DNA of 64,000 bases from assembly GCA_014879565.1 (NCBI GenBank), contig JACSRW010000029.1, forward strand, positions 1-64,000, read 5' to 3'. The stretch comes from Chitinophagaceae bacterium (lineage in GTDB: Bacteria > Bacteroidota > Bacteroidia > Chitinophagales > Chitinophagaceae). This document shows, one piece after another, positions 1-64,000 of the stretch; positions within the stretch are counted from its first letter, which is position 1; each line of letters starts with the position of its first letter. Below the pieces are notes generated by a model, which saw only the letters and a program-made list of their open reading frames with translations, ran no database searches and had not been told where the DNA came from. The translations under genes were made by a program, and so were the position numbers.

Positions 1-1383
1 GAAGGTAACATACGTTACTGCAGTCCCTCGATCCGTAAAATTTCCGGCTATGATATTGCCGAACTGCTGGGCCGGAAGATTTTTGAGTTTGTGCATCCCG
101 ATGACCGGACCTTTTCCTTCAGTGCCTTTGAGGAGGAGGTAAGAAAGGAGTCGAAGGTCAGCTACCTGTCAATGCGCCTCCTGCATTCAAGCGGGGAATG
201 GGTCTGGTGTACGGTGAGGGGGCATAACCTGCTCGATAACCCGGTCTTTAATTCCTTTATAATTTATTTCACCAACGATTCCAAGCGGAAGGCCATTGAA
301 GATCAGTTACGCGAAAGTGAAAGCCGCTTCCGGAACCTGATACAGCATGTGAGGCAGGGGGTAATCCTGCAGGATGAGAACGGCCGGATGATAATTGCCA
401 ACCAGGCCGCGCTGGATCTGCTGGGGGTTACCAAAGAGCAGTTGCTGGGAACCGATTCCATGGATCCGCGCTGGAATGTGATTCATGAAGACGGATCAGA
501 TTTTCCGGGACATACCCATCCGGTACCCATGGCCCTGCAAACCGGCAAACCGGTGCGGGATGTGGTGATGGGGGTTTACCGGCCCCTGGCGGGTGACCGG
601 GTCTGGCTGCTGGTTAATGCCGAACCCATTACCGGCGAAGACGGGAAGGTTGGTTCGGTGGTTTGCTCCTTTACCGATATCACCGAACAGAAAAAACTGG
701 CGCAGCAACTGATCGACCAGGAAATCCAGGAACAGAAACAGATTACCCAGGCCACTATTGATGCCCAGGAAAAAGAGCGCCGCGAAATAGGCAAGGAACT
801 CCACGATAATATCAACCAGCACCTGAATACCACCCGGCTATACCTGGAAGTTGCGAGGGAAAAAGCGGAGGGGGAAATAAAGGAAATGATACAACTGGCG
901 CATAAAAACCTGTCGGGTATTGTACATGAAATCCGGCAGCTGTCTCAGTCACTGGTGCCTCCCACCCTGGGCGATCTGGGCCTGGTGGAATCCATCCAGG
1001 ACCTTTGTGACGGGTTGCGGCGCTCACATAAGTTTGTGATAGATTTTCAGTACCGTCATTTCCAGGAAGACCATATTCCCGGTAATCTCCGGCTCAGCCT
1101 GTTCCGGATTATCCAGGAAAAGATCAGTAATATTATCCGACACTCGGAAGCCTCAAAAATTGCAATCCGTTTACAGTCGGATGCCGAACATATCTTCCTG
1201 ACGATCATAGACAACGGCATCGGCTTTGACCCGTCTGTCACCAAAGAAGGACTGGGACTCGGGAATATCCGTACCCGGACTGAGCTGTTTAATGGTAAAA
1301 TGCATATTAAAACCGCCCCGGGCGAGGGCTGTGAACTTTCTGTTACGATTCCTTTTCATCAGGAACCGGTAGGGGAATCCTAA
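1..1383 (+). CDS. PAS-domain sensor histidine kinase, 5' end cut off by window
   Basis: The frame is open from the first base, so the true start lies upstream; 460 residues are visible. Residues of about 1-105 are the end of one PAS domain and about 107-225 a second PAS domain. A charged helix follows, then a HisKA_3-type dimerisation helix with the phospho-acceptor in KELHDNINQHL (His near visible residue 268). A HATPase_c domain follows with NIIRHS, DNGIGF and GLGLGNIRTR. This is the NarX/DegS layout of a kinase that would sense through PAS and phosphorylate a LuxR-type regulator. No membrane segment is visible in this part. No partner regulator lies downstream, so it may sit upstream or elsewhere. 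Confidence 0.9.
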   Translation, partial: EGNIRYCSPSIRKISGYDIAELLGRKIFEFVHPDDRTFSFSAFEEEVRKESKVSYLSMRLLHSSGEWVWCTVRGHNLLDNPVFNSFIIYFTNDSKRKAIEDQLRESESRFRNLIQHVRQGVILQDENGRMIIANQAALDLLGVTKEQLLGTDSMDPRWNVIHEDGSDFPGHTHPVPMALQTGKPVRDVVMGVYRPLAGDRVWLLVNAEPITGEDGKVGSVVCSFTDITEQKKLAQQLIDQEIQEQKQITQATIDAQEKERREIGKELHDNINQHLNTTRLYLEVAREKAEGEIKEMIQLAHKNLSGIVHEIRQLSQSLVPPTLGDLGLVESIQDLCDGLRRSHKFVIDFQYRHFQEDHIPGNLRLSLFRIIQEKISNIIRHSEASKIAIRLQSDAEHIFLTIIDNGIGFDPSVTKEGLGLGNIRTRTELFNGKMHIKTAPGEGCELSVTIPFHQEPVGES

Positions 1384-1404
1384 AGAAGGTTCGGGGGAAT
1401 CGCC

Positions 1405-1412
1405 TACCTTTG
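1405..1412 (+). promoter_or_regulatory. Bacteroidota -7 promoter element before purF
   Basis: TACCTTTG matches TAnnTTTG exactly and ends 8 bases before the purF ATG, which implies a very short leader. No convincing -33 element is visible. Confidence 0.6.
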
Positions 1413-1420
1413 CGCCTTCC

Positions 1421-3268
1421 ATGAGCGATCCGATTAAACACGAATGCGGTCTTGCATTCATCCGGTTAAGGAAACCCTTTTCGTACTATCAGCAGAAGTA
1501 CCAGACTGTGCTGTGGGGTCTGAATAAACTCTACCTGCTGATGGAAAAACAGCATAACCGCGGACAGGACGGGGCCGGTATTGCCACCGTAAAGCTGAAC
1601 GTGGAACCGGGTTATCCCTTTATGAACCGGATCCGGAGTAATGCCCCGCAGGCGATTTCCGATATCTTCCAGCAGATCGGCAAAGAGATTGATGAACTGG
1701 AGAAATATCACCCGGATATCCGCAACCATCCAGGTCTGATGAAAGGCCATGTGGCATTTCTCGGCGAACTGCTGCTGGGTCATCTCCGCTACGGCACCCA
1801 GGGAAAGAATAAACTGGAATACTGTCATCCCTTTATCAACCGCGATACCATTCCTTCCCGCAACCTCGCGCTGGCAGGAAATTTCAATATCGTTAATTCA
1901 GATGAGCTCTTTACCCTGATCGGCAAAGAGCCCAACCCAACGGTGCGCTTCAGCGATCTGGCCGCGATGATTGAGCTGATGCATACCTTCCTCTGCCGGG
2001 AGGATGAAAAATCTCCGGGTAAGATGGATATTAAAAAAGTGCTGAAAAAAACCCTGCCCCTGCTCGACGGCGGATTTCATGTGGGTGGGGTAACCGGAAA
2101 CGGAATCGGCTTTGTATTCCGCGATGCGCATGGTATCCGTCCTTCCTATTATTATGTGAATGAGGAAGTGGTGGTGGCGGCCTCCGAACGCGCTGCCATC
2201 CGGACCACGTTCAATGTGGGAGAAAATGAAGTGCAGGAACTCTTGCCCGGTCATGCCCTGATTGTGGACGAAAACGGGGAAATTGAAGTGGCGCAGATCC
2301 TGGAGCCGAAAGAAAGAAAAGCCTGCAGTTTTGAACGGATCTATTTCTCCCGCGGCAGTGATGAGAAAATTTACCACGAAAGGAAATCACTGGGGTATAA
2401 TCTCAGTGAGCCCGTACTGAAAGCCATTGATCACGATCTGAAGAATACAATCTTCTCCTTTATTCCCAATACAGCCGAAACTGCCTTTTACGGCATGCTC
2501 AAGGGTATGGAGGATTATCTCAATAAAGTGAAGATTGAACGCATTCTCAGCTGGGGCCGGGATTATGATCCCGATAAACTGGCCGAAATGGTGAACCGCC
2601 GGATCCGGGTGGAGAAAATCGCCATCAAGGATGTGAAGATGCGCACTTTTATTACCGAGGATGTGAGCCGTAATGAAATGGTACAGCACGTATATGATAT
2701 CACATACGGCACGGTACGCCCCGGGGAAGATACGCTGGTGGTGATAGATGATTCCATCGTAAGGGGCACTACGCTGAAGGAAAGTATTATCCGGATGCTG
2801 GGCCGGCTGGGTCCGCGCCGGATTGTGGTGGTGTCTTCCTCCCCCCAGATCCGCTATCCCGACTGTTACGGCATTGATATGAGCAAGATGGGTGATTTTA
2901 TTGCCTTTAATGCCGCCGTGGAATTATTGAAAGAAAGAAAAAAAGAGTCCCTGCTGCAGGACCTGCTCAACCGTTGCCGCGATTTGCAGCGGAACAGCCA
3001 GCTGCATACAGAAAATGTGGTGAAACAATTGTACAAGCAGTTCAGTACAGAGGAAATCTCCGCCAAGATCGCCGAGCTGATCACCCCGGCCAACCTGCCC
3101 ATTCCGGTTCAGGTTATCTTCCAGAGTATTGAAGACCTGCACCGGTCATGCCCCAATAACCTGGGCGACTGGTACTTTACCGGCAATTATCCCACTCCGG
3201 GGGGTAACCAGGTGGTGAACAAGGCCTTTATGAATTATATGGAAGGCAAAAATGTACGCGGATACTGA
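1421..3268 (+). CDS. purF: Amidophosphoribosyltransferase (PurF-type), long form
   Basis: It should catalyse the first step of purine synthesis, transferring glutamine-derived ammonia to PRPP to form phosphoribosylamine. The N-terminal glutamine amidotransferase (Ntn hydrolase) domain has ECGLAFIRL with the candidate nucleophile at Cys9, and HNRGQDGAG. The C-terminal phosphoribosyltransferase domain carries the PRPP loop VVIDDSIVRGTT. At 615 residues it is longer than the usual 470-510, with inserts and a C-terminal extension. I recall a long PurF paralogue as common in Bacteroidota, so a second short PurF may exist elsewhere. The eight residues before Cys9 would need to be removed to free the nucleophile. 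It has its own promoter and is not obviously in a pur operon. Confidence 0.85.
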   Translation: MSDPIKHECGLAFIRLRKPFSYYQQKYQTVLWGLNKLYLLMEKQHNRGQDGAGIATVKLNVEPGYPFMNRIRSNAPQAISDIFQQIGKEIDELEKYHPDIRNHPGLMKGHVAFLGELLLGHLRYGTQGKNKLEYCHPFINRDTIPSRNLALAGNFNIVNSDELFTLIGKEPNPTVRFSDLAAMIELMHTFLCREDEKSPGKMDIKKVLKKTLPLLDGGFHVGGVTGNGIGFVFRDAHGIRPSYYYVNEEVVVAASERAAIRTTFNVGENEVQELLPGHALIVDENGEIEVAQILEPKERKACSFERIYFSRGSDEKIYHERKSLGYNLSEPVLKAIDHDLKNTIFSFIPNTAETAFYGMLKGMEDYLNKVKIERILSWGRDYDPDKLAEMVNRRIRVEKIAIKDVKMRTFITEDVSRNEMVQHVYDITYGTVRPGEDTLVVIDDSIVRGTTLKESIIRMLGRLGPRRIVVVSSSPQIRYPDCYGIDMSKMGDFIAFNAAVELLKERKKESLLQDLLNRCRDLQRNSQLHTENVVKQLYKQFSTEEISAKIAELITPANLPIPVQVIFQSIEDLHRSCPNNLGDWYFTGNYPTPGGNQVVNKAFMNYMEGKNVRGY

Positions 3269-3289
3269 TCACCCGTTAAATACACCAGC

Positions 3290-3787
3290 ATGAAAACATT
3301 GCTCCTGGTACGCCATGCGAAAAGTGACTGGGATGCTGGAGTCTTTTCCGATTTTGAAAGGCCCCTGAATGAGCGGGGAAAAAAAGACGCCCCGGCCATG
3401 GCGGCCAGGCTGTTTGAAAAAAAGATACCCATTGACGGTATCCTGGCCAGTTCAGCGAAAAGGGCCGCCAAAACCGCCAAAGCCTTTGCCGGAGTATACG
3501 GACTGGAGAAGGAAAAGATTTCTTTTCTGGCCGGCCTTTATTTACCGGCCGCTGCCACCTTTTACCCGGTGATTGAAAGTGCCCCTGATGACTGGGATCA
3601 TCTTGCGGTTTTTTCCCACAACAATGGCATCACTGATTTTGCGAATGAACTGACCAATGCGCGGATTGACAATATTCCCACCTGCGGCATCTTTGCCGTG
3701 AAAGTTTATACCGATTCCTGGAAAGATTTCAGGGAGGCGCGTAAAGAGTTCTGGTTTTTTGATTCCCCCAAATCGCCCCGGCACTGA
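3290..3787 (+). CDS. sixA: SixA-type phosphohistidine phosphatase
   Basis: This 165-residue protein belongs to the histidine phosphatase (phosphoglycerate-mutase-like) superfamily. The catalytic RHG-type motif appears as LLVRHAKSDW near the N-terminus, followed by DFERPLNERGKKDA. The second catalytic His lies in AVFSHNNGI near residue 108. The length fits SixA, which removes phosphate from protein histidines such as phosphorelay domains. It starts 21 bases after purF and could be co-transcribed. It converges on the EamA gene with no gap at all. Substrate is unproven; small RHG phosphatases of this type also act on small molecules. Confidence 0.82.
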   Translation: MKTLLLVRHAKSDWDAGVFSDFERPLNERGKKDAPAMAARLFEKKIPIDGILASSAKRAAKTAKAFAGVYGLEKEKISFLAGLYLPAAATFYPVIESAPDDWDHLAVFSHNNGITDFANELTNARIDNIPTCGIFAVKVYTDSWKDFREARKEFWFFDSPKSPRH

Positions 3788-4681
3788 TTATTCTTCCACC
3801 ACCGGGGGTGTTTTTCGGCTTACCAGGAAAACACCGGTAAAAATCAGGATTCCTGAAATGATTTTGGCAGCTGTAAAATCCTCATTGAGAAAAAGGGCGG
3901 CAATGATCGCCGCGAATACAGGCTGTGTGTAAATATAGGAACCGGTTACCCCGGCGCCCAGGTGTTTGATACCGTAAATATTGAAGGAATACGCCAGGAA
4001 GGTACCGCAGAATACCACGAGGAAAAGGGCGGCATAATGTGTCCAGTTAAAAAGGGGCCAGGCCGTATCCATACTCTCCTGCCAGCCAAAGGGCAGGATG
4101 AGCAGAAAGCCAAAACTGAAAACCCAGCGGATCACATGCAGGGGCGGGTATTCCTGCATCAGCGGTTTTACGATGATAAAATAAACAGTATACGACATGG
4201 CATTGATCATGATCAGCAGGTCGCCTGTAAGACCGGCCTGTCCTTGCTGTTCCCGCGAAAAGATCAGCAGCAAAGCCCCTCCGATTCCCAGGGCCAGCCC
4301 CAGGGCTTTTGCACGGGTGAGTTTTTCTTTCAGTATCCAGAAGGCCGAAACGGTGATCAGCAGGGGGGTGGTCAGCATCAGCAGAGATGCGTGAATGGTG
4401 GAGGTCAGGGTCAGTCCCTTGATAAATAACATCTGGTTAATGGCCACTCCGGTGAGACCGCAGAGAATAAACCGGGGGATATCTTTCTTTTTAATCCCGT
4501 TTTTGTTTTTGGCCAGCAGCCAGAGCGTCCAGAATAAAAGAAGGCTGCCGCCCACCCGGAATATATTCAGTCCGTAAGCGCCAAGCAGCCCCGGCGAAAT
4601 ATGTTTCACCAGGCTGAGATTGGTGGCAAAGAAAAAATTGGTGAACAGAACCGCGATATGTGCCTGTGTGCTTGTTTTCAA
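3788..4681 (-). CDS. EamA-family (DMT superfamily) transporter
   Basis: This 297-residue integral membrane protein has about ten hydrophobic helices arranged as two EamA repeats (about 8-140 and 150-290). The second repeat ends with the typical AALFLNEDFTAAKIISGIL segment. Proteins of this family export amino acids or metabolites; no substrate can be read from the sequence. The start is supported by an exact -7 element 17 bases upstream. It converges on sixA with directly abutting stop codons. Confidence 0.88.
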   Translation of the reverse strand: MKTSTQAHIAVLFTNFFFATNLSLVKHISPGLLGAYGLNIFRVGGSLLLFWTLWLLAKNKNGIKKKDIPRFILCGLTGVAINQMLFIKGLTLTSTIHASLLMLTTPLLITVSAFWILKEKLTRAKALGLALGIGGALLLIFSREQQGQAGLTGDLLIMINAMSYTVYFIIVKPLMQEYPPLHVIRWVFSFGFLLILPFGWQESMDTAWPLFNWTHYAALFLVVFCGTFLAYSFNIYGIKHLGAGVTGSYIYTQPVFAAIIAALFLNEDFTAAKIISGILIFTGVFLVSRKTPPVVEE

Positions 4682-4698
4682 AAACGGGAATTAGCCCG

Positions 4699-4706
4699 CA
4701 AAGATA
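4699..4706 (-). promoter_or_regulatory. -7 promoter element before EamA gene
   Basis: On the minus strand this reads TATCTTTG, an exact TAnnTTTG match, 17 bases before the ATG at 4681. Confidence 0.55.
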
Positions 4707-4715
4707 TACGGAATA

Positions 4716-5849
4716 TCAGTGCAGGCTGCGGAGGAAGCCGCTGACCAGGCCCGGCAGTTCTTTATTGGCTTCGGCAAGGGGAAAACTGTAAGGGAAGCTG
4801 CGGGCTTCATCAAGCGCGGTTAATAACTGAAACTGTTCCTGCGGAATAATCAGGGCATGCCGTTTTACTCCATGGTACAAACCCAGGTATTCCTGTTCCG
4901 GCTGCCCCGGGGTGGGAACGAGGATGGATTTTTTGCGCAGGGGAAAAATATCCATCAGCGTGGTGTACCCCGTACGGCTGATCACCCATTCCGCCAGCTG
5001 CATTTCTTTTTCCAGCTCAGCCGCAGGCAGCTGGTTATATATCCGGATCTGGCTGGTGGAGGGGAGGAGCGGAGCTGAAAGATCCACCCCCCTGACCAGG
5101 GTGATGAGACCGGGGCAGCGGTGAAGATCCTTCAGGATTCTTTCTTCCAGTTGTGTTCTTTGTGGCTCGGGACCGGAGAGCAGGATCAGCAGCCGGCCCG
5201 GTTCGGCTAAGGCAGTACTGCGGGAAAAACGGGTGAGGGGTCCTATATAACGGTAAGGTATAACCGGTTTTTTATCCGGGTGTGCCAGTTCACCGGCCAG
5301 TCCCCCTTCTTGCGCTGTGTCGGGTATCCAGCAGGAGCTGAAATTTTTCAGTTGACGGTAATTCTTCCGCCGGATCAAGCCATCGGCTGTTTTGCCCAGC
5401 CCGGTTTTGATAGCCAGCTGGTGGGTGATAAGCACAGAGGGAATACCGGGGTGATAAAGTCCGTAGCGGTTATCGGAAATGATGGCATCCAACTGCCATT
5501 CTTCAACGGTCTGGCGGAGCCAGCGGTTTTCTTCTTTCATTTGCCTTATAAAGGCGGGGGTTTGCAGCAGGATTTTCAGGGGCAGGAAAAAGCCTTTCCG
5601 GCTGTAGCGGATGCTGGCCGATGGGATTTCCAGGTAGGGCAATTGCGGAAATTCGGCCTGCAGTAATTTTCCCGAGAGGCCACTGCCTCCCAATACCACG
5701 TCGGCCCCCTGTGCCAGCAGTTCCCGGATCAGGGGGATACAACGGGTGGCATGACCCAGTCCCCAGTCGAGCGGGGCCAGCAGGATACGCGGTTTGCCCT
5801 GCTTTTCAGGCGGTTCCGTTTGATCTGTGTTATTTTTTACGGGAAACAT
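4716..5849 (-). CDS. MurG-like (GT-B fold) glycosyltransferase family protein
   Basis: The protein is about 377 residues from the ATG at 5849. A longer frame to 5918 would run into the divergent small lipoprotein gene, so I reject it. The core begins RILLAPLDWGLGHATRC, the N-terminal glycine-rich loop typical of MurG/UDP-sugar GT-B enzymes. It has LLILLSGPEPQR in the middle and a C-terminal donor-binding region around WVISRTGYTTLMDIFPLRKK. In Bacteroidota, relatives are annotated as glycosyltransferases of unknown acceptor. No signal peptide or membrane span, so it is probably cytosolic or peripheral. Confidence 0.75.
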   Translation of the reverse strand: MFPVKNNTDQTEPPEKQGKPRILLAPLDWGLGHATRCIPLIRELLAQGADVVLGGSGLSGKLLQAEFPQLPYLEIPSASIRYSRKGFFLPLKILLQTPAFIRQMKEENRWLRQTVEEWQLDAIISDNRYGLYHPGIPSVLITHQLAIKTGLGKTADGLIRRKNYRQLKNFSSCWIPDTAQEGGLAGELAHPDKKPVIPYRYIGPLTRFSRSTALAEPGRLLILLSGPEPQRTQLEERILKDLHRCPGLITLVRGVDLSAPLLPSTSQIRIYNQLPAAELEKEMQLAEWVISRTGYTTLMDIFPLRKKSILVPTPGQPEQEYLGLYHGVKRHALIIPQEQFQLLTALDEARSFPYSFPLAEANKELPGLVSGFLRSLH

Positions 5850-5904
5850 ACCGGCCGGGATACTAATTTGTTCGTAAAATAGTTTTAATTTAGAACACAA
5901 GTGT

Positions 5905-6045
5905 ATGAAACGCATCAACCAAATCGTCTTAGCCCTGTTATTTATCGTATTCCTGGCATCCTGTAACCGGAACTATTATTCCGGCACGGGCAAGGGAGGA
6001 AAGAATTGCGGCTGTCCCAGCACAAAGGGAATGACAGGATACTAA
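5905..6045 (+). CDS. Small cysteine-containing lipoprotein, 46 residues
   Basis: This short gene encodes a signal peptide ending in the lipobox-like FLASC, then a mature tail of about 25 residues rich in Gly, Lys and Tyr, with NCGCP near the end. The product would be a tiny outer- or inner-membrane lipoprotein. A near match to the promoter element (TAATTTAG, 5886-5893) lies 11 bases upstream. It is followed 17 bases later by the 80-residue gene, probably in the same transcript. The function is unknown. The NxxCGC tail could bind metal or form a disulfide; that is only inference. Confidence 0.65.
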   Translation: MKRINQIVLALLFIVFLASCNRNYYSGTGKGGKNCGCPSTKGMTGY

Positions 6046-6062
6046 GCCACCTCTGACATTGA

Positions 6063-6305
6063 ATGAACCAATTTGATCGCAGAATTTTACTGTTTTCAAG
6101 GGATACGTCTATGAGCCCGGCGGCTATAGACAAGGAGGTTCATTGTCTGCATCATATCCTCTCTGCCATTGATACCCCGGCCGTTTTTTGCCGGGTGACC
6201 GAACTGGTTGACCGTAACCGGATCCGCCGCAAAGAACGGCTGATCTTAAAAGAAGCTTCCCATTACCGGCTTCGTCCCTTCCGTTTCCTGCTTAATTTAA
6301 ACTGA
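6063..6305 (+). CDS. Hypothetical small basic protein, 80 residues
   Basis: I do not recognise this family. The product is rich in Arg, Leu and Ile, has two Cys (CLHH and FCRV) and no signal peptide, so it is probably cytosolic. Codon use resembles that of the neighbouring genes (CTG, GCC, CGG, ATC), which supports real coding. It starts 17 bases after the small lipoprotein gene and converges on the aminotransferase with an 8-base gap. No function is proposed. Confidence 0.5.
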   Translation: MNQFDRRILLFSRDTSMSPAAIDKEVHCLHHILSAIDTPAVFCRVTELVDRNRIRRKERLILKEASHYRLRPFRFLLNLN

Positions 6306-6313
6306 TTTTCTCT

Positions 6314-7570
6314 TTAATTGAGTTCTTCCAGGGCTTTTCTGAGTTTGTCCAGCATTTCCCCGATCTCTTCTTTTTTGCAGGTACCCACGCTGAGGCGGTA
6401 CCAGGGCGAATCGGGAGAAGCCCCAAAGGCGTAAAAAGGAACGACGGCCAGGCCGGCTTTGTTCAACAGGTAGGCAGTGGCTTCTGACTGGCTGGCAATC
6501 AGATTGCCCTCCGCGTCTTTTTTACCTTTTATATCTATTTTGATGGTAAGGTAGATAGCGGCCTCGGGGGCGATGGCTTCAACGGGGAAGCCGGCTTCTT
6601 TCAGCGCAGTAAACCCGGTATATATCCGGCGCAGTCTTTCCTCCACTTCGCTTTTGAAATGACTGAGGTAACGGTGGATGGCTGCCGGCTGTCCGAGGTA
6701 CCAGGCCACCGCTTTTTGTTCGGCCATGGGGGCCCAGGCCCCGATATGGGTAAGGATGGCTTTCATTTTGGCGATCACCGGTGCAGGGCCCAGTCCCCAG
6801 CCCACCCGCACACCGGTAGCGGCAAATACCTTACTGATGGCATCAATGAAAATGGTGAATTCTTTCATAGCCGGGCGCAGGCTTACCGGGTTATGGTGCC
6901 GGATATCTCCGTAGGTAAGATGCCAGTACATCTGGTCATACATCACATACAGTTTCTTTTCACCGGTACCCCTGCGCGCGTTTTCAGCCAGTACCAGGTC
7001 GCAGATGGCTTCCAGTTCTTCTTTCCGGAAGGTGGTGCCGGTGGGATTCTGCGGGGAGCAAAGGGATAAAAGCACGGCGCCATCCAGATGGGGGCGGATG
7101 GATTCGGCAGAAGGCATAAACAGGGTGTCGGGTCCCGCTTCTATCACCACGTGTTCGCCGCCCACAAAATGAGTATAGTGATTATTGTTCCAGGAGGGCA
7201 CGGCATAAATGATTTTATCGCCTTTGTCTGCAATGGCGCGGAATACGGTATAGATCAGCGGCCGGCCACCGGAAGCAACCAGGATTTCCTCGAGATTGTA
7301 GTCCAGTCCCTCTTCCTCTTTTATAAACCGGTGAATGGCTTCGCGCAGATCGGTATTGCCTTCCGCGGCGGGGTAATTGGTGAAATGACGGCGATAGGCT
7401 TCCACCACCGCGTCTTCCAGTTCTTTGGGGATCGGGAAGACAGACGGATCAAAATCACCGATGGTGAAATTATAAATCCGCTCTCCCTGCCTGATTTTTT
7501 CCCGGATCTCGCCCCCGAGTTTAACAATTTCAGAACCGATAAGCGTTTCAGATAAATGGGAGAGTTTCAT
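6314..7570 (-). CDS. PLP-dependent class I/II aminotransferase
   Basis: This 418-residue fold-type I enzyme should transfer amino groups between an amino acid and a 2-oxo acid. Visible features are SLCSPQNPTGTTF (cofactor pocket Asn), YVMYDQMYWHL (Asp and Tyr contacting PLP) and DAISKVFAATGVRVGW with the Schiff-base Lys. The C-terminal domain has WYRLSVGTCKKEEI with the carboxylate-binding Arg. It resembles aspartate/aromatic aminotransferases, but the substrate is unclear. An exact -7 element lies 17 bases upstream. The short leader contains a GGCCGC/GCGGC inverted pair. Confidence 0.88.
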   Translation of the reverse strand: MKLSHLSETLIGSEIVKLGGEIREKIRQGERIYNFTIGDFDPSVFPIPKELEDAVVEAYRRHFTNYPAAEGNTDLREAIHRFIKEEEGLDYNLEEILVASGGRPLIYTVFRAIADKGDKIIYAVPSWNNNHYTHFVGGEHVVIEAGPDTLFMPSAESIRPHLDGAVLLSLCSPQNPTGTTFRKEELEAICDLVLAENARRGTGEKKLYVMYDQMYWHLTYGDIRHHNPVSLRPAMKEFTIFIDAISKVFAATGVRVGWGLGPAPVIAKMKAILTHIGAWAPMAEQKAVAWYLGQPAAIHRYLSHFKSEVEERLRRIYTGFTALKEAGFPVEAIAPEAAIYLTIKIDIKGKKDAEGNLIASQSEATAYLLNKAGLAVVPFYAFGASPDSPWYRLSVGTCKKEEIGEMLDKLRKALEELN

Positions 7571-7587
7571 GGCCGCTATTTTGCGGC

Positions 7588-7595
7588 AAATCTAA
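7588..7595 (-). promoter_or_regulatory. -7 promoter element before aminotransferase gene
   Basis: The minus strand reads TAGATTTG (exact TAnnTTTG), 17 bases before the ATG at 7570. Confidence 0.55.
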
Positions 7596-7601
7596 CCGGA
7601 A

Positions 7602-8180
7602 TTATTGATTTCCCTTTTCCTGGTATTTTTTATCTGCTTCGCCGGCTTTTTTAAAATCCAGGATCACCCCGTTGATACAATAACGAAGACCGGTGGGCGG
7701 GGGACCGTCATCAAATACGTGGCCGAGATGGGCCTTGCAGCGGCCGCATTGCACTTCGGTGCGGTCCATGCCATGGCTGTGATCGGGGGTATAGAGGATA
7801 CTGCCCTTGCTGACAGGTTCATAAAAACTCGGCCAGCCGCAGCCGCTGTCAAACTTGGTATCGCTCTTAAAAAGCGGGTGCCCGCAGGCCGCGCAATAAT
7901 AAGTGCCGGTTTCTTTAAAATTTTCAAAACGGCTGGTCCAGGGTCTTTCCGTTCCTTTCTGACGGGCGATATAAAACACTTCGGCAGGCAGAATTTTTTT
8001 CCATTCCTCTTCGGTCAGGTTAACCTTACTGCTGTCGGTATGCGAATAAACGGGATTGTTTTTTTGGGTGCTGTCCATGGTTGTTTTTTTTGTGCCGGCC
8101 GGCTGTTGCTGGGAATAACTGCACTGCTGTAAAAGAAAACAGCCGCAGAGTAAAGCCAGCCTGCTGAAAAATATTTTCAT
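7602..8180 (-). CDS. msrB: Peptide-methionine (R)-S-oxide reductase MsrB, lipoprotein
   Basis: It reduces the R epimer of methionine sulfoxide in proteins, here probably in the periplasm. The N-terminus is a lipoprotein signal (LLQQC), followed by a Ser/Thr/Gln linker. The MsrB domain has zinc-binding CAAC and CGRC pairs, SGCGWPSF, and catalytic Cys in RYCINGVILDF. I place the start at the second ATG (8180). An exact -7 element at 8194-8201 puts the expected transcription start at or past the first ATG (8189). The product is then 192 residues. It diverges from adk. Confidence 0.93.
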   Translation of the reverse strand: MKIFFSRLALLCGCFLLQQCSYSQQQPAGTKKTTMDSTQKNNPVYSHTDSSKVNLTEEEWKKILPAEVFYIARQKGTERPWTSRFENFKETGTYYCAACGHPLFKSDTKFDSGCGWPSFYEPVSKGSILYTPDHSHGMDRTEVQCGRCKAHLGHVFDDGPPPTGLRYCINGVILDFKKAGEADKKYQEKGNQ

Positions 8181-8193
8181 TTTTTGCATAGTC

Positions 8194-8201
8194 CAAATTT
8201 A
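8194..8201 (-). promoter_or_regulatory. -7 promoter element before msrB
   Basis: The minus strand reads TAAATTTG, an exact match. Its position only 5 bases from the first ATG favours the second ATG as start. Confidence 0.5.
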
Positions 8202-8322
8202 CTGAAAGTAGCGCGGCCGGACTGTTTCCGGCTTCCTGAACTACCACTTGTTAACATTTCTGTGGCAAAAGAGTTTTCGGGAAATAATGCTTTTCCGGAC
8301 CGGGAATTCAGCGCTTTGATGG

Positions 8323-8330
8323 TATATTTG
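8323..8330 (+). promoter_or_regulatory. -7 promoter element before adk
   Basis: TATATTTG is an exact TAnnTTTG match, 27 bases before the adk ATG. Confidence 0.6.
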
Positions 8331-8357
8331 TTCTGTACCAATGTTTACTGACTGATT

Positions 8358-8936
8358 ATGTTTAATCTGATTCTCTTCGGCCCTCCCGGCAGTGGTAAGG
8401 GCACCCAATCCGATAAGCTGGTTGACAAGTATGGTTTAAAGCATCTTTCCACCGGTAATCTTCTCCGCCAGGAAATTGCGGATAAAACACCTCTTGGACT
8501 GGAAGCAAAAAGTTTTATTGATAAAGGTCAGCTGGTACCCGATGAGGTGGTGATTGGTATGGTGGATTCATTTTTTGACCTGCATAAAGACGCCAAAGGC
8601 TTTCTGTTTGATGGTTTTCCGCGTACGGCTCCCCAGGCGGTGGCGCTGGACAAACTGCTGGATCTGAAAGAAACCGGCATCAGTGCGGTACTGGCCCTGG
8701 AAGTGAGTGAAGAGGAACTGGTCAAACGCCTGCTGAACCGGGGTAAAACTTCCGGCCGCAGTGACGATACGGATGAAGCGGTGATCCGCAAACGGTTTGC
8801 CGTTTACAACAGCGAAACCTCCGCCGTGGCTGATCACTATAAAAAATCAGGCAAGTTTCAATCGGTAAAAGGTGAGGGGAGTATTGACGATATTTTCGCG
8901 TCGCTCTGTAAGGCCATTGATGCCCGTATGCACTGA
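8358..8936 (+). CDS. adk: Adenylate kinase, short form
   Basis: It catalyses ATP + AMP to 2 ADP in the cytosol. The Walker A loop FGPPGSGKGT is at residues 7-16, HLSTGNLLR forms the AMP site, FLFDGFPRTAPQA follows, and the LID region is short (NRGKTSGRSDD) without zinc cysteines. At 192 residues it is the short bacterial form typical of Bacteroidota. The ATG follows an exact promoter element. It converges on the rhomboid gene with a 2-base gap. Confidence 0.96.
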   Translation: MFNLILFGPPGSGKGTQSDKLVDKYGLKHLSTGNLLRQEIADKTPLGLEAKSFIDKGQLVPDEVVIGMVDSFFDLHKDAKGFLFDGFPRTAPQAVALDKLLDLKETGISAVLALEVSEEELVKRLLNRGKTSGRSDDTDEAVIRKRFAVYNSETSAVADHYKKSGKFQSVKGEGSIDDIFASLCKAIDARMH

Positions 8937-8938
8937 TC

Positions 8939-9871
8939 TCAGAGTCTTACATCATCTTCTCCGGCCCGCCTCAGCAGGTCTTTTTCTTCCGCACTGAGGG
9001 AGTTATATCCCTTTTCGCTGATCTTATCCAGGATATCATCAATCCGTTGCGGGGTTACATGCGGGGTCTTCTTATAAGGGGCCGAATCTGTTTTGTAAAA
9101 AAGCTGGTCCTTGATCGCGGGAGACCCTTTACGGGGTTTATCGGGATTAAAGAGATCATTTACCCAGTCAAAGAAATTACTCATCCATTCACTGGCATCC
9201 CAGCCCTGGCGTACCAGCCATATGAAGAGATAACCGGTAAGGGCGCCAGCCAGCGGGGGACTGAGCGATTCCGGGCTTTTGACCGGCAGGGTACTGAGAG
9301 AAACCAGCAGATAAAAAGCAGTGAGTATCCAGAGCGGGAAACCGCCGTTGAGCAGGGGAAAGATCCGGTAACCGGGAGATACAACTGTACAGGCAATGGC
9401 AATAGCCGCAATACCCGCGCCCCCGCCATAATAAAAAGGCAGGTGGGGGGTGGACGGTAAAAACAGCACGGTGAGCAGATAGGCCAGAACCCCGGCCAGT
9501 CCGCCATAGATATAGAGCGGAATAATTTTCCGGTTCCCGGTAAGATCCTGCATGATATACCCAAAACTCCAGAGCCAGAGCATATTGGCCAGGGTCATCC
9601 AGACGCCTAAATGTGTAAAGAGCGCGGTCAGTACTGTCCAGGGTTTACGGGCCAGTTCGCCCAGGCTGTCGGGCACCACGGCCCAGGGAAGTACTTCGCT
9701 GGTAAAATGGCTGGCTACCAGGGCTTCTTCCCTATAATAGTAGTAATAAAATACCCGGATCAGCGCCAGGGTGATAAATACCACCAGGTTAACGATAATC
9801 AGCCGGGTAAGGGCATTATTGCTCTGGCCGAGAGATAGTCGCTGCCTGAATGAAGACTCCGGATACGTCAT
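8939..9871 (-). CDS. Rhomboid-fold membrane protein, apparently catalytically dead
   Basis: This 310-residue protein has about six membrane helices and a C-terminal cytosolic tail of about 90 residues (FFDWVNDLF onward, charged, helical). It aligns by eye with the next rhomboid: the oxyanion Asn is kept (ANMLWLWSFG, N96), but the catalytic GASG motif reads GGAG (Ala152 for Ser) and the catalytic His in AHLGGALTGF reads PPLAGALTGY (Pro206 for His). Both members of the Ser-His dyad are therefore missing. Inactive rhomboids elsewhere bind client proteins rather than cut them; that role here is inference. An exact promoter element precedes it. Confidence 0.82.
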   Translation of the reverse strand: MTYPESSFRQRLSLGQSNNALTRLIIVNLVVFITLALIRVFYYYYYREEALVASHFTSEVLPWAVVPDSLGELARKPWTVLTALFTHLGVWMTLANMLWLWSFGYIMQDLTGNRKIIPLYIYGGLAGVLAYLLTVLFLPSTPHLPFYYGGGAGIAAIAIACTVVSPGYRIFPLLNGGFPLWILTAFYLLVSLSTLPVKSPESLSPPLAGALTGYLFIWLVRQGWDASEWMSNFFDWVNDLFNPDKPRKGSPAIKDQLFYKTDSAPYKKTPHVTPQRIDDILDKISEKGYNSLSAEEKDLLRRAGEDDVRL

Positions 9872-9879
9872 AGTTGATA

Positions 9880-9887
9880 CAAATGTA
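9880..9887 (-). promoter_or_regulatory. -7 promoter element before inactive rhomboid gene
   Basis: The minus strand reads TACATTTG, an exact match, 8 bases before the ATG at 9871. Confidence 0.5.
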
Positions 9888-9924
9888 CTGCGCTGTATGC
9901 AGCCGTAAAAGCGATTCTGTTCCT

Positions 9925-10629
9925 TTAATAAAACGTTCGCCGGTTGGTTTTGTTCCAGAAATACACAATCAGGAAACCGGTCAGCGCCCCGCCCAGGTGG
10001 GCAAAATGCGCAACGGTATCACCGGCAGAATTCTGAACGGCCATCATCAGTTCCAGTCCCGCGTAGAGAATGACAAACCATTTGGCTTTCATCGGGAAAA
10101 GGAAATAAATATAAATCGGGCTGTTCGGGAAGAGATAACCGAAGGCGGCCAGGCAGCCGAATACGGCACCGGAAGCGCCTACAGTGGGGATATTCACTTT
10201 AAACTCCGGGGAGTAGAGCAATTCGAGCTGCATTTCTCCGGGAAGATTATTGTAAACCCGCATCACATCCTGCATTTCCATATACAATACACCGAGATGA
10301 AGCAGGGCCGCACCCAGTCCGGAGAGCAAGTAAAAAGTCAGGAAACGTTTAGATCCCAGCCGGCTCTCCAGTACGGTGCCAAACATCCAGAGCGCGAACA
10401 TATTGAAGAAAAGATGGCCGGCCCCTCCATGCATGAACATATGCGTGATCAGCTGGTGCGGCCTGAAATAAACCGAATGGATATCATGCAGGGCAAAGAG
10501 ATTCTCCGCTTCATAGGGGTGGCTTTTCCCGAACACCGATTGCGCCAGGAAAACCAGCACATTGATGATGAGCAGGTTTTTTATAACCGGGGGAAACAGG
10601 CCGGGACTCGTAAACCGATACTGATTCAT
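9925..10629 (-). CDS. Rhomboid family intramembrane serine protease
   Basis: This 234-residue polytopic membrane protein cuts transmembrane substrates. Six hydrophobic helices are visible. Key residues are HGGAGHLFFNMF (Asn76, oxyanion), VGASGAVFG (nucleophile Ser153) and AHFAHLGGALTGF (His211). The protein is a minimal rhomboid core without extra domains. It lies directly upstream of the inactive paralogue on the same strand (53-base gap). Both genes have their own promoter element, so this looks like a tandem duplication with one copy degenerated in its active site. Confidence 0.92.
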   Translation of the reverse strand: MNQYRFTSPGLFPPVIKNLLIINVLVFLAQSVFGKSHPYEAENLFALHDIHSVYFRPHQLITHMFMHGGAGHLFFNMFALWMFGTVLESRLGSKRFLTFYLLSGLGAALLHLGVLYMEMQDVMRVYNNLPGEMQLELLYSPEFKVNIPTVGASGAVFGCLAAFGYLFPNSPIYIYFLFPMKAKWFVILYAGLELMMAVQNSAGDTVAHFAHLGGALTGFLIVYFWNKTNRRTFY

Positions 10630-10633
10630 CCGG

Positions 10634-10641
10634 CAAAAATA
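10634..10641 (-). promoter_or_regulatory. -7 promoter element before rhomboid protease gene
   Basis: The minus strand reads TATTTTTG, an exact match only 4 bases before the ATG, which suggests a leaderless or near-leaderless transcript. Confidence 0.45.
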
Positions 10642-10645
10642 CGGG

Positions 10646-12061
10646 TTATCGGGGGCTTTTCAGTTTCAGTTGCACCACGTTCTCAATATGATGGGTATGG
10701 GGGAACATATCCACCGGCTGCACTTTTGTCACCGTGTATTTTTCTCCGAGTAATTGCAGATCCCGGGCCTGGGTGGCCGGATTACAGCTCACATAAACAA
10801 CGGTCGGCGCCTCCATCTCCAGGATCTTGTTCACCAGCTTTTCGTGCATGCCGGCCCGGGGCGGATCGGTGATGATCACATCGGGACGGCCATGGGCGGC
10901 AAAAAAATCATCATGGCAGATATCAATCACATCACCGGCATAAAAGGTACAGTTGTTCAGGTTATTCAGCGCGGCATTTTCTTTCGCGTCTTCAATAGCG
11001 GCCTCAATCATTTCCACCCCGATGATCTGCCCGGCTTTTTCACTCACAAAAATGCCGATACTGCCGGTGCCGCAATAGAGATCGTAGACGGTTTCGGTGC
11101 CGGTCAGTTCAGCAAATGCGCGGGTTACCCGGTAGAGCTGTTCCGCCTGGCGGGTATTAGTCTGGAAAAAGGATTTGGGACCGATCTTGAACTGAAACGA
11201 TTCGAGCTTTTCTATCACATATCCTTTCCCGTAAAAGGCCGCGGGCTCCAGATCATGCAGGCTGTCGTTCCATTTGGTGTTGACCGTATACAGCAGGGTG
11301 GTGATAGCGGGGAATTGTTGCTGTACGGCTTCCATCAGTTCCTTAATTTTTTCCGGGTCATGTTCCGCCACCACGATATTCACCATTAATTCTCCTGTAG
11401 TGCAAAGCCGGACCTGCATGGTACGCAGAAAACCGGTATGGTTGCGGATATCATAAAAAGGCCAGCCTTTCCCCTTCGCGTAATTTTTAACAAAGAGCCG
11501 GATTGCATTGCCGGGTTCAGCCTGGAGGTGACATTGTTCTATATCCACTACCTTATCAAAAAAGCCGCGGGCGTGAAAACCGGCCACGTCTTCTTCGGAG
11601 CGGATACGCTCGTCTTTCAGTTCCGCTGTACTGAGAAACCGTTTGTTGCCGAATGTGTATTCTATCTTATTGCGGTAATAGAGCGTATCTGCCGCGCCGA
11701 GAATAGGCAGAAAGGGCGGCAGGGCGATTTTTCCGATCCGCTGCAGTACATCCTGTACCTGTTTGTTTTTGAACTGCAGTTGTTTGGCATAGGGCAGCAT
11801 CTGCCACTGGCAGCCGCCGCAAACGCCGAAATGGGAACAGACGGGGCTGACCCGTTCGGCGGAATAGGCATGAACAGCCAGGACAGCCGCTTCCGCCCAG
11901 TCTTTTTTATTCTTCAGGAGCCGGATATCCACGACATCTCCCGGCACCACGCCTTCCATAAAAATCACTTTACCGTCTACCCGGGCCAGGCTCTTGCCTT
12001 CGGCGGCATAATCCTCCACCCGGATATTTTCCAATATGATATTCCTGTGTTTTTTTCTCAC
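10646..12061 (-). CDS. rlmD: 23S rRNA (uracil-5)-methyltransferase RlmD family
   Basis: An SAM-dependent RNA m5U methyltransferase of the TrmA/RlmC/RlmD family. The N-terminal TRAM domain (about 1-65) binds RNA. A Fe-S cluster region follows with Cys75, Cys81 and Cys84 (CSHFGVCGGCQW). The catalytic domain has VYDLYCGTGSIGIF for SAM, TDPPRAGMHEKLV, and the nucleophile Cys in YVSCNPATQARDL. The start is GTG at 12061, 4 bases from an exact promoter element. Whether it modifies U1939 of 23S rRNA or a tRNA site cannot be read from the sequence; at 471 residues RlmD fits best. Confidence 0.88.
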   Translation of the reverse strand: MRKKHRNIILENIRVEDYAAEGKSLARVDGKVIFMEGVVPGDVVDIRLLKNKKDWAEAAVLAVHAYSAERVSPVCSHFGVCGGCQWQMLPYAKQLQFKNKQVQDVLQRIGKIALPPFLPILGAADTLYYRNKIEYTFGNKRFLSTAELKDERIRSEEDVAGFHARGFFDKVVDIEQCHLQAEPGNAIRLFVKNYAKGKGWPFYDIRNHTGFLRTMQVRLCTTGELMVNIVVAEHDPEKIKELMEAVQQQFPAITTLLYTVNTKWNDSLHDLEPAAFYGKGYVIEKLESFQFKIGPKSFFQTNTRQAEQLYRVTRAFAELTGTETVYDLYCGTGSIGIFVSEKAGQIIGVEMIEAAIEDAKENAALNNLNNCTFYAGDVIDICHDDFFAAHGRPDVIITDPPRAGMHEKLVNKILEMEAPTVVYVSCNPATQARDLQLLGEKYTVTKVQPVDMFPHTHHIENVVQLKLKSPR

Positions 12062-12065
12062 GGCG

Positions 12066-12073
12066 CAAAGATA
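12066..12073 (-). promoter_or_regulatory. -7 promoter element before rlmD
   Basis: The minus strand reads TATCTTTG, an exact match, 4 bases from the GTG start. Confidence 0.5.
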
Positions 12074-12206
12074 ATCCCCGGGAGCGGGATGTGCTTTTTT
12101 CAGCGTGCAGGCAACGGAAAACCCGGCTTCCCCCTCTTTAACAGTGTTTTTCAGGTTCCCGCTTGAGGGCCTGCCGCTTTTTAGATACCTTTACGGATTG
12201 ATGCGT

Positions 12207-13643
12207 ATGAAAAAAAATTTCCTCTTCCTGTCTCTCCTGCAAATCGCCCTGGCGGGTATGGCCCAGCCCGGTTATGAGATTAAGATTACCCTGAAGCCCT
12301 TCAAAAACCAGTGGATTTACCTGGGGCATTATTTCGGCAAAACCTATCCGATCATTGATTCGGCAAAACTCGATGGCAACAGCCAGGCGGTTTTTAAAGG
12401 AGTGAAAAACCTGCCCGGGGGGATTTACCTGGTGGGTTATCCCAATAAAGCCGGCTTTTTTGAAATCCTGGTGGACAAACAGCAGCGTTTTTCTGTCAGC
12501 GCTGATACCGCCACCCTGACGGGAGGCGCCCGTTTTGAGCATTCACCCGATAATGTGCTGTTTACCCAATACCAGCAGGAGATGACCCGCCGCGGCAAAC
12601 AGATCCAGGCCCTGCAGGCCAGTCTGAAAATCGCGGGCAGCCGGGAAGATTCCGCCCGGATCAGCGCCGCCATCAGCGAGGAGGATAAGGGAATCACCAC
12701 ATTTCGGGAAGACCTGGTACGGAACCATCCGGAAGCGCTGATCAGTGTGTTACTGAAAGCCATGCGCGAACCGGTACTTACCGGGAACCTGAAGAATCCG
12801 GTGAGTAAAGCCGATTCCACAGCCGCGTATGAGTATTATAAATCCCATTACTGGGACGGCGTGAATTTTTATGATGGCCGCCTCGCCTATACCACTTTTT
12901 TTGAAGACAAGCTGGATAAATACTTCAACCAGCTGGTGGCGCCGAGCCCCGATTCGGTGATAAAGGAAATTGACCGGATGCTGGGTTTTGCCAGCATCAA
13001 CGAGGAAATGAACCGCTTTCTGCTGGTGAAATTCATCAACCGGTACCTCAACCAGAAATACATGTGGGAGGACGCGGTCTTTGTGCACCTCTTTGAAAAA
13101 TATTTTTCACAAAAAACCTATCCCTGGCTGAATGAAGCGGGCAAAAAGACCATTACCGAAAGAGCGTACAGCCTGATGGCGAATATACTGGGTACACCGG
13201 CTGCTGAAATTGAACTGCCGGGACAAAACGATACCCCTCTTTCCCTCTATGCAGCCGAAGCCCCGTTTACCGTGGTGGTATTCTGGGACCCTACCTGCGG
13301 GCACTGTAAGGAAGTTTTGCCCAAACTGGATTCTATGTACCGCGCCCGCTGGCAGGCGGAAAACATCCGTATCTATGCGGTAGCCAAGGAAACTGAGGGG
13401 ACCAAAAAAGACTGGCATAAGTTTATTGGTGATAACCAGCTCACGGACTGGAACCATGTCTGGTATTCCCGCGAAGCGGAAAAAAACCGGACCGATAACG
13501 GGATACCCGGGTATTCACAGTTGTACGACGTGCAGTCTTTTCCTACTTTATATTTGCTGGACAAAGAAAAACGCATTATCGCCAAAAAACTGACTTATCA
13601 GCAGCTGGATGAAATTATCCGGCTGAAACAAAAGGGCCAGTAA
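12207..13643 (+). CDS. TlpA-like thioredoxin-fold exported protein with N-terminal DUF4369/DUF5106-type region
   Basis: The signal peptide ends near ALAGMAQ, so the protein is periplasmic or surface anchored. Residues of about 20-120 form the beta-rich N-terminal domain usual in Bacteroidota TlpA proteins. A helical DUF5106-like region follows (about 120-330). The C-terminal thioredoxin fold has the redox pair in WDPTCGHCKEVLP and cis-Pro in SFPTLYLLD. It would act as a disulfide reductant in the periplasm. The start is either 12201 or 12207 (M-R-M-K-K); a near promoter match (TACCTTTA, 12186-12193) lies just upstream. It is followed by the PPIase gene 18 bases later, suggesting an envelope-folding operon. 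Confidence 0.85.
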   Translation: MKKNFLFLSLLQIALAGMAQPGYEIKITLKPFKNQWIYLGHYFGKTYPIIDSAKLDGNSQAVFKGVKNLPGGIYLVGYPNKAGFFEILVDKQQRFSVSADTATLTGGARFEHSPDNVLFTQYQQEMTRRGKQIQALQASLKIAGSREDSARISAAISEEDKGITTFREDLVRNHPEALISVLLKAMREPVLTGNLKNPVSKADSTAAYEYYKSHYWDGVNFYDGRLAYTTFFEDKLDKYFNQLVAPSPDSVIKEIDRMLGFASINEEMNRFLLVKFINRYLNQKYMWEDAVFVHLFEKYFSQKTYPWLNEAGKKTITERAYSLMANILGTPAAEIELPGQNDTPLSLYAAEAPFTVVVFWDPTCGHCKEVLPKLDSMYRARWQAENIRIYAVAKETEGTKKDWHKFIGDNQLTDWNHVWYSREAEKNRTDNGIPGYSQLYDVQSFPTLYLLDKEKRIIAKKLTYQQLDEIIRLKQKGQ

Positions 13644-13661
13644 GCGCTTAAAAAATCCGGT

Positions 13662-15611
13662 ATGAAACGAAAAAACCTTTTCCTGCTGCTCCTGGGAGTC
13701 AGCAGCCTGTTCCCGCTTTCCGCGCAGACTCTTTTTACTTATGGTCCCTATAAGGCGGATGCGGCTGAATTTCTGCGGGCCTTCAATAAGAATAATGTCC
13801 TTACCGGTCAGTCCCGGGCAACGGCCATGCGGGAATACCTGGATTTGTATATCCGCTCCAAACTCAAAGTGCGGGAAGCCGTTGACCGGCGTTATGACAC
13901 CCTTCAGCATATCCGGATGGAAGTGGACAACCTGCGGGCCCAGATCGTGGAAAATTTTATGAACGACCCTGCTATCCTGAACCGCCTGCGCGGGGAAGCT
14001 TTTCAGCGGAGTCAGAAACTGATAAAGGCCGCGCATATCTTCATCGCTTTCAAACAGCCCAATGGCGCGATTGATACGGCGGCAGCCCGCCAGCAACTGG
14101 ATGAGGTAAACAGAAAAATCGCTGCCGGTCAGGATTTTTCACAGCTGGCAATCCAATACTCAGACGACCCTGCGGTGCAGATCAATAAAGGCTATCTCGG
14201 GTATGTAACCGTTTTCACACTGCCCTATGATATGGAGAACGCGCTTTATGCTACGGCAGCGGGCAAAGTAGGTGAACCGGTGCGCAGCAAGATCGGATAT
14301 CATCTGTTTAAAAATATGGGGGAGAAAAAGAATCCCGGACGGATGAAAGCCCAGCAAATCCTGCTTGCCTGGCCACCGGATGCAGATGAAAGTATAAAGA
14401 AACAGGTAGCGCAACGGGCGGATTCCCTCTACAAACGGCTGCTTGCAGGAGAGGATTTCGGGGCGCTGGCCCGCGCTTTCAGCAATGATTATATCAGCGC
14501 GGCTAACAATGGCATAATGCCCGATTTATCCGTGGGTCAGTATGATCCACTTTTTGAAGAGCAATGCTGGGCACTGGCTAAAGACGGGGCTTTGAGCAAA
14601 CCCTTCCGCACTTCGCATGGCTGGCATATCCTGCGCCGGATCAGTATCAAAGCACCGGTAACAGATCCGGAGAACCGGGATTTGCAGCAGGAACTGCAAC
14701 AGAAGATCATGCTCGACAGCCGCTGGCAGGCTTCCAAAGACTATATCTACAACCAGGTAAAACAAAAAGCCGGGGTAACCTATTTGCTGAATGATGAGGC
14801 CGCTTTCCGGGCTTACAGCGACAGCCTGCTCGACCGGCAACCGATGGCTACTGCGGGTAAAAACCTGCAGCCTTCCAGTCCCGTATTCCGGATCGGGGAA
14901 GAAAATTTTGACCTGGCCGCCTGGTATAAATATGCTTCTGTATACCGCTACCGGAATGATGGCAGCGGGTTCAAACCTTTTGAACAGGTGAAGGACGAAT
15001 GGCTGAAATATGAAATGCAGGCGTATTACAAACGAAACCTGGAAGCTTACAATACGGAGTTTCGTAACCAGATGAATGAGTTCCGTGACGGTAATCTCTT
15101 TTTTGAGATCATGCAGCAGGAAGTGTGGACCAAAGCGCAAACGGATACCCTTGCATTACGCAGTCTCTATGAAAAGAATAAAAAGAACTATACCTGGAAG
15201 GAAAGTGCCGATGTGGTGATCTTTTTCTGTTCCGACGCGGCAATGGCACAGACACTCTATGAAAAAGTGAAAGCCGCGCCTGGTGACTGGCGGAAGCTGA
15301 CCGGACAGTATGACGAAAAAGTGCTGGCCGATTCTTCCCGTTATGAATGGAGCCAGATCCCCAACCTGAATAAGACGGTTCCCAAAGCCGGGATGCTGAC
15401 TACCCCGTTGCTGAATGAATCGGATAATACCGCCTCCTTCGCTTATATTTTCAATGCCTATCCACAAACCCTGCAGCGCAGTTTTAACGAAGCCCGCGGA
15501 CTGGTGATCAACGATTACCAGCTCATCCTGGAAAAGCAATGGGAGGAAGCGCTCTTTAAAAAATACCCGGTGAAGGTGGAAGAGAAAGTGCTGGAACAGC
15601 TGATGAAGTAG
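13662..15611 (+). CDS. Exported peptidyl-prolyl isomerase with two parvulin domains
   Basis: This 649-residue periplasmic SurA/PpiC-type folding factor starts with a signal peptide ending in PLSAQ. A first parvulin domain covers about 120-225 (AAHIFIAFKQ, FSQLAIQYSDDP, KGYLGYVTVF). A second covers about 228-330 (AQQILLAWPP, FGALARAFSND, TSHGWHILRRI). A long C-terminal region without a recognised domain follows. It would assist outer-membrane protein folding. Its TAG stop lies against a ten-unit heptamer array. Confidence 0.88.
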   Translation: MKRKNLFLLLLGVSSLFPLSAQTLFTYGPYKADAAEFLRAFNKNNVLTGQSRATAMREYLDLYIRSKLKVREAVDRRYDTLQHIRMEVDNLRAQIVENFMNDPAILNRLRGEAFQRSQKLIKAAHIFIAFKQPNGAIDTAAARQQLDEVNRKIAAGQDFSQLAIQYSDDPAVQINKGYLGYVTVFTLPYDMENALYATAAGKVGEPVRSKIGYHLFKNMGEKKNPGRMKAQQILLAWPPDADESIKKQVAQRADSLYKRLLAGEDFGALARAFSNDYISAANNGIMPDLSVGQYDPLFEEQCWALAKDGALSKPFRTSHGWHILRRISIKAPVTDPENRDLQQELQQKIMLDSRWQASKDYIYNQVKQKAGVTYLLNDEAAFRAYSDSLLDRQPMATAGKNLQPSSPVFRIGEENFDLAAWYKYASVYRYRNDGSGFKPFEQVKDEWLKYEMQAYYKRNLEAYNTEFRNQMNEFRDGNLFFEIMQQEVWTKAQTDTLALRSLYEKNKKNYTWKESADVVIFFCSDAAMAQTLYEKVKAAPGDWRKLTGQYDEKVLADSSRYEWSQIPNLNKTVPKAGMLTTPLLNESDNTASFAYIFNAYPQTLQRSFNEARGLVINDYQLILEKQWEEALFKKYPVKVEEKVLEQLMK

Positions 15612-15680
15612 ACGGGAGTCGGGAGACGGGAGTCGGGAGATGGGAGACGGGAGTCGGGAGTCGGGAGACAGGAGTCGGGA
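15611..15680 (+). repeat. Heptamer tandem array abutting the PPIase stop codon (10 units)
   Basis: Ten contiguous 7-base units of the form G-[A/T]-[C/T]-GGGA fill exactly 70 bases, with one substitution (GACAGGA) outside the pattern. The first G is the last base of the TAG stop. The array then runs into a core (15681-15815) shared with the lptB-add gap. Confidence 0.9.
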
Positions 15681-15840
15681 GATCGTTGAGCGGAAGTTTG
15701 CGTTCCTTATGGGGAAGTTAGCAGTGAGCAGATAGAAGCTAGTAGCCCCGCGTCCCGAAAGGTTTCCCTTTTTCAAGCCAGGGTTAGCCTGAAAGAATGC
15801 CCTACTCACCACTCACCATTCACCACTGACCACTGTCCTC
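15681..15840 (+). repeat. Shared intergenic core plus C-rich arm, PPIase-metF gap
   Basis: Bases 15681 to about 15815 match 17834 to about 17970 at most positions (for example CGGAAGTTTGCGTTCCTTAT, GCAGATAGAAG[C/T]TAGTAG and AAGCCAGGGTTAGCCTGAA). The right end (15803-15840) is built of degenerate ACTCACC units. Read in the metF sense direction, these are GTGAGTGG-type repeats that follow the metF TGA directly. Confidence 0.85.
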
Positions 15841-16791
15841 TCACAGCTTCTTCACCACATCTGCCACCAGCAGAGGGCGCCCCAATGTGTAGTAATGCAG
15901 CACGGGTACACCGGCTTTTTTCAGTTCGCGGGATTGCATGAGCAGCCATTCGGCGCCCACTTTCTCCACTTCCTCGTCGTTTTTGCAACGCAGTACTTCA
16001 TTCGATAACTCCGAAGGGAGGTCAATATGAAAGGTCTTGGGCAAAACGGTGAGTTGTTTTTTGCTGTAGATGGGTTTCAGTCCGGGGATAATCGGGACCG
16101 TAATGCCCATATCCCGGCAGGCTTTTACAAAACTGTGAAAACGGGCATTGTCAAAAAACATCTGGGTGATGATATAATCGGCGCCGAGATCCACTTTCTT
16201 TTTCAGGTACTGCAGGTCGGTTTCCATATTCGGGGCCTCGAAATGTTTTTCCGGATAACCCGCCACACCCACACAGAAATCGGTTTTGTGTGTGCCTTTG
16301 AGTTCATCTTCCAGGTAAATACCGGCATTCAGGTTCACCACCTGTTGCAGCAGGTCACTGGCGTATTTATGTCCCCCGGGTTCGGGTTCAAAACCGGCTT
16401 CGTTTTTGGCCGCGTCTCCGCGCAGCACCAGTACATTGTCAATACCCAGGTAACGCAGGTTGATCAGGGCGTCTTCTGTTTCATTGATATTAAAGCCCCC
16501 GCAGATCAGGTGGGGTACGGTATCCACATTGTATTTATTCATGATGGCGGCGCAGATGCTCTCCGTGCCCGGTCTTTTGCGGACAATCACTTTTTCAAAA
16601 CTGCCATCCGTTCTTTTTTTGAACACGTGTTCACTGCGGTGATAGGTCACGTTGATAAAGGAGGGCTTGAATTCCATCAGGGGGTCCAGGTGTTTGTACA
16701 AGGCTTCAATGCCTTTCCCTTTGAGGGGAGGCAATACTTCAAAGGAAATCAGGGTGTCTTTGGCCTGGCGGATATGGTCGGTTACTTTCAT
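15841..16791 (-). CDS. metF: Methylenetetrahydrofolate reductase
   Basis: A flavin-dependent enzyme that reduces 5,10-methylene-THF to 5-methyl-THF for methionine synthesis. The TIM-barrel enzyme shows FEVLPPLKGKG near the N-terminus with the catalytic Glu, INVTYHRS, LRGDA (FAD contact), and DYIITQMFFDN with PIIPGLKPI. I use the ATG at 16791 (316 residues). The first in-frame ATG (16812) sits inside an exact promoter element. It diverges from lptB; no SAM riboswitch is recognisable in the short leader. Confidence 0.93.
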   Translation of the reverse strand: MKVTDHIRQAKDTLISFEVLPPLKGKGIEALYKHLDPLMEFKPSFINVTYHRSEHVFKKRTDGSFEKVIVRKRPGTESICAAIMNKYNVDTVPHLICGGFNINETEDALINLRYLGIDNVLVLRGDAAKNEAGFEPEPGGHKYASDLLQQVVNLNAGIYLEDELKGTHKTDFCVGVAGYPEKHFEAPNMETDLQYLKKKVDLGADYIITQMFFDNARFHSFVKACRDMGITVPIIPGLKPIYSKKQLTVLPKTFHIDLPSELSNEVLRCKNDEEVEKVGAEWLLMQSRELKKAGVPVLHYYTLGRPLLVADVVKKL

Positions 16792-16809
16792 ATTGGTGAA
16801 AAATGACTG

Positions 16810-16817
16810 CAAACATA
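16810..16817 (-). promoter_or_regulatory. -7 promoter element before metF
   Basis: The minus strand reads TATGTTTG, an exact match overlapping the first in-frame ATG at 16812, so that codon cannot be the start if this promoter is used. Confidence 0.55.
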
Positions 16818-16942
16818 ATGAAGCTTGTAAACAAATGCAATCTTAATAGGCCGGAACGGGGGAGAGAGGGCAAAACTCCATTTTTTGCAAAGATTTTAGA
16901 CTGAATTTGCCCTTTCCGCTGTTTTCTCCCGCGGCTTCCGGT

Positions 16943-16950
16943 TATTTTTG
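16943..16950 (+). promoter_or_regulatory. -7 promoter element before lptB
   Basis: TATTTTTG, an exact match, ends 17 bases before the GTG start of lptB. Confidence 0.5.
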
Positions 16951-16967
16951 CGCCACAAACATCTTCC

Positions 16968-17765
16968 GTGGCATACAGCATCCGCACAGAACAACTGGTA
17001 AAGAAATACGGTAAACGAACCGTGGTAAACCATGTTTCCTTTGATGTGAAACAGGGAGAAATCGTGGGACTGCTGGGGCCCAACGGCGCGGGCAAAACCA
17101 CCTCCTTTTACCAGGTGGTAGGGTTGGTAAAGCCCGATGAGGGCAGGGTATTCCTGAACGACCAGGATATCACATCCCTGCCTATGTATAAAAGGGCCCA
17201 GATGGGAATCGGGTACCTGCCCCAGGAGGCGTCTGTATTCCGTAAACTCAGCGTGGAAGACAATATCGCGGCCGTTCTGGAAATGACAAAACTCAGCCGC
17301 CAGGAACAAAAGCAGAAACTGGAGTCTTTGCTGAACGAGTTCCGCCTGCAGCATGTCCGCAAAAGCAACGGGGATGTACTCAGCGGGGGCGAAAGAAGAA
17401 GAACCGAAATTGCCAGAGCCCTGGCCGTGGATCCCAAATTTATCCTGCTCGATGAGCCTTTTGCCGGTATTGACCCCATCGCGGTGGAAGATATACAGGC
17501 CATTGTGGCCAAACTCAAGTATAAGGATATCGGTATCCTGATCACCGATCATAATGTGACCGAAACACTTTCTATCTGCGACCGGGCTTATCTCCTGATC
17601 GAAGGGAAAATCTTCCGGCATGGCAGCGCTGAAGAACTGGCCGTGGACGAGCAGGTCCGTAAACTTTACCTGGGCCGGAATTTTGAACTCAAACGGAAGG
17701 ACTGGCTGCATGAGGAGGCGATGAAGGCGAGTGCGGAGACAGGAGAGGGGAGTATGGAGTCTTGA
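16968..17765 (+). CDS. lptB: LPS export ABC transporter ATP-binding protein LptB
   Basis: The cytosolic ATPase that drives lipopolysaccharide extraction by LptFGC. The start is GTG. The ABC domain shows Walker [11 protein letters not shown]-loop [12 protein letters not shown], signature LSGGERRR, Walker [13 protein letters not shown] and switch His in ITDHN. At 265 residues it is longer than the usual 240 or so. The last nine residues (about ETGEGSMES) and the TGA stop are encoded by the first heptamers of a 15-unit array, so the C-terminal tail is partly a product of the repeat. Confidence 0.93.
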
Positions 17766-17840
17766 GTCGGGAGACAGGAGTCGGGAGTTGGGAGACGGGA
17801 GATGGGAGACGCGAGATGGGAGACGGGAGTCGGGAGATCG
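17736..17840 (+). repeat. 15-unit heptamer array overlapping the lptB 3' end
   Basis: Fifteen contiguous 7-base units of the form GAG[A/T]NNN fill exactly 105 bases, with GAGACGG, GAGTCGG and GAGATGG most common. Four units lie in the lptB coding end, and the TGA stop spans the fourth and fifth units. It is the longest array in the window. Confidence 0.93.
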
Positions 17841-18025
17841 TTGACCGGAAGTTTGCGTTCCTTATGGGAAAGTTTGTAGTTAGCAGATAGAAGTTAGTAG
17901 CCCCGCGCCCCGAAAGAAATCATTTTTTCAAGCCAGGGTTAGCCTGAAGAATGCCCCACTCACCACTCCGCCTCCGCCTCAACCTCAACCTCATTCTCTC
18001 CTTATCTTCCCTCATTTTTCTTTTC
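17841..18025 (+). repeat. Shared core and C-rich arm, lptB-add gap
   Basis: The core up to about 17970 is a diverged copy of the PPIase-metF core. It is followed by CACTCACCACT and then hexamer runs (CCGCCT twice, CAACCT twice, CATTCT) up to about 18000. A pyrimidine-rich stretch leads to the add start codon. No clear TAnnTTTG element is visible before add. Confidence 0.85.
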
Positions 18026-18048
18026 TTTGCCCTTCATTCCTTTTCATT

Positions 18049-19038
18049 ATGGATTATCGTGCGTTACCGAAAGTTGAATTACACCTGCATCTGGACTGCA
18101 GCCTGAGTTATAAAGTGGTGAAACAAATCAATCCCGCTGTAACAAAGGAAGAGTATGACCAGGCATTTGTGGCGCCGCCAAAATGTACTGACCTGGCGGA
18201 TTACCTGACCCGGGCAGTAAAGGGTTTTGAACTGATGCAGACCCGGGAACAACTGCGGTTGGTAACCCTGGATCTTTTTGAGCAGTTAAAGAATGATCAT
18301 GTCATTTACGCGGAAATCCGTTTCGCCCCGCTCCTGCATATAGCCAAAGGACTGAAGCCGGAGGAAGTGGTGCAGGCGGTGAATGAGGCAGTGGAAGAAG
18401 GGGTTAATACAACCGGAATTGAAGCCGGGCTGATTGTGTGCACGCTCCGTCATTTCAATGAAGAACAAAGTATGACAACCGTGCAGCTGGCGGAACAATT
18501 TAAGGGCACCCGTGTACTCGGATTTGATATCGCGGGGGATGAAGCCGGATTCCCGGTTACCGCGCATATCAAAGCCTACCAGTTTGCCCGGGCCCATGGC
18601 ATTCCCTGTACGGCGCATGCGGGGGAAGCCAGAGGACCCGAAAGCGTTTGGGAGACCCTGGAACATTTCGGACCTTCCCGTATCGGGCACGGTGTACGCA
18701 GTGCGGAAGATGTAAAACTGCTGGACTATCTCAAAGAGAAAGATATTCACCTGGAGGTTTGTCCCACCAGTAATGTACAGACCAATATTTACCCGAGCAT
18801 CCGGGAACATGCGGCCGACCGGATATTCCGCCATGGCGTATCGATGAGTATCAATACCGATACCCGTACCGTAACACCTGTTACCCTTTCATCTGAATAC
18901 GCGGCACTGGAAGCTGTTTTCGGCTGGGATAAGGCCCGTTTTCTGCAGTGCAACCTGGAAGGGATCCGTCATGCATTCGTCAGCCCGGACAAAAAGGAAA
19001 TAATCAGGGCCCGGTTGCTGGAAGCATACAAAAATTAA
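18049..19038 (+). CDS. add: Adenosine deaminase
   Basis: A zinc-dependent amidohydrolase turning adenosine into inosine (purine salvage). Metal ligands are seen in VELHLHLDCS (HxH near residue 13), TAHAGEARGPES (His and Glu) and INTDTRTVTP (Asp). SRIGHGVRS provides the catalytic His. The 329-residue length is normal. The common HLDG motif reads HLDC here. Confidence 0.92.
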   Translation: MDYRALPKVELHLHLDCSLSYKVVKQINPAVTKEEYDQAFVAPPKCTDLADYLTRAVKGFELMQTREQLRLVTLDLFEQLKNDHVIYAEIRFAPLLHIAKGLKPEEVVQAVNEAVEEGVNTTGIEAGLIVCTLRHFNEEQSMTTVQLAEQFKGTRVLGFDIAGDEAGFPVTAHIKAYQFARAHGIPCTAHAGEARGPESVWETLEHFGPSRIGHGVRSAEDVKLLDYLKEKDIHLEVCPTSNVQTNIYPSIREHAADRIFRHGVSMSINTDTRTVTPVTLSSEYAALEAVFGWDKARFLQCNLEGIRHAFVSPDKKEIIRARLLEAYKN

Positions 19039-19120
19039 GGATGTCCCCGACAGGATTTTAATCAGGTTTACGGGGGGGCGGAAGATAACAGGAATCATAA
19101 AGGGTCTTCCCGATCAGGGT

Positions 19121-19128
19121 TAATTTTG
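19121..19128 (+). promoter_or_regulatory. -7 promoter element before DUF2490 gene
   Basis: TAATTTTG is an exact match, 4 bases before an ATG at 19133. The expected transcript start lies at or beyond that ATG, so the ATG at 19172 is preferred. Confidence 0.5.
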
Positions 19129-19171
19129 CCCTATGCAATGCAAGCGAAAAGCTGCCTCTCCGGCAGCGGTG

Positions 19172-19903
19172 ATGGGGTTTATTTTCTGCAGTTTGATTTT
19201 TCTGCCTTTGCCGGGTTTATCACAGGCAAAGAATATCAACAACCAAACCCAGTCCTGGTTCTCCGTAAACAGTACCATCCGTGTAGCCCCGCACTGGGCC
19301 CTGGTGGCCGACTGGCATATGCGGCGGAATCATTTTATGGCGGAAAACAGTTTTTATTTTGCCCGTGCCGGAATACAATACCAGTTGGATAAAAACCTGT
19401 CCCTGACATTCGGATACGGGCATTTGTGGCTCTATCCAGCTACTGACGGATGGGAAACCGTGGCGCACGAAAACAGGATTTATCAGCAGCTTCAGTACCA
19501 CTCGGCCTGGCGAAAGATAACTATGCTGCACCGGTTCCGGAATGAACAACGCTGGCAGCAGAAAATAACCGATGACCGGTTTACCGGCGATTACCGTTTT
19601 TCCAACCGCTTCCGGTATCTGCTGAGCCTGAATATACAGGTATCCGGGAACAAAAAACTTCCTTCTCTCAGCCTGGCCGATGAGCTCTTACTGCAGGCGG
19701 GCAGGGAAATCATCAGTAATCCTTTTGACCAGAACCGGTTTTTCCTGGGCATCCGCCAGTCGCTTAGCCCCGCCCTCTCCTTTGATATGGGTTATATGCG
19801 CGTTTTTCAGCAAAAAAGAACCGGAAATGCCTATGACCTTAACCACACTTTCCGGCTTTTCTTTTATTATAATCCTTCCCTGCTGAAGAAAAAGGATAAA
19901 TAA
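19172..19903 (+). CDS. DUF2490 family exported protein
   Basis: From the ATG at 19172 the product is 243 residues with a signal peptide ending near PGLSQA; the ATG at 19133 would add 13 residues before it. The rest is a run of amphipathic strands rich in Trp, Tyr and Arg (WHMRRNHF, FRNEQRWQQ), typical of the outer-membrane-barrel-like DUF2490 family. It is probably in the outer membrane; function unknown. The GH3 gene follows after 62 bases. Confidence 0.78.
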   Translation: MGFIFCSLIFLPLPGLSQAKNINNQTQSWFSVNSTIRVAPHWALVADWHMRRNHFMAENSFYFARAGIQYQLDKNLSLTFGYGHLWLYPATDGWETVAHENRIYQQLQYHSAWRKITMLHRFRNEQRWQQKITDDRFTGDYRFSNRFRYLLSLNIQVSGNKKLPSLSLADELLLQAGREIISNPFDQNRFFLGIRQSLSPALSFDMGYMRVFQQKRTGNAYDLNHTFRLFFYYNPSLLKKKDK

Positions 19904-19965
19904 TCAGTTGAAAGGCATGAGCCGGCTGCTTCTGTTTCAGGTAAATAATTTATTTTGCTCCTGTT

Positions 19966-21492
19966 ATGAAATTGCTGAGCCCCGCCATATCCTCGCTTGC
20001 CCGGATGCGCCTTTGGCGGATTGAGGCCTGGAAGAACAACCCCCTCGATGCCCAGCGGGAAGTGCTGCAGGACCTGGTGACCTCGGCGCAGTATACCGAA
20101 TTTGGCCGGCGTTACGGATTTAACCGGCTCTTCAATGTAAAAGCGTTTAAAGAAGCAGTACCCATTCACGAATACGACGATATCAAACCCTGGATTGAGC
20201 GGATCATGCAGGGGGAACAGAACCTGCTCTGGAATACACCCATTTACTGGTTTGCCAAAAGCAGCGGGACCACCAGTGATAAAAGCAAGTTTATCCCTGT
20301 CAGTGAAGAGAGTCTGCAGGAAGGCCATTACAAGGCGTCCAAGGATGTATTATCCATGTACTATCAGTATTACCCGGAGTCCAACCTGCTCACTGGCAAG
20401 GGGCTGGTAATCGGCGGCAGCCACAATATCAATCCTATGAACAATGAGGCCCAGTACGGCGACCTCAGTGCAGTGCTGTTGCAAAATTCACCCTTCTGGG
20501 GTCACTGGCTGCGAACCCCCGATCTCAGTATCGCTTTGATGGACGAATGGGAGAATAAAATTGAAAAGCTGGCGGAAAGCACGATAAAGGAAAATGTCAC
20601 GTCTATTTCCGGAGTGCCTACCTGGACCCTGGTGCTTTTCAGACGGATTCTTGAACTCACCGGCAAACAAAATATGAGTGAAGTGTGGCCTTCCCTGGAA
20701 CTGTATATGCACGGCGGAGTTTCGTTTACTCCTTATCGTGAGCAGTTTCGCCGGATTATCGGCCGCGAGATCCATTATCTGGAGATGTACAATGCCAGCG
20801 AAGGATTTTTCGCGGCACAGGATATACCCGGCCAGGAAGGGATGCTGCTGTTTACCGATCACGGGATTTTTATGGAATTTATGCCCGTGAGTGAATACGG
20901 CAGTGAGCAGCCCCAGACGGTCAGTCTTGCGGATGTGGAACCGGGACGAAATTATGCCCTGGTGATCAGCACCAATGGCGGGCTCTGGCGTTACCTGGTG
21001 GGTGATACGGTGCAGTTTACCTCGGTAAGACCTTACCGGGTAAAAGTATCCGGCCGGTTAAAACATTTTATCAATGCGTTTGGCGAGGAAGTGATCGTGG
21101 ATAATTCCGATAAAGCCATTGCTTCCGCCTGCCGGGAAACCGGGGCGGTGGTGAATGATTATACCGCGGCGCCCGTTTATTTTTCCGATTCCGGTAACGG
21201 AGCGCATGAATGGCTGGTTGAATTTGAAAAAGAACCGGATGACCTGGATCGTTTTATACGGGAACTGGACCGGACGCTTCAGTCCATCAACAGCGATTAT
21301 GAGGCCAAAAGGCATAAGAGTATTGCCCTGCGGCTGCCGCTGGTGCATCGGCTGGACAAGGGAGTTTTTGCTGAATGGCTGCATAACCGGGGCAAACTCG
21401 GTGGTCAGCACAAGGTACCCCGGCTGAGTAATGAACGCACTTACCTGGAAGAGATTCTTTCTCTGCAAAAGGCACGCGAACAGCAGCGGTAA
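19966..21492 (+). CDS. GH3-family acyl-acid-amido synthetase-like protein
   Basis: This 508-residue enzyme belongs to the GH3 branch of the adenylate-forming superfamily. The ATP-binding motif WFAKSSGTTSDKSKFIPV (about residues 96-113) and the EMYNASEGFF motif are clear. The C-terminal part has LVGDTVQF and HFINAFGEEV. Plant members conjugate amino acids to auxin or jasmonate. Bacterial members are widespread in Bacteroidota but their substrates are largely unknown. It follows the DUF2490 gene closely and precedes fabG by 57 bases. Confidence 0.85.
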   Translation: MKLLSPAISSLARMRLWRIEAWKNNPLDAQREVLQDLVTSAQYTEFGRRYGFNRLFNVKAFKEAVPIHEYDDIKPWIERIMQGEQNLLWNTPIYWFAKSSGTTSDKSKFIPVSEESLQEGHYKASKDVLSMYYQYYPESNLLTGKGLVIGGSHNINPMNNEAQYGDLSAVLLQNSPFWGHWLRTPDLSIALMDEWENKIEKLAESTIKENVTSISGVPTWTLVLFRRILELTGKQNMSEVWPSLELYMHGGVSFTPYREQFRRIIGREIHYLEMYNASEGFFAAQDIPGQEGMLLFTDHGIFMEFMPVSEYGSEQPQTVSLADVEPGRNYALVISTNGGLWRYLVGDTVQFTSVRPYRVKVSGRLKHFINAFGEEVIVDNSDKAIASACRETGAVVNDYTAAPVYFSDSGNGAHEWLVEFEKEPDDLDRFIRELDRTLQSINSDYEAKRHKSIALRLPLVHRLDKGVFAEWLHNRGKLGGQHKVPRLSNERTYLEEILSLQKAREQQR

Positions 21493-21549
21493 GAATCCGC
21501 AGGGGTTTGCTATAATTTGCTTTCTTTTGTAGCTACTAATACTACGACT

Positions 21550-22305
21550 ATGAAATTACTTGACGGAAAAGTGGCGATTGTTACCGGTGCCGCCCGCGGG
21601 ATCGGTGAAGGCATCGCCCTGAAATTTGCAGAACACGGTGCCCATGTGGCGTTTACCTATGTAAGCGACAGCAGCGCGGAGAAAGCCGCTGCCCTGGAAG
21701 CCCGCCTGACAGGGATGGGGGTAAAAGCAAAAGCCTATAAAAGCAATGCCGGTGATTTCGCACAGTGTGAATCTTTCGTGAATGATGTACTGAAGGAATT
21801 CGGCACCGTGGATATCCTGGTGAACAATGCCGGTATATCCAAAGACAACCTGCTCATGCGGATGAGTCCCGAGCAGTGGAATGATGTGATCCAGGTGAAC
21901 CTCAACAGTGTTTTTTATATGACCAAACAGGTCATCCGCCCGATGATGAAAGCCCGTACCGGCGCAATCATCAATATGAGTTCCATTATCGGCGAGATCG
22001 GGAATGCCGGCCAGAGCAGTTACGCCGCTTCCAAAGCCGGTATCATCGGCTTTACCAAATCGGTGGCCAAAGAGCTGGGCAGCCGGAATATACGTTGCAA
22101 TGCCATCGCGCCCGGTTTTGTGGAAACCGATATGACCAGCTATCTGAAGGATGGCGAAGGCGCCGAAAAATACAAAGCCGGCATTCCGCTGGGTAAGTTT
22201 GCCAGCGCGGATGATATTGCCAATGTCACCCTCTTCCTGGCCTCCGATATGGCTTCTTATATTACGGGGCAGACGATCAGTGTGTGTGGGGGACTGAATA
22301 TTTAG
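21550..22305 (+). CDS. fabG: 3-oxoacyl-ACP reductase FabG
   Basis: A short-chain dehydrogenase/reductase using NADPH to reduce 3-oxoacyl-ACP in fatty acid elongation. The Rossmann motif is TGAARGIGEG, then NNAG, MSSIIGEIGNAGQSSYAASK with the Ser-Tyr-Lys catalytic set, and PGFVETDM. The ATG at 21550 gives 251 residues; the upstream ATG at 21517 adds 11 residues not seen in the family. The TAG stop merges with a four-unit GGGAGTC-type heptamer array. Confidence 0.92.
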   Translation: MKLLDGKVAIVTGAARGIGEGIALKFAEHGAHVAFTYVSDSSAEKAAALEARLTGMGVKAKAYKSNAGDFAQCESFVNDVLKEFGTVDILVNNAGISKDNLLMRMSPEQWNDVIQVNLNSVFYMTKQVIRPMMKARTGAIINMSSIIGEIGNAGQSSYAASKAGIIGFTKSVAKELGSRNIRCNAIAPGFVETDMTSYLKDGEGAEKYKAGIPLGKFASADDIANVTLFLASDMASYITGQTISVCGGLNI

Positions 22306-22388
22306 TCGGGAGACAGGATTCGGGAGTTAGGAGTAAATACAGTCAAAAGAATGAATGCCTGTTGGGCTCAACCCCTCAACCCTCCAAA
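22305..22388 (+). repeat. Repeat-bearing gap between convergent fabG and DNA glycosylase
   Basis: Four heptamers (GTCGGGA, GACAGGA, TTCGGGA, GTTAGGA; 22305-22332) start on the last base of the fabG stop. A short unrelated centre follows. A C-rich octamer arm (CTCAACCC, CTCAACCC) ends 3 bases before the glycosylase stop and reads GGGTTGAG in the glycosylase sense. Confidence 0.85.
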
Positions 22389-23024
22389 TTATTCCTGCAA
22401 TACAATTCCTTTCCGCTTAATATAATCGTGCCATAAAATCATCGCCGCTATTGTCCGGTAGGGGCGCCAGGGTTCGGCAATGGCGAGCATTTCTTCTTTG
22501 GAGATATGCGCGGGTAATTGTTTTACATGCTTCAGGCTGTTGACCAGCGCGATATCTCCCAGCGGAAACAGATCCGTACGCTGCAGGGCGTGCATAAGAA
22601 ATACATCAATCGTCCAGTGACCGATCCCTTTTACCGGGAGTAAGCGTGCGCGCACTTCTTCGTCGGGCAGTGAGCGGAAATGTTTCAATACCAGCTGTCC
22701 TGACTGTATCGTTTTGGCCAGTTCCCGGGCATAACCCATTTTCTGCCGCGTGAAATAACAGGCCCGCATCTCTTCATCGGTCAGGGCAAGGATTTTGGCG
22801 GGGGTGACATACCCGGTTTTTTCCCTGAGTCTCCGGAAAGCGGCATAGGCTGCAGCCAGGGAAACCTGTTGTTCAAGAATGGTCAGTACCAGTGTCTGAA
22901 AACTGGCAGGCCGGGTCCACATGGGCGGATAACCATGGGTACGGATAATGGTCCGGAGCGTTTTATCCTTCCGGGCCAGTTTGTCGCAAAAGAGGTGAAA
23001 ATTGGTGGAGTCGTAACGCAGCAC
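22389..23024 (-). CDS. DNA-3-methyladenine glycosylase (AlkA-like HhH-GPD)
   Basis: A base-excision repair enzyme of the HhH-GPD superfamily. The hairpin appears as PVKGIGHWTIDVFL and the catalytic Asp in FPLGDIALVNSL. At 211 residues it lacks the N-terminal AlkA domain. It begins with GTG at 23024, overlapping by one base the stop of the enoyl-CoA hydratase gene (TAGTG), so the pair is probably translationally coupled. A second HhH-GPD glycosylase lies at 35588. Confidence 0.87.
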   Translation of the reverse strand: MLRYDSTNFHLFCDKLARKDKTLRTIIRTHGYPPMWTRPASFQTLVLTILEQQVSLAAAYAAFRRLREKTGYVTPAKILALTDEEMRACYFTRQKMGYARELAKTIQSGQLVLKHFRSLPDEEVRARLLPVKGIGHWTIDVFLMHALQRTDLFPLGDIALVNSLKHVKQLPAHISKEEMLAIAEPWRPYRTIAAMILWHDYIKRKGIVLQE

Positions 23025-23779
23025 TACTTCTTCTTAAAGGATTCTATCGCTTTCCGGGTAAAATCGCTCAGTACAAGCCGGCCGCTGATCGCTGCCCGTT
23101 CATGCAGCAGTTTATCCCAGTGCTCGGTGCCTTTCCAGAAAACCTTTTTCAGTTCTGCCATGGCTTCGGGACTGGAATGCATCAGCTGGAAGACCAGCCG
23201 GCTGATGGCTTCATCCATATCTTCGGTACTGTTGTATAATTCCGCGTACAAGCCTCTTTTGCGGGCCCATTCGGCACTGCGCCAGCGGGTGGCATCTATC
23301 GCCAGTTGCGAATAGGCCGACATGCCGATTTTCCGCTCCACGGCAGGTCCCACAACAAAGGGACCGATCCCAACGGCCAGTTCACTCAGTTTTATTTCTG
23401 CCGCTTCCGTGGCAATCGCGTAATCTACGGCCGCTGCCAGTCCTACGCCACCGCCCACACAACGCCCGTGGATACGCCCGATAATCAGTTTGGGGCATAT
23501 GCGCATGGCATTGATCACTTGCGCAAATCCGTTGAAAAATTTCAGGCCCTCTTCTTTATTCCCAATGGCTGCCAGCTCATCAAAAGAAGCGCCGGCGCAA
23601 AAAGCTTTATCCCCAAAACTGCGCAGCAGGATCAACCGGGTTTCTTCGTCATTACCGGCGGCATGAATGGCTTTAGCCAGTTCATCCAGTATTTTACCGG
23701 GCAGTGAATTGCTCTGGGGGTGGTGGAATTCAATCGTGGTCAGTCCCTGGTGGAATTCCGATTTTACATACGCGTCCAT
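23024..23779 (-). CDS. Enoyl-CoA hydratase/isomerase family protein
   Basis: A crotonase-fold enzyme acting on a CoA thioester. It has the oxyanion-hole segments KAFCAGASFDELAA and GRIHGRCVGGGVGLAAAVD, and a catalytic-region Glu in LSELAVGIGPF. I choose the ATG at 23779 (251 residues). The upstream ATG (23797) overlaps a near-match promoter element (TAACTTTA on the minus strand). It lies near paaZ, though on the same strand after an intervening opposite gene. A role in phenylacetate or branched-chain acyl-CoA breakdown is possible but unproven. Confidence 0.87.
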   Translation of the reverse strand: MDAYVKSEFHQGLTTIEFHHPQSNSLPGKILDELAKAIHAAGNDEETRLILLRSFGDKAFCAGASFDELAAIGNKEEGLKFFNGFAQVINAMRICPKLIIGRIHGRCVGGGVGLAAAVDYAIATEAAEIKLSELAVGIGPFVVGPAVERKIGMSAYSQLAIDATRWRSAEWARKRGLYAELYNSTEDMDEAISRLVFQLMHSSPEAMAELKKVFWKGTEHWDKLLHERAAISGRLVLSDFTRKAIESFKKK

Positions 23780-23934
23780 AAAAGAAGATTGTACCATAAA
23801 GTTAATCCGAACCGTTCCTGTATCCGCAGATTTTTTTCAGCGGCTTTCCTGTAATTTAACCGCGAAAAAAACTGAAAACCCTGACCGGGGTCAGGAGTAT
23901 TGGTATCAGAATTATGTAGATTCATTATCTGTTT

Positions 23935-24774
23935 ATGGCTCATCAACCCCCAGTTCCGGTTGCCATTTACCGGCTTTTACCGCTGTTGCTGTTCAGCGCC
24001 TGCACAACGGCAGAATTTATCCAGCATACACCCACCCTGGCCAATACCGGTATGCACCGGGACAAAGGAGATTTTGCCGGCCGGATTTTCTACAGCACCG
24101 GCAGCGCCAGTATAAACAGCAGTTCAAACAGCAGCGGGCCTTCACCCTATGACGCGCTGAACGGCCTCCAGGCCCAGGGGTCGGTTGCGGCGGGCCGTCA
24201 AATTGCCCTGCAGGTTTCGCATATGTATTCCCGTGAGAAAGGGGGCTCCACGGAAAACGGCAACCACCGCATTGTATATAATTACAGACGAAATATAACT
24301 GAAGCCGGACTTGCCTGGTTTTATCCCTTCGGTCCTAAAAAAGATTTTTTTATGGAAATAGCCGGGGGAACGGGTTTGGGCCGGTATACCTCCTCCGAAG
24401 TGGCCAGTCTGCAACTGCCGGGAGGCCGTTTCTATAACCATAATGTATTCAAACTCTATTTTCAGCCCACCGTATACTTCAGGTCCCGGCATTTTAATGC
24501 GGGGGCGGGGATGAAATTCGCCCGCCAGTCATTTGGTGCTATTTCAACCAATTATAGTTCCGATGAAAAAGCTGCCCGGGAAATTCTGGATGTCAGCCGG
24601 CTGAATACCGGCACAACAGAGGTCTTTTTCCGGCTGGAATGGTTTCCGAAAGGTTTAGAATGGCTGGGTATCAGCGCCCATGCCCAGCAGGGTGGGGAAA
24701 CCAGCCAGAAAATGGGCGGGAATATCAATGACAGTAATTTCGGGCTGGGTTTATGTTTCCGGCTTACTAAATGA
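23935..24774 (+). CDS. Hypothetical lipoprotein/barrel-like outer membrane protein
   Basis: I do not recognise a named family. The 279-residue product has an N-terminal hydrophobic segment ending in LLFSAC, a lipobox. A Ser/Asn-rich stretch follows, then alternating beta-strand-like segments with aromatic residues (GLAWFYPFG, FKLYFQPTVYFRS) and a C-terminal GLGLCFRLTK strand. This pattern suggests an 8- to 10-stranded outer membrane barrel or surface lipoprotein. It lies divergent from the enoyl-CoA hydratase gene and convergent with paaZ across a repeat-bearing gap. Confidence 0.65.
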   Translation: MAHQPPVPVAIYRLLPLLLFSACTTAEFIQHTPTLANTGMHRDKGDFAGRIFYSTGSASINSSSNSSGPSPYDALNGLQAQGSVAAGRQIALQVSHMYSREKGGSTENGNHRIVYNYRRNITEAGLAWFYPFGPKKDFFMEIAGGTGLGRYTSSEVASLQLPGGRFYNHNVFKLYFQPTVYFRSRHFNAGAGMKFARQSFGAISTNYSSDEKAAREILDVSRLNTGTTEVFFRLEWFPKGLEWLGISAHAQQGGETSQKMGGNINDSNFGLGLCFRLTK

Positions 24775-24795
24775 CCGCTGAACAACAGTTCGCAG

Positions 24796-24881
24796 AGGAC
24801 AGTTAGCAGTTAGTAGTCCGTTCCTTTCTGAATGACTTTCTTTACGCCAAACCCCTCAACCCCTCAACCCCTCAACCCTTC
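24796..24881 (+). repeat. Octamer array supplying the paaZ stop codon
   Basis: Four AACCCCTC-type octamers occupy 24850-24881. In the paaZ sense direction they read GGGGTTGA, and the TGA of one unit is the paaZ stop (24872-24874). On the left side GCAGTTAGTAGTCC (24800-24815) resembles the core motif of the other repeat gaps. Confidence 0.88.
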
Positions 24882-26944
24882 CTCGCTACCATGGTCAGTA
24901 TCGTTGCCACCCCGGTGATTTCGCCGGTACCATCGAGGAATTCCACCAGCCATTTTACAATGCCCTTGTCAATATCATCACCCCGTTTAAAATCTTCGGG
25001 CTTTTCGACGACGCGTTTGTCCACCGGCAGTTTTTCCTTGCAGGTAAAACGGATCTGCAGTTCAGCGCCGGGATAAACCGGTTTGGTGAAACGCAGTTCG
25101 TCAATGCCATAATTCAGCAAAACCGGGTTCTTTGTATAACTGTCCACAAACAATCCCGCAGCCAGGCTCATGATCAGGTACCCGTGGGCCACCTGTTGTT
25201 CAAACATGGTACCGCTGAAATCGGTGGTTTTGATATGTGCGTAAAAATGATCTCCGGTCAGGGCTGCGAACCGGTCAATATCATCGGCGGTGATGATTCG
25301 TTTTTCGGTCAGCAGCTGTTCCCCTATCTGCAATTCTTCAAAATATTTTTTAAACGGATGCACGCCGGTATTAATCCCCTTTGCATGGGGCTGGTAAACT
25401 CCGGTCACGGCTGTCAAAAGGGTGGGAGAGCCCTGGATGGCTGTGCGCTGCATATAGTGTTTTACCCCGCGTAATCCCCCCATTTCCTCGCCGCCTCCGG
25501 CACGGCCGGGTCCGCCATGCACCAGCAGGGGCAGGGGAGAACCATGACCGGTACTTTCTTTGGCACATTCCTGGTTCAGGATAAGTATACGGCCATGATG
25601 GGAAGCCGCACCGGCCACATAAGCCCTGGCTTCTTTCGGATCGGCCGTAACGATGGTACTCACCAGGCTGCCCTTTCCTTTTTTGCTCAGACAGATGGCA
25701 TCTTCCAGGTCCCGGTAGGGCATCAGGGTACTTACGGGTCCGAAAGCTTCAATGGTATGCGGCTCTTCCGAAGTATGCGGATTTTCATTACGCAGCAGGA
25801 GTGGTGACATAAAGGCCCCTTTTTCTGCGTCTGCCCCGGTAACCGTAACGGTATCGGGGGATCCGTAGACCAGTTCACAGGATACCAGGAGCTTTTCCAG
25901 TTGTTCCTTTACTTCCCGGCGCTGGGTAAGCCCGGCCAGGCTGCCCATCCGTACTTCGGGATGCAGGGGATCCCCGATGACCGTTTGTGCCAGGGCCTTT
26001 GTCAGCGATTGCTGAACGGCATCGAGTTGTTGTTCCGGTACAAAAATCCGGCGCACACCTGTACAGCGCTGACCGGCTTTCAGGGTCATTTCTCTTCTGA
26101 TTTCTTTGATGAAAATGTCCCACTCCGGATCACCGGGATTTACCTGTTCACCCAGTACGATACAGTTCAGGCTGTCGGCTTCCATAGTAAAGGGTACATT
26201 GTTCTCCAGTATCGCCGGGGTCTTTTTCAGTTTCAACCCGGTTGCCGCACTGCCCGTAAAGGTGATTACGTCCTGTGATTCCGCATGGTCAAGGATATCC
26301 CCGGCTGAGCCGCAAATCAGTTGCAGGGCGCCTTCCGGTAAAATGCCGGAGTTGATGATTTCTTTTACCACCGCTTCCGTGAGATAGGAAGTGACGGTGG
26401 CCGGCTTGACGATTGCAGGCATACCCGCCAGCAGGTTTACCGCGATTTTTTCCAGCATACCCCAAACGGGGAAGTTGAATGCGTTAATATGAATCGCCAC
26501 CCCTTCTTTGGGTACCAGTATATGCGTGCCCATAAAACTGTTTTCCCGGCTGAGGTTATGCGATTCGCCGTCCACACACAACACATCATCGGGCAGTTTC
26601 CGGCGCAGGGAGGCATTGGCAAAAAGATTCCCGATCCCGCCTTCTATATCCACCCAGCTGTCGGCCCGGGTGGCGCCGGTCTGGTAACTGAGGGCATAAA
26701 ATTTATCCAGGTGTTTGCGCAGGTGCAGGGCCAGGGCTTTCAGCCTATTGCCCCGCTGGTGAAAAGTCATTTTCCGGAGGGCCGGATTACCGGTGCGCCG
26801 GGCATAATCCAGGATGGCCTTGAAATCAAGTCCGCCGGTTCCGGCTATCGCAACCGGTTCACCCGTAACGGCATTAAAAAGCAATTGCCCTTCCCCTTCG
26901 CCGGGTATCCAGCGGCCGGTAACATAATTTTGCAGTCTGTTCAT
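24872..26944 (-). CDS. paaZ: Phenylacetate degradation bifunctional protein PaaZ
   Basis: A fusion of an aldehyde dehydrogenase and a MaoC-type hydratase. It hydrolyses oxepin-CoA and oxidises the resulting semialdehyde in aerobic phenylacetate breakdown. The dehydrogenase part (about 1-520) shows INAFNFPVWGMLEK, ITFTGSAATG, the catalytic Glu in TMEADSLN and the nucleophile in KAGQRCTGVRR. The MaoC part (about 540-690) shows DDIDRFAALTGDHFYAH. The 690-residue length fits E. coli PaaZ. No other paa genes are visible in the window. The C-terminal Lys-Gly and stop fall in an octamer repeat. Confidence 0.92.
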   Translation of the reverse strand: MNRLQNYVTGRWIPGEGEGQLLFNAVTGEPVAIAGTGGLDFKAILDYARRTGNPALRKMTFHQRGNRLKALALHLRKHLDKFYALSYQTGATRADSWVDIEGGIGNLFANASLRRKLPDDVLCVDGESHNLSRENSFMGTHILVPKEGVAIHINAFNFPVWGMLEKIAVNLLAGMPAIVKPATVTSYLTEAVVKEIINSGILPEGALQLICGSAGDILDHAESQDVITFTGSAATGLKLKKTPAILENNVPFTMEADSLNCIVLGEQVNPGDPEWDIFIKEIRREMTLKAGQRCTGVRRIFVPEQQLDAVQQSLTKALAQTVIGDPLHPEVRMGSLAGLTQRREVKEQLEKLLVSCELVYGSPDTVTVTGADAEKGAFMSPLLLRNENPHTSEEPHTIEAFGPVSTLMPYRDLEDAICLSKKGKGSLVSTIVTADPKEARAYVAGAASHHGRILILNQECAKESTGHGSPLPLLVHGGPGRAGGGEEMGGLRGVKHYMQRTAIQGSPTLLTAVTGVYQPHAKGINTGVHPFKKYFEELQIGEQLLTEKRIITADDIDRFAALTGDHFYAHIKTTDFSGTMFEQQVAHGYLIMSLAAGLFVDSYTKNPVLLNYGIDELRFTKPVYPGAELQIRFTCKEKLPVDKRVVEKPEDFKRGDDIDKGIVKWLVEFLDGTGEITGVATILTMVARKG

Positions 26945-27030
26945 AGCAAGCGTTGAGAGACGAATTTATAGGAATTTGTAAAAATCTGCGGCGCCTGATT
27001 TAAATCAGGATAGCAACCTCGCTGCCGGTG

Positions 27031-27038
27031 TAACTTTG
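27031..27038 (+). promoter_or_regulatory. -7 promoter element before small exported protein pair
   Basis: TAACTTTG is an exact match, 19 bases before the ATG at 27058. Confidence 0.55.
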
Positions 27039-27057
27039 CACACCTAAAACTTGTAAT

Positions 27058-27459
27058 ATGAAACGAATCGTACTGTTTGCCATTACTGCCTTTGCCTTAT
27101 TTGTTGCCCGTCCCGCCGCTGCCCAGGAAAAAGCCAAATGGGCTGAAAAAGACGCCTTCCATGAAATTATGAGTAAAACCTTCCACCCTGCAGAAGAAGG
27201 GAAACTGGAACCGATTAAAGCGCGCAGCGCTGAAATGCTGCAGAAAGCCATTGCCTGGAAACAATCCACAGCTCCCGAAGGATTTGATAAGAAAAAAGTG
27301 AAAAAAGACCTGGGTACACTGGTGAAAGGAGCCAAAAAGCTGGATAAAATGGTGCAGGCAAAAGCCACTGACGAGGACATTAAAAAACAACTGACCGTAC
27401 TGCATGATGTATTTCATGCCATCACTGAAAAATGCACTGACGAACACGAAAACCATTAA
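27058..27459 (+). CDS. Small exported helical protein, 133 residues
   Basis: The product has a signal peptide ending in PAAAQ and an all-helical, Lys/Glu-rich mature part of about 110 residues. The last helix has HDVFHAITEKCTDEHENH with several His and a Cys. The layout recalls a four-helix bundle of cytochrome b562/c' type, but there is no CxxCH heme motif. Metal or heme binding is inference. It is followed 2 bases later by a helical lipoprotein, probably a partner. Confidence 0.6.
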   Translation: MKRIVLFAITAFALFVARPAAAQEKAKWAEKDAFHEIMSKTFHPAEEGKLEPIKARSAEMLQKAIAWKQSTAPEGFDKKKVKKDLGTLVKGAKKLDKMVQAKATDEDIKKQLTVLHDVFHAITEKCTDEHENH

Positions 27460-27461
27460 TT

Positions 27462-27938
27462 ATGATACGTATATTTTTCATCTCCCTGCTCACAGCATCC
27501 GTACTGCTGGCCTGTAACAACCACAAAGATGATCACAGCGGTCACGAAGGAATGGCCGGTAAAGACGGCCCCAAAACTGCCCTGGACAGTCTCTTTGATG
27601 CCGTCATGGAAGAACACAATGTGGTAATGCCCAAAATGGGTAAAGTAAAGGGTGCCCGTGCGCAGGCCCAGGCCATGCTGGATTCGCTGGCCAAACTGCC
27701 GGCCAAAGCGCAGACAGCTTCCGCAGGACTGAAAACTCAGCTGGAAAGCCTGATCAATGATCTCAGCAATGCGGATATTGAAATGGACAACTGGATGACA
27801 AAATTCAATATGGATTCAGCGCTGGACAATGCGGAGCTGCGTATGAAATACCTGCTGGATGAAAAGGTGAAAGTGGGTAAAGTAAAAGACGCGATTCTCA
27901 ACAGCCTGGCCAAAGCCGATTCGCTCCTGAAAAAATAA
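27462..27938 (+). CDS. Small helical lipoprotein with His-rich N-terminus
   Basis: A lipoprotein signal ends in VLLAC; the first mature residues NNHKDDHSGHEGM are rich in His and Asp and could bind a metal. The rest is predicted helix with Met, Ala and Asp repeats (about 158 residues in all). Proteins of this look in Bacteroidota are often named viral A-type inclusion protein-like, which says little. It is tightly linked to the preceding small exported protein. It converges on the DUF1569 gene with a 1-base gap. Confidence 0.6.
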   Translation: MIRIFFISLLTASVLLACNNHKDDHSGHEGMAGKDGPKTALDSLFDAVMEEHNVVMPKMGKVKGARAQAQAMLDSLAKLPAKAQTASAGLKTQLESLINDLSNADIEMDNWMTKFNMDSALDNAELRMKYLLDEKVKVGKVKDAILNSLAKADSLLKK

Positions 27939-27939
27939 A

Positions 27940-28419
27940 TCAGGGCAGGGGTGGTTCCACCCCGAACTGGCGGAGATGGTGCAGGCTGTGTTTGTAGAGC
28001 AGCTGCAGATTTTCCTCAAAGTTCAGTTCCCCGAAAAAAGGATTGCGTGTGCGGAGAGCCGGATCCTTTTCAAAAGCTTCAAAAAAAGCAATTAATTCCT
28101 GTTGCAGGGCGCCGATGGCGCCCTGTACGGTTTTATACCGGGGAGGAGCGGGCTCTTTTGCCATCAGCGGATTAACTGTATTTTCTCTGAAGGGTTTTTC
28201 GCTGAGTAAAAACTGCTGCATTTTCTGCAGTTGTTCCGGACTGACCAGTATCTTTTCCATTGGCAACCGGCCACTGGCCACGGGGAAAGCATCGTCAGCA
28301 AGATGTTCTATCATCTGTTGTACCGACATTTTTCCCCAGCGGGGCGGGGTGGAGGGATCCAGTTTTTGCAGGTATCCGATCAGTTTGGTGCGCAGAAAAT
28401 TTTCCTTTCCAATGGTCAT
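27940..28419 (-). CDS. DUF1569/DinB-like protein
   Basis: This 159-residue protein fits the DinB/DUF1569 four-helix fold, with MSVQQMIEHLAD and a C-terminal YKHSLHHLRQFG that would supply metal-ligand histidines. Such proteins are often thiol-dependent metalloenzymes, but this member has no known role. Its last codons lie in a perfect hairpin (GGGGTGG tt CCACCCC, 27948-27963) between the two convergent stops, which may help end transcription. A cytosolic location is likely. Confidence 0.72.
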   Translation of the reverse strand: MTIGKENFLRTKLIGYLQKLDPSTPPRWGKMSVQQMIEHLADDAFPVASGRLPMEKILVSPEQLQKMQQFLLSEKPFRENTVNPLMAKEPAPPRYKTVQGAIGALQQELIAFFEAFEKDPALRTRNPFFGELNFEENLQLLYKHSLHHLRQFGVEPPLP

Positions 28420-28505
28420 TAACCGTCTTTAAGCCGGCCAATATACAAAACATTTTATCATCTGCTGATCCCGGAAGACCGCGCCCCTTTTTGTAAATTG
28501 CAGCG

Positions 28506-29624
28506 ATGGCCAGCAAACTCCGCGTATTCACCAAACGCTTCTTCATTTTCGCCAATATAGTGGTGGGCATGCTTTTTTTACTGGCCTGCCTGGTGCCGCA
28601 ACTCGATCCCAAACACTGGTGGTTTATTTCCTTCCTGGGCCTGGGCTTCCCCTTTCTGCTGCTGCTGGTCATTCTTTTTATGCTGGGGTGGCTGATGATC
28701 CTGCACCCGAGGCCCGCCCTTATTTCACTGCTGGCTCTGGCACTGGGTTACAAAAGTATTTCCCATTTTATGGCTTTCCATCAGCCAAAGACGTTCCGGT
28801 ATGTAAAAGAACCCGGTCAGTTCCGGGTGCTTTCCTGGAATGTGGCGCGGTTTATTGAATTAAAACGCAATCATAATAAAGGCAGCGAAACCCGGCTGAA
28901 AATGCTGGACCTGCTCCGGCAGCAAAATGCCGATGTACTCTGCCTGCAGGAATTTCATACCTCCACCAACCCCGAGTTTTATGATAATATCCAGGCTGTG
29001 CAAGACCTGGGTTATCCTTATTACTATTTTTCCTTTGATGCGGATGGTGACCGGCATTATTACAGTTCCATCATCTTCTCCCGTTTCCCGATTGTAGACA
29101 GCGGAAAGGTACGCTACCCGCGTCCCAGTCTGCCTGATGTACTGCTCTGGGCAGATATCCGGATAAACAGCGACACCATCCGTTTTTTCAATACCCACCT
29201 GCAGTCCCTCCAGTTTGACCGGCATGATTATGAACGGATCGAAAAAATCAAAAGTGTGGAAGACAGTCTGCTGGCCAATTCAAGGGGAATACTCTCCAAA
29301 TTGCGGAAAGCCATCACCTATCGCAGTTACCAGGCCGATATCGTACACAAAGTGATGGGCGACAGTCCTTACCCTTTCCTGCTCTGCGCCGATCTGAACG
29401 ATGTGCCCAATTCCTATACCTATGCCACGGTGCGGGAAGGTCTTCAGGATGCTTTCCTGAAAAAAGGGAACGGCATCGGCCGTACGTTCACCTCTCTGTC
29501 ACCTACCCTGCGGATTGACTATATTTTTGCCGATCCGCGGCTGGAAATACACCAATTCCGGCGTGTCACCCGCCGCTATTCCGATCACTTTATGCTGCTG
29601 GCCGATATCGGAAAGGGAAAATGA
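28506..29624 (+). CDS. Membrane-anchored endonuclease/exonuclease/phosphatase (EEP) family protein
   Basis: This 372-residue protein has two or three N-terminal membrane helices (about 15-90) and a C-terminal EEP domain starting FRVLSWNVARF. Key motifs are CLQEFHT (metal-binding Glu), FFNTHLQSLQ, LLCADLNDVPNS (Asp-x-Asn) and the terminal RYSDHFMLLADI (catalytic His). The fold acts on phosphodiesters such as DNA, phosphoinositides or sphingomyelin. The membrane anchor and predicted orientation suggest a periplasmic active site. Substrate unknown. Confidence 0.85.
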   Translation: MASKLRVFTKRFFIFANIVVGMLFLLACLVPQLDPKHWWFISFLGLGFPFLLLLVILFMLGWLMILHPRPALISLLALALGYKSISHFMAFHQPKTFRYVKEPGQFRVLSWNVARFIELKRNHNKGSETRLKMLDLLRQQNADVLCLQEFHTSTNPEFYDNIQAVQDLGYPYYYFSFDADGDRHYYSSIIFSRFPIVDSGKVRYPRPSLPDVLLWADIRINSDTIRFFNTHLQSLQFDRHDYERIEKIKSVEDSLLANSRGILSKLRKAITYRSYQADIVHKVMGDSPYPFLLCADLNDVPNSYTYATVREGLQDAFLKKGNGIGRTFTSLSPTLRIDYIFADPRLEIHQFRRVTRRYSDHFMLLADIGKGK

Positions 29625-29689
29625 GGGGAAAAACCTACCTTTACGTCCTGTTAACACATGCTGAATTCTTATTTTCATAGCTGCTGCTG

Positions 29690-29707
29690 TTGTCCTGAAC
29701 AGGACAA
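29690..29707 (+). other. Perfect hairpin upstream of cysS
   Basis: TTGTCCT gaac AGGACAA makes a 7-bp stem. It lies in the 180-base gap between the EEP gene and cysS and is not followed by a T-run, so it is a weak terminator candidate or a regulatory structure. Confidence 0.35.
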
Positions 29708-29804
29708 ATAATCACCTGCTTCCGTCTGCCGGAAACCAATCAAACTATTTTATTCATCTTTGCCGGAATTCCTGCCCCGCAGGTCCGTATTACAATACAA
29801 GATC

Positions 29805-31307
29805 ATGAGCGAACTGAAAGTTTATAATTCCCTGAGCCGCCAGAAAGAAGTCTTTACCTCCCTGACCCCCGGACATGTGGGCATGTATGTCTGCGGACCA
29901 ACCGTCAGCGGAGAAAGCCATCTCGGCCACGCGCGCCCTTACATCACTTTTGATGTGATTTTCCGTTACCTGCAATACCTCGGGTATAAAGTTCGGTATG
30001 TCCGCAATATCACCGATGCGGGCCATTTTGAGGAAGAAGGCCGGGAAGCGGTGGATAAGATCGCGACCAAGGCAGTGCTCGAAAAACTGGAGCCGATGGA
30101 ACTGGTGCAGAAATATACCAATCTTTTTCACTGGGCCATGGCGCAGTTCAATACCCTGCCGCCTTCCATTGAGCCAACAGCAACGGGGCATATTGTGGAA
30201 CAGATTGAAATGATCAAAAAAATCCTGGAAGCCGGCTATGCCTATGAATCAAATGGCTCTGTGTATTTTGATGTAAAAAAATACGCCGCCGGTCACGATT
30301 ACGGCAAACTCAGCGGCCGGGTGATAGAAGACCTGCTTGAAACGACGCGTGAACTGGAAGGGCAGCAGGAAAAAAGGGATACCGCCGATTTTGCGCTCTG
30401 GAAAAATGCGGCACCGGAACATATCATGCGCTGGCAAAGTCCCTGGGGAGTAGGCTACCCCGGCTGGCATATTGAGTGCTCGGCCATGGCCACCAAGTAC
30501 CTGGGTGCGCAGTTCGATATTCACGGAGGGGGGATGGACCTGCTTTTCCCGCATCATGAAAGTGAGATCGCGCAGAGCACCATTTGCAACCATTCCGCGC
30601 CGGTACGCTACTGGATTCACAACAATATGATCACGATAAACGGCCGCAAGATGGGCAAGAGTTATAACAACGTGATCAAACTGACCGAGCTTTTCAGCGG
30701 GGATCATCCGATCCTGGAGAAAGCTTATCACCCCATGACCGTGCGCTTTTTCATTTTGCAGACACATTACCGCAGTACGCTTGATTTCAGCAATGAGGCG
30801 CTTCAGGCTTCTGAAAAAGGGTTACGCAGGTTATGGGATGCCTATGAAAATTTGCAGAAACTCAGTCGGGAGGGAGCTCCGGAAGCCGGGGATGCGGAAC
30901 TGGACAAAAAAATAAATGACCTGCTGGATGAGTTCAGTACGTTTATGAACGATGATTTCAGCACCGCCAAAGTGCTGGCCAATATGTTTGAAATGGTGCC
31001 CGTGATCAATTCTATGAAGGACAAACTGATCCCGGTAACGGCCCTTTCAGCCGCTTCCATAGAAAAGCTGAAAGCCGGTTTTCATACCTGGCTGGAAGAT
31101 ATCTTCGGACTGCGTTCCGTTTCGGAGGCGGATAACAGCAAACTCCAGGGGGTGATGCAGCTCCTGGTTGACATCCGCAAGGAAGCGAAAAGCCGCAAGG
31201 ATTTTGTCACCTCCGATAAGATCCGCAACCAATTGGCCCTGCTGGGTATTACCCTGAAGGATGAGAAGGGAGGGGAGATGAGCTGGAGCCTGGCGGGCGG
31301 GGAGTAG
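29805..31307 (+). CDS. cysS: Cysteine-tRNA ligase
   Basis: Charges tRNA-Cys. The class I HIGH-type motif is GESHLGHARP and the KMSKS-type motif reads KMGKS. Zinc-site residues include YVCGPTV and WHIECSAMA, with HHESEIAQS. The ATG at 29805 gives a 500-residue product beginning MSELKVYNSL; the longer frame from 29760 adds an unconserved stretch. The last codons (GGE) and TAG lead directly into a TGAGTGG heptamer array, so the C-terminal end is shaped by the repeat. Confidence 0.94.
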   Translation: MSELKVYNSLSRQKEVFTSLTPGHVGMYVCGPTVSGESHLGHARPYITFDVIFRYLQYLGYKVRYVRNITDAGHFEEEGREAVDKIATKAVLEKLEPMELVQKYTNLFHWAMAQFNTLPPSIEPTATGHIVEQIEMIKKILEAGYAYESNGSVYFDVKKYAAGHDYGKLSGRVIEDLLETTRELEGQQEKRDTADFALWKNAAPEHIMRWQSPWGVGYPGWHIECSAMATKYLGAQFDIHGGGMDLLFPHHESEIAQSTICNHSAPVRYWIHNNMITINGRKMGKSYNNVIKLTELFSGDHPILEKAYHPMTVRFFILQTHYRSTLDFSNEALQASEKGLRRLWDAYENLQKLSREGAPEAGDAELDKKINDLLDEFSTFMNDDFSTAKVLANMFEMVPVINSMKDKLIPVTALSAASIEKLKAGFHTWLEDIFGLRSVSEADNSKLQGVMQLLVDIRKEAKSRKDFVTSDKIRNQLALLGITLKDEKGGEMSWSLAGGE

Positions 31308-31335
31308 TGAGTGGTGAGTGGTCAGTAGTGAGTGG
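31301..31335 (+). repeat. Five-unit TGAGTGG-type heptamer array at the cysS stop
   Basis: Units GGAGTAG, TGAGTGG, TGAGTGG, TCAGTAG and TGAGTGG are contiguous. The cysS TAG stop is the last triplet of the first unit. A short GGGCTTAAAC remnant of the shared core follows. Confidence 0.88.
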
Positions 31336-31458
31336 GGGCTTAAACAAATTCACTCCGGGAAAATAACGGTTCACTCCGGAAATGGGATGTTTCGCTCCCG
31401 ATCGCTGACCCGTTTTGACCAGATGATGTTGATATAGTTAAACAAAATCGTTTAAACT

Positions 31459-32469
31459 ATGCAACATCAAAACCTGTTACGCCGGACGGCAATAGCTGCG
31501 GCCATGAGCCTGCCCCTCGTATTTGTATCCTGTGACAAGGACGACAACAACAACGATCCCAAAAACATTACAGAGACCGTGGTGGATGGCGCCAATTTCA
31601 CCCTGCTGGAAGCGGCCGTGGTAAAAGCCGGTTACGCGACCCTGCTGGCCAATACGCCCAATCTGACCGTATTTGCCCCGACCGATGACGCTTTCCGCCA
31701 GCTGGACCTGGATGGCAATGGTACCCCCGACCTCGATACCGAAGCCAAGATCAATGCGCTGAGCGGTGCCTCCCTGGACCTGCTGAAATCCGTACTGAAC
31801 TATCATGTGCTGGCTTCCCGCGTACCGGGTTCCGCTATCACCGCAGCCGGTGTACAGGCCAATACCTATGCTACTACCGGCTCCGGCCCCGCCCTCTTCG
31901 CGAAACTGGTAAACGGTAAAGTATTTATTAATGGAGTAGAAGTGGTTAGTCCCGATGTGGCAGCCAGCAATGGGATCATCCATGTAGTGAATAAAGTATT
32001 GCTGCCGCCCGCTACCACAATCACCGGTGCTGTAGCCGGCAACCCCGCATTCTCCCGCCTGCTTTATGCCATTAACCGGGTGAAAACCGGTGGTGGACTG
32101 GATATTGCAGCAGCGCTGAATGGTGCCGGACCCTTCACCGTTTTTGCCCCGACCAACGACGCTTTTGCCGCCAGCGGCTTTGCCACCGATGCCTCCCTGG
32201 ATGGCGTACCGGTAGCTACCCTCCAGAGTATTATTTTGCACCATGCCGTGGGTGCCCGGGTATTCTCTTCCGACCTCACAGCCGGTAATGTAAATACCCT
32301 GCTCACCCCCAGCGATAACAGTAAGACAGTAACGATTAACCTTACCGGCCCGGCCGTATATGGTTCCGGCAATGGCGCCACTGCCAGCAACTGGCCTAAA
32401 GTGGTGGCTGCCAACCTCATGATGAATAACGGGGTGGTACATGTAATTGACCGTGTAATTCTTCCCTGA
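31459..32469 (+). CDS. Fasciclin-domain lipoprotein with two FAS1 domains
   Basis: A lipoprotein signal (VFVSC) and an Asp/Asn-rich linker precede two fasciclin domains. FAS1-1 spans about 37-185 and FAS1-2 about 190-335. Each shows the FTVFAPTNDAF or LTVFAPTDDAF H1 motif and a closing GVVHVIDRV or GIIHVVNKV motif. Such proteins mediate adhesion and are surface exposed in Bacteroidota. The upstream region has an imperfect inverted repeat (TTAAAC/GTTTAA, 31439-31456). A strong terminator follows the gene. Confidence 0.9.
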   Translation: MQHQNLLRRTAIAAAMSLPLVFVSCDKDDNNNDPKNITETVVDGANFTLLEAAVVKAGYATLLANTPNLTVFAPTDDAFRQLDLDGNGTPDLDTEAKINALSGASLDLLKSVLNYHVLASRVPGSAITAAGVQANTYATTGSGPALFAKLVNGKVFINGVEVVSPDVAASNGIIHVVNKVLLPPATTITGAVAGNPAFSRLLYAINRVKTGGGLDIAAALNGAGPFTVFAPTNDAFAASGFATDASLDGVPVATLQSIILHHAVGARVFSSDLTAGNVNTLLTPSDNSKTVTINLTGPAVYGSGNGATASNWPKVVAANLMMNNGVVHVIDRVILP

Positions 32470-32500
32470 TCTTTAAAAGGCCTGTGAAAAACCTATTTCC

Positions 32501-32541
32501 GCATCAGCTGTTATGTACCGGTAACAGCTGATGCTTTTTTT
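32501..32541 (+). terminator. Rho-independent terminator after the fasciclin gene
   Basis: A perfect 13-bp stem (GCATCAGCTGTTA with its complement 32522-32534) closes an 8-base loop and is followed by seven T. It lies 31 bases after the fasciclin stop. It includes an in-frame ATG at 32531 that would otherwise extend the LytS gene. Confidence 0.92.
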
Positions 32542-32551
32542 AAGCCTCCTT

Positions 32552-33604
32552 ATGTTCAGCCACAGATACCGATACCTGTTTATTCTGCTCCTGGCCCTGT
32601 ATACCTTTCTCAATACAGTGCTCTGCGAGGTCTATTATTATTTCCGGATAGAAATAGAATGGTATTATGCCCTGCTGACCATCCTTACCGTAACCTTTCT
32701 GACCTGGGAAGGGAACCGGCTGATCAAACCCTGGTTCAGGGAAAAACTGCTGGGCCGGAAAGGGAAGTTTCATTTCCTGGGGTTTTTCTTCCTGGCCGGT
32801 AATATCGTGGCGCTTCTGGCCTCGGTAATGGCTGTTTTTATTTTCGGCAACCTCATTCATGACAATACCTGGGAAGAGAACCTGAACCCGCTTAAGCTGA
32901 ATATTATTTACGGAAGCCTGATCAATCTGTTCCTGCACCTGCTTAATGCCATCCTGTTTTTTTTCCGCGAGTACAAACGGCAATGGCAGGAAACGGAAGA
33001 ACTAAGGCAGCGCAGCGCGCAGGCGAATATTCAGCTGATCAAAAGCCAGATTAATCCGCATTTTCTTTTCAATAACCTGAATGTGCTTTCGGGTATGCTG
33101 ATCCGTGATAACCCTGAGGCCAACCGGTTTATTGAGGAGTTTTCCAAAGTGTACCGCTATATTCTCAGCAACCAGGATAAAGAACTGGTGGAGCTGCGTT
33201 CGGAACTGGAGTTTATCCAGCCCTATATTTTTCTGATGCAGAAACGATTTGACAAAGGACTCCGGGTGACCCTGGATATACCTCCAGCTTATGAAAGCTG
33301 GTATGTGGTGCCCGCAGCCCTGCAGATGCTCATAGAGAATGCCATCAAGCACAATGTGGTCAGTAAAAGCAGGCCCCTGGATATTCAGATACATGCCAAT
33401 GGCAATCAAACGCTTGTGGTGAAGAATACCCTCCAGCCCCGGCTGGCTGCCGAACCTTCCACACGGATTGGTCTGGAAAATATCCGGAAGCGATATGAAC
33501 TAATCAGCGGCCGGACTGTTAGCATAAAGCAGACAGGCGATTCATTTGAAGTTGCCATTCCCCTGCTGCAGCTAAATCATAACCATGAAACTGATCATAG
33601 TTGA
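32552..33604 (+). CDS. LytS-type sensor histidine kinase
   Basis: About four membrane helices (residues 5-135) precede a His_kinase domain with the phospho-acceptor in KSQINPHFLFNNLNVLS and an HATPase domain (MLIENAIKHN, GLENIRKRYEL). It pairs with the LytTR regulator, whose gene overlaps it by 20 bases. I set the start at 32552, because the upstream ATG at 32531 is part of the terminator stem of the preceding gene. Product 350 residues. The sensed signal is unknown. Confidence 0.9.
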   Translation: MFSHRYRYLFILLLALYTFLNTVLCEVYYYFRIEIEWYYALLTILTVTFLTWEGNRLIKPWFREKLLGRKGKFHFLGFFFLAGNIVALLASVMAVFIFGNLIHDNTWEENLNPLKLNIIYGSLINLFLHLLNAILFFFREYKRQWQETEELRQRSAQANIQLIKSQINPHFLFNNLNVLSGMLIRDNPEANRFIEEFSKVYRYILSNQDKELVELRSELEFIQPYIFLMQKRFDKGLRVTLDIPPAYESWYVVPAALQMLIENAIKHNVVSKSRPLDIQIHANGNQTLVVKNTLQPRLAAEPSTRIGLENIRKRYELISGRTVSIKQTGDSFEVAIPLLQLNHNHETDHS

Positions 33605-34319
33605 GGATGAAAAACTGGCCGCAGAACGACTCCGGACGCTGCTGACACAATATGATCCCGCTATAGAAGTACTGGCCTGTCTGGAAAGTGTGGAAGATAC
33701 GGTACAGTATCTGCGCTGTCATCCGCATCCCGACCTGCTGCTGCTGGATATTCATCTTTCCGACGGACACAGTTTTGAAATATTCAAACAGGTAAGCTAC
33801 CAGGGCCCCGTGATCTTTACCACTGCTTATGATAATTATGCGCTGGAAGCTTTCCGTCACCTGAGTATTGATTATATACTTAAACCTGTTACACTGGATG
33901 CCCTGGCTTCTGCGCTCCGGAAAATGAAGTCATTCAGCTTTTCCGCAACAGGACTGACCCCGGTGACAGTAAACCGGTATAAAAAAAGGTTTTTGGGAAA
34001 AGTCGGGCAAAGGCTGTTTTTTATCAATACAGAAGATATTTCCTACTTCCAGGCGGACAACAAAATCGTCTATCTCACTGACCGGAACGGCACCCGTTAT
34101 ATTATTGATTATACCCTCGAAAAACTGGAAGAAATGCTGGACCCGGGATTATTTTTCCGGCTCAACCGTAAATTCATTGTCAGTATCCAGGCCATTCAGC
34201 AGGTAAAGCCCTATTTCAATAACCGGCTGAAACTCTCTGTTGCGGGGGCCGGTCAGCAGGAGGATATGGTGATCAGCCGTGACCGGGTGGCTGAATTCAG
34301 GGAGTGGGCGAATGCCTGA
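33585..34319 (+). CDS. LytTR-family response regulator
   Basis: An N-terminal receiver domain (about 1-120) shows VEDEKLAAERLR and the phosphorylated Asp in LLLLDIHLSD. The C-terminal LytTR DNA-binding domain (about 140-244) shows YFQADNKIVYL and FFRLNRKFIVSI. It overlaps the LytS gene by 20 bases, a strong sign of coupled expression. A serine hydrolase gene follows 32 bases later and may be a target or an operon member. Confidence 0.92.
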   Translation: MKLIIVEDEKLAAERLRTLLTQYDPAIEVLACLESVEDTVQYLRCHPHPDLLLLDIHLSDGHSFEIFKQVSYQGPVIFTTAYDNYALEAFRHLSIDYILKPVTLDALASALRKMKSFSFSATGLTPVTVNRYKKRFLGKVGQRLFFINTEDISYFQADNKIVYLTDRNGTRYIIDYTLEKLEEMLDPGLFFRLNRKFIVSIQAIQQVKPYFNNRLKLSVAGAGQQEDMVISRDRVAEFREWANA

Positions 34320-34351
34320 GCCGGCCTGCAGAAAAAGGATTATTTTTAAAA

Positions 34352-35584
34352 ATGATCCGCCGTTTCCTTTTACTTTTTTTACATCTTGTTTTCTGTTATT
34401 CGCTGTCCGCCCAAAACGGACGGGAGTGGCAAAAAGAACTGGATCGGATACTTTCCCGGTATACGGATTCCGCCCTCATTCCCGGCGCTGTACTTCAGGT
34501 AAAGAAAGGGCCGGATATTCTATACCGTAAGGCTGTCGGTTATGCCACCCGGTTTGATTCTGCCGGAAAAAGGTTGAAAAAACCGGAGAAAATGACGGAG
34601 GGGCATTTGTTCGATATTGCCTCCCTCTCTAAAGTGATTGCCACCACTACGGCTATCATGTGGCTGGCGGATAAGGGGATGCTGCAACCCGACGATCCGG
34701 TATACAAATTCATTCCCGCTTTTTATACAGGAGAGAAGAAAAAGATCACGATCCGTCATCTGCTTACACATACTTCAGGAATGTATGAGTGGTACCCGCT
34801 GTATTACCGGTCGGACCGGCGGGAAACCACCTACGGACTGATTGCTTCCCTGCCCCTCAAATACCCGGTGGGAAAAGAAAGGCATTACAGCGATCTTGGT
34901 TTTATTGTCCTGGGACAGATTATTGAAACCCTCTCTGGTCAGTCACTGGCCAATTTTACCGCTGAACATATTTTCCGGCCCCTGGGTATGGAACAAACCC
35001 TGTACAGACCAAAGGGAAAGTACCGGGGACCCATAGCGCCCACTTCATTCGGTAATCCATATGAATACCGGATGGTACACGACAGCAGTCTCGGATTTGT
35101 ATTCAGTGAGATCCGGCCGGATCAGTGGAATGGCTGGCGTAAACATTTATTACGCGGTGAAGTGAATGATGGCAACTGCTGGTATGCCTGTGGCGGGGTA
35201 AACGGGGCGGCCGGTTTGTTCTCCACGGTGGATGATCTGCAGCAATTGCTGGATATGCTCTTGCGCCCGGATACCAGCCCGAGTGAAATTCCTGAACTGA
35301 TCAGCCCGAAAACCAGGTCGCTTTTTTTGCAGCAAGACAGTTTTCAAAATGGCCTGGGCTGGATGATGGATCCGGCAAACTCATTTATGAAAAATGCACC
35401 TGGGGGAAGTTTCGGGCATACGGGTTTTACCGGTACCAGTATCCTGGTAGTGCCTTCCCGGCAGTTATCCGTGATATTGCTGGTCAACCGGCAGCAAAGA
35501 GGATTATTGCCTTCACGGGACTATTATAATCTCAATCCCCTGCGCAGGCAGCTTGCTGAAACTGTATTGAAAGCTGTAAATTGA
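34352..35584 (+). CDS. Class C beta-lactamase-family serine hydrolase
   Basis: A signal peptide ends in YSLSAQ, so the enzyme is exported. The Ser-x-x-Lys catalytic motif is in FDIASLSKV, the Tyr motif reads YSDLGF in place of YxN, and the third motif is GHTGFTGTS in place of KTG. The 410-residue protein belongs to a broad family of esterases, DD-peptidases and beta-lactamases; these motif variants fit an esterase or D-peptidase better than a true beta-lactamase. It lies in a run with LytS, LytTR and a DNA glycosylase. Confidence 0.85.
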   Translation: MIRRFLLLFLHLVFCYSLSAQNGREWQKELDRILSRYTDSALIPGAVLQVKKGPDILYRKAVGYATRFDSAGKRLKKPEKMTEGHLFDIASLSKVIATTTAIMWLADKGMLQPDDPVYKFIPAFYTGEKKKITIRHLLTHTSGMYEWYPLYYRSDRRETTYGLIASLPLKYPVGKERHYSDLGFIVLGQIIETLSGQSLANFTAEHIFRPLGMEQTLYRPKGKYRGPIAPTSFGNPYEYRMVHDSSLGFVFSEIRPDQWNGWRKHLLRGEVNDGNCWYACGGVNGAAGLFSTVDDLQQLLDMLLRPDTSPSEIPELISPKTRSLFLQQDSFQNGLGWMMDPANSFMKNAPGGSFGHTGFTGTSILVVPSRQLSVILLVNRQQRGLLPSRDYYNLNPLRRQLAETVLKAVN

Positions 35585-35587
35585 AAC

Positions 35588-36196
35588 ATGGAGTATATCG
35601 CACATCTTGCTAAAGACAAAAAACTGAAGCCCCTGCTGGAAACCGCTGCCCCGATGCGGCTCCGAAAAAGAAAGAATATCTGTATATATCTCTGCGCATC
35701 AATCATGAGTCAGCAGCTCAGTACCAAAGTGGCGGATGTGATTTACCGGCGTTTTATTGAACTGTTTGACGGGAAAGAGCCCTCGCCGCAACAGATCCTG
35801 GATATGCCCTTTGATAAACTCCGGGGCATCGGACTCAGTAATGCCAAAGTGAGTTATGTAAAAAATGTGGCGCAGTTTGAACTGGAAAAAGGGATGGAAG
35901 CCCGGCGGCTGGCGAAGATGGATAACGAAGAAGTGATTGCCTACCTGACACAGATCAAAGGGGTGGGCCGCTGGACGGTGGAAATGCTGCTGATGTTTGC
36001 CCTTGGCCGGGAAGATGTGTTTGCGGTGGATGACCTGGGTATTCAGAACGCGATGATCCGGTTATATAAACTGGATAATACGGATAAGAAAACATTCAGG
36101 GAAAAGATTCTCCGGCTGTCTGTTAAATGGGCGCCTTACCGGACTTATGCCTGTTTGCATTTGTGGAACTGGAAGGATACAATGAATGCGAAGTGA
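35588..36196 (+). CDS. HhH-GPD DNA-3-methyladenine glycosylase
   Basis: A 202-residue base-excision glycosylase. It has SQQLSTKVADVIYRRF, the hairpin IKGVGRWTVEMLL and the catalytic Asp in FAVDDLGIQNAM. It starts 3 bases after the serine hydrolase stop and is likely co-transcribed. It is a second AlkA-like enzyme in the window (the other is at 22389), with diverged sequence, so the two are not a recent duplication. Confidence 0.9.
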   Translation: MEYIAHLAKDKKLKPLLETAAPMRLRKRKNICIYLCASIMSQQLSTKVADVIYRRFIELFDGKEPSPQQILDMPFDKLRGIGLSNAKVSYVKNVAQFELEKGMEARRLAKMDNEEVIAYLTQIKGVGRWTVEMLLMFALGREDVFAVDDLGIQNAMIRLYKLDNTDKKTFREKILRLSVKWAPYRTYACLHLWNWKDTMNAK

Positions 36197-36198
36197 AT

Positions 36199-36213
36199 GT
36201 TGACAACGTCAAC
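36199..36213 (+). other. Perfect short palindrome upstream of the DUF1080 gene
   Basis: GTTGAC aac GTCAAC, with weaker flanking GAAGT/TTC matches, lies 42 bases before the DUF1080 ATG. It could be an operator or a weak hairpin; no T-run follows. Confidence 0.3.
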
Positions 36214-36254
36214 TTCATCGTAGAAACCCAAATAATCGGAAAAAAAATACTGCA

Positions 36255-36890
36255 ATGAAATTTTTCGGGCTACTCACCGTTTTTTCGTTTTTTATTACCT
36301 GCTCATCCTTCAATCCGGCAAAGGAAAAATGGACCGATCTGTTTGACGGGGAAAGCCTGGAGGGGTGGAAGGTTGGGAAAAATGCCGGCAGCTTTACGGT
36401 GGAAAACGGGGCGATTAAAGTAAACGGGAATGTAGGCCATTTATATTATGACGGACAAATGGCCGCGCACCGCTTCCGGAATTTTGCATTCAGCGCGCGG
36501 GTGATGACCAAAGCGGGAGCGAACTCCGGTATTTATTTTCATACCCTGTATCAGGAAGAAGGCTGGCCTAAGAAGGGATATGAAGTGCAGGTCAATAATT
36601 CGCATACAGACTGGCGCAGGACGGGTAGTCTCTGGGCCATACAGGATGTCAGGGAAAGCTACGTGCCGGATGAGGAGTGGTTTACACTTGGTATAACCGT
36701 AATAGGAAAAAAGGTTACCGTAACGGTCAACAATAAAAAAGTAGTGGAGTATACCGAACCGGACAATCCTGAAAGACCGGAAGGCATGAAGGAGCGGCTG
36801 CTGGATGCAGGCACCTTCGCCCTGCAGGCCCATGATCCGAAGAGTACGGTTTACTATAAAGATATCCGGGTAAAAATTTTACCGGACTGA
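36255..36890 (+). CDS. DUF1080 (3-keto-disaccharide hydrolase-like) protein
   Basis: A concanavalin-like beta-sandwich of the DUF1080 family. It has KWTDLFDGESLEGWKVG near the start, NSGIYFHTLYQ, GYEVQVNNSH and a closing KSTVYYKDIRVKIL. A signal peptide with a lipobox-like ITCSS end precedes it. Family members are exported and cleave 3-keto glycosides or bind glycans in sugar degradation. No 3-dehydrogenase genes are nearby. Length 211 residues is typical. Confidence 0.85.
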   Translation: MKFFGLLTVFSFFITCSSFNPAKEKWTDLFDGESLEGWKVGKNAGSFTVENGAIKVNGNVGHLYYDGQMAAHRFRNFAFSARVMTKAGANSGIYFHTLYQEEGWPKKGYEVQVNNSHTDWRRTGSLWAIQDVRESYVPDEEWFTLGITVIGKKVTVTVNNKKVVEYTEPDNPERPEGMKERLLDAGTFALQAHDPKSTVYYKDIRVKILPD

Positions 36891-36975
36891 AAATTTCTTT
36901 ATCGCATATAAGTAAAATTTATTCAGGGGAAGAGTAAAATTTTAAAAATTGAGTGATTGGCATTTAACGGTCTTC

Positions 36976-37018
36976 TCAACCCCTCAACCTCTCAACATCT
37001 CAGCCCCTCAACCGTTTA
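36976..37018 (-). repeat. Five-unit octamer array abutting the RHS gene stop
   Basis: Five contiguous octamers (TCAACCCC, TCAACCTC, TCAACATC, TCAGCCCC, TCAACCGT; 36976-37015) end exactly at the TAA stop of the RHS-type gene. In that gene's sense they read GGGGTTGA-type. Confidence 0.9.
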
Positions 37019-38662
37019 AAGTCTCTCCCAGATCCACTCATGCGCCACTTTTTTAGGCTCCAGTACATCAGCGTTTTCCCGGTAAAGGGATAAGAGCGCT
37101 TGTGAAGCGGGATCGGCAGCGGTCTTTTCCCCGTCGCTTTGAGACAGTATCATTTTTCCCAGCCGGGCATGGGAAACGGCATACGGTTTTCCGTTTTTAT
37201 AGTCAATCAGCAGGGTCAGGCTGTCACGGCTAATCCGCAATACACCGTTTTCCCGTTCACCGCTGAGTGTATATATCTTTCCGTTGCGGTTACACTGTAC
37301 CAGTTCCCCTTTTTCACTGTACTGATAGGTATAGCGGATAGTATCCCGGCGGAGGGAATCCACCTGGGTAAAACTTTCGGGCAGATCCTGTACGTTGTAT
37401 TCCGAAATATAAAGGCTGTCGTTAATCCGTAATGTATGGCAGCGCCCTTTACCGTCGTAAGTGGCCCAGGCTTCTTTATTGTTTTTCTTCCGGTAAGAGG
37501 CATTCCCCACATCCGGTGGGTAAAGAGATTCTTCATAACTCGTATCGGTTTGTGCCAGCCGCCGGTAAAGATAGTCGGAGCCGTCTGCCCTGGTCCGGCT
37601 TTCGTATTCATAGTATTCAGCGAATACAGCCGCGCCGGTGCTGTCGTATTTTCGGATACGGGTGGCATAGTGCAGCAGGTTCACTTTCCCTTCCGGGGTA
37701 TAGAAAAAGGGATAGTGGTAGGTGGTGAAGGCCCCGTTGCGTTCCTTCACTTTCAGGGTGCGGTTGGTAACCGGATCATAACTGATTTCCATACTGCCGG
37801 AATCCGTATACCCGATCCGGATCAGATTATGTGCTTTGTCATAACGGTAGTTATATTCATTGGCTTCAGTGTCTTTGGAATACACAAGGTTATTATCGGT
37901 GTCATAGCGGTACTGACTTTCCTTCCATCCGCTGCTGTCGCTGTACCGGAGACGAAGTATGCGGCCGAGACTGTCTGTATAAACGGAACACTGGTATTGA
38001 TTGCCGGCAAGGATAAGAGAAAGCCGCTGTTGCTGGTAACGAAGGCGAAACCAGTATTTCTCCTCGCGGATTTCCGTCATTAATCCGCCGGCATTAAAGT
38101 GATACCGGTCTGCCCAGTTATCCAGTACAAAATGCTGACCGTTCCAGCGGATGGCCTGGTTTACATTTCTTTTCCAATTCCGGGGGAGCATACCGGGAAA
38201 CCAGCGAGCTGCTTTTTTTTCCCTGATCAAACGGATATAGGCATTGAGACGGGTATAGTCATCAGTGGCCAGTTCCGCCCGCCGCCGGGCTATAGCCGAA
38301 GGATTGTTATCCAGTTTCTCACGGGTGATATCATCTGCAATAATTTTTTCAATCATCCGGTACATACCGTTCCGGTCTTTTACCGCCGGTTCAAAAATAT
38401 CAAGACTGCCGCCGCCCCACCAGCTGATTGCCAGTTGTCCGTCTGGAAAAGCAAAAAGCTGTGTTTCCAGGATAGAACTCCAGCCAAAGCCGAAATAACC
38501 GGTACTGCTGGTAAAGGAATTATAGGTTCGGGTAATATCGGCTCCTGTTCCCGGGAATGCAATATCGGTATAGGACATGTAAAAATTGCCCGTACGGATA
38601 TTCACCCCGCTGAAACCGGCCGCCGGCCAGTAAAAAAATACTATCAGCAATAATTTTTTCAT
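37016..38662 (-). CDS. RHS/YD-repeat protein, short exported form
   Basis: This 548-residue protein has a signal peptide, then a DUF6531-like N-terminal part (TDIAFPGTGADITRTYNS, YFGFGWSSI). Central YD-type repeats follow (YDTDNNLVYSKD, YRYDKAHNLIRIGY, ISYDPVTNRTLKVKERNG). The C-terminus continues repeat-like strands and ends HEWIWERL, without an obvious toxin domain. Full RHS shells are 1,000 residues or more, so this is a truncated or minimal form. It overlaps the stop of the caspase-TPR gene by 4 bases (ATGA), making a two-gene operon. Confidence 0.8.
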   Translation of the reverse strand: MKKLLLIVFFYWPAAGFSGVNIRTGNFYMSYTDIAFPGTGADITRTYNSFTSSTGYFGFGWSSILETQLFAFPDGQLAISWWGGGSLDIFEPAVKDRNGMYRMIEKIIADDITREKLDNNPSAIARRRAELATDDYTRLNAYIRLIREKKAARWFPGMLPRNWKRNVNQAIRWNGQHFVLDNWADRYHFNAGGLMTEIREEKYWFRLRYQQQRLSLILAGNQYQCSVYTDSLGRILRLRYSDSSGWKESQYRYDTDNNLVYSKDTEANEYNYRYDKAHNLIRIGYTDSGSMEISYDPVTNRTLKVKERNGAFTTYHYPFFYTPEGKVNLLHYATRIRKYDSTGAAVFAEYYEYESRTRADGSDYLYRRLAQTDTSYEESLYPPDVGNASYRKKNNKEAWATYDGKGRCHTLRINDSLYISEYNVQDLPESFTQVDSLRRDTIRYTYQYSEKGELVQCNRNGKIYTLSGERENGVLRISRDSLTLLIDYKNGKPYAVSHARLGKMILSQSDGEKTAADPASQALLSLYRENADVLEPKKVAHEWIWERL

Positions 38663-41661
38663 CGGAGTACGGTCCAGATTTTTTTGAATTGTGTACGATA
38701 GGCTGCTGCAGCCCCCGGGCCGGCTTCTTTTTTATGCAGACGGGCTTCTTCCCTGTTGCCGGTTAGCCAGCAGGCCAGGGCCTGCAGGGCCGGTTCGGGA
38801 ACCAGTACTTCTTCCAGGTAGCGGCCGGCATATTCCTGCTGCTGCTCAGGATTACCCGCTTCCACAGCCAGCAGAAAGAGCCAGCGCAGCAGTCCGCTGT
38901 TGCTGTAATCCAGTTTGTTTTCGGTTATTCCTGCACGTTGTAGTGCGTCTTTCATCCCTGTGCCCGACCGGTAGGCTGCTTCTGCCAGCATTTCCGCCAG
39001 CAGGTCACTGTCCGGAAACTGTAACAGTAAAGGTTTCAGCCAGCTGGTTTTTATCCCCGGGCTTATCTTACTGCCGGCAGCGGCTACGGCATGGAGGTAG
39101 GGTAAAGGGAAATCCGGATTATACTGCTGGCAGATCCCGGCCCATTGCAGGCTTTCACTGATCCGGCCCTCTTGAAGAAGAAGCAGGGACAGGGATTCGG
39201 CGGCAGGCAGGTAAAGGCTGTCTGTCTGCAGGCACCGGCGGTAGGCGGCTATCGCTTTTTCTGTATTAAGGGTCCGGAAATAAAAATTACCCAGCAGAAA
39301 ATGCACCCGGGGGGAACGGGGATGCAGGGGTAACAGATTCAGCAGTACCTGTTCCGCCTTTTTGGTATCTTTTTTATCCTGCAGGAAAAAATCCGACAGG
39401 CTTTCGGCGCTGCCGATATCCCAGGGATTCAGGGAAAGCGCTTTTTCAAGCGCGGCAATCGCATTATCCGGCTGACCGGCGTACTTGTAATACCAGGCCA
39501 TATTTGACCAGGCTTCGGCCTTACCACCAGACATTTCTATGCCTTTCCGGAACCAGGTATAGGCACTGTCGTACCGGCTTTCATCCACCAAATGAAAGCC
39601 GATACCGGCATAGTAACTTTCGTTATAGGGATTGAGACGGAGGGCTTCGAAATAGAGACTGTCAATAGCAGCACGGCTCCGCTGACTGGCCTGTTTCATC
39701 CGGTAAAATTCAGCGAGGGCATAATAGTTCTCCGCTTCATGGGGATTGGCGGTGAGGGCTTTCTTCAGCAGGCTTTCCGCTTTGTCGCCGTCTGTTTCTT
39801 CACTCAGCTCACTCCATTTGCGGAGGGAAAAGGAAAAACGGGGATCCAGGGAATCAGCCAGCGCGAAGAGGGAGTCGGCCACGGCAAATAGTTTTCGCTC
39901 TTTGGCGATCACCGCGAGATTGGAATAACTCCGGGCAAGATCATGATCATAGGTGATTTTTCCCGGGATTTGTTTCATCTCCAGCGACCGCCGGAAAAAA
40001 TACTCCGCTTCCTCCAGCCGGTCCATATCCAGCAGACTTACCCCGATATTATTATAACTCCAGGCATAACTGCTGTCAAGTTTTAATACTGCACGGTGAT
40101 AGTCCAGTGCTTTTTCATACTGATAAATGTCATTATAAAGATTGCCCAGTACATTTTTCGGATGACTCCAGGTGGGTATCAGCGCCTCCGCTTTTTTGGC
40201 GTAATAAATAGCCGAGTCGTATTGGTGCTGGTATTCCAGGAGATAACTCAGGGTCAGGTAGAGATAGGCTGCCCGGTTTTCCGTCTGTATGGCTTCGCGT
40301 AAAATTTGCCCGGCTTCCCCGAATTTTTCATACTCTTCAAAGCGCAGGCTGGAAAAGGCCCGGTGAAAAGCCGACATGACGGAAATATTCTTCCGGCGGG
40401 GATCTTCATCCGGTAAAAGACCCAGGGCAATGGAGGCTTCCTCACCTGCTTTCCGGTATATGGCCGGAGGAGGCAAGAGACTTTTGCCGGTCAGGTATTC
40501 ATTCAGCACCAACTGGCTGCGTGTTTCCAGTACTTCCGCAAGATGGTTACGTAAACCCATTCGCAGTTCCGCAGCGATGCTGCCCTGCAGACGCTCCAGT
40601 TTGTGTATGATGGTCAGACAGCTTGAGTCCTCCCCGTATAGCTTCTCCTGCTGAAGGAAATGATTATAGCGGTCAATATATGACTGGAAAGCACTCCGGT
40701 CCAGGGTATCGGTTTCTCCGCTGCCGCGGCCGGCAAGAAAGCCATCATAGTTTTTATTCCGGAAACGGGTCAGGGCCAGGTTACGGGTTTCGGGGCTTAC
40801 GGCCACCGACCATTCCACTCCGGCCGGGGTTTGCATGACCGGATTTTGTTTGCCGCGGGTGGCGGCCGATACACGGCTTTTCACCCATTGTTCCAGTTCG
40901 GTTGCCGTAACCGTATTATCTGCCGGTTCATCGGCCAGTCCCATCAGTCCCTGTACCAGGTACCAGGTAAACAGGCCATGCCCCACCGAATCGGCTTCAA
41001 AGGAAAACTCATTGGCATTACAACCCAGCAGGCGGGTTACTTTGCCGAAACTGTTGCTGATGGATTCCTGTGCTTTCAGAAATCCGTCCTGGTGCAGGCT
41101 GAAGCCGGAATGACAGGCATCCATCACCAGGGTTACTTTCACTTTTTTATTGACGGCAAGACGATTGGTGTACTGTTCCAGGTCACTCAGTTTAACCGTA
41201 CCCGCCGCGCCAAAATAATTACGGGAGTCGGAGGCATCCCAGGCCAGGAAAAAGCCCTCGTCAAAATCAGCGACTTGCTGCACATCTCCGTGCCCGGCAA
41301 AATAGAGCAGCAGTTCGTCGCCCGGGCCCAGCCATTTCATCAGGTCTATAATGGAGTTGTAGATTTTTCCGGAGCGGGCGGCCGAATCCGGCAATATAAA
41401 CACATTTTCTCTGGGAAAACCGCGGGTCTCGGTCAGGTAGCTGAAAAAAAGACGGGCATCACGGCCGGCGTATTTCAGTTTCAATTTGGGACTGCTGTAC
41501 TCTGCTACGCCCACCAGCAAGGCCGCTTTTCGTTTACCTGAATCGCCCTTTAAGGGAGATTGCAGGGAGCCTGAATAAGGGGTAACAATCAATCCCCTTT
41601 CCTGGGCCTTCAGGGCACAGGGCAGTAACCAGAGCAGGGTGAGGAGAATACACTTGGGCAT
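38659..41661 (-). CDS. Secreted caspase-like (C14) protease with TPR repeats
   Basis: The 1,000-residue product has a signal peptide ending in ALKAQ, a caspase p20-like domain (about 44-280) with the catalytic His124 in FAGHGD and Cys183 in MDACHSG, then a helical linker and many TPR repeats (about 430-900; for example YNNIGVSLLDMDRLEEAEYF). The start at 41661 is chosen because the longer frame runs into GGCAATA heptamers. Metacaspase-like proteases cut after Arg, Lys or Asp; no substrate is known here. The RHS-type gene downstream overlaps it by 4 bases, suggesting they work together. Confidence 0.88.
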   Translation of the reverse strand: MPKCILLTLLWLLPCALKAQERGLIVTPYSGSLQSPLKGDSGKRKAALLVGVAEYSSPKLKLKYAGRDARLFFSYLTETRGFPRENVFILPDSAARSGKIYNSIIDLMKWLGPGDELLLYFAGHGDVQQVADFDEGFFLAWDASDSRNYFGAAGTVKLSDLEQYTNRLAVNKKVKVTLVMDACHSGFSLHQDGFLKAQESISNSFGKVTRLLGCNANEFSFEADSVGHGLFTWYLVQGLMGLADEPADNTVTATELEQWVKSRVSAATRGKQNPVMQTPAGVEWSVAVSPETRNLALTRFRNKNYDGFLAGRGSGETDTLDRSAFQSYIDRYNHFLQQEKLYGEDSSCLTIIHKLERLQGSIAAELRMGLRNHLAEVLETRSQLVLNEYLTGKSLLPPPAIYRKAGEEASIALGLLPDEDPRRKNISVMSAFHRAFSSLRFEEYEKFGEAGQILREAIQTENRAAYLYLTLSYLLEYQHQYDSAIYYAKKAEALIPTWSHPKNVLGNLYNDIYQYEKALDYHRAVLKLDSSYAWSYNNIGVSLLDMDRLEEAEYFFRRSLEMKQIPGKITYDHDLARSYSNLAVIAKERKLFAVADSLFALADSLDPRFSFSLRKWSELSEETDGDKAESLLKKALTANPHEAENYYALAEFYRMKQASQRSRAAIDSLYFEALRLNPYNESYYAGIGFHLVDESRYDSAYTWFRKGIEMSGGKAEAWSNMAWYYKYAGQPDNAIAALEKALSLNPWDIGSAESLSDFFLQDKKDTKKAEQVLLNLLPLHPRSPRVHFLLGNFYFRTLNTEKAIAAYRRCLQTDSLYLPAAESLSLLLLQEGRISESLQWAGICQQYNPDFPLPYLHAVAAAGSKISPGIKTSWLKPLLLQFPDSDLLAEMLAEAAYRSGTGMKDALQRAGITENKLDYSNSGLLRWLFLLAVEAGNPEQQQEYAGRYLEEVLVPEPALQALACWLTGNREEARLHKKEAGPGAAAAYRTQFKKIWTVLR

Positions 41662-41691
41662 AGGGAATAGGATTATAAATATAAGGATAAT

Positions 41692-41726
41692 AGGCAATAG
41701 GCAGCGGGCAATAGGCAATAGGCATC
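41692..41726 (-). repeat. Five-unit GGCAATA heptamer array upstream of the caspase-TPR gene
   Basis: Units AGGCAAT, AGGCAGC, GGGCAAT, AGGCAAT and AGGCATC are contiguous. In the transcription direction of the neighbouring minus-strand genes they are pyrimidine-rich (ATTGCCT). They create a false N-terminal extension of the caspase gene. Confidence 0.85.
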
Positions 41727-41785
41727 CGCGATGATGTGCAGATGAAATAACCTAAGAAAGGATCAGAAACTTCGTATTGCGGCTG

Positions 41786-42220
41786 CTAGCTCTTTTCCCA
41801 AAGCCATGCTTCCCCGATCTCCTCATCTTCTACCGTACCATGCCGGTTGAATCCGTTTTTTTGCAGGAGATGTACGGAAGCATTTTCTTCCGGGGCCGTT
41901 TTGGCCGTAAGTACAACGGTGGGATCTGCTTCATGCGCAATACGGATCAGTTCACCGCAGGCAAAGCCGGCAATTCCCTGTCCCTCGTATTCGGGGAATG
42001 TCCAGAGTGCGATTTCTGTCCGGCCGTTTTCAGGAGCCTTGGTAAAACCACAGGAGCCAACAACGGTATTATCCCGGATAATAAAATATCCTGTCCAGGG
42101 CGGCTGATAGCCTGCTTTGGGATAGTATTCATCATAGATGCTGATCAGGGCCTGGCAGTTTTCAGTCTGGTAAAGGGGGTTGCTGGTATCAGGTTCCAGC
42201 GGAATAGGAGAGAGTTGCAT
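41786..42220 (-). CDS. GNAT-family N-acetyltransferase
   Basis: From the ATG at 42220 the product is 144 residues. The acetyl-CoA binding region is EYEGQGIAGFACGELIRIAH, preceded by VGSCGFTK and a C-terminal LLQKNGFNRHG typical of GNATs. The longer in-frame extension upstream lies in repeat sequence and is rejected. A near promoter match (TACCTTTA on the minus strand, 42240-42247) supports the chosen start. Substrate unknown. Confidence 0.85.
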   Translation of the reverse strand: MQLSPIPLEPDTSNPLYQTENCQALISIYDEYYPKAGYQPPWTGYFIIRDNTVVGSCGFTKAPENGRTEIALWTFPEYEGQGIAGFACGELIRIAHEADPTVVLTAKTAPEENASVHLLQKNGFNRHGTVEDEEIGEAWLWEKS

Positions 42221-42247
42221 GCGGGAGGATTTGGAAGTATAAAGGTA

Positions 42248-42385
42248 GTTGATTTTTAGATTGGAGAGTAGTGAGTGGTGAGTGGGGCCTTCTTTCAGGC
42301 TGAATGGAGGGTTTAAATTTTTGGAATCACCCGGGGCACAGACTACTAACTTCTGTCTTTTATCTTCCAACTCCCGTCTCCCTCA
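42248..42385 (-). repeat. Repeat gap between SGNH hydrolase and GNAT genes
   Basis: In the minus-strand direction, TGA of the SGNH gene is followed at once by GGGAGACGGGAGTTGG heptamers. A core follows with ACAGAAGTTAGTAG and GCCTGAAAGAAGGCCCCACT. Last is a TGAGTGG-type array (three units on the plus strand, 42265-42285). The core is shared with 43335-43425 and, more weakly, with the PPIase and lptB gaps. Confidence 0.88.
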
Positions 42386-43135
42386 GATTCCTTCTTTCTG
42401 CAGGATTTCCTCCACCTGCTTTTTCCAGACGCGGTAGGCTTTGCTGGTGAGATGAATGCCGTCGCTCAGTACACAGTCGGCTTTCAGTTGATTGTTTTCC
42501 GCGATTTCCGGATTCAGGTCCACCAGGTGCAGGTTTTTTTCCCTTGCCAGATTCCTGATTCCTTCATTGAGCGATTGGATGACGGGATTATAATTTTGGG
42601 CTTTGGGATGATGTCCGGCGATAAAGGCAACGGTATTTACGGCCACTTTAATGCCATAGAACCGGAGACTGTCGGCCAGCAGGGAAATATTATGCAGGGT
42701 GCTGTCGGCCGGAATACCATGAAAGATGTCGTTGATTCCTCCTTCGATAAAACAGATCTTCGGCTTAACTGTAACGATGGACTGCAGCCGGTGCAGGAAA
42801 CCGGCCGTAATATCAGATCCGATTCCGCGGTTGGCCACATCCTGTCTGCCCAGCAATTCTGACCAGTGAATCCGGTATGTAAGCGAATTGCCCAGCATCA
42901 CAATATTCTTCTGGCTATTGTACAGGGAGTAAAAATCTGTTTGCTCCCGGTAATATTCATTTTCCTGGTAACTATATGCCTGGGTACTGTCTTTGCTCAC
43001 AGCGCGGCGCAGACTTTCGTACATTTTCCGCGGGTAGCCTTCAATTAAAATAATAAAGACAAGTAAGGAAATTGTCAGCAGTTGAATACCTGACCGGCGC
43101 AGATAACGCGGGAATGATTTTCTTTCGAATTGCAT
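42383..43135 (-). CDS. SGNH/GDSL-type hydrolase, membrane anchored
   Basis: One N-terminal membrane helix (about 15-32) leads into an SGNH domain. Block I is MLGNSLTYR (Ser nucleophile, GNS in place of GDS), block II RGIGSD, block III EGGINDI (Asn) and block V SDGIHLTS (Asp and His). The 250-residue enzyme would be a periplasmic esterase, possibly acting on acetylated glycans or lipids. It is transcribed with the hemerythrin gene upstream only if the repeat gap is not a terminator. Confidence 0.85.
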   Translation of the reverse strand: MQFERKSFPRYLRRSGIQLLTISLLVFIILIEGYPRKMYESLRRAVSKDSTQAYSYQENEYYREQTDFYSLYNSQKNIVMLGNSLTYRIHWSELLGRQDVANRGIGSDITAGFLHRLQSIVTVKPKICFIEGGINDIFHGIPADSTLHNISLLADSLRFYGIKVAVNTVAFIAGHHPKAQNYNPVIQSLNEGIRNLAREKNLHLVDLNPEIAENNQLKADCVLSDGIHLTSKAYRVWKKQVEEILQKEGI

Positions 43136-43314
43136 GGGATGGTTTGCTTTTGAAACACCAGGCCTGAATGAACAGGCTCAGGATAATCATTGCGTAAATC
43201 TATTAAAAGAAAACAGCCTGCTAACAGGAGAAATTATTTTTTTGATTGATTTGGGTAAAAAAAATTTCATTTTATAGCAGATATGCCATAATTGAGGAGG
43301 GGGGCGGAGATTGG

Positions 43315-43433
43315 TGAGTAGTGAGTAGTGATTAGTGAGTGGTGAGTGGGGCCTTCTTTCTGGCTGAATGGAGGGTTTAAGCTTCTGGAATCAACCAGGG
43401 CACAGACTACTAACTTCTGTCTGCTTTCTGCTA
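43315..43433 (-). repeat. Repeat gap after the hemerythrin gene
   Basis: Five contiguous plus-strand units (TGAGTAG twice, TGATTAG, TGAGTGG twice; 43315-43349) are followed by a core closely matching 42286-42360 (GGCTGAATGGAGGGTTTAA, GGGCACAGACTACTAACTTC). In the gene's sense the TAG stop of the hemerythrin gene is itself part of an AGTTAGCAG repeat unit. Confidence 0.88.
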
Positions 43434-43901
43434 ACTTTTCTCCGTTTCCCAAAACCGGTCTTCAATATTCTCGAAAAATTTTTCTTCCTGATGCATTTCT
43501 TCCAGTTGTTGCCACTGACCGGGACTGGCAGCCTGCTGGATATCGTTGAATAGTTCACGTTCTTCAAAGCGAACATGCTGTTCCAGCTCAAACGCGATCT
43601 GACGGAGTATATGACCGGTATCTCCGGTTTGTGTAAACAACGCATTCAGCCGCTGGTGTTCTTTCAGGGCTTTTGCCACCCCCGGATGATTTGGACCTAA
43701 TATGGGAAACAGATATTTCTCTTCTGTGTGGAAATGCGGCAGCAGGTAAGTGGTATAGAACCAGTCTGCGTATTTCTTGATCCTTTCTGCATCAATGCCT
43801 TTAGCGAAACCCTGCCTTAGTTTCCAGCAGAGTAATAAAGCCTGGTGATGCTCCCGGCTCAGGGGTTGCAGGGAGGGATGGCGTTTTTGGGGGAAAGGCA
43901 T
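43431..43901 (-). CDS. Hemerythrin/HHE-domain protein
   Basis: A 156-residue four-helix metal-binding protein. Ligand motifs are SREHHQALL, LPHFHTEEKYLFP (HxxxE), KEHQRL and QHVRFEERELF (HxxxE). It would bind a di-iron or mononuclear iron centre and could sense or carry oxygen or NO. An exact promoter element lies 16 bases upstream. Its stop lies in a repeat. Confidence 0.88.
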   Translation of the reverse strand: MPFPQKRHPSLQPLSREHHQALLLCWKLRQGFAKGIDAERIKKYADWFYTTYLLPHFHTEEKYLFPILGPNHPGVAKALKEHQRLNALFTQTGDTGHILRQIAFELEQHVRFEERELFNDIQQAASPGQWQQLEEMHQEEKFFENIEDRFWETEKS

Positions 43902-43917
43902 GAGAGGTGATTTGAGG

Positions 43918-43925
43918 CAAAGATA
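43918..43925 (-). promoter_or_regulatory. -7 promoter element before hemerythrin gene
   Basis: The minus strand reads TATCTTTG, an exact match, 16 bases before the ATG. Confidence 0.55.
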
Positions 43926-43941
43926 GGGAGGGGGGAGATTA

Positions 43942-44010
43942 GCAGATGGGCAGATTTGCAGATGGGCAGATGTGCAGATGGGTATGACTGCCGACTCCCG
44001 TCTCCCGACT
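43942..44010 (-). repeat. Octamer and heptamer arrays downstream of the epimerase gene
   Basis: Five plus-strand octamers GCAGAT[G/T][G/T] fill 43942-43981. Next to them, 43988-44010 holds GGGAGTC-type heptamers that are sense-oriented for the epimerase gene. The pattern again is a G-rich arm near the stop and a C-rich arm near the next gene (in the minus-strand direction). Confidence 0.88.
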
Positions 44011-44027
44011 TCGTCCTCACTTGCTGC

Positions 44028-45149
44028 TCATTCTCCTGCAGCAATACTTTCCCATTGTTTCAGCCATTTGTCTTCAATTACCGCGCCCAGACCGGGGCTG
44101 TCGGGTACTTCGATCACTCCATTCGCCAGGTATCGGAGGCCTCCGGTTACGGGGTCTTCGCGGAGCATGAGGGCCGTGTCAAAATCAAAGTGCACAATAG
44201 CGGGACTGCAGAGCGCATAATGGGCAAAAGCGGTCATGGCCAGTCTTGACTCAATCATGGCGCCCACCTGCAGATGCAAACCGGCGGCTTCGGCCATACG
44301 GGCCATCTTCAGGGCTTTATAGATACCGCCTGATTTACCGAGTTTGATATTGAAATAATCACAGGCACCCAGGGCAATCAGCCTCTCGGCATCATGATCA
44401 TCTCCGCAGCATTCATCGGCCATAATCGGAATGGGACTTTCCTTTTTCACCCGCGGTAACTGCATAAAATTCCAGCGCCCGATCGGTTCTTCACAATGCT
44501 GGATATCAAACTGTGCCAGGGCCTGCAGGGTTTCAATGGCTTCTTCCACCTCCCAGCCCTGGTTGGCATCAATCCGTAAGGGAATATCGGGTCCCACAGC
44601 GGCCCGGATGGCCCGCATCCTTTCCACATCCTTTTTGCCGTCTTTCCCCAGCTTGACTTTAATGGCCGGGTATCCCTGAGAAAGTATGCGCAGGGCCTGG
44701 CCGGCCATTGCTTCCGGCTCTCCGATACTGACTGTATAATCAGTGACAATGGTCTTATTCTTTTCCCCGCCGATAAATTTGTACAGGGGCAGTCCGGCCT
44801 GCTGTGCCGCAATATCATACAGGGCCATATCAAAGGCGCTCTTAATACTGTTATTGGCATATATGATACGGTCCATCAGTTCTACAGCTCCTTCAATATC
44901 CAGGGCATTTTTCCCGATAAGCGCCCCGGCAAAGAGTTTGCCCACCAGCATACAGGTATCCTGGCTTTCGCCGTTAATGGGCATATAGGGACTGCATTCA
45001 CCGTACCCGGTAATACCTGCAGCGGTGTGAATACGGACCAGTACGTTTTCAGCAAAATCATCCCGCCCAAGGCTGGTGATAAAAGGTTCAATCAGGGGGA
45101 TCGTCAGTTTGTACAATTCAATCCGGCGGATGGTAAGGGAAGCAGACAT
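44028..45149 (-). CDS. Dipeptide epimerase (enolase superfamily, MLE subgroup)
   Basis: A cytosolic Mg-dependent racemase, typically acting on L-Ala-D/L-Glu or other dipeptides. The N-terminal capping domain (about 1-125) precedes a barrel with the catalytic KxK in IKVKLGKDG, metal ligands in RIDANQGW, EEPIG and ADECCGDDHD, and the second catalytic Lys in KLGKSGGIYK. I choose the ATG at 45149 (373 residues). The 59-residue upstream extension overlaps the preceding gene. It follows the exported-protein gene by 10 bases. Confidence 0.87.
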   Translation of the reverse strand: MSASLTIRRIELYKLTIPLIEPFITSLGRDDFAENVLVRIHTAAGITGYGECSPYMPINGESQDTCMLVGKLFAGALIGKNALDIEGAVELMDRIIYANNSIKSAFDMALYDIAAQQAGLPLYKFIGGEKNKTIVTDYTVSIGEPEAMAGQALRILSQGYPAIKVKLGKDGKKDVERMRAIRAAVGPDIPLRIDANQGWEVEEAIETLQALAQFDIQHCEEPIGRWNFMQLPRVKKESPIPIMADECCGDDHDAERLIALGACDYFNIKLGKSGGIYKALKMARMAEAAGLHLQVGAMIESRLAMTAFAHYALCSPAIVHFDFDTALMLREDPVTGGLRYLANGVIEVPDSPGLGAVIEDKWLKQWESIAAGE

Positions 45150-45159
45150 ATAGGTGCAG

Positions 45160-45825
45160 TTAGAAAAGAATACGCAGCCCGAAGCAGAGTAAACCGCCGA
45201 AGGGTGCGTTTTTATTTTTATAAAGGTAGGGACTGGGATAATCACTTGAAGGAATAAAGACCCGGGCTTCGGTGAAGATATAAAAATCGGGTCCGGCCGG
45301 TATTTCCCCGCCCAGGGACAGATCAAAGCTCAGCCGCTTGAACTTTCCCTCTCCGGCCAGCACAGGTAATTGATAAAGGCTGCTGTCGGTCAAACGGTCA
45401 TGGCTATTCGTAATCCGCCCCAGCAGCAGACCAAACCCGGCCGTACTATAAAGATTCCCTCCTTCTTCCCGATCGGGCCGGCCCAGCAGGTAACGCTTCC
45501 AGGCTACAGAAAGCCTTCGCATTTTCAGGCTGGCTTTATTGGTATAATTTATTTGTTGCGGTTGCGTGCTGCCGGTTTTGGCAAGGGCCGTTACTGCATT
45601 ACTGAATTTTCCGGCGCTTCCGTGGCTGAAGGAAACCCGGATCCCGTCTCTTTGCACCAGGTGAAAGTCCAGATGCAGGGTATGCTGAATGGAATTAAAA
45701 TGCTGCCCATCCGCGAAATTCCGGTAAAGGCCCATATCACTTCCAAATGAAAAAAGCGGAGACTGGGCCTGTGCCCGTAGCGAGGCGGTGAGTAAAAGAA
45801 GGAATAAGAAAAATGGCCGGGGCAT
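45160..45825 (-). CDS. Exported barrel-like hypothetical protein
   Basis: I do not recognise the family. From the ATG at 45825 the product is 221 residues with a signal peptide ending near LRAQAQ. The mature part is a series of amphipathic strands (HTLHLDFHLVQRDG, FKRLSFDLSLGGE, FYIFTEARVFIPSS) ending in an aromatic-tailed LLCFGLRILF, the pattern of an outer-membrane beta-barrel. It sits directly upstream of the dipeptide epimerase and is likely co-transcribed, so a role in peptidoglycan-peptide uptake is conceivable but unproven. Confidence 0.65.
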   Translation of the reverse strand: MPRPFFLFLLLLTASLRAQAQSPLFSFGSDMGLYRNFADGQHFNSIQHTLHLDFHLVQRDGIRVSFSHGSAGKFSNAVTALAKTGSTQPQQINYTNKASLKMRRLSVAWKRYLLGRPDREEGGNLYSTAGFGLLLGRITNSHDRLTDSSLYQLPVLAGEGKFKRLSFDLSLGGEIPAGPDFYIFTEARVFIPSSDYPSPYLYKNKNAPFGGLLCFGLRILF

Positions 45826-45854
45826 GGGGCAAGTTAGGTAAAAATGGAACAGAA

Positions 45855-46030
45855 AGTGGTGAGTAGTGAGTGGGTAGTAGGGATGCAATTTCAGGCATAT
45901 GAAAAAGCCCGGCGATGACCGGGCTTTTTTTGTGGAAGTGTATGGTTAGGGTTGAGGCGATGTCACAAAGAAGAAGAATTTCTCTCGCATGCCCCATTTA
46001 CCACTTGCCACTCCCCACTATTCTACTTAT
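45855..46030 (-). repeat. Degenerate repeat arms around a terminator, S46 peptidase downstream gap
   Basis: On the plus strand, GTGGTGAGTAGTGAGTGGGTAG (given here in parts: TGAGTAG, TGAGTGG, GTAGTAG at 45860-45880) lies left of the terminator. CCCATTTACCACTTGCCACT-type C-rich units (45991-46020) lie right of it, next to the peptidase stop. The two arms are roughly complementary. Confidence 0.7.
45902..45931 (-). terminator. Rho-independent terminator after the S46 peptidase gene
   Basis: An 11-bp stem (AAAAAGCCCGG with CCGGGCTTTTT) closes the loop CGATGA. It is T-tailed in both directions, so it can also act on the other strand. It lies about 100 bases past the S46 stop and before the exported-protein gene. 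Confidence 0.9.
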
Positions 46031-48195
46031 CACTTCATAATCTTCAGCTCCTTAATAATATTCTCCCCGCCGCCCAGTTTGTCAATACACCAGAGTACAT
46101 AGCGGATATCCACACAGATGGTGCGGTTGAGATCTTTGTCAAAAGCGAGTTTGTGGCTGAGAGCCTCATAGTTACCGTCGAAGGCAAGACCGATCAGTTC
46201 GCCGCGGCCATTGATAACCGGGGAGCCTGAGTTGCCACCGGTGATATCATTGGTGGTAATAAACCCGATCACCAGGTCCTTGCGGGCGGGATCCATATAC
46301 TGTCCGAAATCTTTTTTCTTCAGCAGCTCAATCTGTCTGGCAGGCAGGTCAAATTCATAATCGCCTGCTTTGTATTTTTCCAGCAAGCCTTTGGAGGTGG
46401 TTACATAATCATAAAACACCGCGTCGCGGGGACGGTAAGATTTCACGGCCCCGTAGCTGACCCGCATGGTAAAAGTGGCATCAGGATACATCATCTTTGC
46501 TTTGACAGGATCCATTTCCATCACGCCTTTCAGATAGAGTCGGCCAAACTCCGCGTTTTTGGACATGAACTGCTGGGAAAGGGGTCCGTATTTGGAGTTA
46601 TAATTGGTCAGGAACGCACTGGCGTGCGCAAAAGCCGGATCGGCCTGCAGAACGGTGGCGTCCGGGTTAGCCGTAAAGGCATTCCATTTGGCATCATCAA
46701 AAATCATGGACTTGCCAAATACATCTGCCGCATATTTTTTATACGTGGCGTCATCATTCAGCGGACCATAACTGTTCTTCAGGGTGTTGAAGAAACCAAC
46801 GGGATGCTGTTCCTTGTCCACATCCTCGTAGAACATGCGGGTAACGGCAGCCAGTATATTTTGATCAGATACTTTGTTTTCTTCTTTCAGGAAACCTTCC
46901 CGGGATGCTTTCGCGGCTTCCACCGCTTTGCTGATATCGGCTTTGGAGGAACCGGGTTTTACCAGGGCGGCTTCCAGCTGCAGCAGGGAAGAGGCATAGG
47001 CAATCAGCGGAGAGCCGAATACTCCTTCATTGATATACACACGATGTTTGGCATAAGGCTTCCAGGCGTCATAAGCCCGGTTCCAGTCGGCAAACAGGTT
47101 TTCGTATTCGGGTTTACCCTTGGCCCATGCATTGAATTTCGCTTCGGCTTTTTCTTTCTGGCCAAATACATCATACTTCAGCAGTTGTTTGGTTTCGCCG
47201 TCAAAGAATTTCCAGTAATTGGCAATACCGGCATAAGAGGAGGCCAGCTGCAGTTTAACAGCCGGGTCTTTTTTCATTTCCTCAAACATGTACCGGAGGC
47301 GGATATCGCGCAGTTTTACCAGGGTGGGGTTGTTGATATCGGTGGCCAGTTTGATGCCGTAAGAACTTTCATACCGGTTGGTGCCGCCGGGATAACCCCA
47401 GATCATGGAGAAATCTCCGTCTTTCAGCGGACGCAGGGAAACAGGCAGGTACCATTTGGGTTTCATCGGTACATTGCTCTCTGCGAATTTGGCGGGTTTG
47501 CCATCGGCAGAGGTGTATACACGGAACACAGAGAAATCACCGGTATGGCGGGGCCATTCCCAGTTGTCGGTATCGCCGCCGAATTTACCCACACTTTCGG
47601 GAGGAGTACCTACGAGACGTACATCCGTATAGCGCTGGTATACAAAGGCCAGGAACTGGTTGCCTTTGAAGAGCGGGCTCACCCGGGTTTCGATATTCGC
47701 AGCAGCATCACTGAGGCGTTTGTTGATGGCAGCCAGTACAGCGCCCTGTTTCTGCACACGCTCCGCCCCGGATAAACCCTTCAGTGAATCCATCACTTCT
47801 TTAGTGACATCGTCAATCCGCAGCAGGAACTGAACGGAAAGACTGGTGGGAATTTCTTCTGATTTGTTACGGGCATAAAAGCCATCCCGCAGGTAGTTCT
47901 TTTCCATACTGGAAGCGGAAGCAATCGCATTGTATCCGCAGTGGTGATTGGTAAAGATCAGTCCCTGGGAGCTTACAATCTCCCCGGTACAGCCCCCGCC
48001 GAAGATGATGATGGCATCCTTGAGGGAGGGTTTGTTGATATTATAGAGCTGTTCTTTGGTCAGTTTAAGCCCTTTTTTCACCATATCATTATAAACCTGC
48101 TGTCCCAGCAACAGGGGCAGCCACATCCCCTCATCGGCCATGGATTTCAGCACGAGGGAGACAGACAGTACAATCGTCAGGAAAATCTTCTTCAT
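46030..48195 (-). CDS. S46-family dipeptidyl-peptidase (DPP7/DPP11 type)
   Basis: A periplasmic or surface serine exopeptidase that frees dipeptides, common in Bacteroidota that feed on protein. The signal peptide ends near LKSMA; the mature N-terminus is DEGMWLP. The catalytic His is in FTNHHCGYNAI, Asp in FGGDTDNWEWPRHTGDF and Ser in TGGNSGSPVI. Start 48195 gives 721 residues, the family norm; the 28-residue extension to 48279 runs past an exact promoter element. Whether it prefers hydrophobic (DPP7) or acidic (DPP11) P1 residues cannot be settled by eye. Confidence 0.93.
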   Translation of the reverse strand: MKKIFLTIVLSVSLVLKSMADEGMWLPLLLGQQVYNDMVKKGLKLTKEQLYNINKPSLKDAIIIFGGGCTGEIVSSQGLIFTNHHCGYNAIASASSMEKNYLRDGFYARNKSEEIPTSLSVQFLLRIDDVTKEVMDSLKGLSGAERVQKQGAVLAAINKRLSDAAANIETRVSPLFKGNQFLAFVYQRYTDVRLVGTPPESVGKFGGDTDNWEWPRHTGDFSVFRVYTSADGKPAKFAESNVPMKPKWYLPVSLRPLKDGDFSMIWGYPGGTNRYESSYGIKLATDINNPTLVKLRDIRLRYMFEEMKKDPAVKLQLASSYAGIANYWKFFDGETKQLLKYDVFGQKEKAEAKFNAWAKGKPEYENLFADWNRAYDAWKPYAKHRVYINEGVFGSPLIAYASSLLQLEAALVKPGSSKADISKAVEAAKASREGFLKEENKVSDQNILAAVTRMFYEDVDKEQHPVGFFNTLKNSYGPLNDDATYKKYAADVFGKSMIFDDAKWNAFTANPDATVLQADPAFAHASAFLTNYNSKYGPLSQQFMSKNAEFGRLYLKGVMEMDPVKAKMMYPDATFTMRVSYGAVKSYRPRDAVFYDYVTTSKGLLEKYKAGDYEFDLPARQIELLKKKDFGQYMDPARKDLVIGFITTNDITGGNSGSPVINGRGELIGLAFDGNYEALSHKLAFDKDLNRTICVDIRYVLWCIDKLGGGENIIKELKIMK

Positions 48196-48213
48196 ACATG
48201 TGATTTTAGGCCG

Positions 48214-48221
48214 CAAACCTA
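48214..48221 (-). promoter_or_regulatory. -7 promoter element before S46 peptidase gene
   Basis: The minus strand reads TAGGTTTG, an exact match, 18 bases before the ATG at 48195. Confidence 0.55.
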
Positions 48222-48288
48222 CTGAAAAACCAGTACCGGATACCTGAGTTTGGTCGGGATGGCTTATTTTAGTGACCAATTCCTGCTT

Positions 48289-49632
48289 ATGCGAACGCTG
48301 CCATTAATCCCGGCCCTTCTGGCCCTTCTTTTTCTTTCTCCTTCCTGCGGAAAAAAGTCGAATACACCCAATCCCCCTCCCGGCAATGCGCCCGGCTGTG
48401 CCACAGCGGTCAGTCCGGCTTCAGGTGGATTTGTCACCAGCACCAGTGTAAACTTGAGCTGGAACGCGGCGGCTAATGCCAGCAGTTATGATCTTTATCT
48501 CGGTGCCGGCGCTGTGGCGGCTTCCCTGGTAGCCAGTAATATCAGCGGCACCAGTCATACCATTACCATACCGGGTACCGCTAATGCCAGCTATTCCTGG
48601 TATGTGGTGCCCAAAAACAGTTCAGGTACGGCCAGCGGCTGCAGCGGCGGGGCCAGCCAGTTTATCTATATCGTCATTAATCCGCCAGCGCCTTTCGGCT
48701 ATTATGTGGTGGGTTACCTGCCTTCTTACCGGAGCCTGACGGATATACCGGATGTAAAATTCCGGATGACCAATGTGGTGATCTATGCCTTTTATGGAGT
48801 CAATGGCAGCGGGGGACTGAGTGCACCTGCTTCCGGCACCAGCCTGGCTTCCGTTATTACAAAAGCCCGGGCCAATAATGCCAAAATTTTTGTGGGGATT
48901 AATGATGGCAGCGGAGACGGCAAAACGAATTTCAAAAGCATGGCATCCACTGCCGCAGGCCGGAACAATTTTGTGAAGCAGGTTATGAACCTGGTGCGGA
49001 CCAATAATCTTGACGGTGTGGATATGGACTGGGAATTCCCGACTACCTCAGATGGCACTGATGCTACTTTCACTGCCCTGATGAAAGAACTGGCTGATTC
49101 CCTGCACCGGGACGCGAAATATTATTTATCCTGTGCGGTTACGGCCGGGAAATATGCCGGCGGTATCCGCGATGCCATCCGCAATGAACTGTTTGGCTAT
49201 GTTGACTTCTTTAATATCATGGCCTATGATGATTTCAGCACCTCTACGCCTTATCGCCATCACAGTGATTATGCCCTGGCGCAAACCTGCCTGAACTACT
49301 GGCTGACCACCAGGGGTATGCCGGCAAATAAGGCGGTACTCGGATTGCCTGCCTACGGACGTCCCTCCGGTATCACCCAGAGCGGTACAGTGCTGACGTA
49401 TAAAACAATCCTGTCACAGGGGGGCAGCTCACAACTGGATTCAGCCACAGTGACCGCCGGGGGCTTTACCAATTACACCATTTATTACAACGGACAGTAT
49501 ACAATCAAGCGGAAGGCTAAACTGGCCAAAGATATCGCTGCAGGTGTGATGCTCTGGGAAAAGGGACAGGATGCGTCCGATGACCATTCTTTATTAAAAG
49601 CGGCCTGTGATACGGTAGGAAGGGCGTATTGA
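48289..49632 (+). CDS. GH18 chitinase-like lipoprotein with fibronectin-like domain
   Basis: A signal peptide leads to the Cys of FLSPSCGKK, suggesting surface anchoring. Residues of about 35-125 form a fibronectin type III-like domain (VNLSWNAAANASSYDLYLG). A glycoside hydrolase 18 barrel follows with YYVVGYLPSYR, the catalytic LDGVDMDWEFP (DxxDxDxE) and a closing GVMLWEKGQD. It should cut chitin or related N-acetylglucosamine glycans with the Glu as acid. ATG at 48289 gives 447 residues. The TGA stop overlaps a GAGACGG heptamer. Confidence 0.92.
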   Translation: MRTLPLIPALLALLFLSPSCGKKSNTPNPPPGNAPGCATAVSPASGGFVTSTSVNLSWNAAANASSYDLYLGAGAVAASLVASNISGTSHTITIPGTANASYSWYVVPKNSSGTASGCSGGASQFIYIVINPPAPFGYYVVGYLPSYRSLTDIPDVKFRMTNVVIYAFYGVNGSGGLSAPASGTSLASVITKARANNAKIFVGINDGSGDGKTNFKSMASTAAGRNNFVKQVMNLVRTNNLDGVDMDWEFPTTSDGTDATFTALMKELADSLHRDAKYYLSCAVTAGKYAGGIRDAIRNELFGYVDFFNIMAYDDFSTSTPYRHHSDYALAQTCLNYWLTTRGMPANKAVLGLPAYGRPSGITQSGTVLTYKTILSQGGSSQLDSATVTAGGFTNYTIYYNGQYTIKRKAKLAKDIAAGVMLWEKGQDASDDHSLLKAACDTVGRAY

Positions 49633-49753
49633 GACGGGAGACCGAGTAAATAGACAGAAGTTAGTAGATAGTAGTGGGTGCTTAGAATACGGGTGATTGC
49701 CTGTATGATTTTTTCATCCGGTCAACCTATCAGCATTTCAACCTTTCAGCCTT
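49631..49753 (+). repeat. Repeat gap between convergent chitinase and birA genes
   Basis: Two heptamers (GAGACGG, GAGACCG) begin on the chitinase stop. ACAGAAGTTAGTAG from the shared core follows. Four octamers (TCAACCTA, TCAGCATT, TCAACCTT, TCAGCCTT; 49722-49753) extend 8 bases into birA, and in the birA sense one unit supplies the TGA stop. Confidence 0.88.
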
Positions 49754-50537
49754 GCCCCAGCCTCCATTCAATTTCCCCAAACGCAAACTCTTCCTCAAAA
49801 CCATGCAGCACCTGCAAACGGCCGTCGGGACTTACGCCTTTTATCAGTCCGTCAAATAGCCGGTTGCCTTTTTTGAATCTGACGGTTTCCCCTTTTTTAT
49901 AAAGTACCTGCAGATAATCCCGGTAAAGGGGGGCAAAACCCTCCCTGAGTAGTTGGGTATAACGTAATCCGAAGCTGTGACAAATCCGGCGAGCCAGTTC
50001 TGCAGGAACATAGGATTGACCCGTTATCTGCCGGAGGGAAACGGGGTTGGGTAATTCCGGAGGGAATTGAACCTGGTTAATATTGATACCGGTTCCGATA
50101 ATGGCCCATTCCCAGTTGCCGGAAGCGGAAATACTGTTTTCAATCAGGATGCCACCTGCCTTTCTGTCCTGCCAATACAGGTCGTTTGGCCATTTAATCC
50201 GGGTAGCTTCTCCGGCCAGTCCGGAGAAAAAATCATAGGCAGCCAGGGCGGCGCAGGCACTCAGTGGAAAGGGGGCTGAAATCCGCAGCGACCCTGGTTT
50301 TACCAGCAGACTGAGCGCAATATTGGCCTCTTTTTCGGAACCCCATTGACGGCCTCTTTGTCCTTTTCCTGCAACCTGTTCATGGGCAAAAACGGCCAGT
50401 CCCTCAACGGCTTCTCCCTGAAACTCCGGCAGTTTTTCCCCCTGGATCAGCCGGCGGGCATAGTTGTTGGTACTGTCCACCGTTAACAGTTCTATAAACG
50501 GCTCTCCAAAGGGGCCGATGCCGGGTAGTTGTGACAA
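49746..50537 (-). CDS. birA: Biotin-[acetyl-CoA-carboxylase] ligase, short form
   Basis: Attaches biotin to the carrier domain of acetyl-CoA carboxylase. It shows VDSTNNYARRL, the biotinyl-AMP loop KGQRGRQWGSE, IKWPNDLYWQDRKAGGIL and GTGININ. No N-terminal helix-turn-helix is present, so it should not act as the biotin repressor. The start is TTG (50537); no ATG lies between it and the first conserved motif. The C-terminal Gln-Gly and stop are within an octamer repeat. Confidence 0.9.
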   Translation of the reverse strand: MSQLPGIGPFGEPFIELLTVDSTNNYARRLIQGEKLPEFQGEAVEGLAVFAHEQVAGKGQRGRQWGSEKEANIALSLLVKPGSLRISAPFPLSACAALAAYDFFSGLAGEATRIKWPNDLYWQDRKAGGILIENSISASGNWEWAIIGTGININQVQFPPELPNPVSLRQITGQSYVPAELARRICHSFGLRYTQLLREGFAPLYRDYLQVLYKKGETVRFKKGNRLFDGLIKGVSPDGRLQVLHGFEEEFAFGEIEWRLGQG

Positions 50538-50545
50538 TTAATTGC

Positions 50546-50553
50546 TATTTTTG
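50546..50553 (+). promoter_or_regulatory. Possible -7 element upstream of rsfS
   Basis: TATTTTTG is an exact match, but lies 114 bases before the rsfS start, so assignment is tentative. Confidence 0.3.
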
Positions 50554-50667
50554 GCAAAATAAGGACAAAAGCGGGTCAGGTGTGGATTTCCTGAAAAGAA
50601 GAGCCCCGGCCCGGATGTCCGGCGGAACTGCAAAAAGCAGGTAACCCTTAACAAAAACATCACCTAT

Positions 50668-51096
50668 TTGGAACAACTGGCATTATTGACCAACCGGCAA
50701 AAAAAAGATGGCCCGGCAGTAAAACGGGCAGGTGCGAAAAGGTTGACGAGGAATTCAAAAATCATCAAAACCATCATTGCAGCAATCCAGGAAAAAAAGG
50801 GACAGCATATTGTTTCCCTTGATTTACGGAAGATTCATGAGGCAGTGGCTGATTTTTTTATTGTCTGCGAAGCAGATAATCAGCCGCAGGTGCGTGCGAT
50901 TGCCGAGCAGGTGGAGCATAAACTGAGAGAAATCTGCGGGGAAAAACCCTATCATCACGAAGGGTACCAAAACCTGCAATGGGTGCTGATTGACTATGTA
51001 AACGTAGTGGTGCATGTCATGCTTCCGGAAGTACGGAAATTTTACCGTCTGGAAGATATGTGGAGTGATGCCTCGGCTCTGGAACATGAGGAATAA
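50668..51096 (+). CDS. rsfS: Ribosome silencing factor RsfS
   Basis: Binds ribosomal protein L14 and blocks subunit joining in starvation. The DUF143 fold is clear: VSLDLRKIHEAVADFFIV, GYQNLQWVLIDYVNVVVHVM and FYRLEDMWSDA. The only usable start in this frame near the family N-terminus is TTG at 50668, giving 142 residues; the frame stays open further upstream, so this start is uncertain. ftsH follows after 75 bases. Confidence 0.9.
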   Translation: MEQLALLTNRQKKDGPAVKRAGAKRLTRNSKIIKTIIAAIQEKKGQHIVSLDLRKIHEAVADFFIVCEADNQPQVRAIAEQVEHKLREICGEKPYHHEGYQNLQWVLIDYVNVVVHVMLPEVRKFYRLEDMWSDASALEHEE

Positions 51097-51171
51097 TGTT
51101 AAAATCACGCTATTTCCGCAACATTTTCCCGTCTTAATTGATTAAACAGCAGGAAACCTGCAATTTGTAAT

Positions 51172-53286
51172 ATGTCACAGGAAACGAACAAAGGAAACGA
51201 AAGAAGACCCCAGCGATATGACGGCGGAAGACCTTCCGGCCCGGAGGATCCGAACCAGGCTCCCCGGAAAGGTCCCCGGTTCAGCATTTACTGGATATAC
51301 GCGATCATTTTTGCCGTTCTTATCGGTCTGCAGTTATACGGCCCTCTTTCACCCAACTCTGCTGAAATAGACCAGCAGACTTTTGAAGCCATTCTGAAAA
51401 AGGGGGATATTCAGGAGTATAAAGTGATCAGTAACCGTAACCTGGTCAGGGTAACGTTAAAGGCCGACAGCCTGAAAAAATATGAAACCCAGCTCAAGAA
51501 CAAGGGAGTAAGCGGGAAAATTCCCAAAGAAGGGCCCCATATGTACCTGAAGATCGTATCAGGCGATTCTTTCCAGGATGATATGCGGAAATTCTATTCT
51601 GAAAATCCCGGCCTGGAAAAAGTGGGTAAAGCGGGAGCAGAAAGAGACTGGTTCGGCGGACTGCTGCAGTTTATCCTTCCGGTGTTGTTATTTATCGGTA
51701 TCTGGATCCTGCTCATGCGTAAGATGGGCGGCGGTGCCGGTGGAGGCGGAGGTCCCGGTGGTATCTTCAGTATCGGTAAATCCAAGGCCACACTCTTTGA
51801 TAAAGGCACCCGGGTAAATATCACGTTTGCCGATGTAGCCGGACTGGATGAGGCCAAAGTGGAAGTGATGGAGATTGTGGACTTCCTGAAAAATCCGAAA
51901 AAATATACCAACCTGGGTGGTAAGATACCAAAAGGCGCCCTGCTCGTCGGGCCTCCCGGTACAGGAAAGACCCTGCTGGCAAAAGCCGTGGCCGGGGAGG
52001 CGCAGGTACCTTTTTTCAGTCTCAGCGGTTCTGATTTTGTGGAAATGTTTGTGGGCGTGGGCGCCAGCCGGGTGCGTGACCTCTTTAAACAGGCCCGCGA
52101 GAAAGCCCCCTGTATCATTTTCATTGATGAGATTGACGCGATTGGACGGGCCCGGGGTAAAAATGTGATGATGAGCAATGATGAAAGGGAAAGCACCCTC
52201 AACCAGATGCTCGTGGAAATGGATGGTTTCGGCACCGATGTGGGCATTATCGTGCTGGCGGCCACCAACAGACCGGATGTGCTGGACTCCGCCCTGCTGC
52301 GACCGGGCCGTTTCGACCGTCAGATCACCATTGATAAACCTGATCTGAAAGGCCGGGAAGACATTTTCAAAGTACACCTTAAACCAATCAAGATTTCCAA
52401 AACACTCGATATTCATAAACTGGCTGAGCAGACTCCTGGCTTTGCCGGGGCAGATATAGCCAATGTATGTAATGAAGCCGCCCTGATCGCCGCCCGGAAG
52501 AACAAAGAAGCCGTGGATATGCAGGACTTCCAGGATGCGGTGGACCGGGTGATCGGCGGACTGGAAAAAAAGAACAAGATTATTTCTCCCGAAGAGAAAA
52601 AAATTATCGCCTACCACGAGGCCGGACATGCGATCTGCGGCTGGTTTCTGGAGCACGCGTATCCGCTGCTGAAGGTTACCATCGTACCCCGTGGTACAGC
52701 GGCGCTGGGTTATGCGCAGTATACCCCAAAAGAACAGTATCTCTATAATACCGACCAGCTCAGCGATCAGATCTGCATGACACTCGGTGGCCGGGCCAGT
52801 GAGGAAATTTTCTTTGGCAAGATTTCCACCGGGGCACAAAACGACCTGCAGCAGATCACCCGGATCGCGTATGCCATGGTTACGGTATATGGGATGAACA
52901 ACAAAGTGGGGAATGTGAGTTTTTATGACCCGCAGCAGGAAGCGACCTTCACCAAACCCTATTCAGATGAAACAGCCAGACTGATTGATGAGGAAGTGCG
53001 CAAACTGATAGATGAGGCCTACGAAAAAACAAAAGACCTGCTGACCCTGCGAAAAGCGGAAGTGGAAAAACTGGCCACCGCCCTGCTGGACCGGGAAGTA
53101 TTGTTCCAGAGTGATGTGGAGGCCCTCATCGGCAAAAGGCCGTATGAAGATAAAAAACACCTGGTGGGTGATGAAGTCAGCACCAGTACGGAAACAGCTG
53201 TAAGCCCGGCTGCCGTGACGGCCCGGCCGGAAGAAGATAAATCCGGTGAAAGCAGCAGCAGTCCTGAACCGGTACCCGCCGTATAA
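51172..53286 (+). CDS. ftsH: ATP-dependent zinc metalloprotease FtsH
   Basis: A membrane AAA+ protease that degrades misfolded membrane proteins and regulators. Two membrane helices (about residues 40-60 and 162-181) flank a periplasmic domain. A Gly-rich linker follows, then the AAA domain with Walker A GPPGTGKT and Walker [12 protein letters not shown] and the second region of homology ([11 protein letters not shown]). The zinc site is HEAGH, with the third ligand Asp in the following helices. At 704 residues it is slightly longer than usual, with a charged Ser/Thr-rich tail. The LUD gene follows after 9 bases. Confidence 0.97.
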
Positions 53287-53295
53287 AATACGCTC

Positions 53296-53931
53296 ATGAA
53301 TATATCTCCTTCCAAAGAGAATATGCTGAAACGGATCCGCAAGGCGTTGAGTCATTCAACGCCTTTGCCCTTTCCGCAGGCAGAAGGCGCCGGGGCTGTA
53401 TATCATCCTTTAAAACAGGAAGCGGAAGTGGAGTTTGCGGAAAAGTTTACCCAGCTTCAGGGCAAGTTTGTGTATTGTATCAACCGGCAGGAACTGGCTT
53501 TTCAGCTTGGCAGCCTGGTACGTAAACAGGACTGGAAAAAAGTGTATTGCCTGGAAGAGAACCTTATTGCAGATGTATTGCCCCAGCTGGAAGATCGCCT
53601 GGTGAAAGAAGGGCTCGCCGATTGTGATGTGTCGGTTACCGGCTGTGAATACCTGGTTGCCAGAACAGGTTCTGTGGTGATGAGCAGCGCCAATGCCAGT
53701 GGCCGCAGCACCAGTGTTTATGCTCCCATTCATATCTGCATTGCTTTTACCAGCCAGGTAGTATATGATCTTAAAGACGCCCTGCAGGGGCTGAAAGAAA
53801 AATACGGGAACAACCCGCCCTCCCTAATCACTTTCGCCTCGGGTCCCAGCCGAACCGCTGATATTGAAAAAACCCTCGTGGTGGGGGTACATGGCCCCAA
53901 AGAAGTCTATTTATTTCTCGTTGAAGCATAA
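53296..53931 (+). CDS. LutC/YkgG-type LUD-domain protein
   Basis: This 211-residue protein has a LUD domain (LutC/YkgG family), with VTGCEYLVARTGSVVM, HICIAFTSQVV and ITFASGPSRTADIEKTLVVGVHGP. In other bacteria LutC works with LutA and LutB to oxidise L-lactate through Fe-S proteins, but neither partner is present here. Bacteroidota often carry a lone LUD gene after ftsH. A perfect 10-bp hairpin (53341-53365) lies in its first codons. It is probably co-transcribed with ftsH. Confidence 0.85.
   Translation: MNISPSKENMLKRIRKALSHSTPLPFPQAEGAGAVYHPLKQEAEVEFAEKFTQLQGKFVYCINRQELAFQLGSLVRKQDWKKVYCLEENLIADVLPQLEDRLVKEGLADCDVSVTGCEYLVARTGSVVMSSANASGRSTSVYAPIHICIAFTSQVVYDLKDALQGLKEKYGNNPPSLITFASGPSRTADIEKTLVVGVHGPKEVYLFLVEA
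53341..53365 (+). other. Hairpin inside the 5' coding end of the LUD gene
   Basis: AAGGCGTTGA and its perfect complement close a 5-base loop (GTCAT). A weak T-run follows. It could attenuate ftsH read-through, but it lies within coding sequence. Confidence 0.35.
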
Positions 53932-53958
53932 TACGTCTCCCTTTTGTACTTTTAGGAT

Positions 53959-54387
53959 ATGACAAACAGGACGGTATATAACCTCTTTGTGTACGGATCC
54001 CTGCGAAGTGGTTTCCAGAGCCCGGCCTATGAATACGTGAGCCGTTATTTCTCACTTGTAGGCAATGCCCGGGTGAAGGGAAAGCTGTACGATATGGGCG
54101 AATTTCCCGCCGGTGTGCCGGCAGATGCCGATGCCTGGATCAGCGGGGAACTTTACCAGATCAGCAACCCGCAGGAGTTTTCCTGGGCCATGGGCCAGCT
54201 GGACGATTATGAAGGCGTGTTTGCAGAACCCGGTGAAACCAGTCACTATTACCGGGCACTCACCACGGTGGTATGCAATGATATGGAACTGGAGGCCTGG
54301 ATTTACTGGTACCGCGGGGATGTAAACGGAAGACCGGTGATTTCCTCCGGGGATATGCTGGAATACCTGCGTTCAAAAAATCCGTAA
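53959..54387 (+). CDS. Gamma-glutamylcyclotransferase (AIG2-like) family protein
   Basis: A 142-residue GGCT-fold protein with the binding loop LFVYGSLRSGF at the N-terminus and a candidate catalytic acid in QLDDYEGV. Members turn gamma-glutamyl peptides into 5-oxoproline, but AIG2-like proteins vary. A near promoter match (TACTTTTA, 53947-53954) lies 4 bases before the ATG. Its TAA stop overlaps by one base the ATG of the LpxH-like gene (TAATG), so the two are coupled. Confidence 0.82.
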   Translation: MTNRTVYNLFVYGSLRSGFQSPAYEYVSRYFSLVGNARVKGKLYDMGEFPAGVPADADAWISGELYQISNPQEFSWAMGQLDDYEGVFAEPGETSHYYRALTTVVCNDMELEAWIYWYRGDVNGRPVISSGDMLEYLRSKNP

Positions 54388-55163
54388 TGCCGGCGAAAAA
54401 AATCTATTTTCTTTCTGACTTTCACCTCGGTGCTCCCGACCATGCCCGCAGCCTGGAAAGGGAAAGACTGATCGTGCGCTTCCTCGATGAAATAAAGGAC
54501 GACACTGCCGAACTGTTCCTGGCAGGCGATATGTTTGATTTCTGGTACGAATACCGGACTGTTGTGCCCAAAGGATTTGTACGCCTGCTCGGCAAACTCG
54601 GCGAATTCGCAGATGCCGGCATACCCATGCATTTTTTTGTGGGCAACCACGATATGTGGATGAAGACCTATTTCCGGGAAGAATTCAATATGCCGGTTTA
54701 CTTTGAACCGAAAGAATTTGAACGTAATGGTAAAAAACTGCTGGTCGGCCATGGCGACGGACTGGGACCAGGCGACCATGGCTACAAACGGTTGAAGAAA
54801 GTTTTCCGCAATCCTTTTTCACAGTTTTTATTCGGTATCCTGCCCCCGATGCTGGGTATGGGTCTGGCCGGTTATATGAGCCGCCGCAGCCGGGCCCAGA
54901 CCGGATCAACGGAAGAGGTGTTTCTGGGGGAAGAGAAAGAATGGCTCCTGATCTATTGTAAGGAAATACTGCTTCAAAAAAATATAGATTTTTTTGTCTT
55001 CGGACACCGCCATTTGCCCATTGATTATCGTCTCTCTGCTGAAAGCCGGTATATCAACCTGGGTGACTGGATCCGTTATTTCACCTATGCGGTTTTTGAC
55101 GGAGAAAAAATGGAGCTGAAATCCTATACCGGCCAGGAAAATAAAATTATCCGGAAAGCATGA
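54387..55163 (+). CDS. lpxH: UDP-2,3-diacylglucosamine diphosphatase (LpxH-like)
   Basis: A calcineurin-like metallophosphoesterase of 258 residues. It shows FLSDFHLGAPDH, FLAGDMFDFWYEY, FFVGNHDMWM, LVGHGDGLGPGDHG and FVFGHRHLPIDYR, the full set of metal-site motifs. In lipid A synthesis LpxH cleaves UDP-2,3-diacylglucosamine. The Bacteroidota enzymes are annotated this way, but the exact role rests on homology. It overlaps both neighbours (one base with the GGCT gene, four with the next). Confidence 0.8.
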   Translation: MPAKKIYFLSDFHLGAPDHARSLERERLIVRFLDEIKDDTAELFLAGDMFDFWYEYRTVVPKGFVRLLGKLGEFADAGIPMHFFVGNHDMWMKTYFREEFNMPVYFEPKEFERNGKKLLVGHGDGLGPGDHGYKRLKKVFRNPFSQFLFGILPPMLGMGLAGYMSRRSRAQTGSTEEVFLGEEKEWLLIYCKEILLQKNIDFFVFGHRHLPIDYRLSAESRYINLGDWIRYFTYAVFDGEKMELKSYTGQENKIIRKA

Positions 55164-55996
55164 GGAACCGATTTGTTTTGGGACTGCTGTTATGTTTATC
55201 CGCCGTGGGTGTTTTCGCCCAGGCCGATACCGGTTTTCATTTGCTGCGCCGGCTGGAAGGGGATATCAGCGCCTTTACAGTGGATAACCTGGATAATGTC
55301 TATATCCTGAACAGCCGCAACCAGGTAAAAAAATATACCGCTTCGGGCGATTCAGCCGCCATCTTTAACGATATCCGTAAGTACGGAAGGGCTTCCCTGC
55401 TGGACGTATCCAATCCCCTGAAAGTTTTACTCTATTATCCTGATTATGCCACCGTGGTTATGCTCGACCGTTTCCTTAACCCGGTGAATACAGTGGATCT
55501 CCGGAAAAGCAATATTTACCAGGCAAAAGCCATCGCGCAGTCGTACGATAATAAGATATGGGTGTATGATGAAGTGGAAAACAAACTGAAAAAGATCGGG
55601 GAAGATGGCGCCCTGTTGCAGGAAACCGCCGATTTCCGCCTGTTGCTGGATAAAAGCCTCAACCCGGTGAAGATTGCCGATGTGAACCAGTATGTATATC
55701 TCTGCGATACCCTGGCGGGAATCTGGGTCTTTGATTATTTCGGGTACCTGAAAAACAGCATCCAGATCCGTCAGTGGCAAAACCTGAAAATAACCGACCG
55801 GTTTATCTATGGCTCAAAAGCGGATACTCTTTACCGTTATGAGCTGAAAAGTTTCCTTTATGATGAGTGGAAACTCCCGGAGGAACTGCGCGGGGCGCTA
55901 TCTTTTAATTTCACCGGCAGCCGGCTCTATGCCCTGCTGCCCGGCGGGGCCGGAAAACAGGCTGCCCTGCTTATTTATACGCTTGACCGCCCTTAA
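55160..55996 (+). CDS. Exported hypothetical protein, beta-propeller-like
   Basis: I do not recognise a named family. The 278-residue product has a signal peptide ending in VGVFAQA. Repeated strands of a propeller type follow (VDNLDNVYILNSRNQVKKYT, YDNKIWVYDEVENKLKKIGE, YVYLCDTLAGIWVFDYFGYL). It overlaps the LpxH-like gene by 4 bases (ATGA), so they share a transcript. Envelope location is likely; function unknown. Confidence 0.68.
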   Translation: MRNRFVLGLLLCLSAVGVFAQADTGFHLLRRLEGDISAFTVDNLDNVYILNSRNQVKKYTASGDSAAIFNDIRKYGRASLLDVSNPLKVLLYYPDYATVVMLDRFLNPVNTVDLRKSNIYQAKAIAQSYDNKIWVYDEVENKLKKIGEDGALLQETADFRLLLDKSLNPVKIADVNQYVYLCDTLAGIWVFDYFGYLKNSIQIRQWQNLKITDRFIYGSKADTLYRYELKSFLYDEWKLPEELRGALSFNFTGSRLYALLPGGAGKQAALLIYTLDRP

Positions 55997-56008
55997 ACAG
56001 GGTTTTGG

Positions 56009-56016
56009 TAAATTTG
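56009..56016 (+). promoter_or_regulatory. -7 promoter element before MscS-family gene
   Basis: TAAATTTG is an exact match, 19 bases before the ATG at 56036. Confidence 0.55.
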
Positions 56017-56035
56017 CCCTTACAACTCTTCTGGC

Positions 56036-57118
56036 ATGAATGATATTCTGAACCGTGTCTGGTGGGATAACCCGGTACGCAGTTACCTGATCGTAGCTGC
56101 TGTGATTGGTTTTGTATGGATCTTCCGGCCACTCATTTCCCGTTATTTCGCCGGCCTGCTTTACGGAGTGGTGCGCCGGATCTGGAAAAATGTGGACAAG
56201 CCCGCCTTCACCAGTCTCGTGGTGAAACCCCTGGGTTTGTTCCTGCTGCTGCTGGTATCCATCGCGGCCCTTTATAAGCTGAATTTCCCGGATCAGCTCA
56301 ACGAAACCATTTATGATTTTACAATAAAGGAGATCATACACAGCGCCGGCACCATCATTCTCATTGTAACCTTATTCGGTCTGTTGCTGCGTATCATTGA
56401 TTTTATCGCGCTGATACTTGAACGGAAAGCCAATCTCACCCCCGACCAGACCGATAACCAGCTGATTGTTTTTTTCAAGGATTTCTTCAAAGTAATCCTG
56501 GTGATCATCGGTATCATGCTGGTACTGCGGTATGCCTTCAAACAGGATGTGGGCGGGTTGCTCACGGGACTGAGTATCGTGGGTGCTGCCATTGCACTGG
56601 CCCTGCGCGAAAGCCTGGAGAACCTGATCGCGTCCTTTATCATTTTCTTCGACAAACCCTTTGTAATGGGTGACCTGGTGAAAGTGAACGCGGTAACCGG
56701 TACGGTTGAGAAAATAGGGTTGCGCAGCACCCGTATTCGTACCGATCAGAAGACTTTTGTAACCGTACCTAACAAACAAATGGTGGACAGTATACTGGAT
56801 AATCTTTCCCTGCGTACCCAGCGACGGGCCGACCTGCGGCTGGAATTGGGACCGCAAACCTCTTCGGCTGCACTCGAACAATTTCTCGGAAAGCTGCAGG
56901 AAATTTTAAAAAGACCGGAAATCGCGGAGTTCAATTTAGCCCTTACCGATATAACGTCCACCGCCATGGTGGTGAGTTCGGATTATTATACGCATCCCAT
57001 TGCCTGGACTGAATTTCTGAAAGTAAAACAGGAGGTGAACCTCACCGTTCTGCGTACCCTGGAAGAAATGAAGATTGAACTGGCCGGGGCCAGCACTGAT
57101 GTACGGATGATACCCTGA
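56036..57118 (+). CDS. MscS-family mechanosensitive ion channel
   Basis: This 360-residue channel has about five hydrophobic helices (about 15-35, 60-85, 100-128, 145-165, 170-190). The last is the pore-lining GLSIVGAAIALALRESLENL helix with alternating small residues. A beta domain follows (FVMGDLVKVNAVTGTVEKIG, RTDQKTFVTVPNKQM), then a C-terminal mixed domain. Such channels open under membrane tension and release solutes after osmotic downshock. It converges on the thioredoxin-like gene with abutting stops. Confidence 0.92.
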   Translation: MNDILNRVWWDNPVRSYLIVAAVIGFVWIFRPLISRYFAGLLYGVVRRIWKNVDKPAFTSLVVKPLGLFLLLLVSIAALYKLNFPDQLNETIYDFTIKEIIHSAGTIILIVTLFGLLLRIIDFIALILERKANLTPDQTDNQLIVFFKDFFKVILVIIGIMLVLRYAFKQDVGGLLTGLSIVGAAIALALRESLENLIASFIIFFDKPFVMGDLVKVNAVTGTVEKIGLRSTRIRTDQKTFVTVPNKQMVDSILDNLSLRTQRRADLRLELGPQTSSAALEQFLGKLQEILKRPEIAEFNLALTDITSTAMVVSSDYYTHPIAWTEFLKVKQEVNLTVLRTLEEMKIELAGASTDVRMIP

Positions 57119-57637
57119 TCAGTTGGCGGCTTTTTTCAGGATCTCCGCCAGGTCCATATCGTACAGGCCATATTTGCCATATTCCACTACGCGGCCCAGT
57201 TCCCTGCCGTTTTTCATGACGATAATTGTAGGTACATTCTGCACCTGCAGGGCTTCTGCCAGGTTGCCCCATGTTTTTTTGGCCCGGTCCACCCCGATCA
57301 GGCTGATTTGTTTATCCGGGAAACCCGCCGCGTCCGTCAATGCATAAAATTTCGGAATCACAAAATGAGAATCCTCGCACCAGGTACCCATAAAGACAAG
57401 CAGGTGCAGGGAGTCTTTATGTAACTGCAGGCCGGATACCGCATCGGGACGGGGTGTATAACCCTTCAGGTTCTCCGCATACCATTTGAATGTAGTATCT
57501 GCCAGTAAAACCTGCCTGTTGATGATCCCTTTCAGGCTTTTTTCCGCCGGTCTTTCCACCAGTACTTCATAGGGTTGCTGGGCAAAAAGGGCGGCTGATA
57601 CCGGTAAAACCAGGAACAGGCATATCCATTTTTTCAT
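57119..57637 (-). CDS. Exported thioredoxin-fold protein with a single active-site cysteine
   Basis: A signal peptide (ending near ALFAQ) precedes a thioredoxin fold of about 150 residues. The active-site position reads GTWCEDSHF: Cys87 is present but the second Cys is Ser90, so it is a CxxS protein. Cis-Pro is in VQNVPTIIV. A monothiol site usually means isomerase- or glutathione-linked activity rather than full disulfide reduction; that is inference. A near promoter match (TAATTTTA) lies 38 bases upstream. Confidence 0.83.
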   Translation of the reverse strand: MKKWICLFLVLPVSAALFAQQPYEVLVERPAEKSLKGIINRQVLLADTTFKWYAENLKGYTPRPDAVSGLQLHKDSLHLLVFMGTWCEDSHFVIPKFYALTDAAGFPDKQISLIGVDRAKKTWGNLAEALQVQNVPTIIVMKNGRELGRVVEYGKYGLYDMDLAEILKKAAN

Positions 57638-57733
57638 ATACAGGTTTATTTTATAAGCCGTTTATTCCGGCGCCGTAAAATTAAGACAGGTCAGTGAGGA
57701 GATGAGGCAGGAATCGTTAAAGTTGCAGGACTT

Positions 57734-58351
57734 TTACAAACTTGCTTTGAGTTCCAGCAGGAAGCTTTTCATTTTTTGCAGAGAACGGATGGCGGCGAAC
57801 TTTTCTTCGGCCTTTTTATTCTTCTTCAGGTAATCCTTGGCCCCCTCAATAGTGAATTTGCGGCGACGCAGCAGGTCATAGATCAGCACCAGGTTTTTGA
57901 TATCCACCGGGCGGAAAAAACGATCGCCTTTACGGTTCTTACGGGGTTGGAGAATGTCAAACTCTGTTTCCCAGTAACGGATCAGGGACTGGTTTTCCCG
58001 GAACATTCCGGCTACTTCCCCAATGGAGTAATATTGTTTTTTGAAAAGGATCTCGTCCTCCGGCACCTGGATCAGGTCGGCGCTGAGGGCGATGTCTTTG
58101 AGTGAACGGCGGCCTCTTTTCCCTTTTACAGCAGCCGGGCGGGGACTGCTTTTGACATAGGGCGCCGGTCTTTCCTCCGCCATGGCCATGGCGCGGGGCA
58201 TCTCCGGTTCTGGAAGTTCCGGTTCAGGCAATTCCTCTTGTGGTAGTTCCGGCAAAGGGGTCACCGCAACGGGAAGGGATTCCGTTTTATCCGCCGGTTC
58301 TTCAAAAGAACCAAAGTCAAACGCGATCTGTTGCAGTATCTTTTTTGCCAT
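57734..58351 (-). CDS. MerR-family transcriptional regulator with acidic Pro-rich N-terminal arm
   Basis: The 205-residue protein has a MerR DNA-binding domain at about 105-185: YSIGEVAGMFRENQSLIRYW, then RKGDRFFRPVDIKNLVLI. Before it lies an arm of about 100 residues with repeated ELPEPELPEPE-type motifs and a basic patch (KGKRGRRS). This arrangement is common in Bacteroidota MerR proteins of unknown effector. No metal-binding Cys is seen. It could control the M23 peptidase gene next to it on the same strand, but nothing shows this directly. Confidence 0.85.
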   Translation of the reverse strand: MAKKILQQIAFDFGSFEEPADKTESLPVAVTPLPELPQEELPEPELPEPEMPRAMAMAEERPAPYVKSSPRPAAVKGKRGRRSLKDIALSADLIQVPEDEILFKKQYYSIGEVAGMFRENQSLIRYWETEFDILQPRKNRKGDRFFRPVDIKNLVLIYDLLRRRKFTIEGAKDYLKKNKKAEEKFAAIRSLQKMKSFLLELKASL

Positions 58352-58437
58352 ACCTGATTTGTAAAAATAGCAAAGAAAGGGCCAGTGGAAGGGGCTCAGG
58401 AAGGGCTGTGGAAAACTGGCGATTCAAGCAGACCGGC

Positions 58438-59409
58438 TCAGTCAAAACTCTGGTTGCTGGCGGCCGCTTTTTTGAGAATGAGGTCAAACTGCTCGGGGGT
58501 CAGATCGTTGTAGAAAAAGTAGATCGGGTCCATATCCACCCCGTTTTTATGCACTTCATAATGGCAGTGGGGGCCGGTGGATTTACCCGTACTGCCCACC
58601 CAGCCGATCACTTCCCCGCGTTTTACGGCCTGTCCGTTACGGGCTTTTACCCGCACCATATGGCCGTAGAGCGTTTCATAACCATAACCATGGTTAATGA
58701 TTACGTGATTGCCATATCCATTGCCTGTATTACCGGCTGTGGTTACCGTACCATCTGCCGTGGCATAAATAGGGGTGCCCGTAGGTGCGGTAAAGTCAAG
58801 CCCGGCATGGAATTTCGGGGTTTTGTACACCGGGTCAATCCGGTACCCGAAACCAGAAGCGATCCGGTTCAGGTCCTTGTTGCTGACCGGCTGAATGGCC
58901 GGGGTACGGGCCAGCAGGTTGGCCTTGTTTTTCACCAGGCCATCCACCTCATCATATGATTTTTTCTGCGCGGTGATCCGGCTTATCAGGTTATTCAGGG
59001 TATTGTTGATAGAAGCCACCAGCTGGTGATCGCGGAGCTTTTCCACTTTGGCAATCTCCAGTTTGTTCTCCAGCTCTTTGGCCCGGGCGCTGTCGGGGAT
59101 GGGATTGGCCTCAAAAATGGCCCGGTACACATCATTATCCCGCTTTTCCAGTTCTTTCATCTGGCTCTGTACAGACTGCAATTCTTCCAGCAGATCGTAA
59201 TAATTGTCTTTCAGATTTTTATTTTCCAGCTGCAGCAGCCGTTCTTTGGGAGAACCGATAAACTGGAAGGCGGCATAGGAAATCAGGCCGGCGGTTACCA
59301 GAGCAGCGGCTACAAATCCGAATACCCGCAGCAGTTTTACCCGGAGGGGCGTTTCCAGTTTTTCGTACCGGAGGGTATTGGTGTTATAGTAGTACTTGAT
59401 TTTTTTCAT
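58438..59409 (-). CDS. M23-family peptidase, membrane anchored
   Basis: A LytM-type zinc metallopeptidase that cuts peptidoglycan cross-links or activates amidases. From the ATG at 59409 it is 323 residues: cytosolic tip, one membrane helix (about 30-50), coiled coil (about 60-160) and a LytM domain. Zinc ligands are visible in KFHAGLDFTAPTG (His and Asp) and GPHCHYEVH (HxH). The longer frame to 59532 runs through the alaS promoter region and is rejected. The coiled coil suggests interaction with division or envelope proteins. Confidence 0.9.
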   Translation of the reverse strand: MKKIKYYYNTNTLRYEKLETPLRVKLLRVFGFVAAALVTAGLISYAAFQFIGSPKERLLQLENKNLKDNYYDLLEELQSVQSQMKELEKRDNDVYRAIFEANPIPDSARAKELENKLEIAKVEKLRDHQLVASINNTLNNLISRITAQKKSYDEVDGLVKNKANLLARTPAIQPVSNKDLNRIASGFGYRIDPVYKTPKFHAGLDFTAPTGTPIYATADGTVTTAGNTGNGYGNHVIINHGYGYETLYGHMVRVKARNGQAVKRGEVIGWVGSTGKSTGPHCHYEVHKNGVDMDPIYFFYNDLTPEQFDLILKKAAASNQSFD

Positions 59410-59447
59410 TGGGCAAGCCTTGCAAACCGTTTTGCCACCCGAATAAG

Positions 59448-59455
59448 TTACCTTT
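59448..59455 (+). promoter_or_regulatory. -7 promoter element before alaS
   Basis: TACCTTTG is an exact match, 101 bases before the alaS ATG. The resulting leader of about 95 bases holds short inverted pairs (CGGG/CCCG and CCGG/CCGG) and a repeated GCCCCGCG. Confidence 0.5.
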
Positions 59456-59556
59456 GCCAGCCCCGCGGGTGCCCGTCCGGACAACCGGTGAAGCCCCGCG
59501 AAGGCCGACAAATATAGCCCGTTAAAAGGCAAAAATCAACCCAACCCGGTTAATGT

Positions 59557-62298
59557 ATGATGACCAGCGCAGATATCCGCAAGGCTTTCCTCGAGTTTTT
59601 CCGTTCAAAGGGACACGAAATTGTCCCCTCCGCCCCCATAGTGGTTAAAAATGACCCCACCCTGATGTTTACCAACGCGGGCATGAACCAGTTTAAGGAT
59701 TATTTCCTGGGCAATAAATCTGCTCCCTGGAAAAGAGTGGCCGATACCCAGAAATGCCTGCGGGTGAGCGGAAAACACAATGACCTGGAAGAAGTGGGTG
59801 TGGATACCTACCACCATACCATGTTTGAAATGCTGGGGAACTGGAGTTTCGGGGATTATTTTAAAGATGAAGCAATAGACTGGAGCTGGGAACTGCTGAC
59901 GGAAGTATATAAAATTGACAAGAGCCGTCTTTATGCCACGGTATTTGAAGGAGATGAAAAAGAAAAACTGCCGGCTTCCAAAGTGGCGCTGGAAAAATGG
60001 AAGAAGATTTTACCCGATCCCTTTCACCAGATAGTATTCGGCAATAAAAAGGATAATTTCTGGGAAATGGGAGATACGGGCCCCTGTGGTCCCTGCAGTG
60101 AGATCCATGTGGATCTTCGTTCGGATGAAGAAAGGGCCAGGGTACCCGGACATATGCTGGTCAACAAAGACCATCCCCAGGTAATCGAGATCTGGAACAA
60201 TGTATTTATCCAGTACAACCGGAAAAAAGACGGCAGCCTGGAACCGTTGCCCGCCTGCCATGTGGATACCGGTATGGGACTGGAAAGGCTGGTACGTGTG
60301 CTGCAGGGCAAGACGTCCAATTATGACACAGATATTTTCTCCGGGACCATCGGGGTAACGGAAAAGATTACCGGCAAAAAATATGATGCCGGCGACAGCA
60401 AACAGGCGGTGGCCTTCCGCGTGATTGCCGACCATATCCGGGCCATCAGTTTTACCATTGCCGACGGACAACTGCCTTCGAATACCGGGGCCGGTTATGT
60501 GATCCGGCGGATTCTGCGCCGGGCTGTGCGGTATTATTTCTCCTATCTCGATTATAAACAGCCGTTGCTCACCCAACTGGTGCCCGTGCTGGCGGCGCAG
60601 TTCGCGGATGTATTTCCTGAATTGCAGCAGCAGGTGGATTTTGTGAGCAAAGTGGTCAGAGAAGAAGAAGACGCTTTTCTGCGCACTTTAGATAAGGGGA
60701 TAAACCGGTTTTTCAATTATATTAATACAATAAAAAGATATCCAACTTCATCAGAAGTTTGGGTAGGAAATGAAACTAGCGGAATACCTATTATCCATAC
60801 TGGTGATGGACAACAACCTTCTTTTGATTTGGAAAACTTTAAAAAAGTATCTGGCACTAATATTATAAATGGAGAGTTTGCATTTGAATTATATGATACA
60901 TATGGATTTCCTATTGATTTGACAATATTAATGGCAAAGGAAGTTGATTGGACGGTTGATTTGGAAGGTTTTAATAAAGCATTGCAGCAGCAGAAAGACC
61001 GGAGCCGCGCGGCTACCACTGTGGATGCCGGTGACTGGGTGGAATGCAAGATTGGCAGCAACCGCTTTGTGGGCTATGATTCCCTGGAAACAAAGACATC
61101 ACTGCTGAAATACCGGAAAGTGAAAGCCAAAGGAAAGGAAGGCTATCAGCTGGTGCTGGAAGAAACGCCCTTTTATGCCGAAAGCGGCGGACAGGTAGGA
61201 GACAAGGGCTGGCTGACTATTAATGGTACGGATGTGGCGGTAACGGATACTAAAAAAGACAATGACCTGATTATTCACTTCACGGAAGTACTGCCGGATG
61301 ATGTATCCGGTGAAGTCACGGCAAAAGTGGATGCCGCCCGCAGAAAAGAAACCACCCTGCATCACTCGGCTACCCATCTCCTGCATGCGGCGCTGCGCAA
61401 AGTGCTGGGTACCCATGTGGCCCAGAAAGGTTCACTGGTGAATGAAGAAAGACTTCGTTTCGACTTCTCCCATTTTGCCAAAGTGACGGATGAGGAAATG
61501 GCCCGGATTGAAGCCATCGTGAATGAAAAGATCCGGGAGAATATTCCCGTGGTCATAAAATCCATGCCGAAGGAGGAAGCTATGCAGCTCGGGGCCATGG
61601 CCCTGTTCGGGGAGAAATACGGGGATACAGTACGGGTGGTGATCATAGATCCGGCCTATTCTGTGGAATTATGCGGGGGTACCCATGTGGGGTATACCGG
61701 TGAACTGGGTCTGTTTAAAATCCTCAGTGAATCGGCCGTGGCCGCCGGCGTACGGCGGGTGGAAGCGGTTTGCGGGTTACAGGCCGAAGCATATATCAAC
61801 AGCCAGTTACAGCTGATCAGCCAGTTGCGTGAAACCCTGAAAAACCCGAAAGACCTGCAAAAAGCCATCGAAAATCTGCAGGCGGAAAACAGTGATTTGC
61901 GGAAACATGCTGAAGCGCTGGAAGCCCGGCAGCTGGTGGGTATCCGGAATGAACTGCTGCAGAAAGATGAAATAATCAACAGCATCAATTTTATCGGCGA
62001 TATCGTGGAAGTGGGCAGTGCGGATGCCCTGAAAAAACTCTGCCTGGATCTGAAAAATCATCTCCGGGATCACCTGGTAGTGCTCGGCGCCAATATCGGG
62101 GGCAAACCCTATGTGGCGGTTGGATTATCTGAAACGGTGGTAGCCGCCAAAGGACTGGATGCCGGCAAGATCATCAAAGAAAAAGTGGCCCCCCTGATCA
62201 AAGGCGGCGGCGGCGGACAGAAGACCCTGGCAACAGCCGGCGGACAGGAGGCCGGCGGACTGAACGCGGTGATTGAGGCGGTCAAAAGCCTGCTCTGA
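59557..62298 (+). CDS. alaS: Alanine-tRNA ligase
   Basis: Charges tRNA-Ala. The class II core holds FTNAGMNQFKDYF and HHTMFEMLGNWSFGDYF. The editing domain has HHSATHLLHAALR (HxxxH) and LCGGTHVGYTG. The C-terminal region shows GGGGGQKTLATAGG. At 913 residues it is slightly longer than usual. Bases of about 60700-60975 (residues of about 382-473) have a very low GC content (73 of 240 bases counted, 60721-60960) and an unusual segment around VWVGNETSGIPIIHTG, yet the conserved FELYDTYGFPIDLT remains inside it. Confidence 0.97.
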   Translation: MMTSADIRKAFLEFFRSKGHEIVPSAPIVVKNDPTLMFTNAGMNQFKDYFLGNKSAPWKRVADTQKCLRVSGKHNDLEEVGVDTYHHTMFEMLGNWSFGDYFKDEAIDWSWELLTEVYKIDKSRLYATVFEGDEKEKLPASKVALEKWKKILPDPFHQIVFGNKKDNFWEMGDTGPCGPCSEIHVDLRSDEERARVPGHMLVNKDHPQVIEIWNNVFIQYNRKKDGSLEPLPACHVDTGMGLERLVRVLQGKTSNYDTDIFSGTIGVTEKITGKKYDAGDSKQAVAFRVIADHIRAISFTIADGQLPSNTGAGYVIRRILRRAVRYYFSYLDYKQPLLTQLVPVLAAQFADVFPELQQQVDFVSKVVREEEDAFLRTLDKGINRFFNYINTIKRYPTSSEVWVGNETSGIPIIHTGDGQQPSFDLENFKKVSGTNIINGEFAFELYDTYGFPIDLTILMAKEVDWTVDLEGFNKALQQQKDRSRAATTVDAGDWVECKIGSNRFVGYDSLETKTSLLKYRKVKAKGKEGYQLVLEETPFYAESGGQVGDKGWLTINGTDVAVTDTKKDNDLIIHFTEVLPDDVSGEVTAKVDAARRKETTLHHSATHLLHAALRKVLGTHVAQKGSLVNEERLRFDFSHFAKVTDEEMARIEAIVNEKIRENIPVVIKSMPKEEAMQLGAMALFGEKYGDTVRVVIIDPAYSVELCGGTHVGYTGELGLFKILSESAVAAGVRRVEAVCGLQAEAYINSQLQLISQLRETLKNPKDLQKAIENLQAENSDLRKHAEALEARQLVGIRNELLQKDEIINSINFIGDIVEVGSADALKKLCLDLKNHLRDHLVVLGANIGGKPYVAVGLSETVVAAKGLDAGKIIKEKVAPLIKGGGGGQKTLATAGGQEAGGLNAVIEAVKSLL
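60700..60975 (+). other. AT-rich mosaic patch inside alaS
   Basis: About 30 percent GC by hand count against about 55 percent in a nearby 60-base line of the same gene. AT-rich codons such as AGA, ATA, TTA and TCA replace the usual CGG, ATC, CTG and AGC. The frame is kept. It contains a segment of about 35-40 residues not typical of AlaRS in addition to normal conserved sequence. Confidence 0.8.
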
Positions 62299-62300
62299 AT

Positions 62301-62444
62301 TCAGCGGAAATAGCGTATATCATTATCCTCGCGGTACTTGCGCTGCTGCTTTTCCTGCAGGCGGTTCTCCCGGTATATACGGAGACACCAGATGATTGCT
62401 ACCAGGCAAAGCAGCATAATTGTCACGGGCAGTATATAGACCAT
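62301..62444 (-). CDS. Small single-span membrane protein, 47 residues
   Basis: An open frame with ATG at 62444 and TGA at 62301-62303 encodes one hydrophobic helix at the N-terminus (MVYILPVTIMLLCLVAIIW) followed by a highly charged tail rich in Arg, Glu, Gln and Lys (YRENRLQEKQQRKYREDND). The charged tail after the helix gives a plausible N-out, C-in topology. It ends 2 bases past the alaS stop on the opposite strand. Its near promoter match (AAAATTTG) is weak. The family is unknown. Confidence 0.55.
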   Translation of the reverse strand: MVYILPVTIMLLCLVAIIWCLRIYRENRLQEKQQRKYREDNDIRYFR

Positions 62445-62528
62445 ACGGATAAGGTTTGACCTGCAAATTTTCCTGCTTTTTCGTTAACCCCCAATACTAC
62501 TTTCGGGTTAGTAAAACTACTTTTTGTC

Positions 62529-63035
62529 ATGCCGGTAATAATTAAAACCAACCGTCTGTTGCTACGGACTTTTGAACCCGGGGAAGGAGCCCTTATTTAC
62601 CGGCTTAATGAAGATCCGGAAGTGACCCGCTATACCGGTGACCCGGTACGGGATATCGTACACGGGGAGGAGGTTTTGCAGCAGGTGATTCTGCCCCAGT
62701 ATATCCGCTATGGGTATGGAAGATGGGCCGTTGAGCTTACGGAAACGAATGAATTTATCGGCTGGTGCGGTCTCAAATACCGTCCGGAACGAAAGGAAAC
62801 CGACCTGGGATACCGCTTTTTTCAGACAGCCTGGGGCAGGGGGTATGCAACAGAAGCAGCACAGGCATCGGTCCGTTTTGGACTGGAAGTGGCAGGTTTG
62901 CAGCGGATTGTGGGCAGGGCCATGCCCGGTAACCGGGCTTCCGTCCGGGTTTTGGAGAAGTGCGGCATGTGTTATATCGGGGAGGAAATCGTGGATGAGC
63001 ATCCGGCGCTTACTTATGAAATCTGTGCGAAGTAA
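62529..63035 (+). CDS. GNAT-family N-acetyltransferase (RimJ/RimL type)
   Basis: A 168-residue acetyltransferase with an N-terminal RLLLRTFEPGEG start typical of RimJ/RimL relatives. The acetyl-CoA loop is in FFQTAWGRGYATEAAQ, followed by GLQRIVGRAMPGNRASVRVLEKCG. It may acetylate a protein N-terminus, an aminoglycoside-like amine or a metabolite; no specific substrate can be read. It has near promoter matches upstream (TACTTTCG). Confidence 0.87.
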   Translation: MPVIIKTNRLLLRTFEPGEGALIYRLNEDPEVTRYTGDPVRDIVHGEEVLQQVILPQYIRYGYGRWAVELTETNEFIGWCGLKYRPERKETDLGYRFFQTAWGRGYATEAAQASVRFGLEVAGLQRIVGRAMPGNRASVRVLEKCGMCYIGEEIVDEHPALTYEICAK

Positions 63036-63081
63036 ACCCTTTTAACATTTCCGAAACATTTCGTATTTCCGGAAATTGCTT

Positions 63082-63089
63082 TATATTTG
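63082..63089 (+). promoter_or_regulatory. -7 promoter element before PDZ protein gene
   Basis: TATATTTG is an exact match, 41 bases before the ATG at 63131. Confidence 0.55.
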
Positions 63090-63130
63090 ATCTACGAAAC
63101 TCAACGTACTTAAATCATAAAACAAATTTT

Positions 63131-64000
63131 ATGCGTATCAATGCTCTGAAGACATGGCTCCTGCTCGGACTGATGGCACCGCTTGGCCTGCTGGCCCAGA
63201 AGGAGGTAACGGAAAAACCGAAGGAAAAAAAGGATGTGCAGCAGATTATCATTACCCGTAAAGGCGGTAAGACAGACAAGATTGTCGTGGAGATCAATAA
63301 TGATAAAGTGACCATCAACGGCAAACCCCTTGAAGAGTTCAAAGAAGAGGACATTAAGGTAAAACTGAACAATCTGAAAGATGTGGAGGCCCTGACTTTC
63401 AGCAGTCCCGGCAGAGGTGCCTGGACTTTTTCGGGTTCGGATAATAACCGCGCCATGCTGGGTGTCGGAACCGAAAAAGATGAAAAGGGCGCCCGGATAA
63501 TGAGTGTAACAGATGAAACCGCCGCTGAAAAAATCGGGTTGAAGGAAGGGGATATCATTACGAAAATGGGAGATACTAAGATCGAAACACCGGATGATCT
63601 TACGGCCTTCATCGGAAAGCACAAACCCGGTGATAAAGTAAGTGTGACCTGGCTTCGGGATGGGAAGGAGCAAAAAGCAACGGCCGAACTGGGAAAATGG
63701 AGATGGAACGGGATGAATTTGTCCGGTACCGGACCTATGGAATTCCGTATGGATGATTTTAACCGGGATTTCAAAGTTATGATCCCGAAAATGCAGGAAC
63801 TCCAAAAATTACGTGAGTTCAGCGGACCGGGGCAGTCCTGGAGCTGGTCGGGCAATAGCCCCAAACTGGGTTTGTCTGTGCAGGATACCGATGAAGGCAA
63901 GGGTGTAAAAGTGATTGAGGTGGAGGAGGAAAGCAATGCGGCCAAAGCGGGTATAAAAACAGGGGATATTATCACCGATGTGGAAGGCAAGGCCGTTAAC
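63131..64000 (+). CDS. Exported PDZ-domain protein, 3' end cut off by window
   Basis: The frame is open to the window end; 290 residues are visible. A signal peptide ends near LGLLAQ. A beta-rich region (about 35-100) precedes a first PDZ domain (about 110-190: NNRAMLGVGTEKDEKGARIM, GLKEGDIITKMGDTKIETPD, HKPGDKVSVTWLRDGKE). A second PDZ begins at about 240 (PKLGLSVQDT, NAAKAGIKTGDIITDVEGK). No protease domain is visible. It would be a periplasmic scaffold or client-binding protein, possibly HtrA-like in its partners, but no catalytic motif is seen in this part. Confidence 0.85.
   Translation, partial: MRINALKTWLLLGLMAPLGLLAQKEVTEKPKEKKDVQQIIITRKGGKTDKIVVEINNDKVTINGKPLEEFKEEDIKVKLNNLKDVEALTFSSPGRGAWTFSGSDNNRAMLGVGTEKDEKGARIMSVTDETAAEKIGLKEGDIITKMGDTKIETPDDLTAFIGKHKPGDKVSVTWLRDGKEQKATAELGKWRWNGMNLSGTGPMEFRMDDFNRDFKVMIPKMQELQKLREFSGPGQSWSWSGNSPKLGLSVQDTDEGKGVKVIEVEEESNAAKAGIKTGDIITDVEGKAVN

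Follow-up and report, generated by a model that had tools for sequence, protein, structure and literature searches.

A stretch of 64,000 nucleotides of Chitinophagaceae DNA (the window) contains short tandem arrays, hereafter ladders, with a period of 7 or 8 bases at sites downstream of housekeeping genes, among them PPIase, metF, lptB and cysS. Their position raises the question of whether they belong to the stop codons that they abut or are left by a process acting on the DNA itself.

Ladders in the window and their anchoring to stop codons

The first-pass annotation had described such arrays in about a dozen gaps of the window, with G-rich units on the sense strand beginning at the stop codon. 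The arrays proved real, as the best period-7/8 stretch exceeded composition shuffles in 12 of the 13 gaps tested (0 or 1 of 200 shuffles equal); the stretch in the gap 23780–23985 was no better than its shuffles (112/200 as good). The individual ladders are listed in Table 1. An Rfam search at gathering thresholds over positions 15000–51000 returned no RNA family match.

Table 1. Ladders in the window, with the genes that they adjoin.
Ladder	Position	Strand of G-rich units	Context	Support
GGGAGTC/GGGAGAC, period 7	15608..15681	+	overlaps PPIase gene stop (13662–15611 +)	TRF; Pfam Rotamase
GGTGAGT, C-rich on +	15800..15841	-	adjoins metF stop (15841–16791 -)	Pfam MTHFR
GGGAGTC	17735..17838	+	~30 bases inside lptB 3' end (16968–17765 +), then past stop	TIGR04406
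GGGAGAC, weak	22307..22334	+	3' of fabG-like gene (21550–22305 +)	14/21 at period 7, 1/200 shuffles equal; Pfam adh_short
GGGTTGAG octamer x2, C-rich on +	22367..22382	-	before HhH-GPD gene stop (22389–23024 -)	Pfam
GGGGTTGA octamer	24845..24887	-	spans paaZ stop (24872–26944 -)	PaaZ TIGR02278
GTGAGTG	31300..31335	+	spans cysS stop (29805–31307 +)	Pfam tRNA-synt_1e
GGGTTGAG octamer	36972..37025	-	at DUF6531 gene stop (37016–38662 -; RHS in the first-pass annotation)	Pfam DUF6531
AATAGGC	41689..41724	+	start side of TPR/caspase-domain gene (38659–41661 -)	Pfam
GTGAGTG	42258..42285	+	start side of GNAT gene (41786–42220 -)	Pfam
GTGAGTA	43306..43351	+	gap between SGNH gene (42383–43024 -) and hemerythrin gene (43431–43901 -)	Pfam
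GCAGATGG octamer	43932..43982	+	head-to-head with ladder 43986–44012	
GGGAGTC, C-rich on +	43986..44012	-	before MR_MLE-type gene stop (44028–45149 -)	Pfam
GTGAGTA-type, weak, G-rich on +	45854..45881	+	gap after S46 peptidase gene (46030–48195 -)	15/21 at period 7, 1/200 shuffles equal
AAGGTTGA-type octamer	49722..49753	-	at BPL_LplA_LipB gene stop (49746–50480 -)	Pfam

With a detection threshold of 17/21 matches at period 7 or 8, which biases the number of units per array, an independent sample from the same genome (398 kb of contig C1, outside the window) yielded 27 arrays, 25 of them intergenic, and one shuffle of it gave none. The G-rich strand begins between −35 and +30 bases from the sense stop codon in 17 of these 25, against a mean of 5.75 and a maximum of 12 when arrays were given a random place and strand in the same gap (2,000 draws). 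The G-rich sense strand at stop edges is confirmed by this sample, and the link to stop codon and strand holds outside the window. The window by itself is not decisive (6/9 stop-anchored; null mean 1.9, maximum 7), and 100 kb of G027, a genome of the same genus, gave 9/15 (null mean 3.6, maximum 9). The dominant periods are 7, 8 and 14 and are gone after shuffling; periods 5, 9, 10 and 13 gave no arrays in C1, the window and G027, and periods 6, 12 and 15 gave few (two intergenic arrays each in C1).

Units do not begin at the stop codon in every case, as the G-rich arrays at 41689–41724, 42258–42285, 43306–43351 and 43942–43982 lie on the start side of tandem gaps or in mid-gap. At start-side arrays, the sense strand of the adjoining gene is the C-rich one. 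The ladder at 43306–43351 has its stop edge 79 bases away and points outward relative to the nearest edge. The ladders at 43932–43982 and 43986–44012 are joined through 1–3 bases. About 118 bases separate the ladder at 45854–45881 from the start of the gene at 45160–45735 (-); by eye, a second ladder, G-rich in sense, directly follows the S46 stop codon and is separated from the first by a hairpin terminator.

Strand polarity at gene edges and head-to-head pairs

Stop anchoring is one case of a broader rule: from an edge of either kind, stop or start, the G-rich strand extends into the gap. In the genus samples, 53 arrays have an edge no more than 30 bases away; 50 of them point inward (36 at stops, 14 at starts) and three outward, as against 14/22 inward among arrays farther than 30 bases away. 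Loci from other phyla gave 30/34 inward at gene edges and 14/26 farther out. In a look at growth polarity through unit decay, confined to arrays with at least five units (28 arrays), the first two units were less consensus-like than the last two in 15 arrays, more so in five and equal in eight. The strand polarity stands as an observation.

R-loop expansion is one candidate: untranslated G-rich RNA behind the last ribosome would pair with the template, and the exposed strand would expand between stop codon and terminator. This would account for the stop anchoring, the G-rich sense strand, the small number of divergent gaps (2/58) and the place before the terminator, but it leaves unaccounted for the C-rich-sense ladders before starts, 14 of the 53 edge arrays, and the C-rich arm of pairs inside the translated MnmH gene (described below). 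We consider it distinctly unlikely.

Opposite-strand neighbours no more than 150 bases apart are head-to-head in 25 of 25 cases in 1.71 Mb of this genus and in 45 of 48 at 79 loci from other genomes of many phyla; same-strand neighbours also occur (9/34 and 39/87, respectively). The arm order points to a directional process, as a hairpin function would permit either order. The two arms of one pair share words (median score 18 versus 6 across pairs), with only 7/25 pairs scoring above the 90th percentile of cross-pair word scores. By our reading, nine of the 25 pairs combine unlike families, five of them a period of 7 with one of 8, which would not be expected from fold-back copying.

Breakage, healing and joining could also produce this order, if both 3' ends gained G-rich 7/8-base repeats from an end-joining polymerase or a reverse transcriptase and were then ligated with the polarity of fused telomeres. 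The head-to-head order in the genus and in other phyla, the direct junctions of unlike families (7 against 8, one-base spacer) in 2/25 pairs and the head-to-head inserts read in MnmH fit this proposal, but many pairs retain a spacer, some of them with a terminator, and the candidate enzymes are distributed otherwise. RVT_1 was not found in the array-rich genomes G004 and G012 (83% and 76% complete), whereas G060 has it and so do three genomes devoid of any GGGAGTC match (G009, G011 and G033); present in 6/39 genomes, it does not track the arrays, and a reverse transcriptase was rejected as their maker. Among the 39 genomes Ku was found only in G026 and G060 and in none of the four array-rich ones, and Ku-dependent joining was rejected as well. 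We regard breakage, healing and joining as improbable.

Ladders in orthologous gaps and inside genes

Several orthologous gaps of congeners contain a different unit, or none or only a terminator; this comparison left out loci L056, L059, L060 and L062. At two convergent gaps, the place of the G000 and G027 ladders is taken in G058 and G060 by a short hairpin terminator, and the lptB ladders of G000 and G027 have a common GGGAGTC unit at the orthologous place. Between G004 and G012, the interior between two ladders, spacer and terminator together, is inverted. Template switching between inverted repeats has been described as leaving just such an inversion (PMC8604942), and the finding supports template switching between ladder arms. 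The likeness extends to arm homogenisation; the repeats in the available text of that work are short inverted ones within coding DNA of yeast and not ladders.

Ladders are also present within translated MnmH, PaaE-type, DprA and A2M genes. Two loops of MnmH show a period-7 signal (P<0.05) in 16/30 and 13/30 congeners, and in 15 genomes chosen because they bear ladders the mean period-7 match over 30 loops is 0.463, compared with 0.263 (maximum 0.38) in 258 other windows of the same genes. For comparison, a phase-variation repeat switches a surface gene from a promoter or a reading frame; the sites here follow housekeeping genes, and by alignment the MnmH ladders are in frame, while G020, G026 and G059 have one stop codon within the MnmH match. 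MnmH is a natural experiment, in which the same two loops bear ladders in roughly half of the 30 congeners, with words that differ per species. Across the order, an MnmH match was obtained in 22/60 genomes. The loops measure 39–60 and 45–51 bases in 19 genomes outside the family, with a raw period-7 match of at most 0.44; G100, of the same family, has raw matches of 0.53 and 0.40.

Stems longer than those of shuffles occur in 10/29 MnmH loops with the signal versus 2/31 without (our tally); among these ten, G outnumbers C in the first arm of nine and equals it in one. Only 6/30 loops at each site have such a stem, and perfect hairpins are therefore the exception. The half-and-half G–C skew points inward in 15/16 and 10/13 ladder loops; because it also does so in 8/14 and 12/17 loops without the signal, this skew proves nothing. 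Divergence is faster in the loops than elsewhere in the gene for 3/4 pairs, but one of these three has no ladder, and in the close pair G004/G012 the loops show no excess. Neither loop skew nor loop divergence is specific to ladder-bearing loops, which lowers our confidence in the main explanation given below.

These data bear on a functional 3'-UTR element, in which G-rich sense RNA would protect mRNA ends or fold as a G4 and the C-rich antisense strand would be a Rho loading site stopping transcription into a gene. Strong stop anchoring, the terminator/ladder alternation at the two convergent gaps and the published finding that Xanthomonas repeats of this kind are transcribed (PMC4692102, as far as its available text goes) agree with it. 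It is at odds with the ladders inside translated genes and with the many units that have no G-tract (AAGTACG, GTTAGTA, AAGTAAA); by our reading the C-rich strands of GTTAGTA and AAGTAAA have no YC steps either. A GGGAGTC match is also absent in 22/34 congeners, in a search limited to this unit, so that other units there are possible. A 3'-UTR function appears unlikely to us. Units acting as stop-codon traps in all frames were rejected, GGGAGTC having no stop triplet by our reading.

Relation to known repeats and a possible mechanism

The units found include GGGAGTC/GGGAGAC, GTGAGTR, GTTAGTA, GTTGAGRG and GCAGATGG; GGGAGTC has G-tracts, and GTTGAAAA joins the units named above as having none. 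This genome has 105 matches to three GGGAGTC units (up to three mismatches, overlapping matches counted), and with up to two mismatches 4 of 198 genomes surveyed in the phylum have any, our own included. Not every word is so widespread: among 15 genomes reached through other-phylum loci, GTTAGTA was found in seven and GGTTGAGA in two; in Moorena a reversed control outscored GTTAGTA (91 versus 54 matches).

Cyanobacterial STRRs are degenerate tandem heptanucleotides that lie between genes, with several unit families per genome. The likeness to them suggested by the first-pass annotation was a good lead: the arrays here answer to the same description, and GGGAGWC, searched as an exact pattern of 26 bases, is present in Moorena, Calothrix and Lyngbya as well as in other phyla. 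The host, however, belongs to Chitinophagales, and here the geometry relative to genes was measured. Stop codons alone do not account for the arrays, because ladders also precede starts, occur inside genes and pair head-to-head.

For one heptamer type the edge rule is already published. The available text of Rehm et al (2015; PMC4692102) describes mostly intergenic GGGNATC or GGGGA(C/T)T repeats in Xanthomonas and Nostoc, with a capacity for G-quadruplexes and a preference for four units, their G-rich strand being the coding strand after stops and the non-coding strand before starts, with convergent opposite-strand pairs (70 in Xcc, 75 in Xac, few in Nostoc), 11% (Xcc) and 7% (Xac) of repeats within genes, and length and sequence varying between close species. 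Our arrays share the period of 7, the mostly intergenic place, the edge geometry (G-rich units in the 50 bp behind a stop, on the sense strand, or in front of a start, on the antisense strand), the convergent opposite-strand pairs and the variation in length and sequence between close species. They differ from that account in that their units fit neither formula, many families coexist in one genome, octamers and units without G-tracts occur, unlike families pair, the host is in Bacteroidota, and in-frame ladders occupy the same MnmH loops with words differing per species. The published geometry concerns one G4-type family, discussed there as possible gene regulation (PMC4692102); its extension across unrelated units, unlike pairs and translated enzymes argues for a directional DNA process and not for a G4 or stop-codon function.

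The statement that no description exists for Bacteroidota was too strong, as MacGregor (2015; PMC4679880, available part) reported heptamers of a different unit, TAACTGA, in five Bacteroidetes besides Beggiatoaceae and cyanobacteria. They too are direct heptamer repeats scattered over distant phyla; unlike our arrays they comprise a single unit, which in the main genome mostly lies directly before start codons, and a translational role was proposed for them. Borg repeats are likewise fast-evolving and occur between and, in frame, inside genes, but differ in being perfect, A-rich and, within genes, of unit length divisible by three; the available description (PMC9879509) has no head-to-head rule.

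A dispersed mobile element of MITE or REP/RAYT type, with the arrays as its ends, is very improbable. Spacers 15683–15806 and 17838–17960 are 89% identical, words are common to several loci, and Y1_Tnp is present in 4/4 array-rich genomes and, by our tally, in 11/13 congeneric genomes with any GGGAGTC match versus 4/22 without. The spacer, however, has two good genome copies and two short matches, unit families differ between species at one site, Y1_Tnp loci carry other palindromes (7/18 of them without a ladder), and among genomes of at least 2.5 Mb Y1_Tnp is also present in 4/7 without a match (our tally). RAYT was rejected as confounded with genome size, and a composite element was rejected since the non-repeat core that ladders enclose at 15.7 and 17.9 kb has been duplicated locally and is not dispersed through the genome. 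Neither a palindromic unit with its own nearby Y1 transposase, as in REP/RAYT, nor a conserved core in many copies, as in MITEs, was found.

Our preferred explanation, plausible from these sequence comparisons though falling just short of probable, is that the arrays are fast-turning ladders from a strand-polar mutation process at the DNA level and not a stop-codon regulatory device. A short stretch would expand in steps of 7 or 8 bases where extra DNA is harmless, mainly between stop codon and terminator and also in protein loops, with the strand richer in G than C running 5' to 3' away from unique DNA. At the opposite edge the other strand would do likewise, or a fold-back would copy the first arm, giving a head-to-head pair; template switching between arms could then keep words similar and invert the spacer. 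Purifying selection would clear ladders that hit genes or promoters, so that survivors abut stop codons. Slippage may be the engine, and G-strand polarity may be a property of the slipping nascent strand. A step of 7 or 8 bases may exceed what mismatch repair handles. Local slippage alone leaves unexplained the same words at many unlinked loci and in many phyla, as well as the recurrent word order; TGAGTAA-TCAGTAA-TGAGTAA is found at four loci, two of them orthologous. If confirmed, a directional DNA process of this kind would be a general way in which bacteria gain new 3'-UTR sequence and new protein linkers.

A broader and rather doubtful proposal is that many phyla share one activity, patchy between species, by which the G-rich strand grows out of unique DNA in 7/8-base steps on both sides of a tolerated site, so that ladders meet like fused telomeres and gaps and protein loops are rewritten quickly while the layout is kept.

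Arrays at stop codons and other gene edges

Tandem Repeats Finder (TRF) and sequence viewing identified period-7 and period-8 arrays in the gaps named by the first-pass annotation, and 12 of the 13 window gaps tested exceeded shuffled sequence (the exception is tabulated). With a fixed detector (threshold 17 of 21 matches) applied to C1, a 398-kb contig sample of the window's genome (G000), intergenic arrays numbered 17 for period 7, 10 for period 8, 13 for period 14 and two each for periods 6, 12 and 15. Periods 5, 9, 10, 11 and 13 gave none in this sample, and one shuffle of C1 yielded a single match, at period 11. Gene calls came from our own ORF caller and were uncurated.

In C1, which lies outside the window, the G-rich strand begins -35 to +30 bases from the sense stop in 17 of 25 intergenic arrays; random placement within the same gaps (2000 draws) gave 5.75 on average and never more than 12. 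Stop anchoring was also found for 6/9 arrays in the window (null mean 1.9, maximum 7) and 9/15 in congener G027 (null mean 3.6, maximum 9). By TRF, arrays occupied 14 of 53 convergent, 20 of 224 tandem and 2 of 58 divergent gaps (window and C1 pooled). The proposed plot of array start and strand against stop codons, put forward as a check that G-rich units begin at the stop of the gene ending there, was therefore positive. R-loops would account for this anchoring but leave the C-rich-sense arms unexplained.

Four G-rich arrays in the window lie away from any stop. Across five genomes, the G-rich strand runs inward, from gene edge into gap, in 50 of the 53 arrays within 30 bases of the nearest edge of any kind (36 at stops and 14 at starts, with 3 outward), and in only 14 of 22 farther out.

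Facing arrays within the genus and beyond

Opposite-type neighbours within 150 bases, surveyed over 1.71 Mb of this genus, were head-to-head in 17/17 cases at the strict setting, 25/25 at a looser one (160 arrays vs 6 in the shuffle; two of the pairs, L283 and L287, are orthologues of each other) and 30/31 at the loosest (227 arrays vs 30). The looser setting gave nine further pairs on the same strand.

In GTDB genomes, stretches matching the exact 26-base GGGAGWC pattern numbered at least 120. Among the 80 matches listed were Acidobacteria, Cyanobacteria, Gemmatimonadetes, Planctomycetota, Akkermansiaceae, Sorangium, Chloroflexales, Xanthomonas relatives and Bacteroidota. In the listed loci, 60 of 92 segments were intergenic by crude gene calls, and arrays were inward in 30/34 cases within 30 bases of an edge and 14/26 farther out. 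Pairs in 79 of these loci, which were picked for holding one array irrespective of pair order and several of which share a genome (Moorena, Lyngbya), comprised 45 head-to-head, 3 tail-to-tail and 39 same-strand. Other words were less widespread: among 15 genomes reached through GGGAGWC loci, GTTAGTA occurred in 7, its reversed control being itself frequent in two of the 15, and GGTTGAGA in 2.

For Xanthomonas and Nostoc, Rehm et al. (PMC4692102) placed the repeats on the coding strand where they lie 3' of a stop and on the non-coding strand where they lie 5' of a start, and recorded convergent pairs for Xanthomonas. Another heptamer was described from five Bacteroidetes (MacGregor, PMC4679880). 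In mostly non-subscription literature, we found no report of many unit families under one head-to-head rule, or of the same protein loops carrying ladders whose words change.

A hairpin-forming function would tolerate either arm order; the near absence of tail-to-tail pairs points to something directional. Polar slippage with template switching would account for most of the facts, leaving aside words common to separate loci and phyla and one-base junctions between unlike families. These two features favour end extension and joining. None of the three enzyme families tested (RVT_1 reverse transcriptases, RAYT-type Y1_Tnp and Ku) tracks the arrays. Ku (PF02735) is encoded in only G026 and G060 among 39 congeners. 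The genus's Y1_Tnp genes (loci L279, L282, L284, L285, L286, L288 and L293) have palindromes such as CAACCCCGAAGGGGTTG on their flanks, which are likely REPs of those genes.

Ladders inside genes

In-frame, sense G-rich ladders occur at two G027 sites (the lptB 3' end and a PaaE-type protein linker), in one A2M-type gene of G000 and in DprA of congener G021; G021 genes contain two further ladders, both antisense. Because the G027 lptB call reads through its ladder into an extra C-terminal stretch of roughly 145 residues, this ladder may act as a fusion linker.

In MnmH (TIGR03167), two loops show a period-7 signal in 16/30 and 13/30 congeners (P < 0.05 by shuffling; 60 tests, and the short loop of G011, one of the 16, may be chance at P 0.025). 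The signal is confined to period 7 and missing from 258 other windows of the MnmH genes. Stems were longer than in shuffles in 10 of 29 loops with signal vs 2 of 31 without, and the first arm of those ten has G > C in nine and a tie in one. The words vary by species (AGTCNNN in G009, GATTNNN in G015; at site 2, GTGAATR in G021 and GATGTGA in G027). Gene regulation after stop codons would leave these ladders unexplained. Half-loop G-C skew was rejected as evidence, being inward in loops with and without ladders. The loops are short beyond the family (19 genomes). G012 holds two MnmH copies (contigs C121 and C313; 99% and 96% identity to G004 MnmH), reflecting either a mixed bin or duplication, and matches in L309 (G020), L312 (G026) and L324 (G059) contain one stop codon.

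Turnover among congeners

In a midpoint-rooted S46-peptidase tree, array-rich G000, G027, G004 and G012 form one clade (bootstrap 92, SH-aLRT 89; G004 and G012 sequences partial). GGGAGTC x3 was counted 105, 277, 202 and 108 times in these genomes, respectively, with 0 matches in 22 of 34 congeners. Strict arrays numbered 27 in 398 kb (C1) and 9 in 64 kb (window) for G000, 37 in 300 kb for G027, 7 in 200 kb for G021, 1 in 140 kb for G058 and 2 in 160 kb for G060. Counts of GTTAGTA and GGTTGAGA were likewise high in the three clade members searched (G000, G027 and G004), and they were low or zero in G021, G001, G058, G060 and G024.

GGGAGTC after lptB is common to the window and G027. The G027 gaps orthologous to those after PPIase, fabG and S46 have units unlike the window's, the ladder after cysS is absent there, and one gap measures 15 bases vs 97 in the window. 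Two convergent gaps hold short hairpin terminators in G058 and G060. In congeners without a ladder 3' of S46, the stop is followed by a short stretch and a hairpin in 8 of 9 cases by eye, G024 deviating; three different ladders separate the stop from the hairpin in G000, G004 and G027. Between G004 and G012, the interior of one gap is inverted between its two ladders. A CCCCCTTTAGGGGGTT motif in MnmH loop 2 of G001 resembles the CCCCCTAAATCCCCCGAAGGGGGACTTTAGA palindrome of a G004 locus (L251).

Coordinates of individual features in the window and congeners
Feature	Sequence	Position	Strand	Observation
Divergent gap	window	23780-23985		no excess over shuffles
Non-repeat spacers of neighbouring gaps	window	15683-15806; 17838-17960		89% identical, local duplication
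Two gaps	window	42.3 and 43.35 kb		common spacer sequence by eye
lptB call	G027:C12:222001-322000 (L085-L089 joined)	local 22689-23975		continues through in-frame GGGAGTC ladder
PaaE-type oxidoreductase	L089 (G027)	6533-7645	-	ladder-coded QESGVG-type linker, NAD-binding and 2Fe-2S domains either side
3' of S46 gene	L251 (G004:C26)	after 1413		CCCCCTAAATCCCCCGAAGGGGGACTTTAGA palindrome twice in ~300 bases
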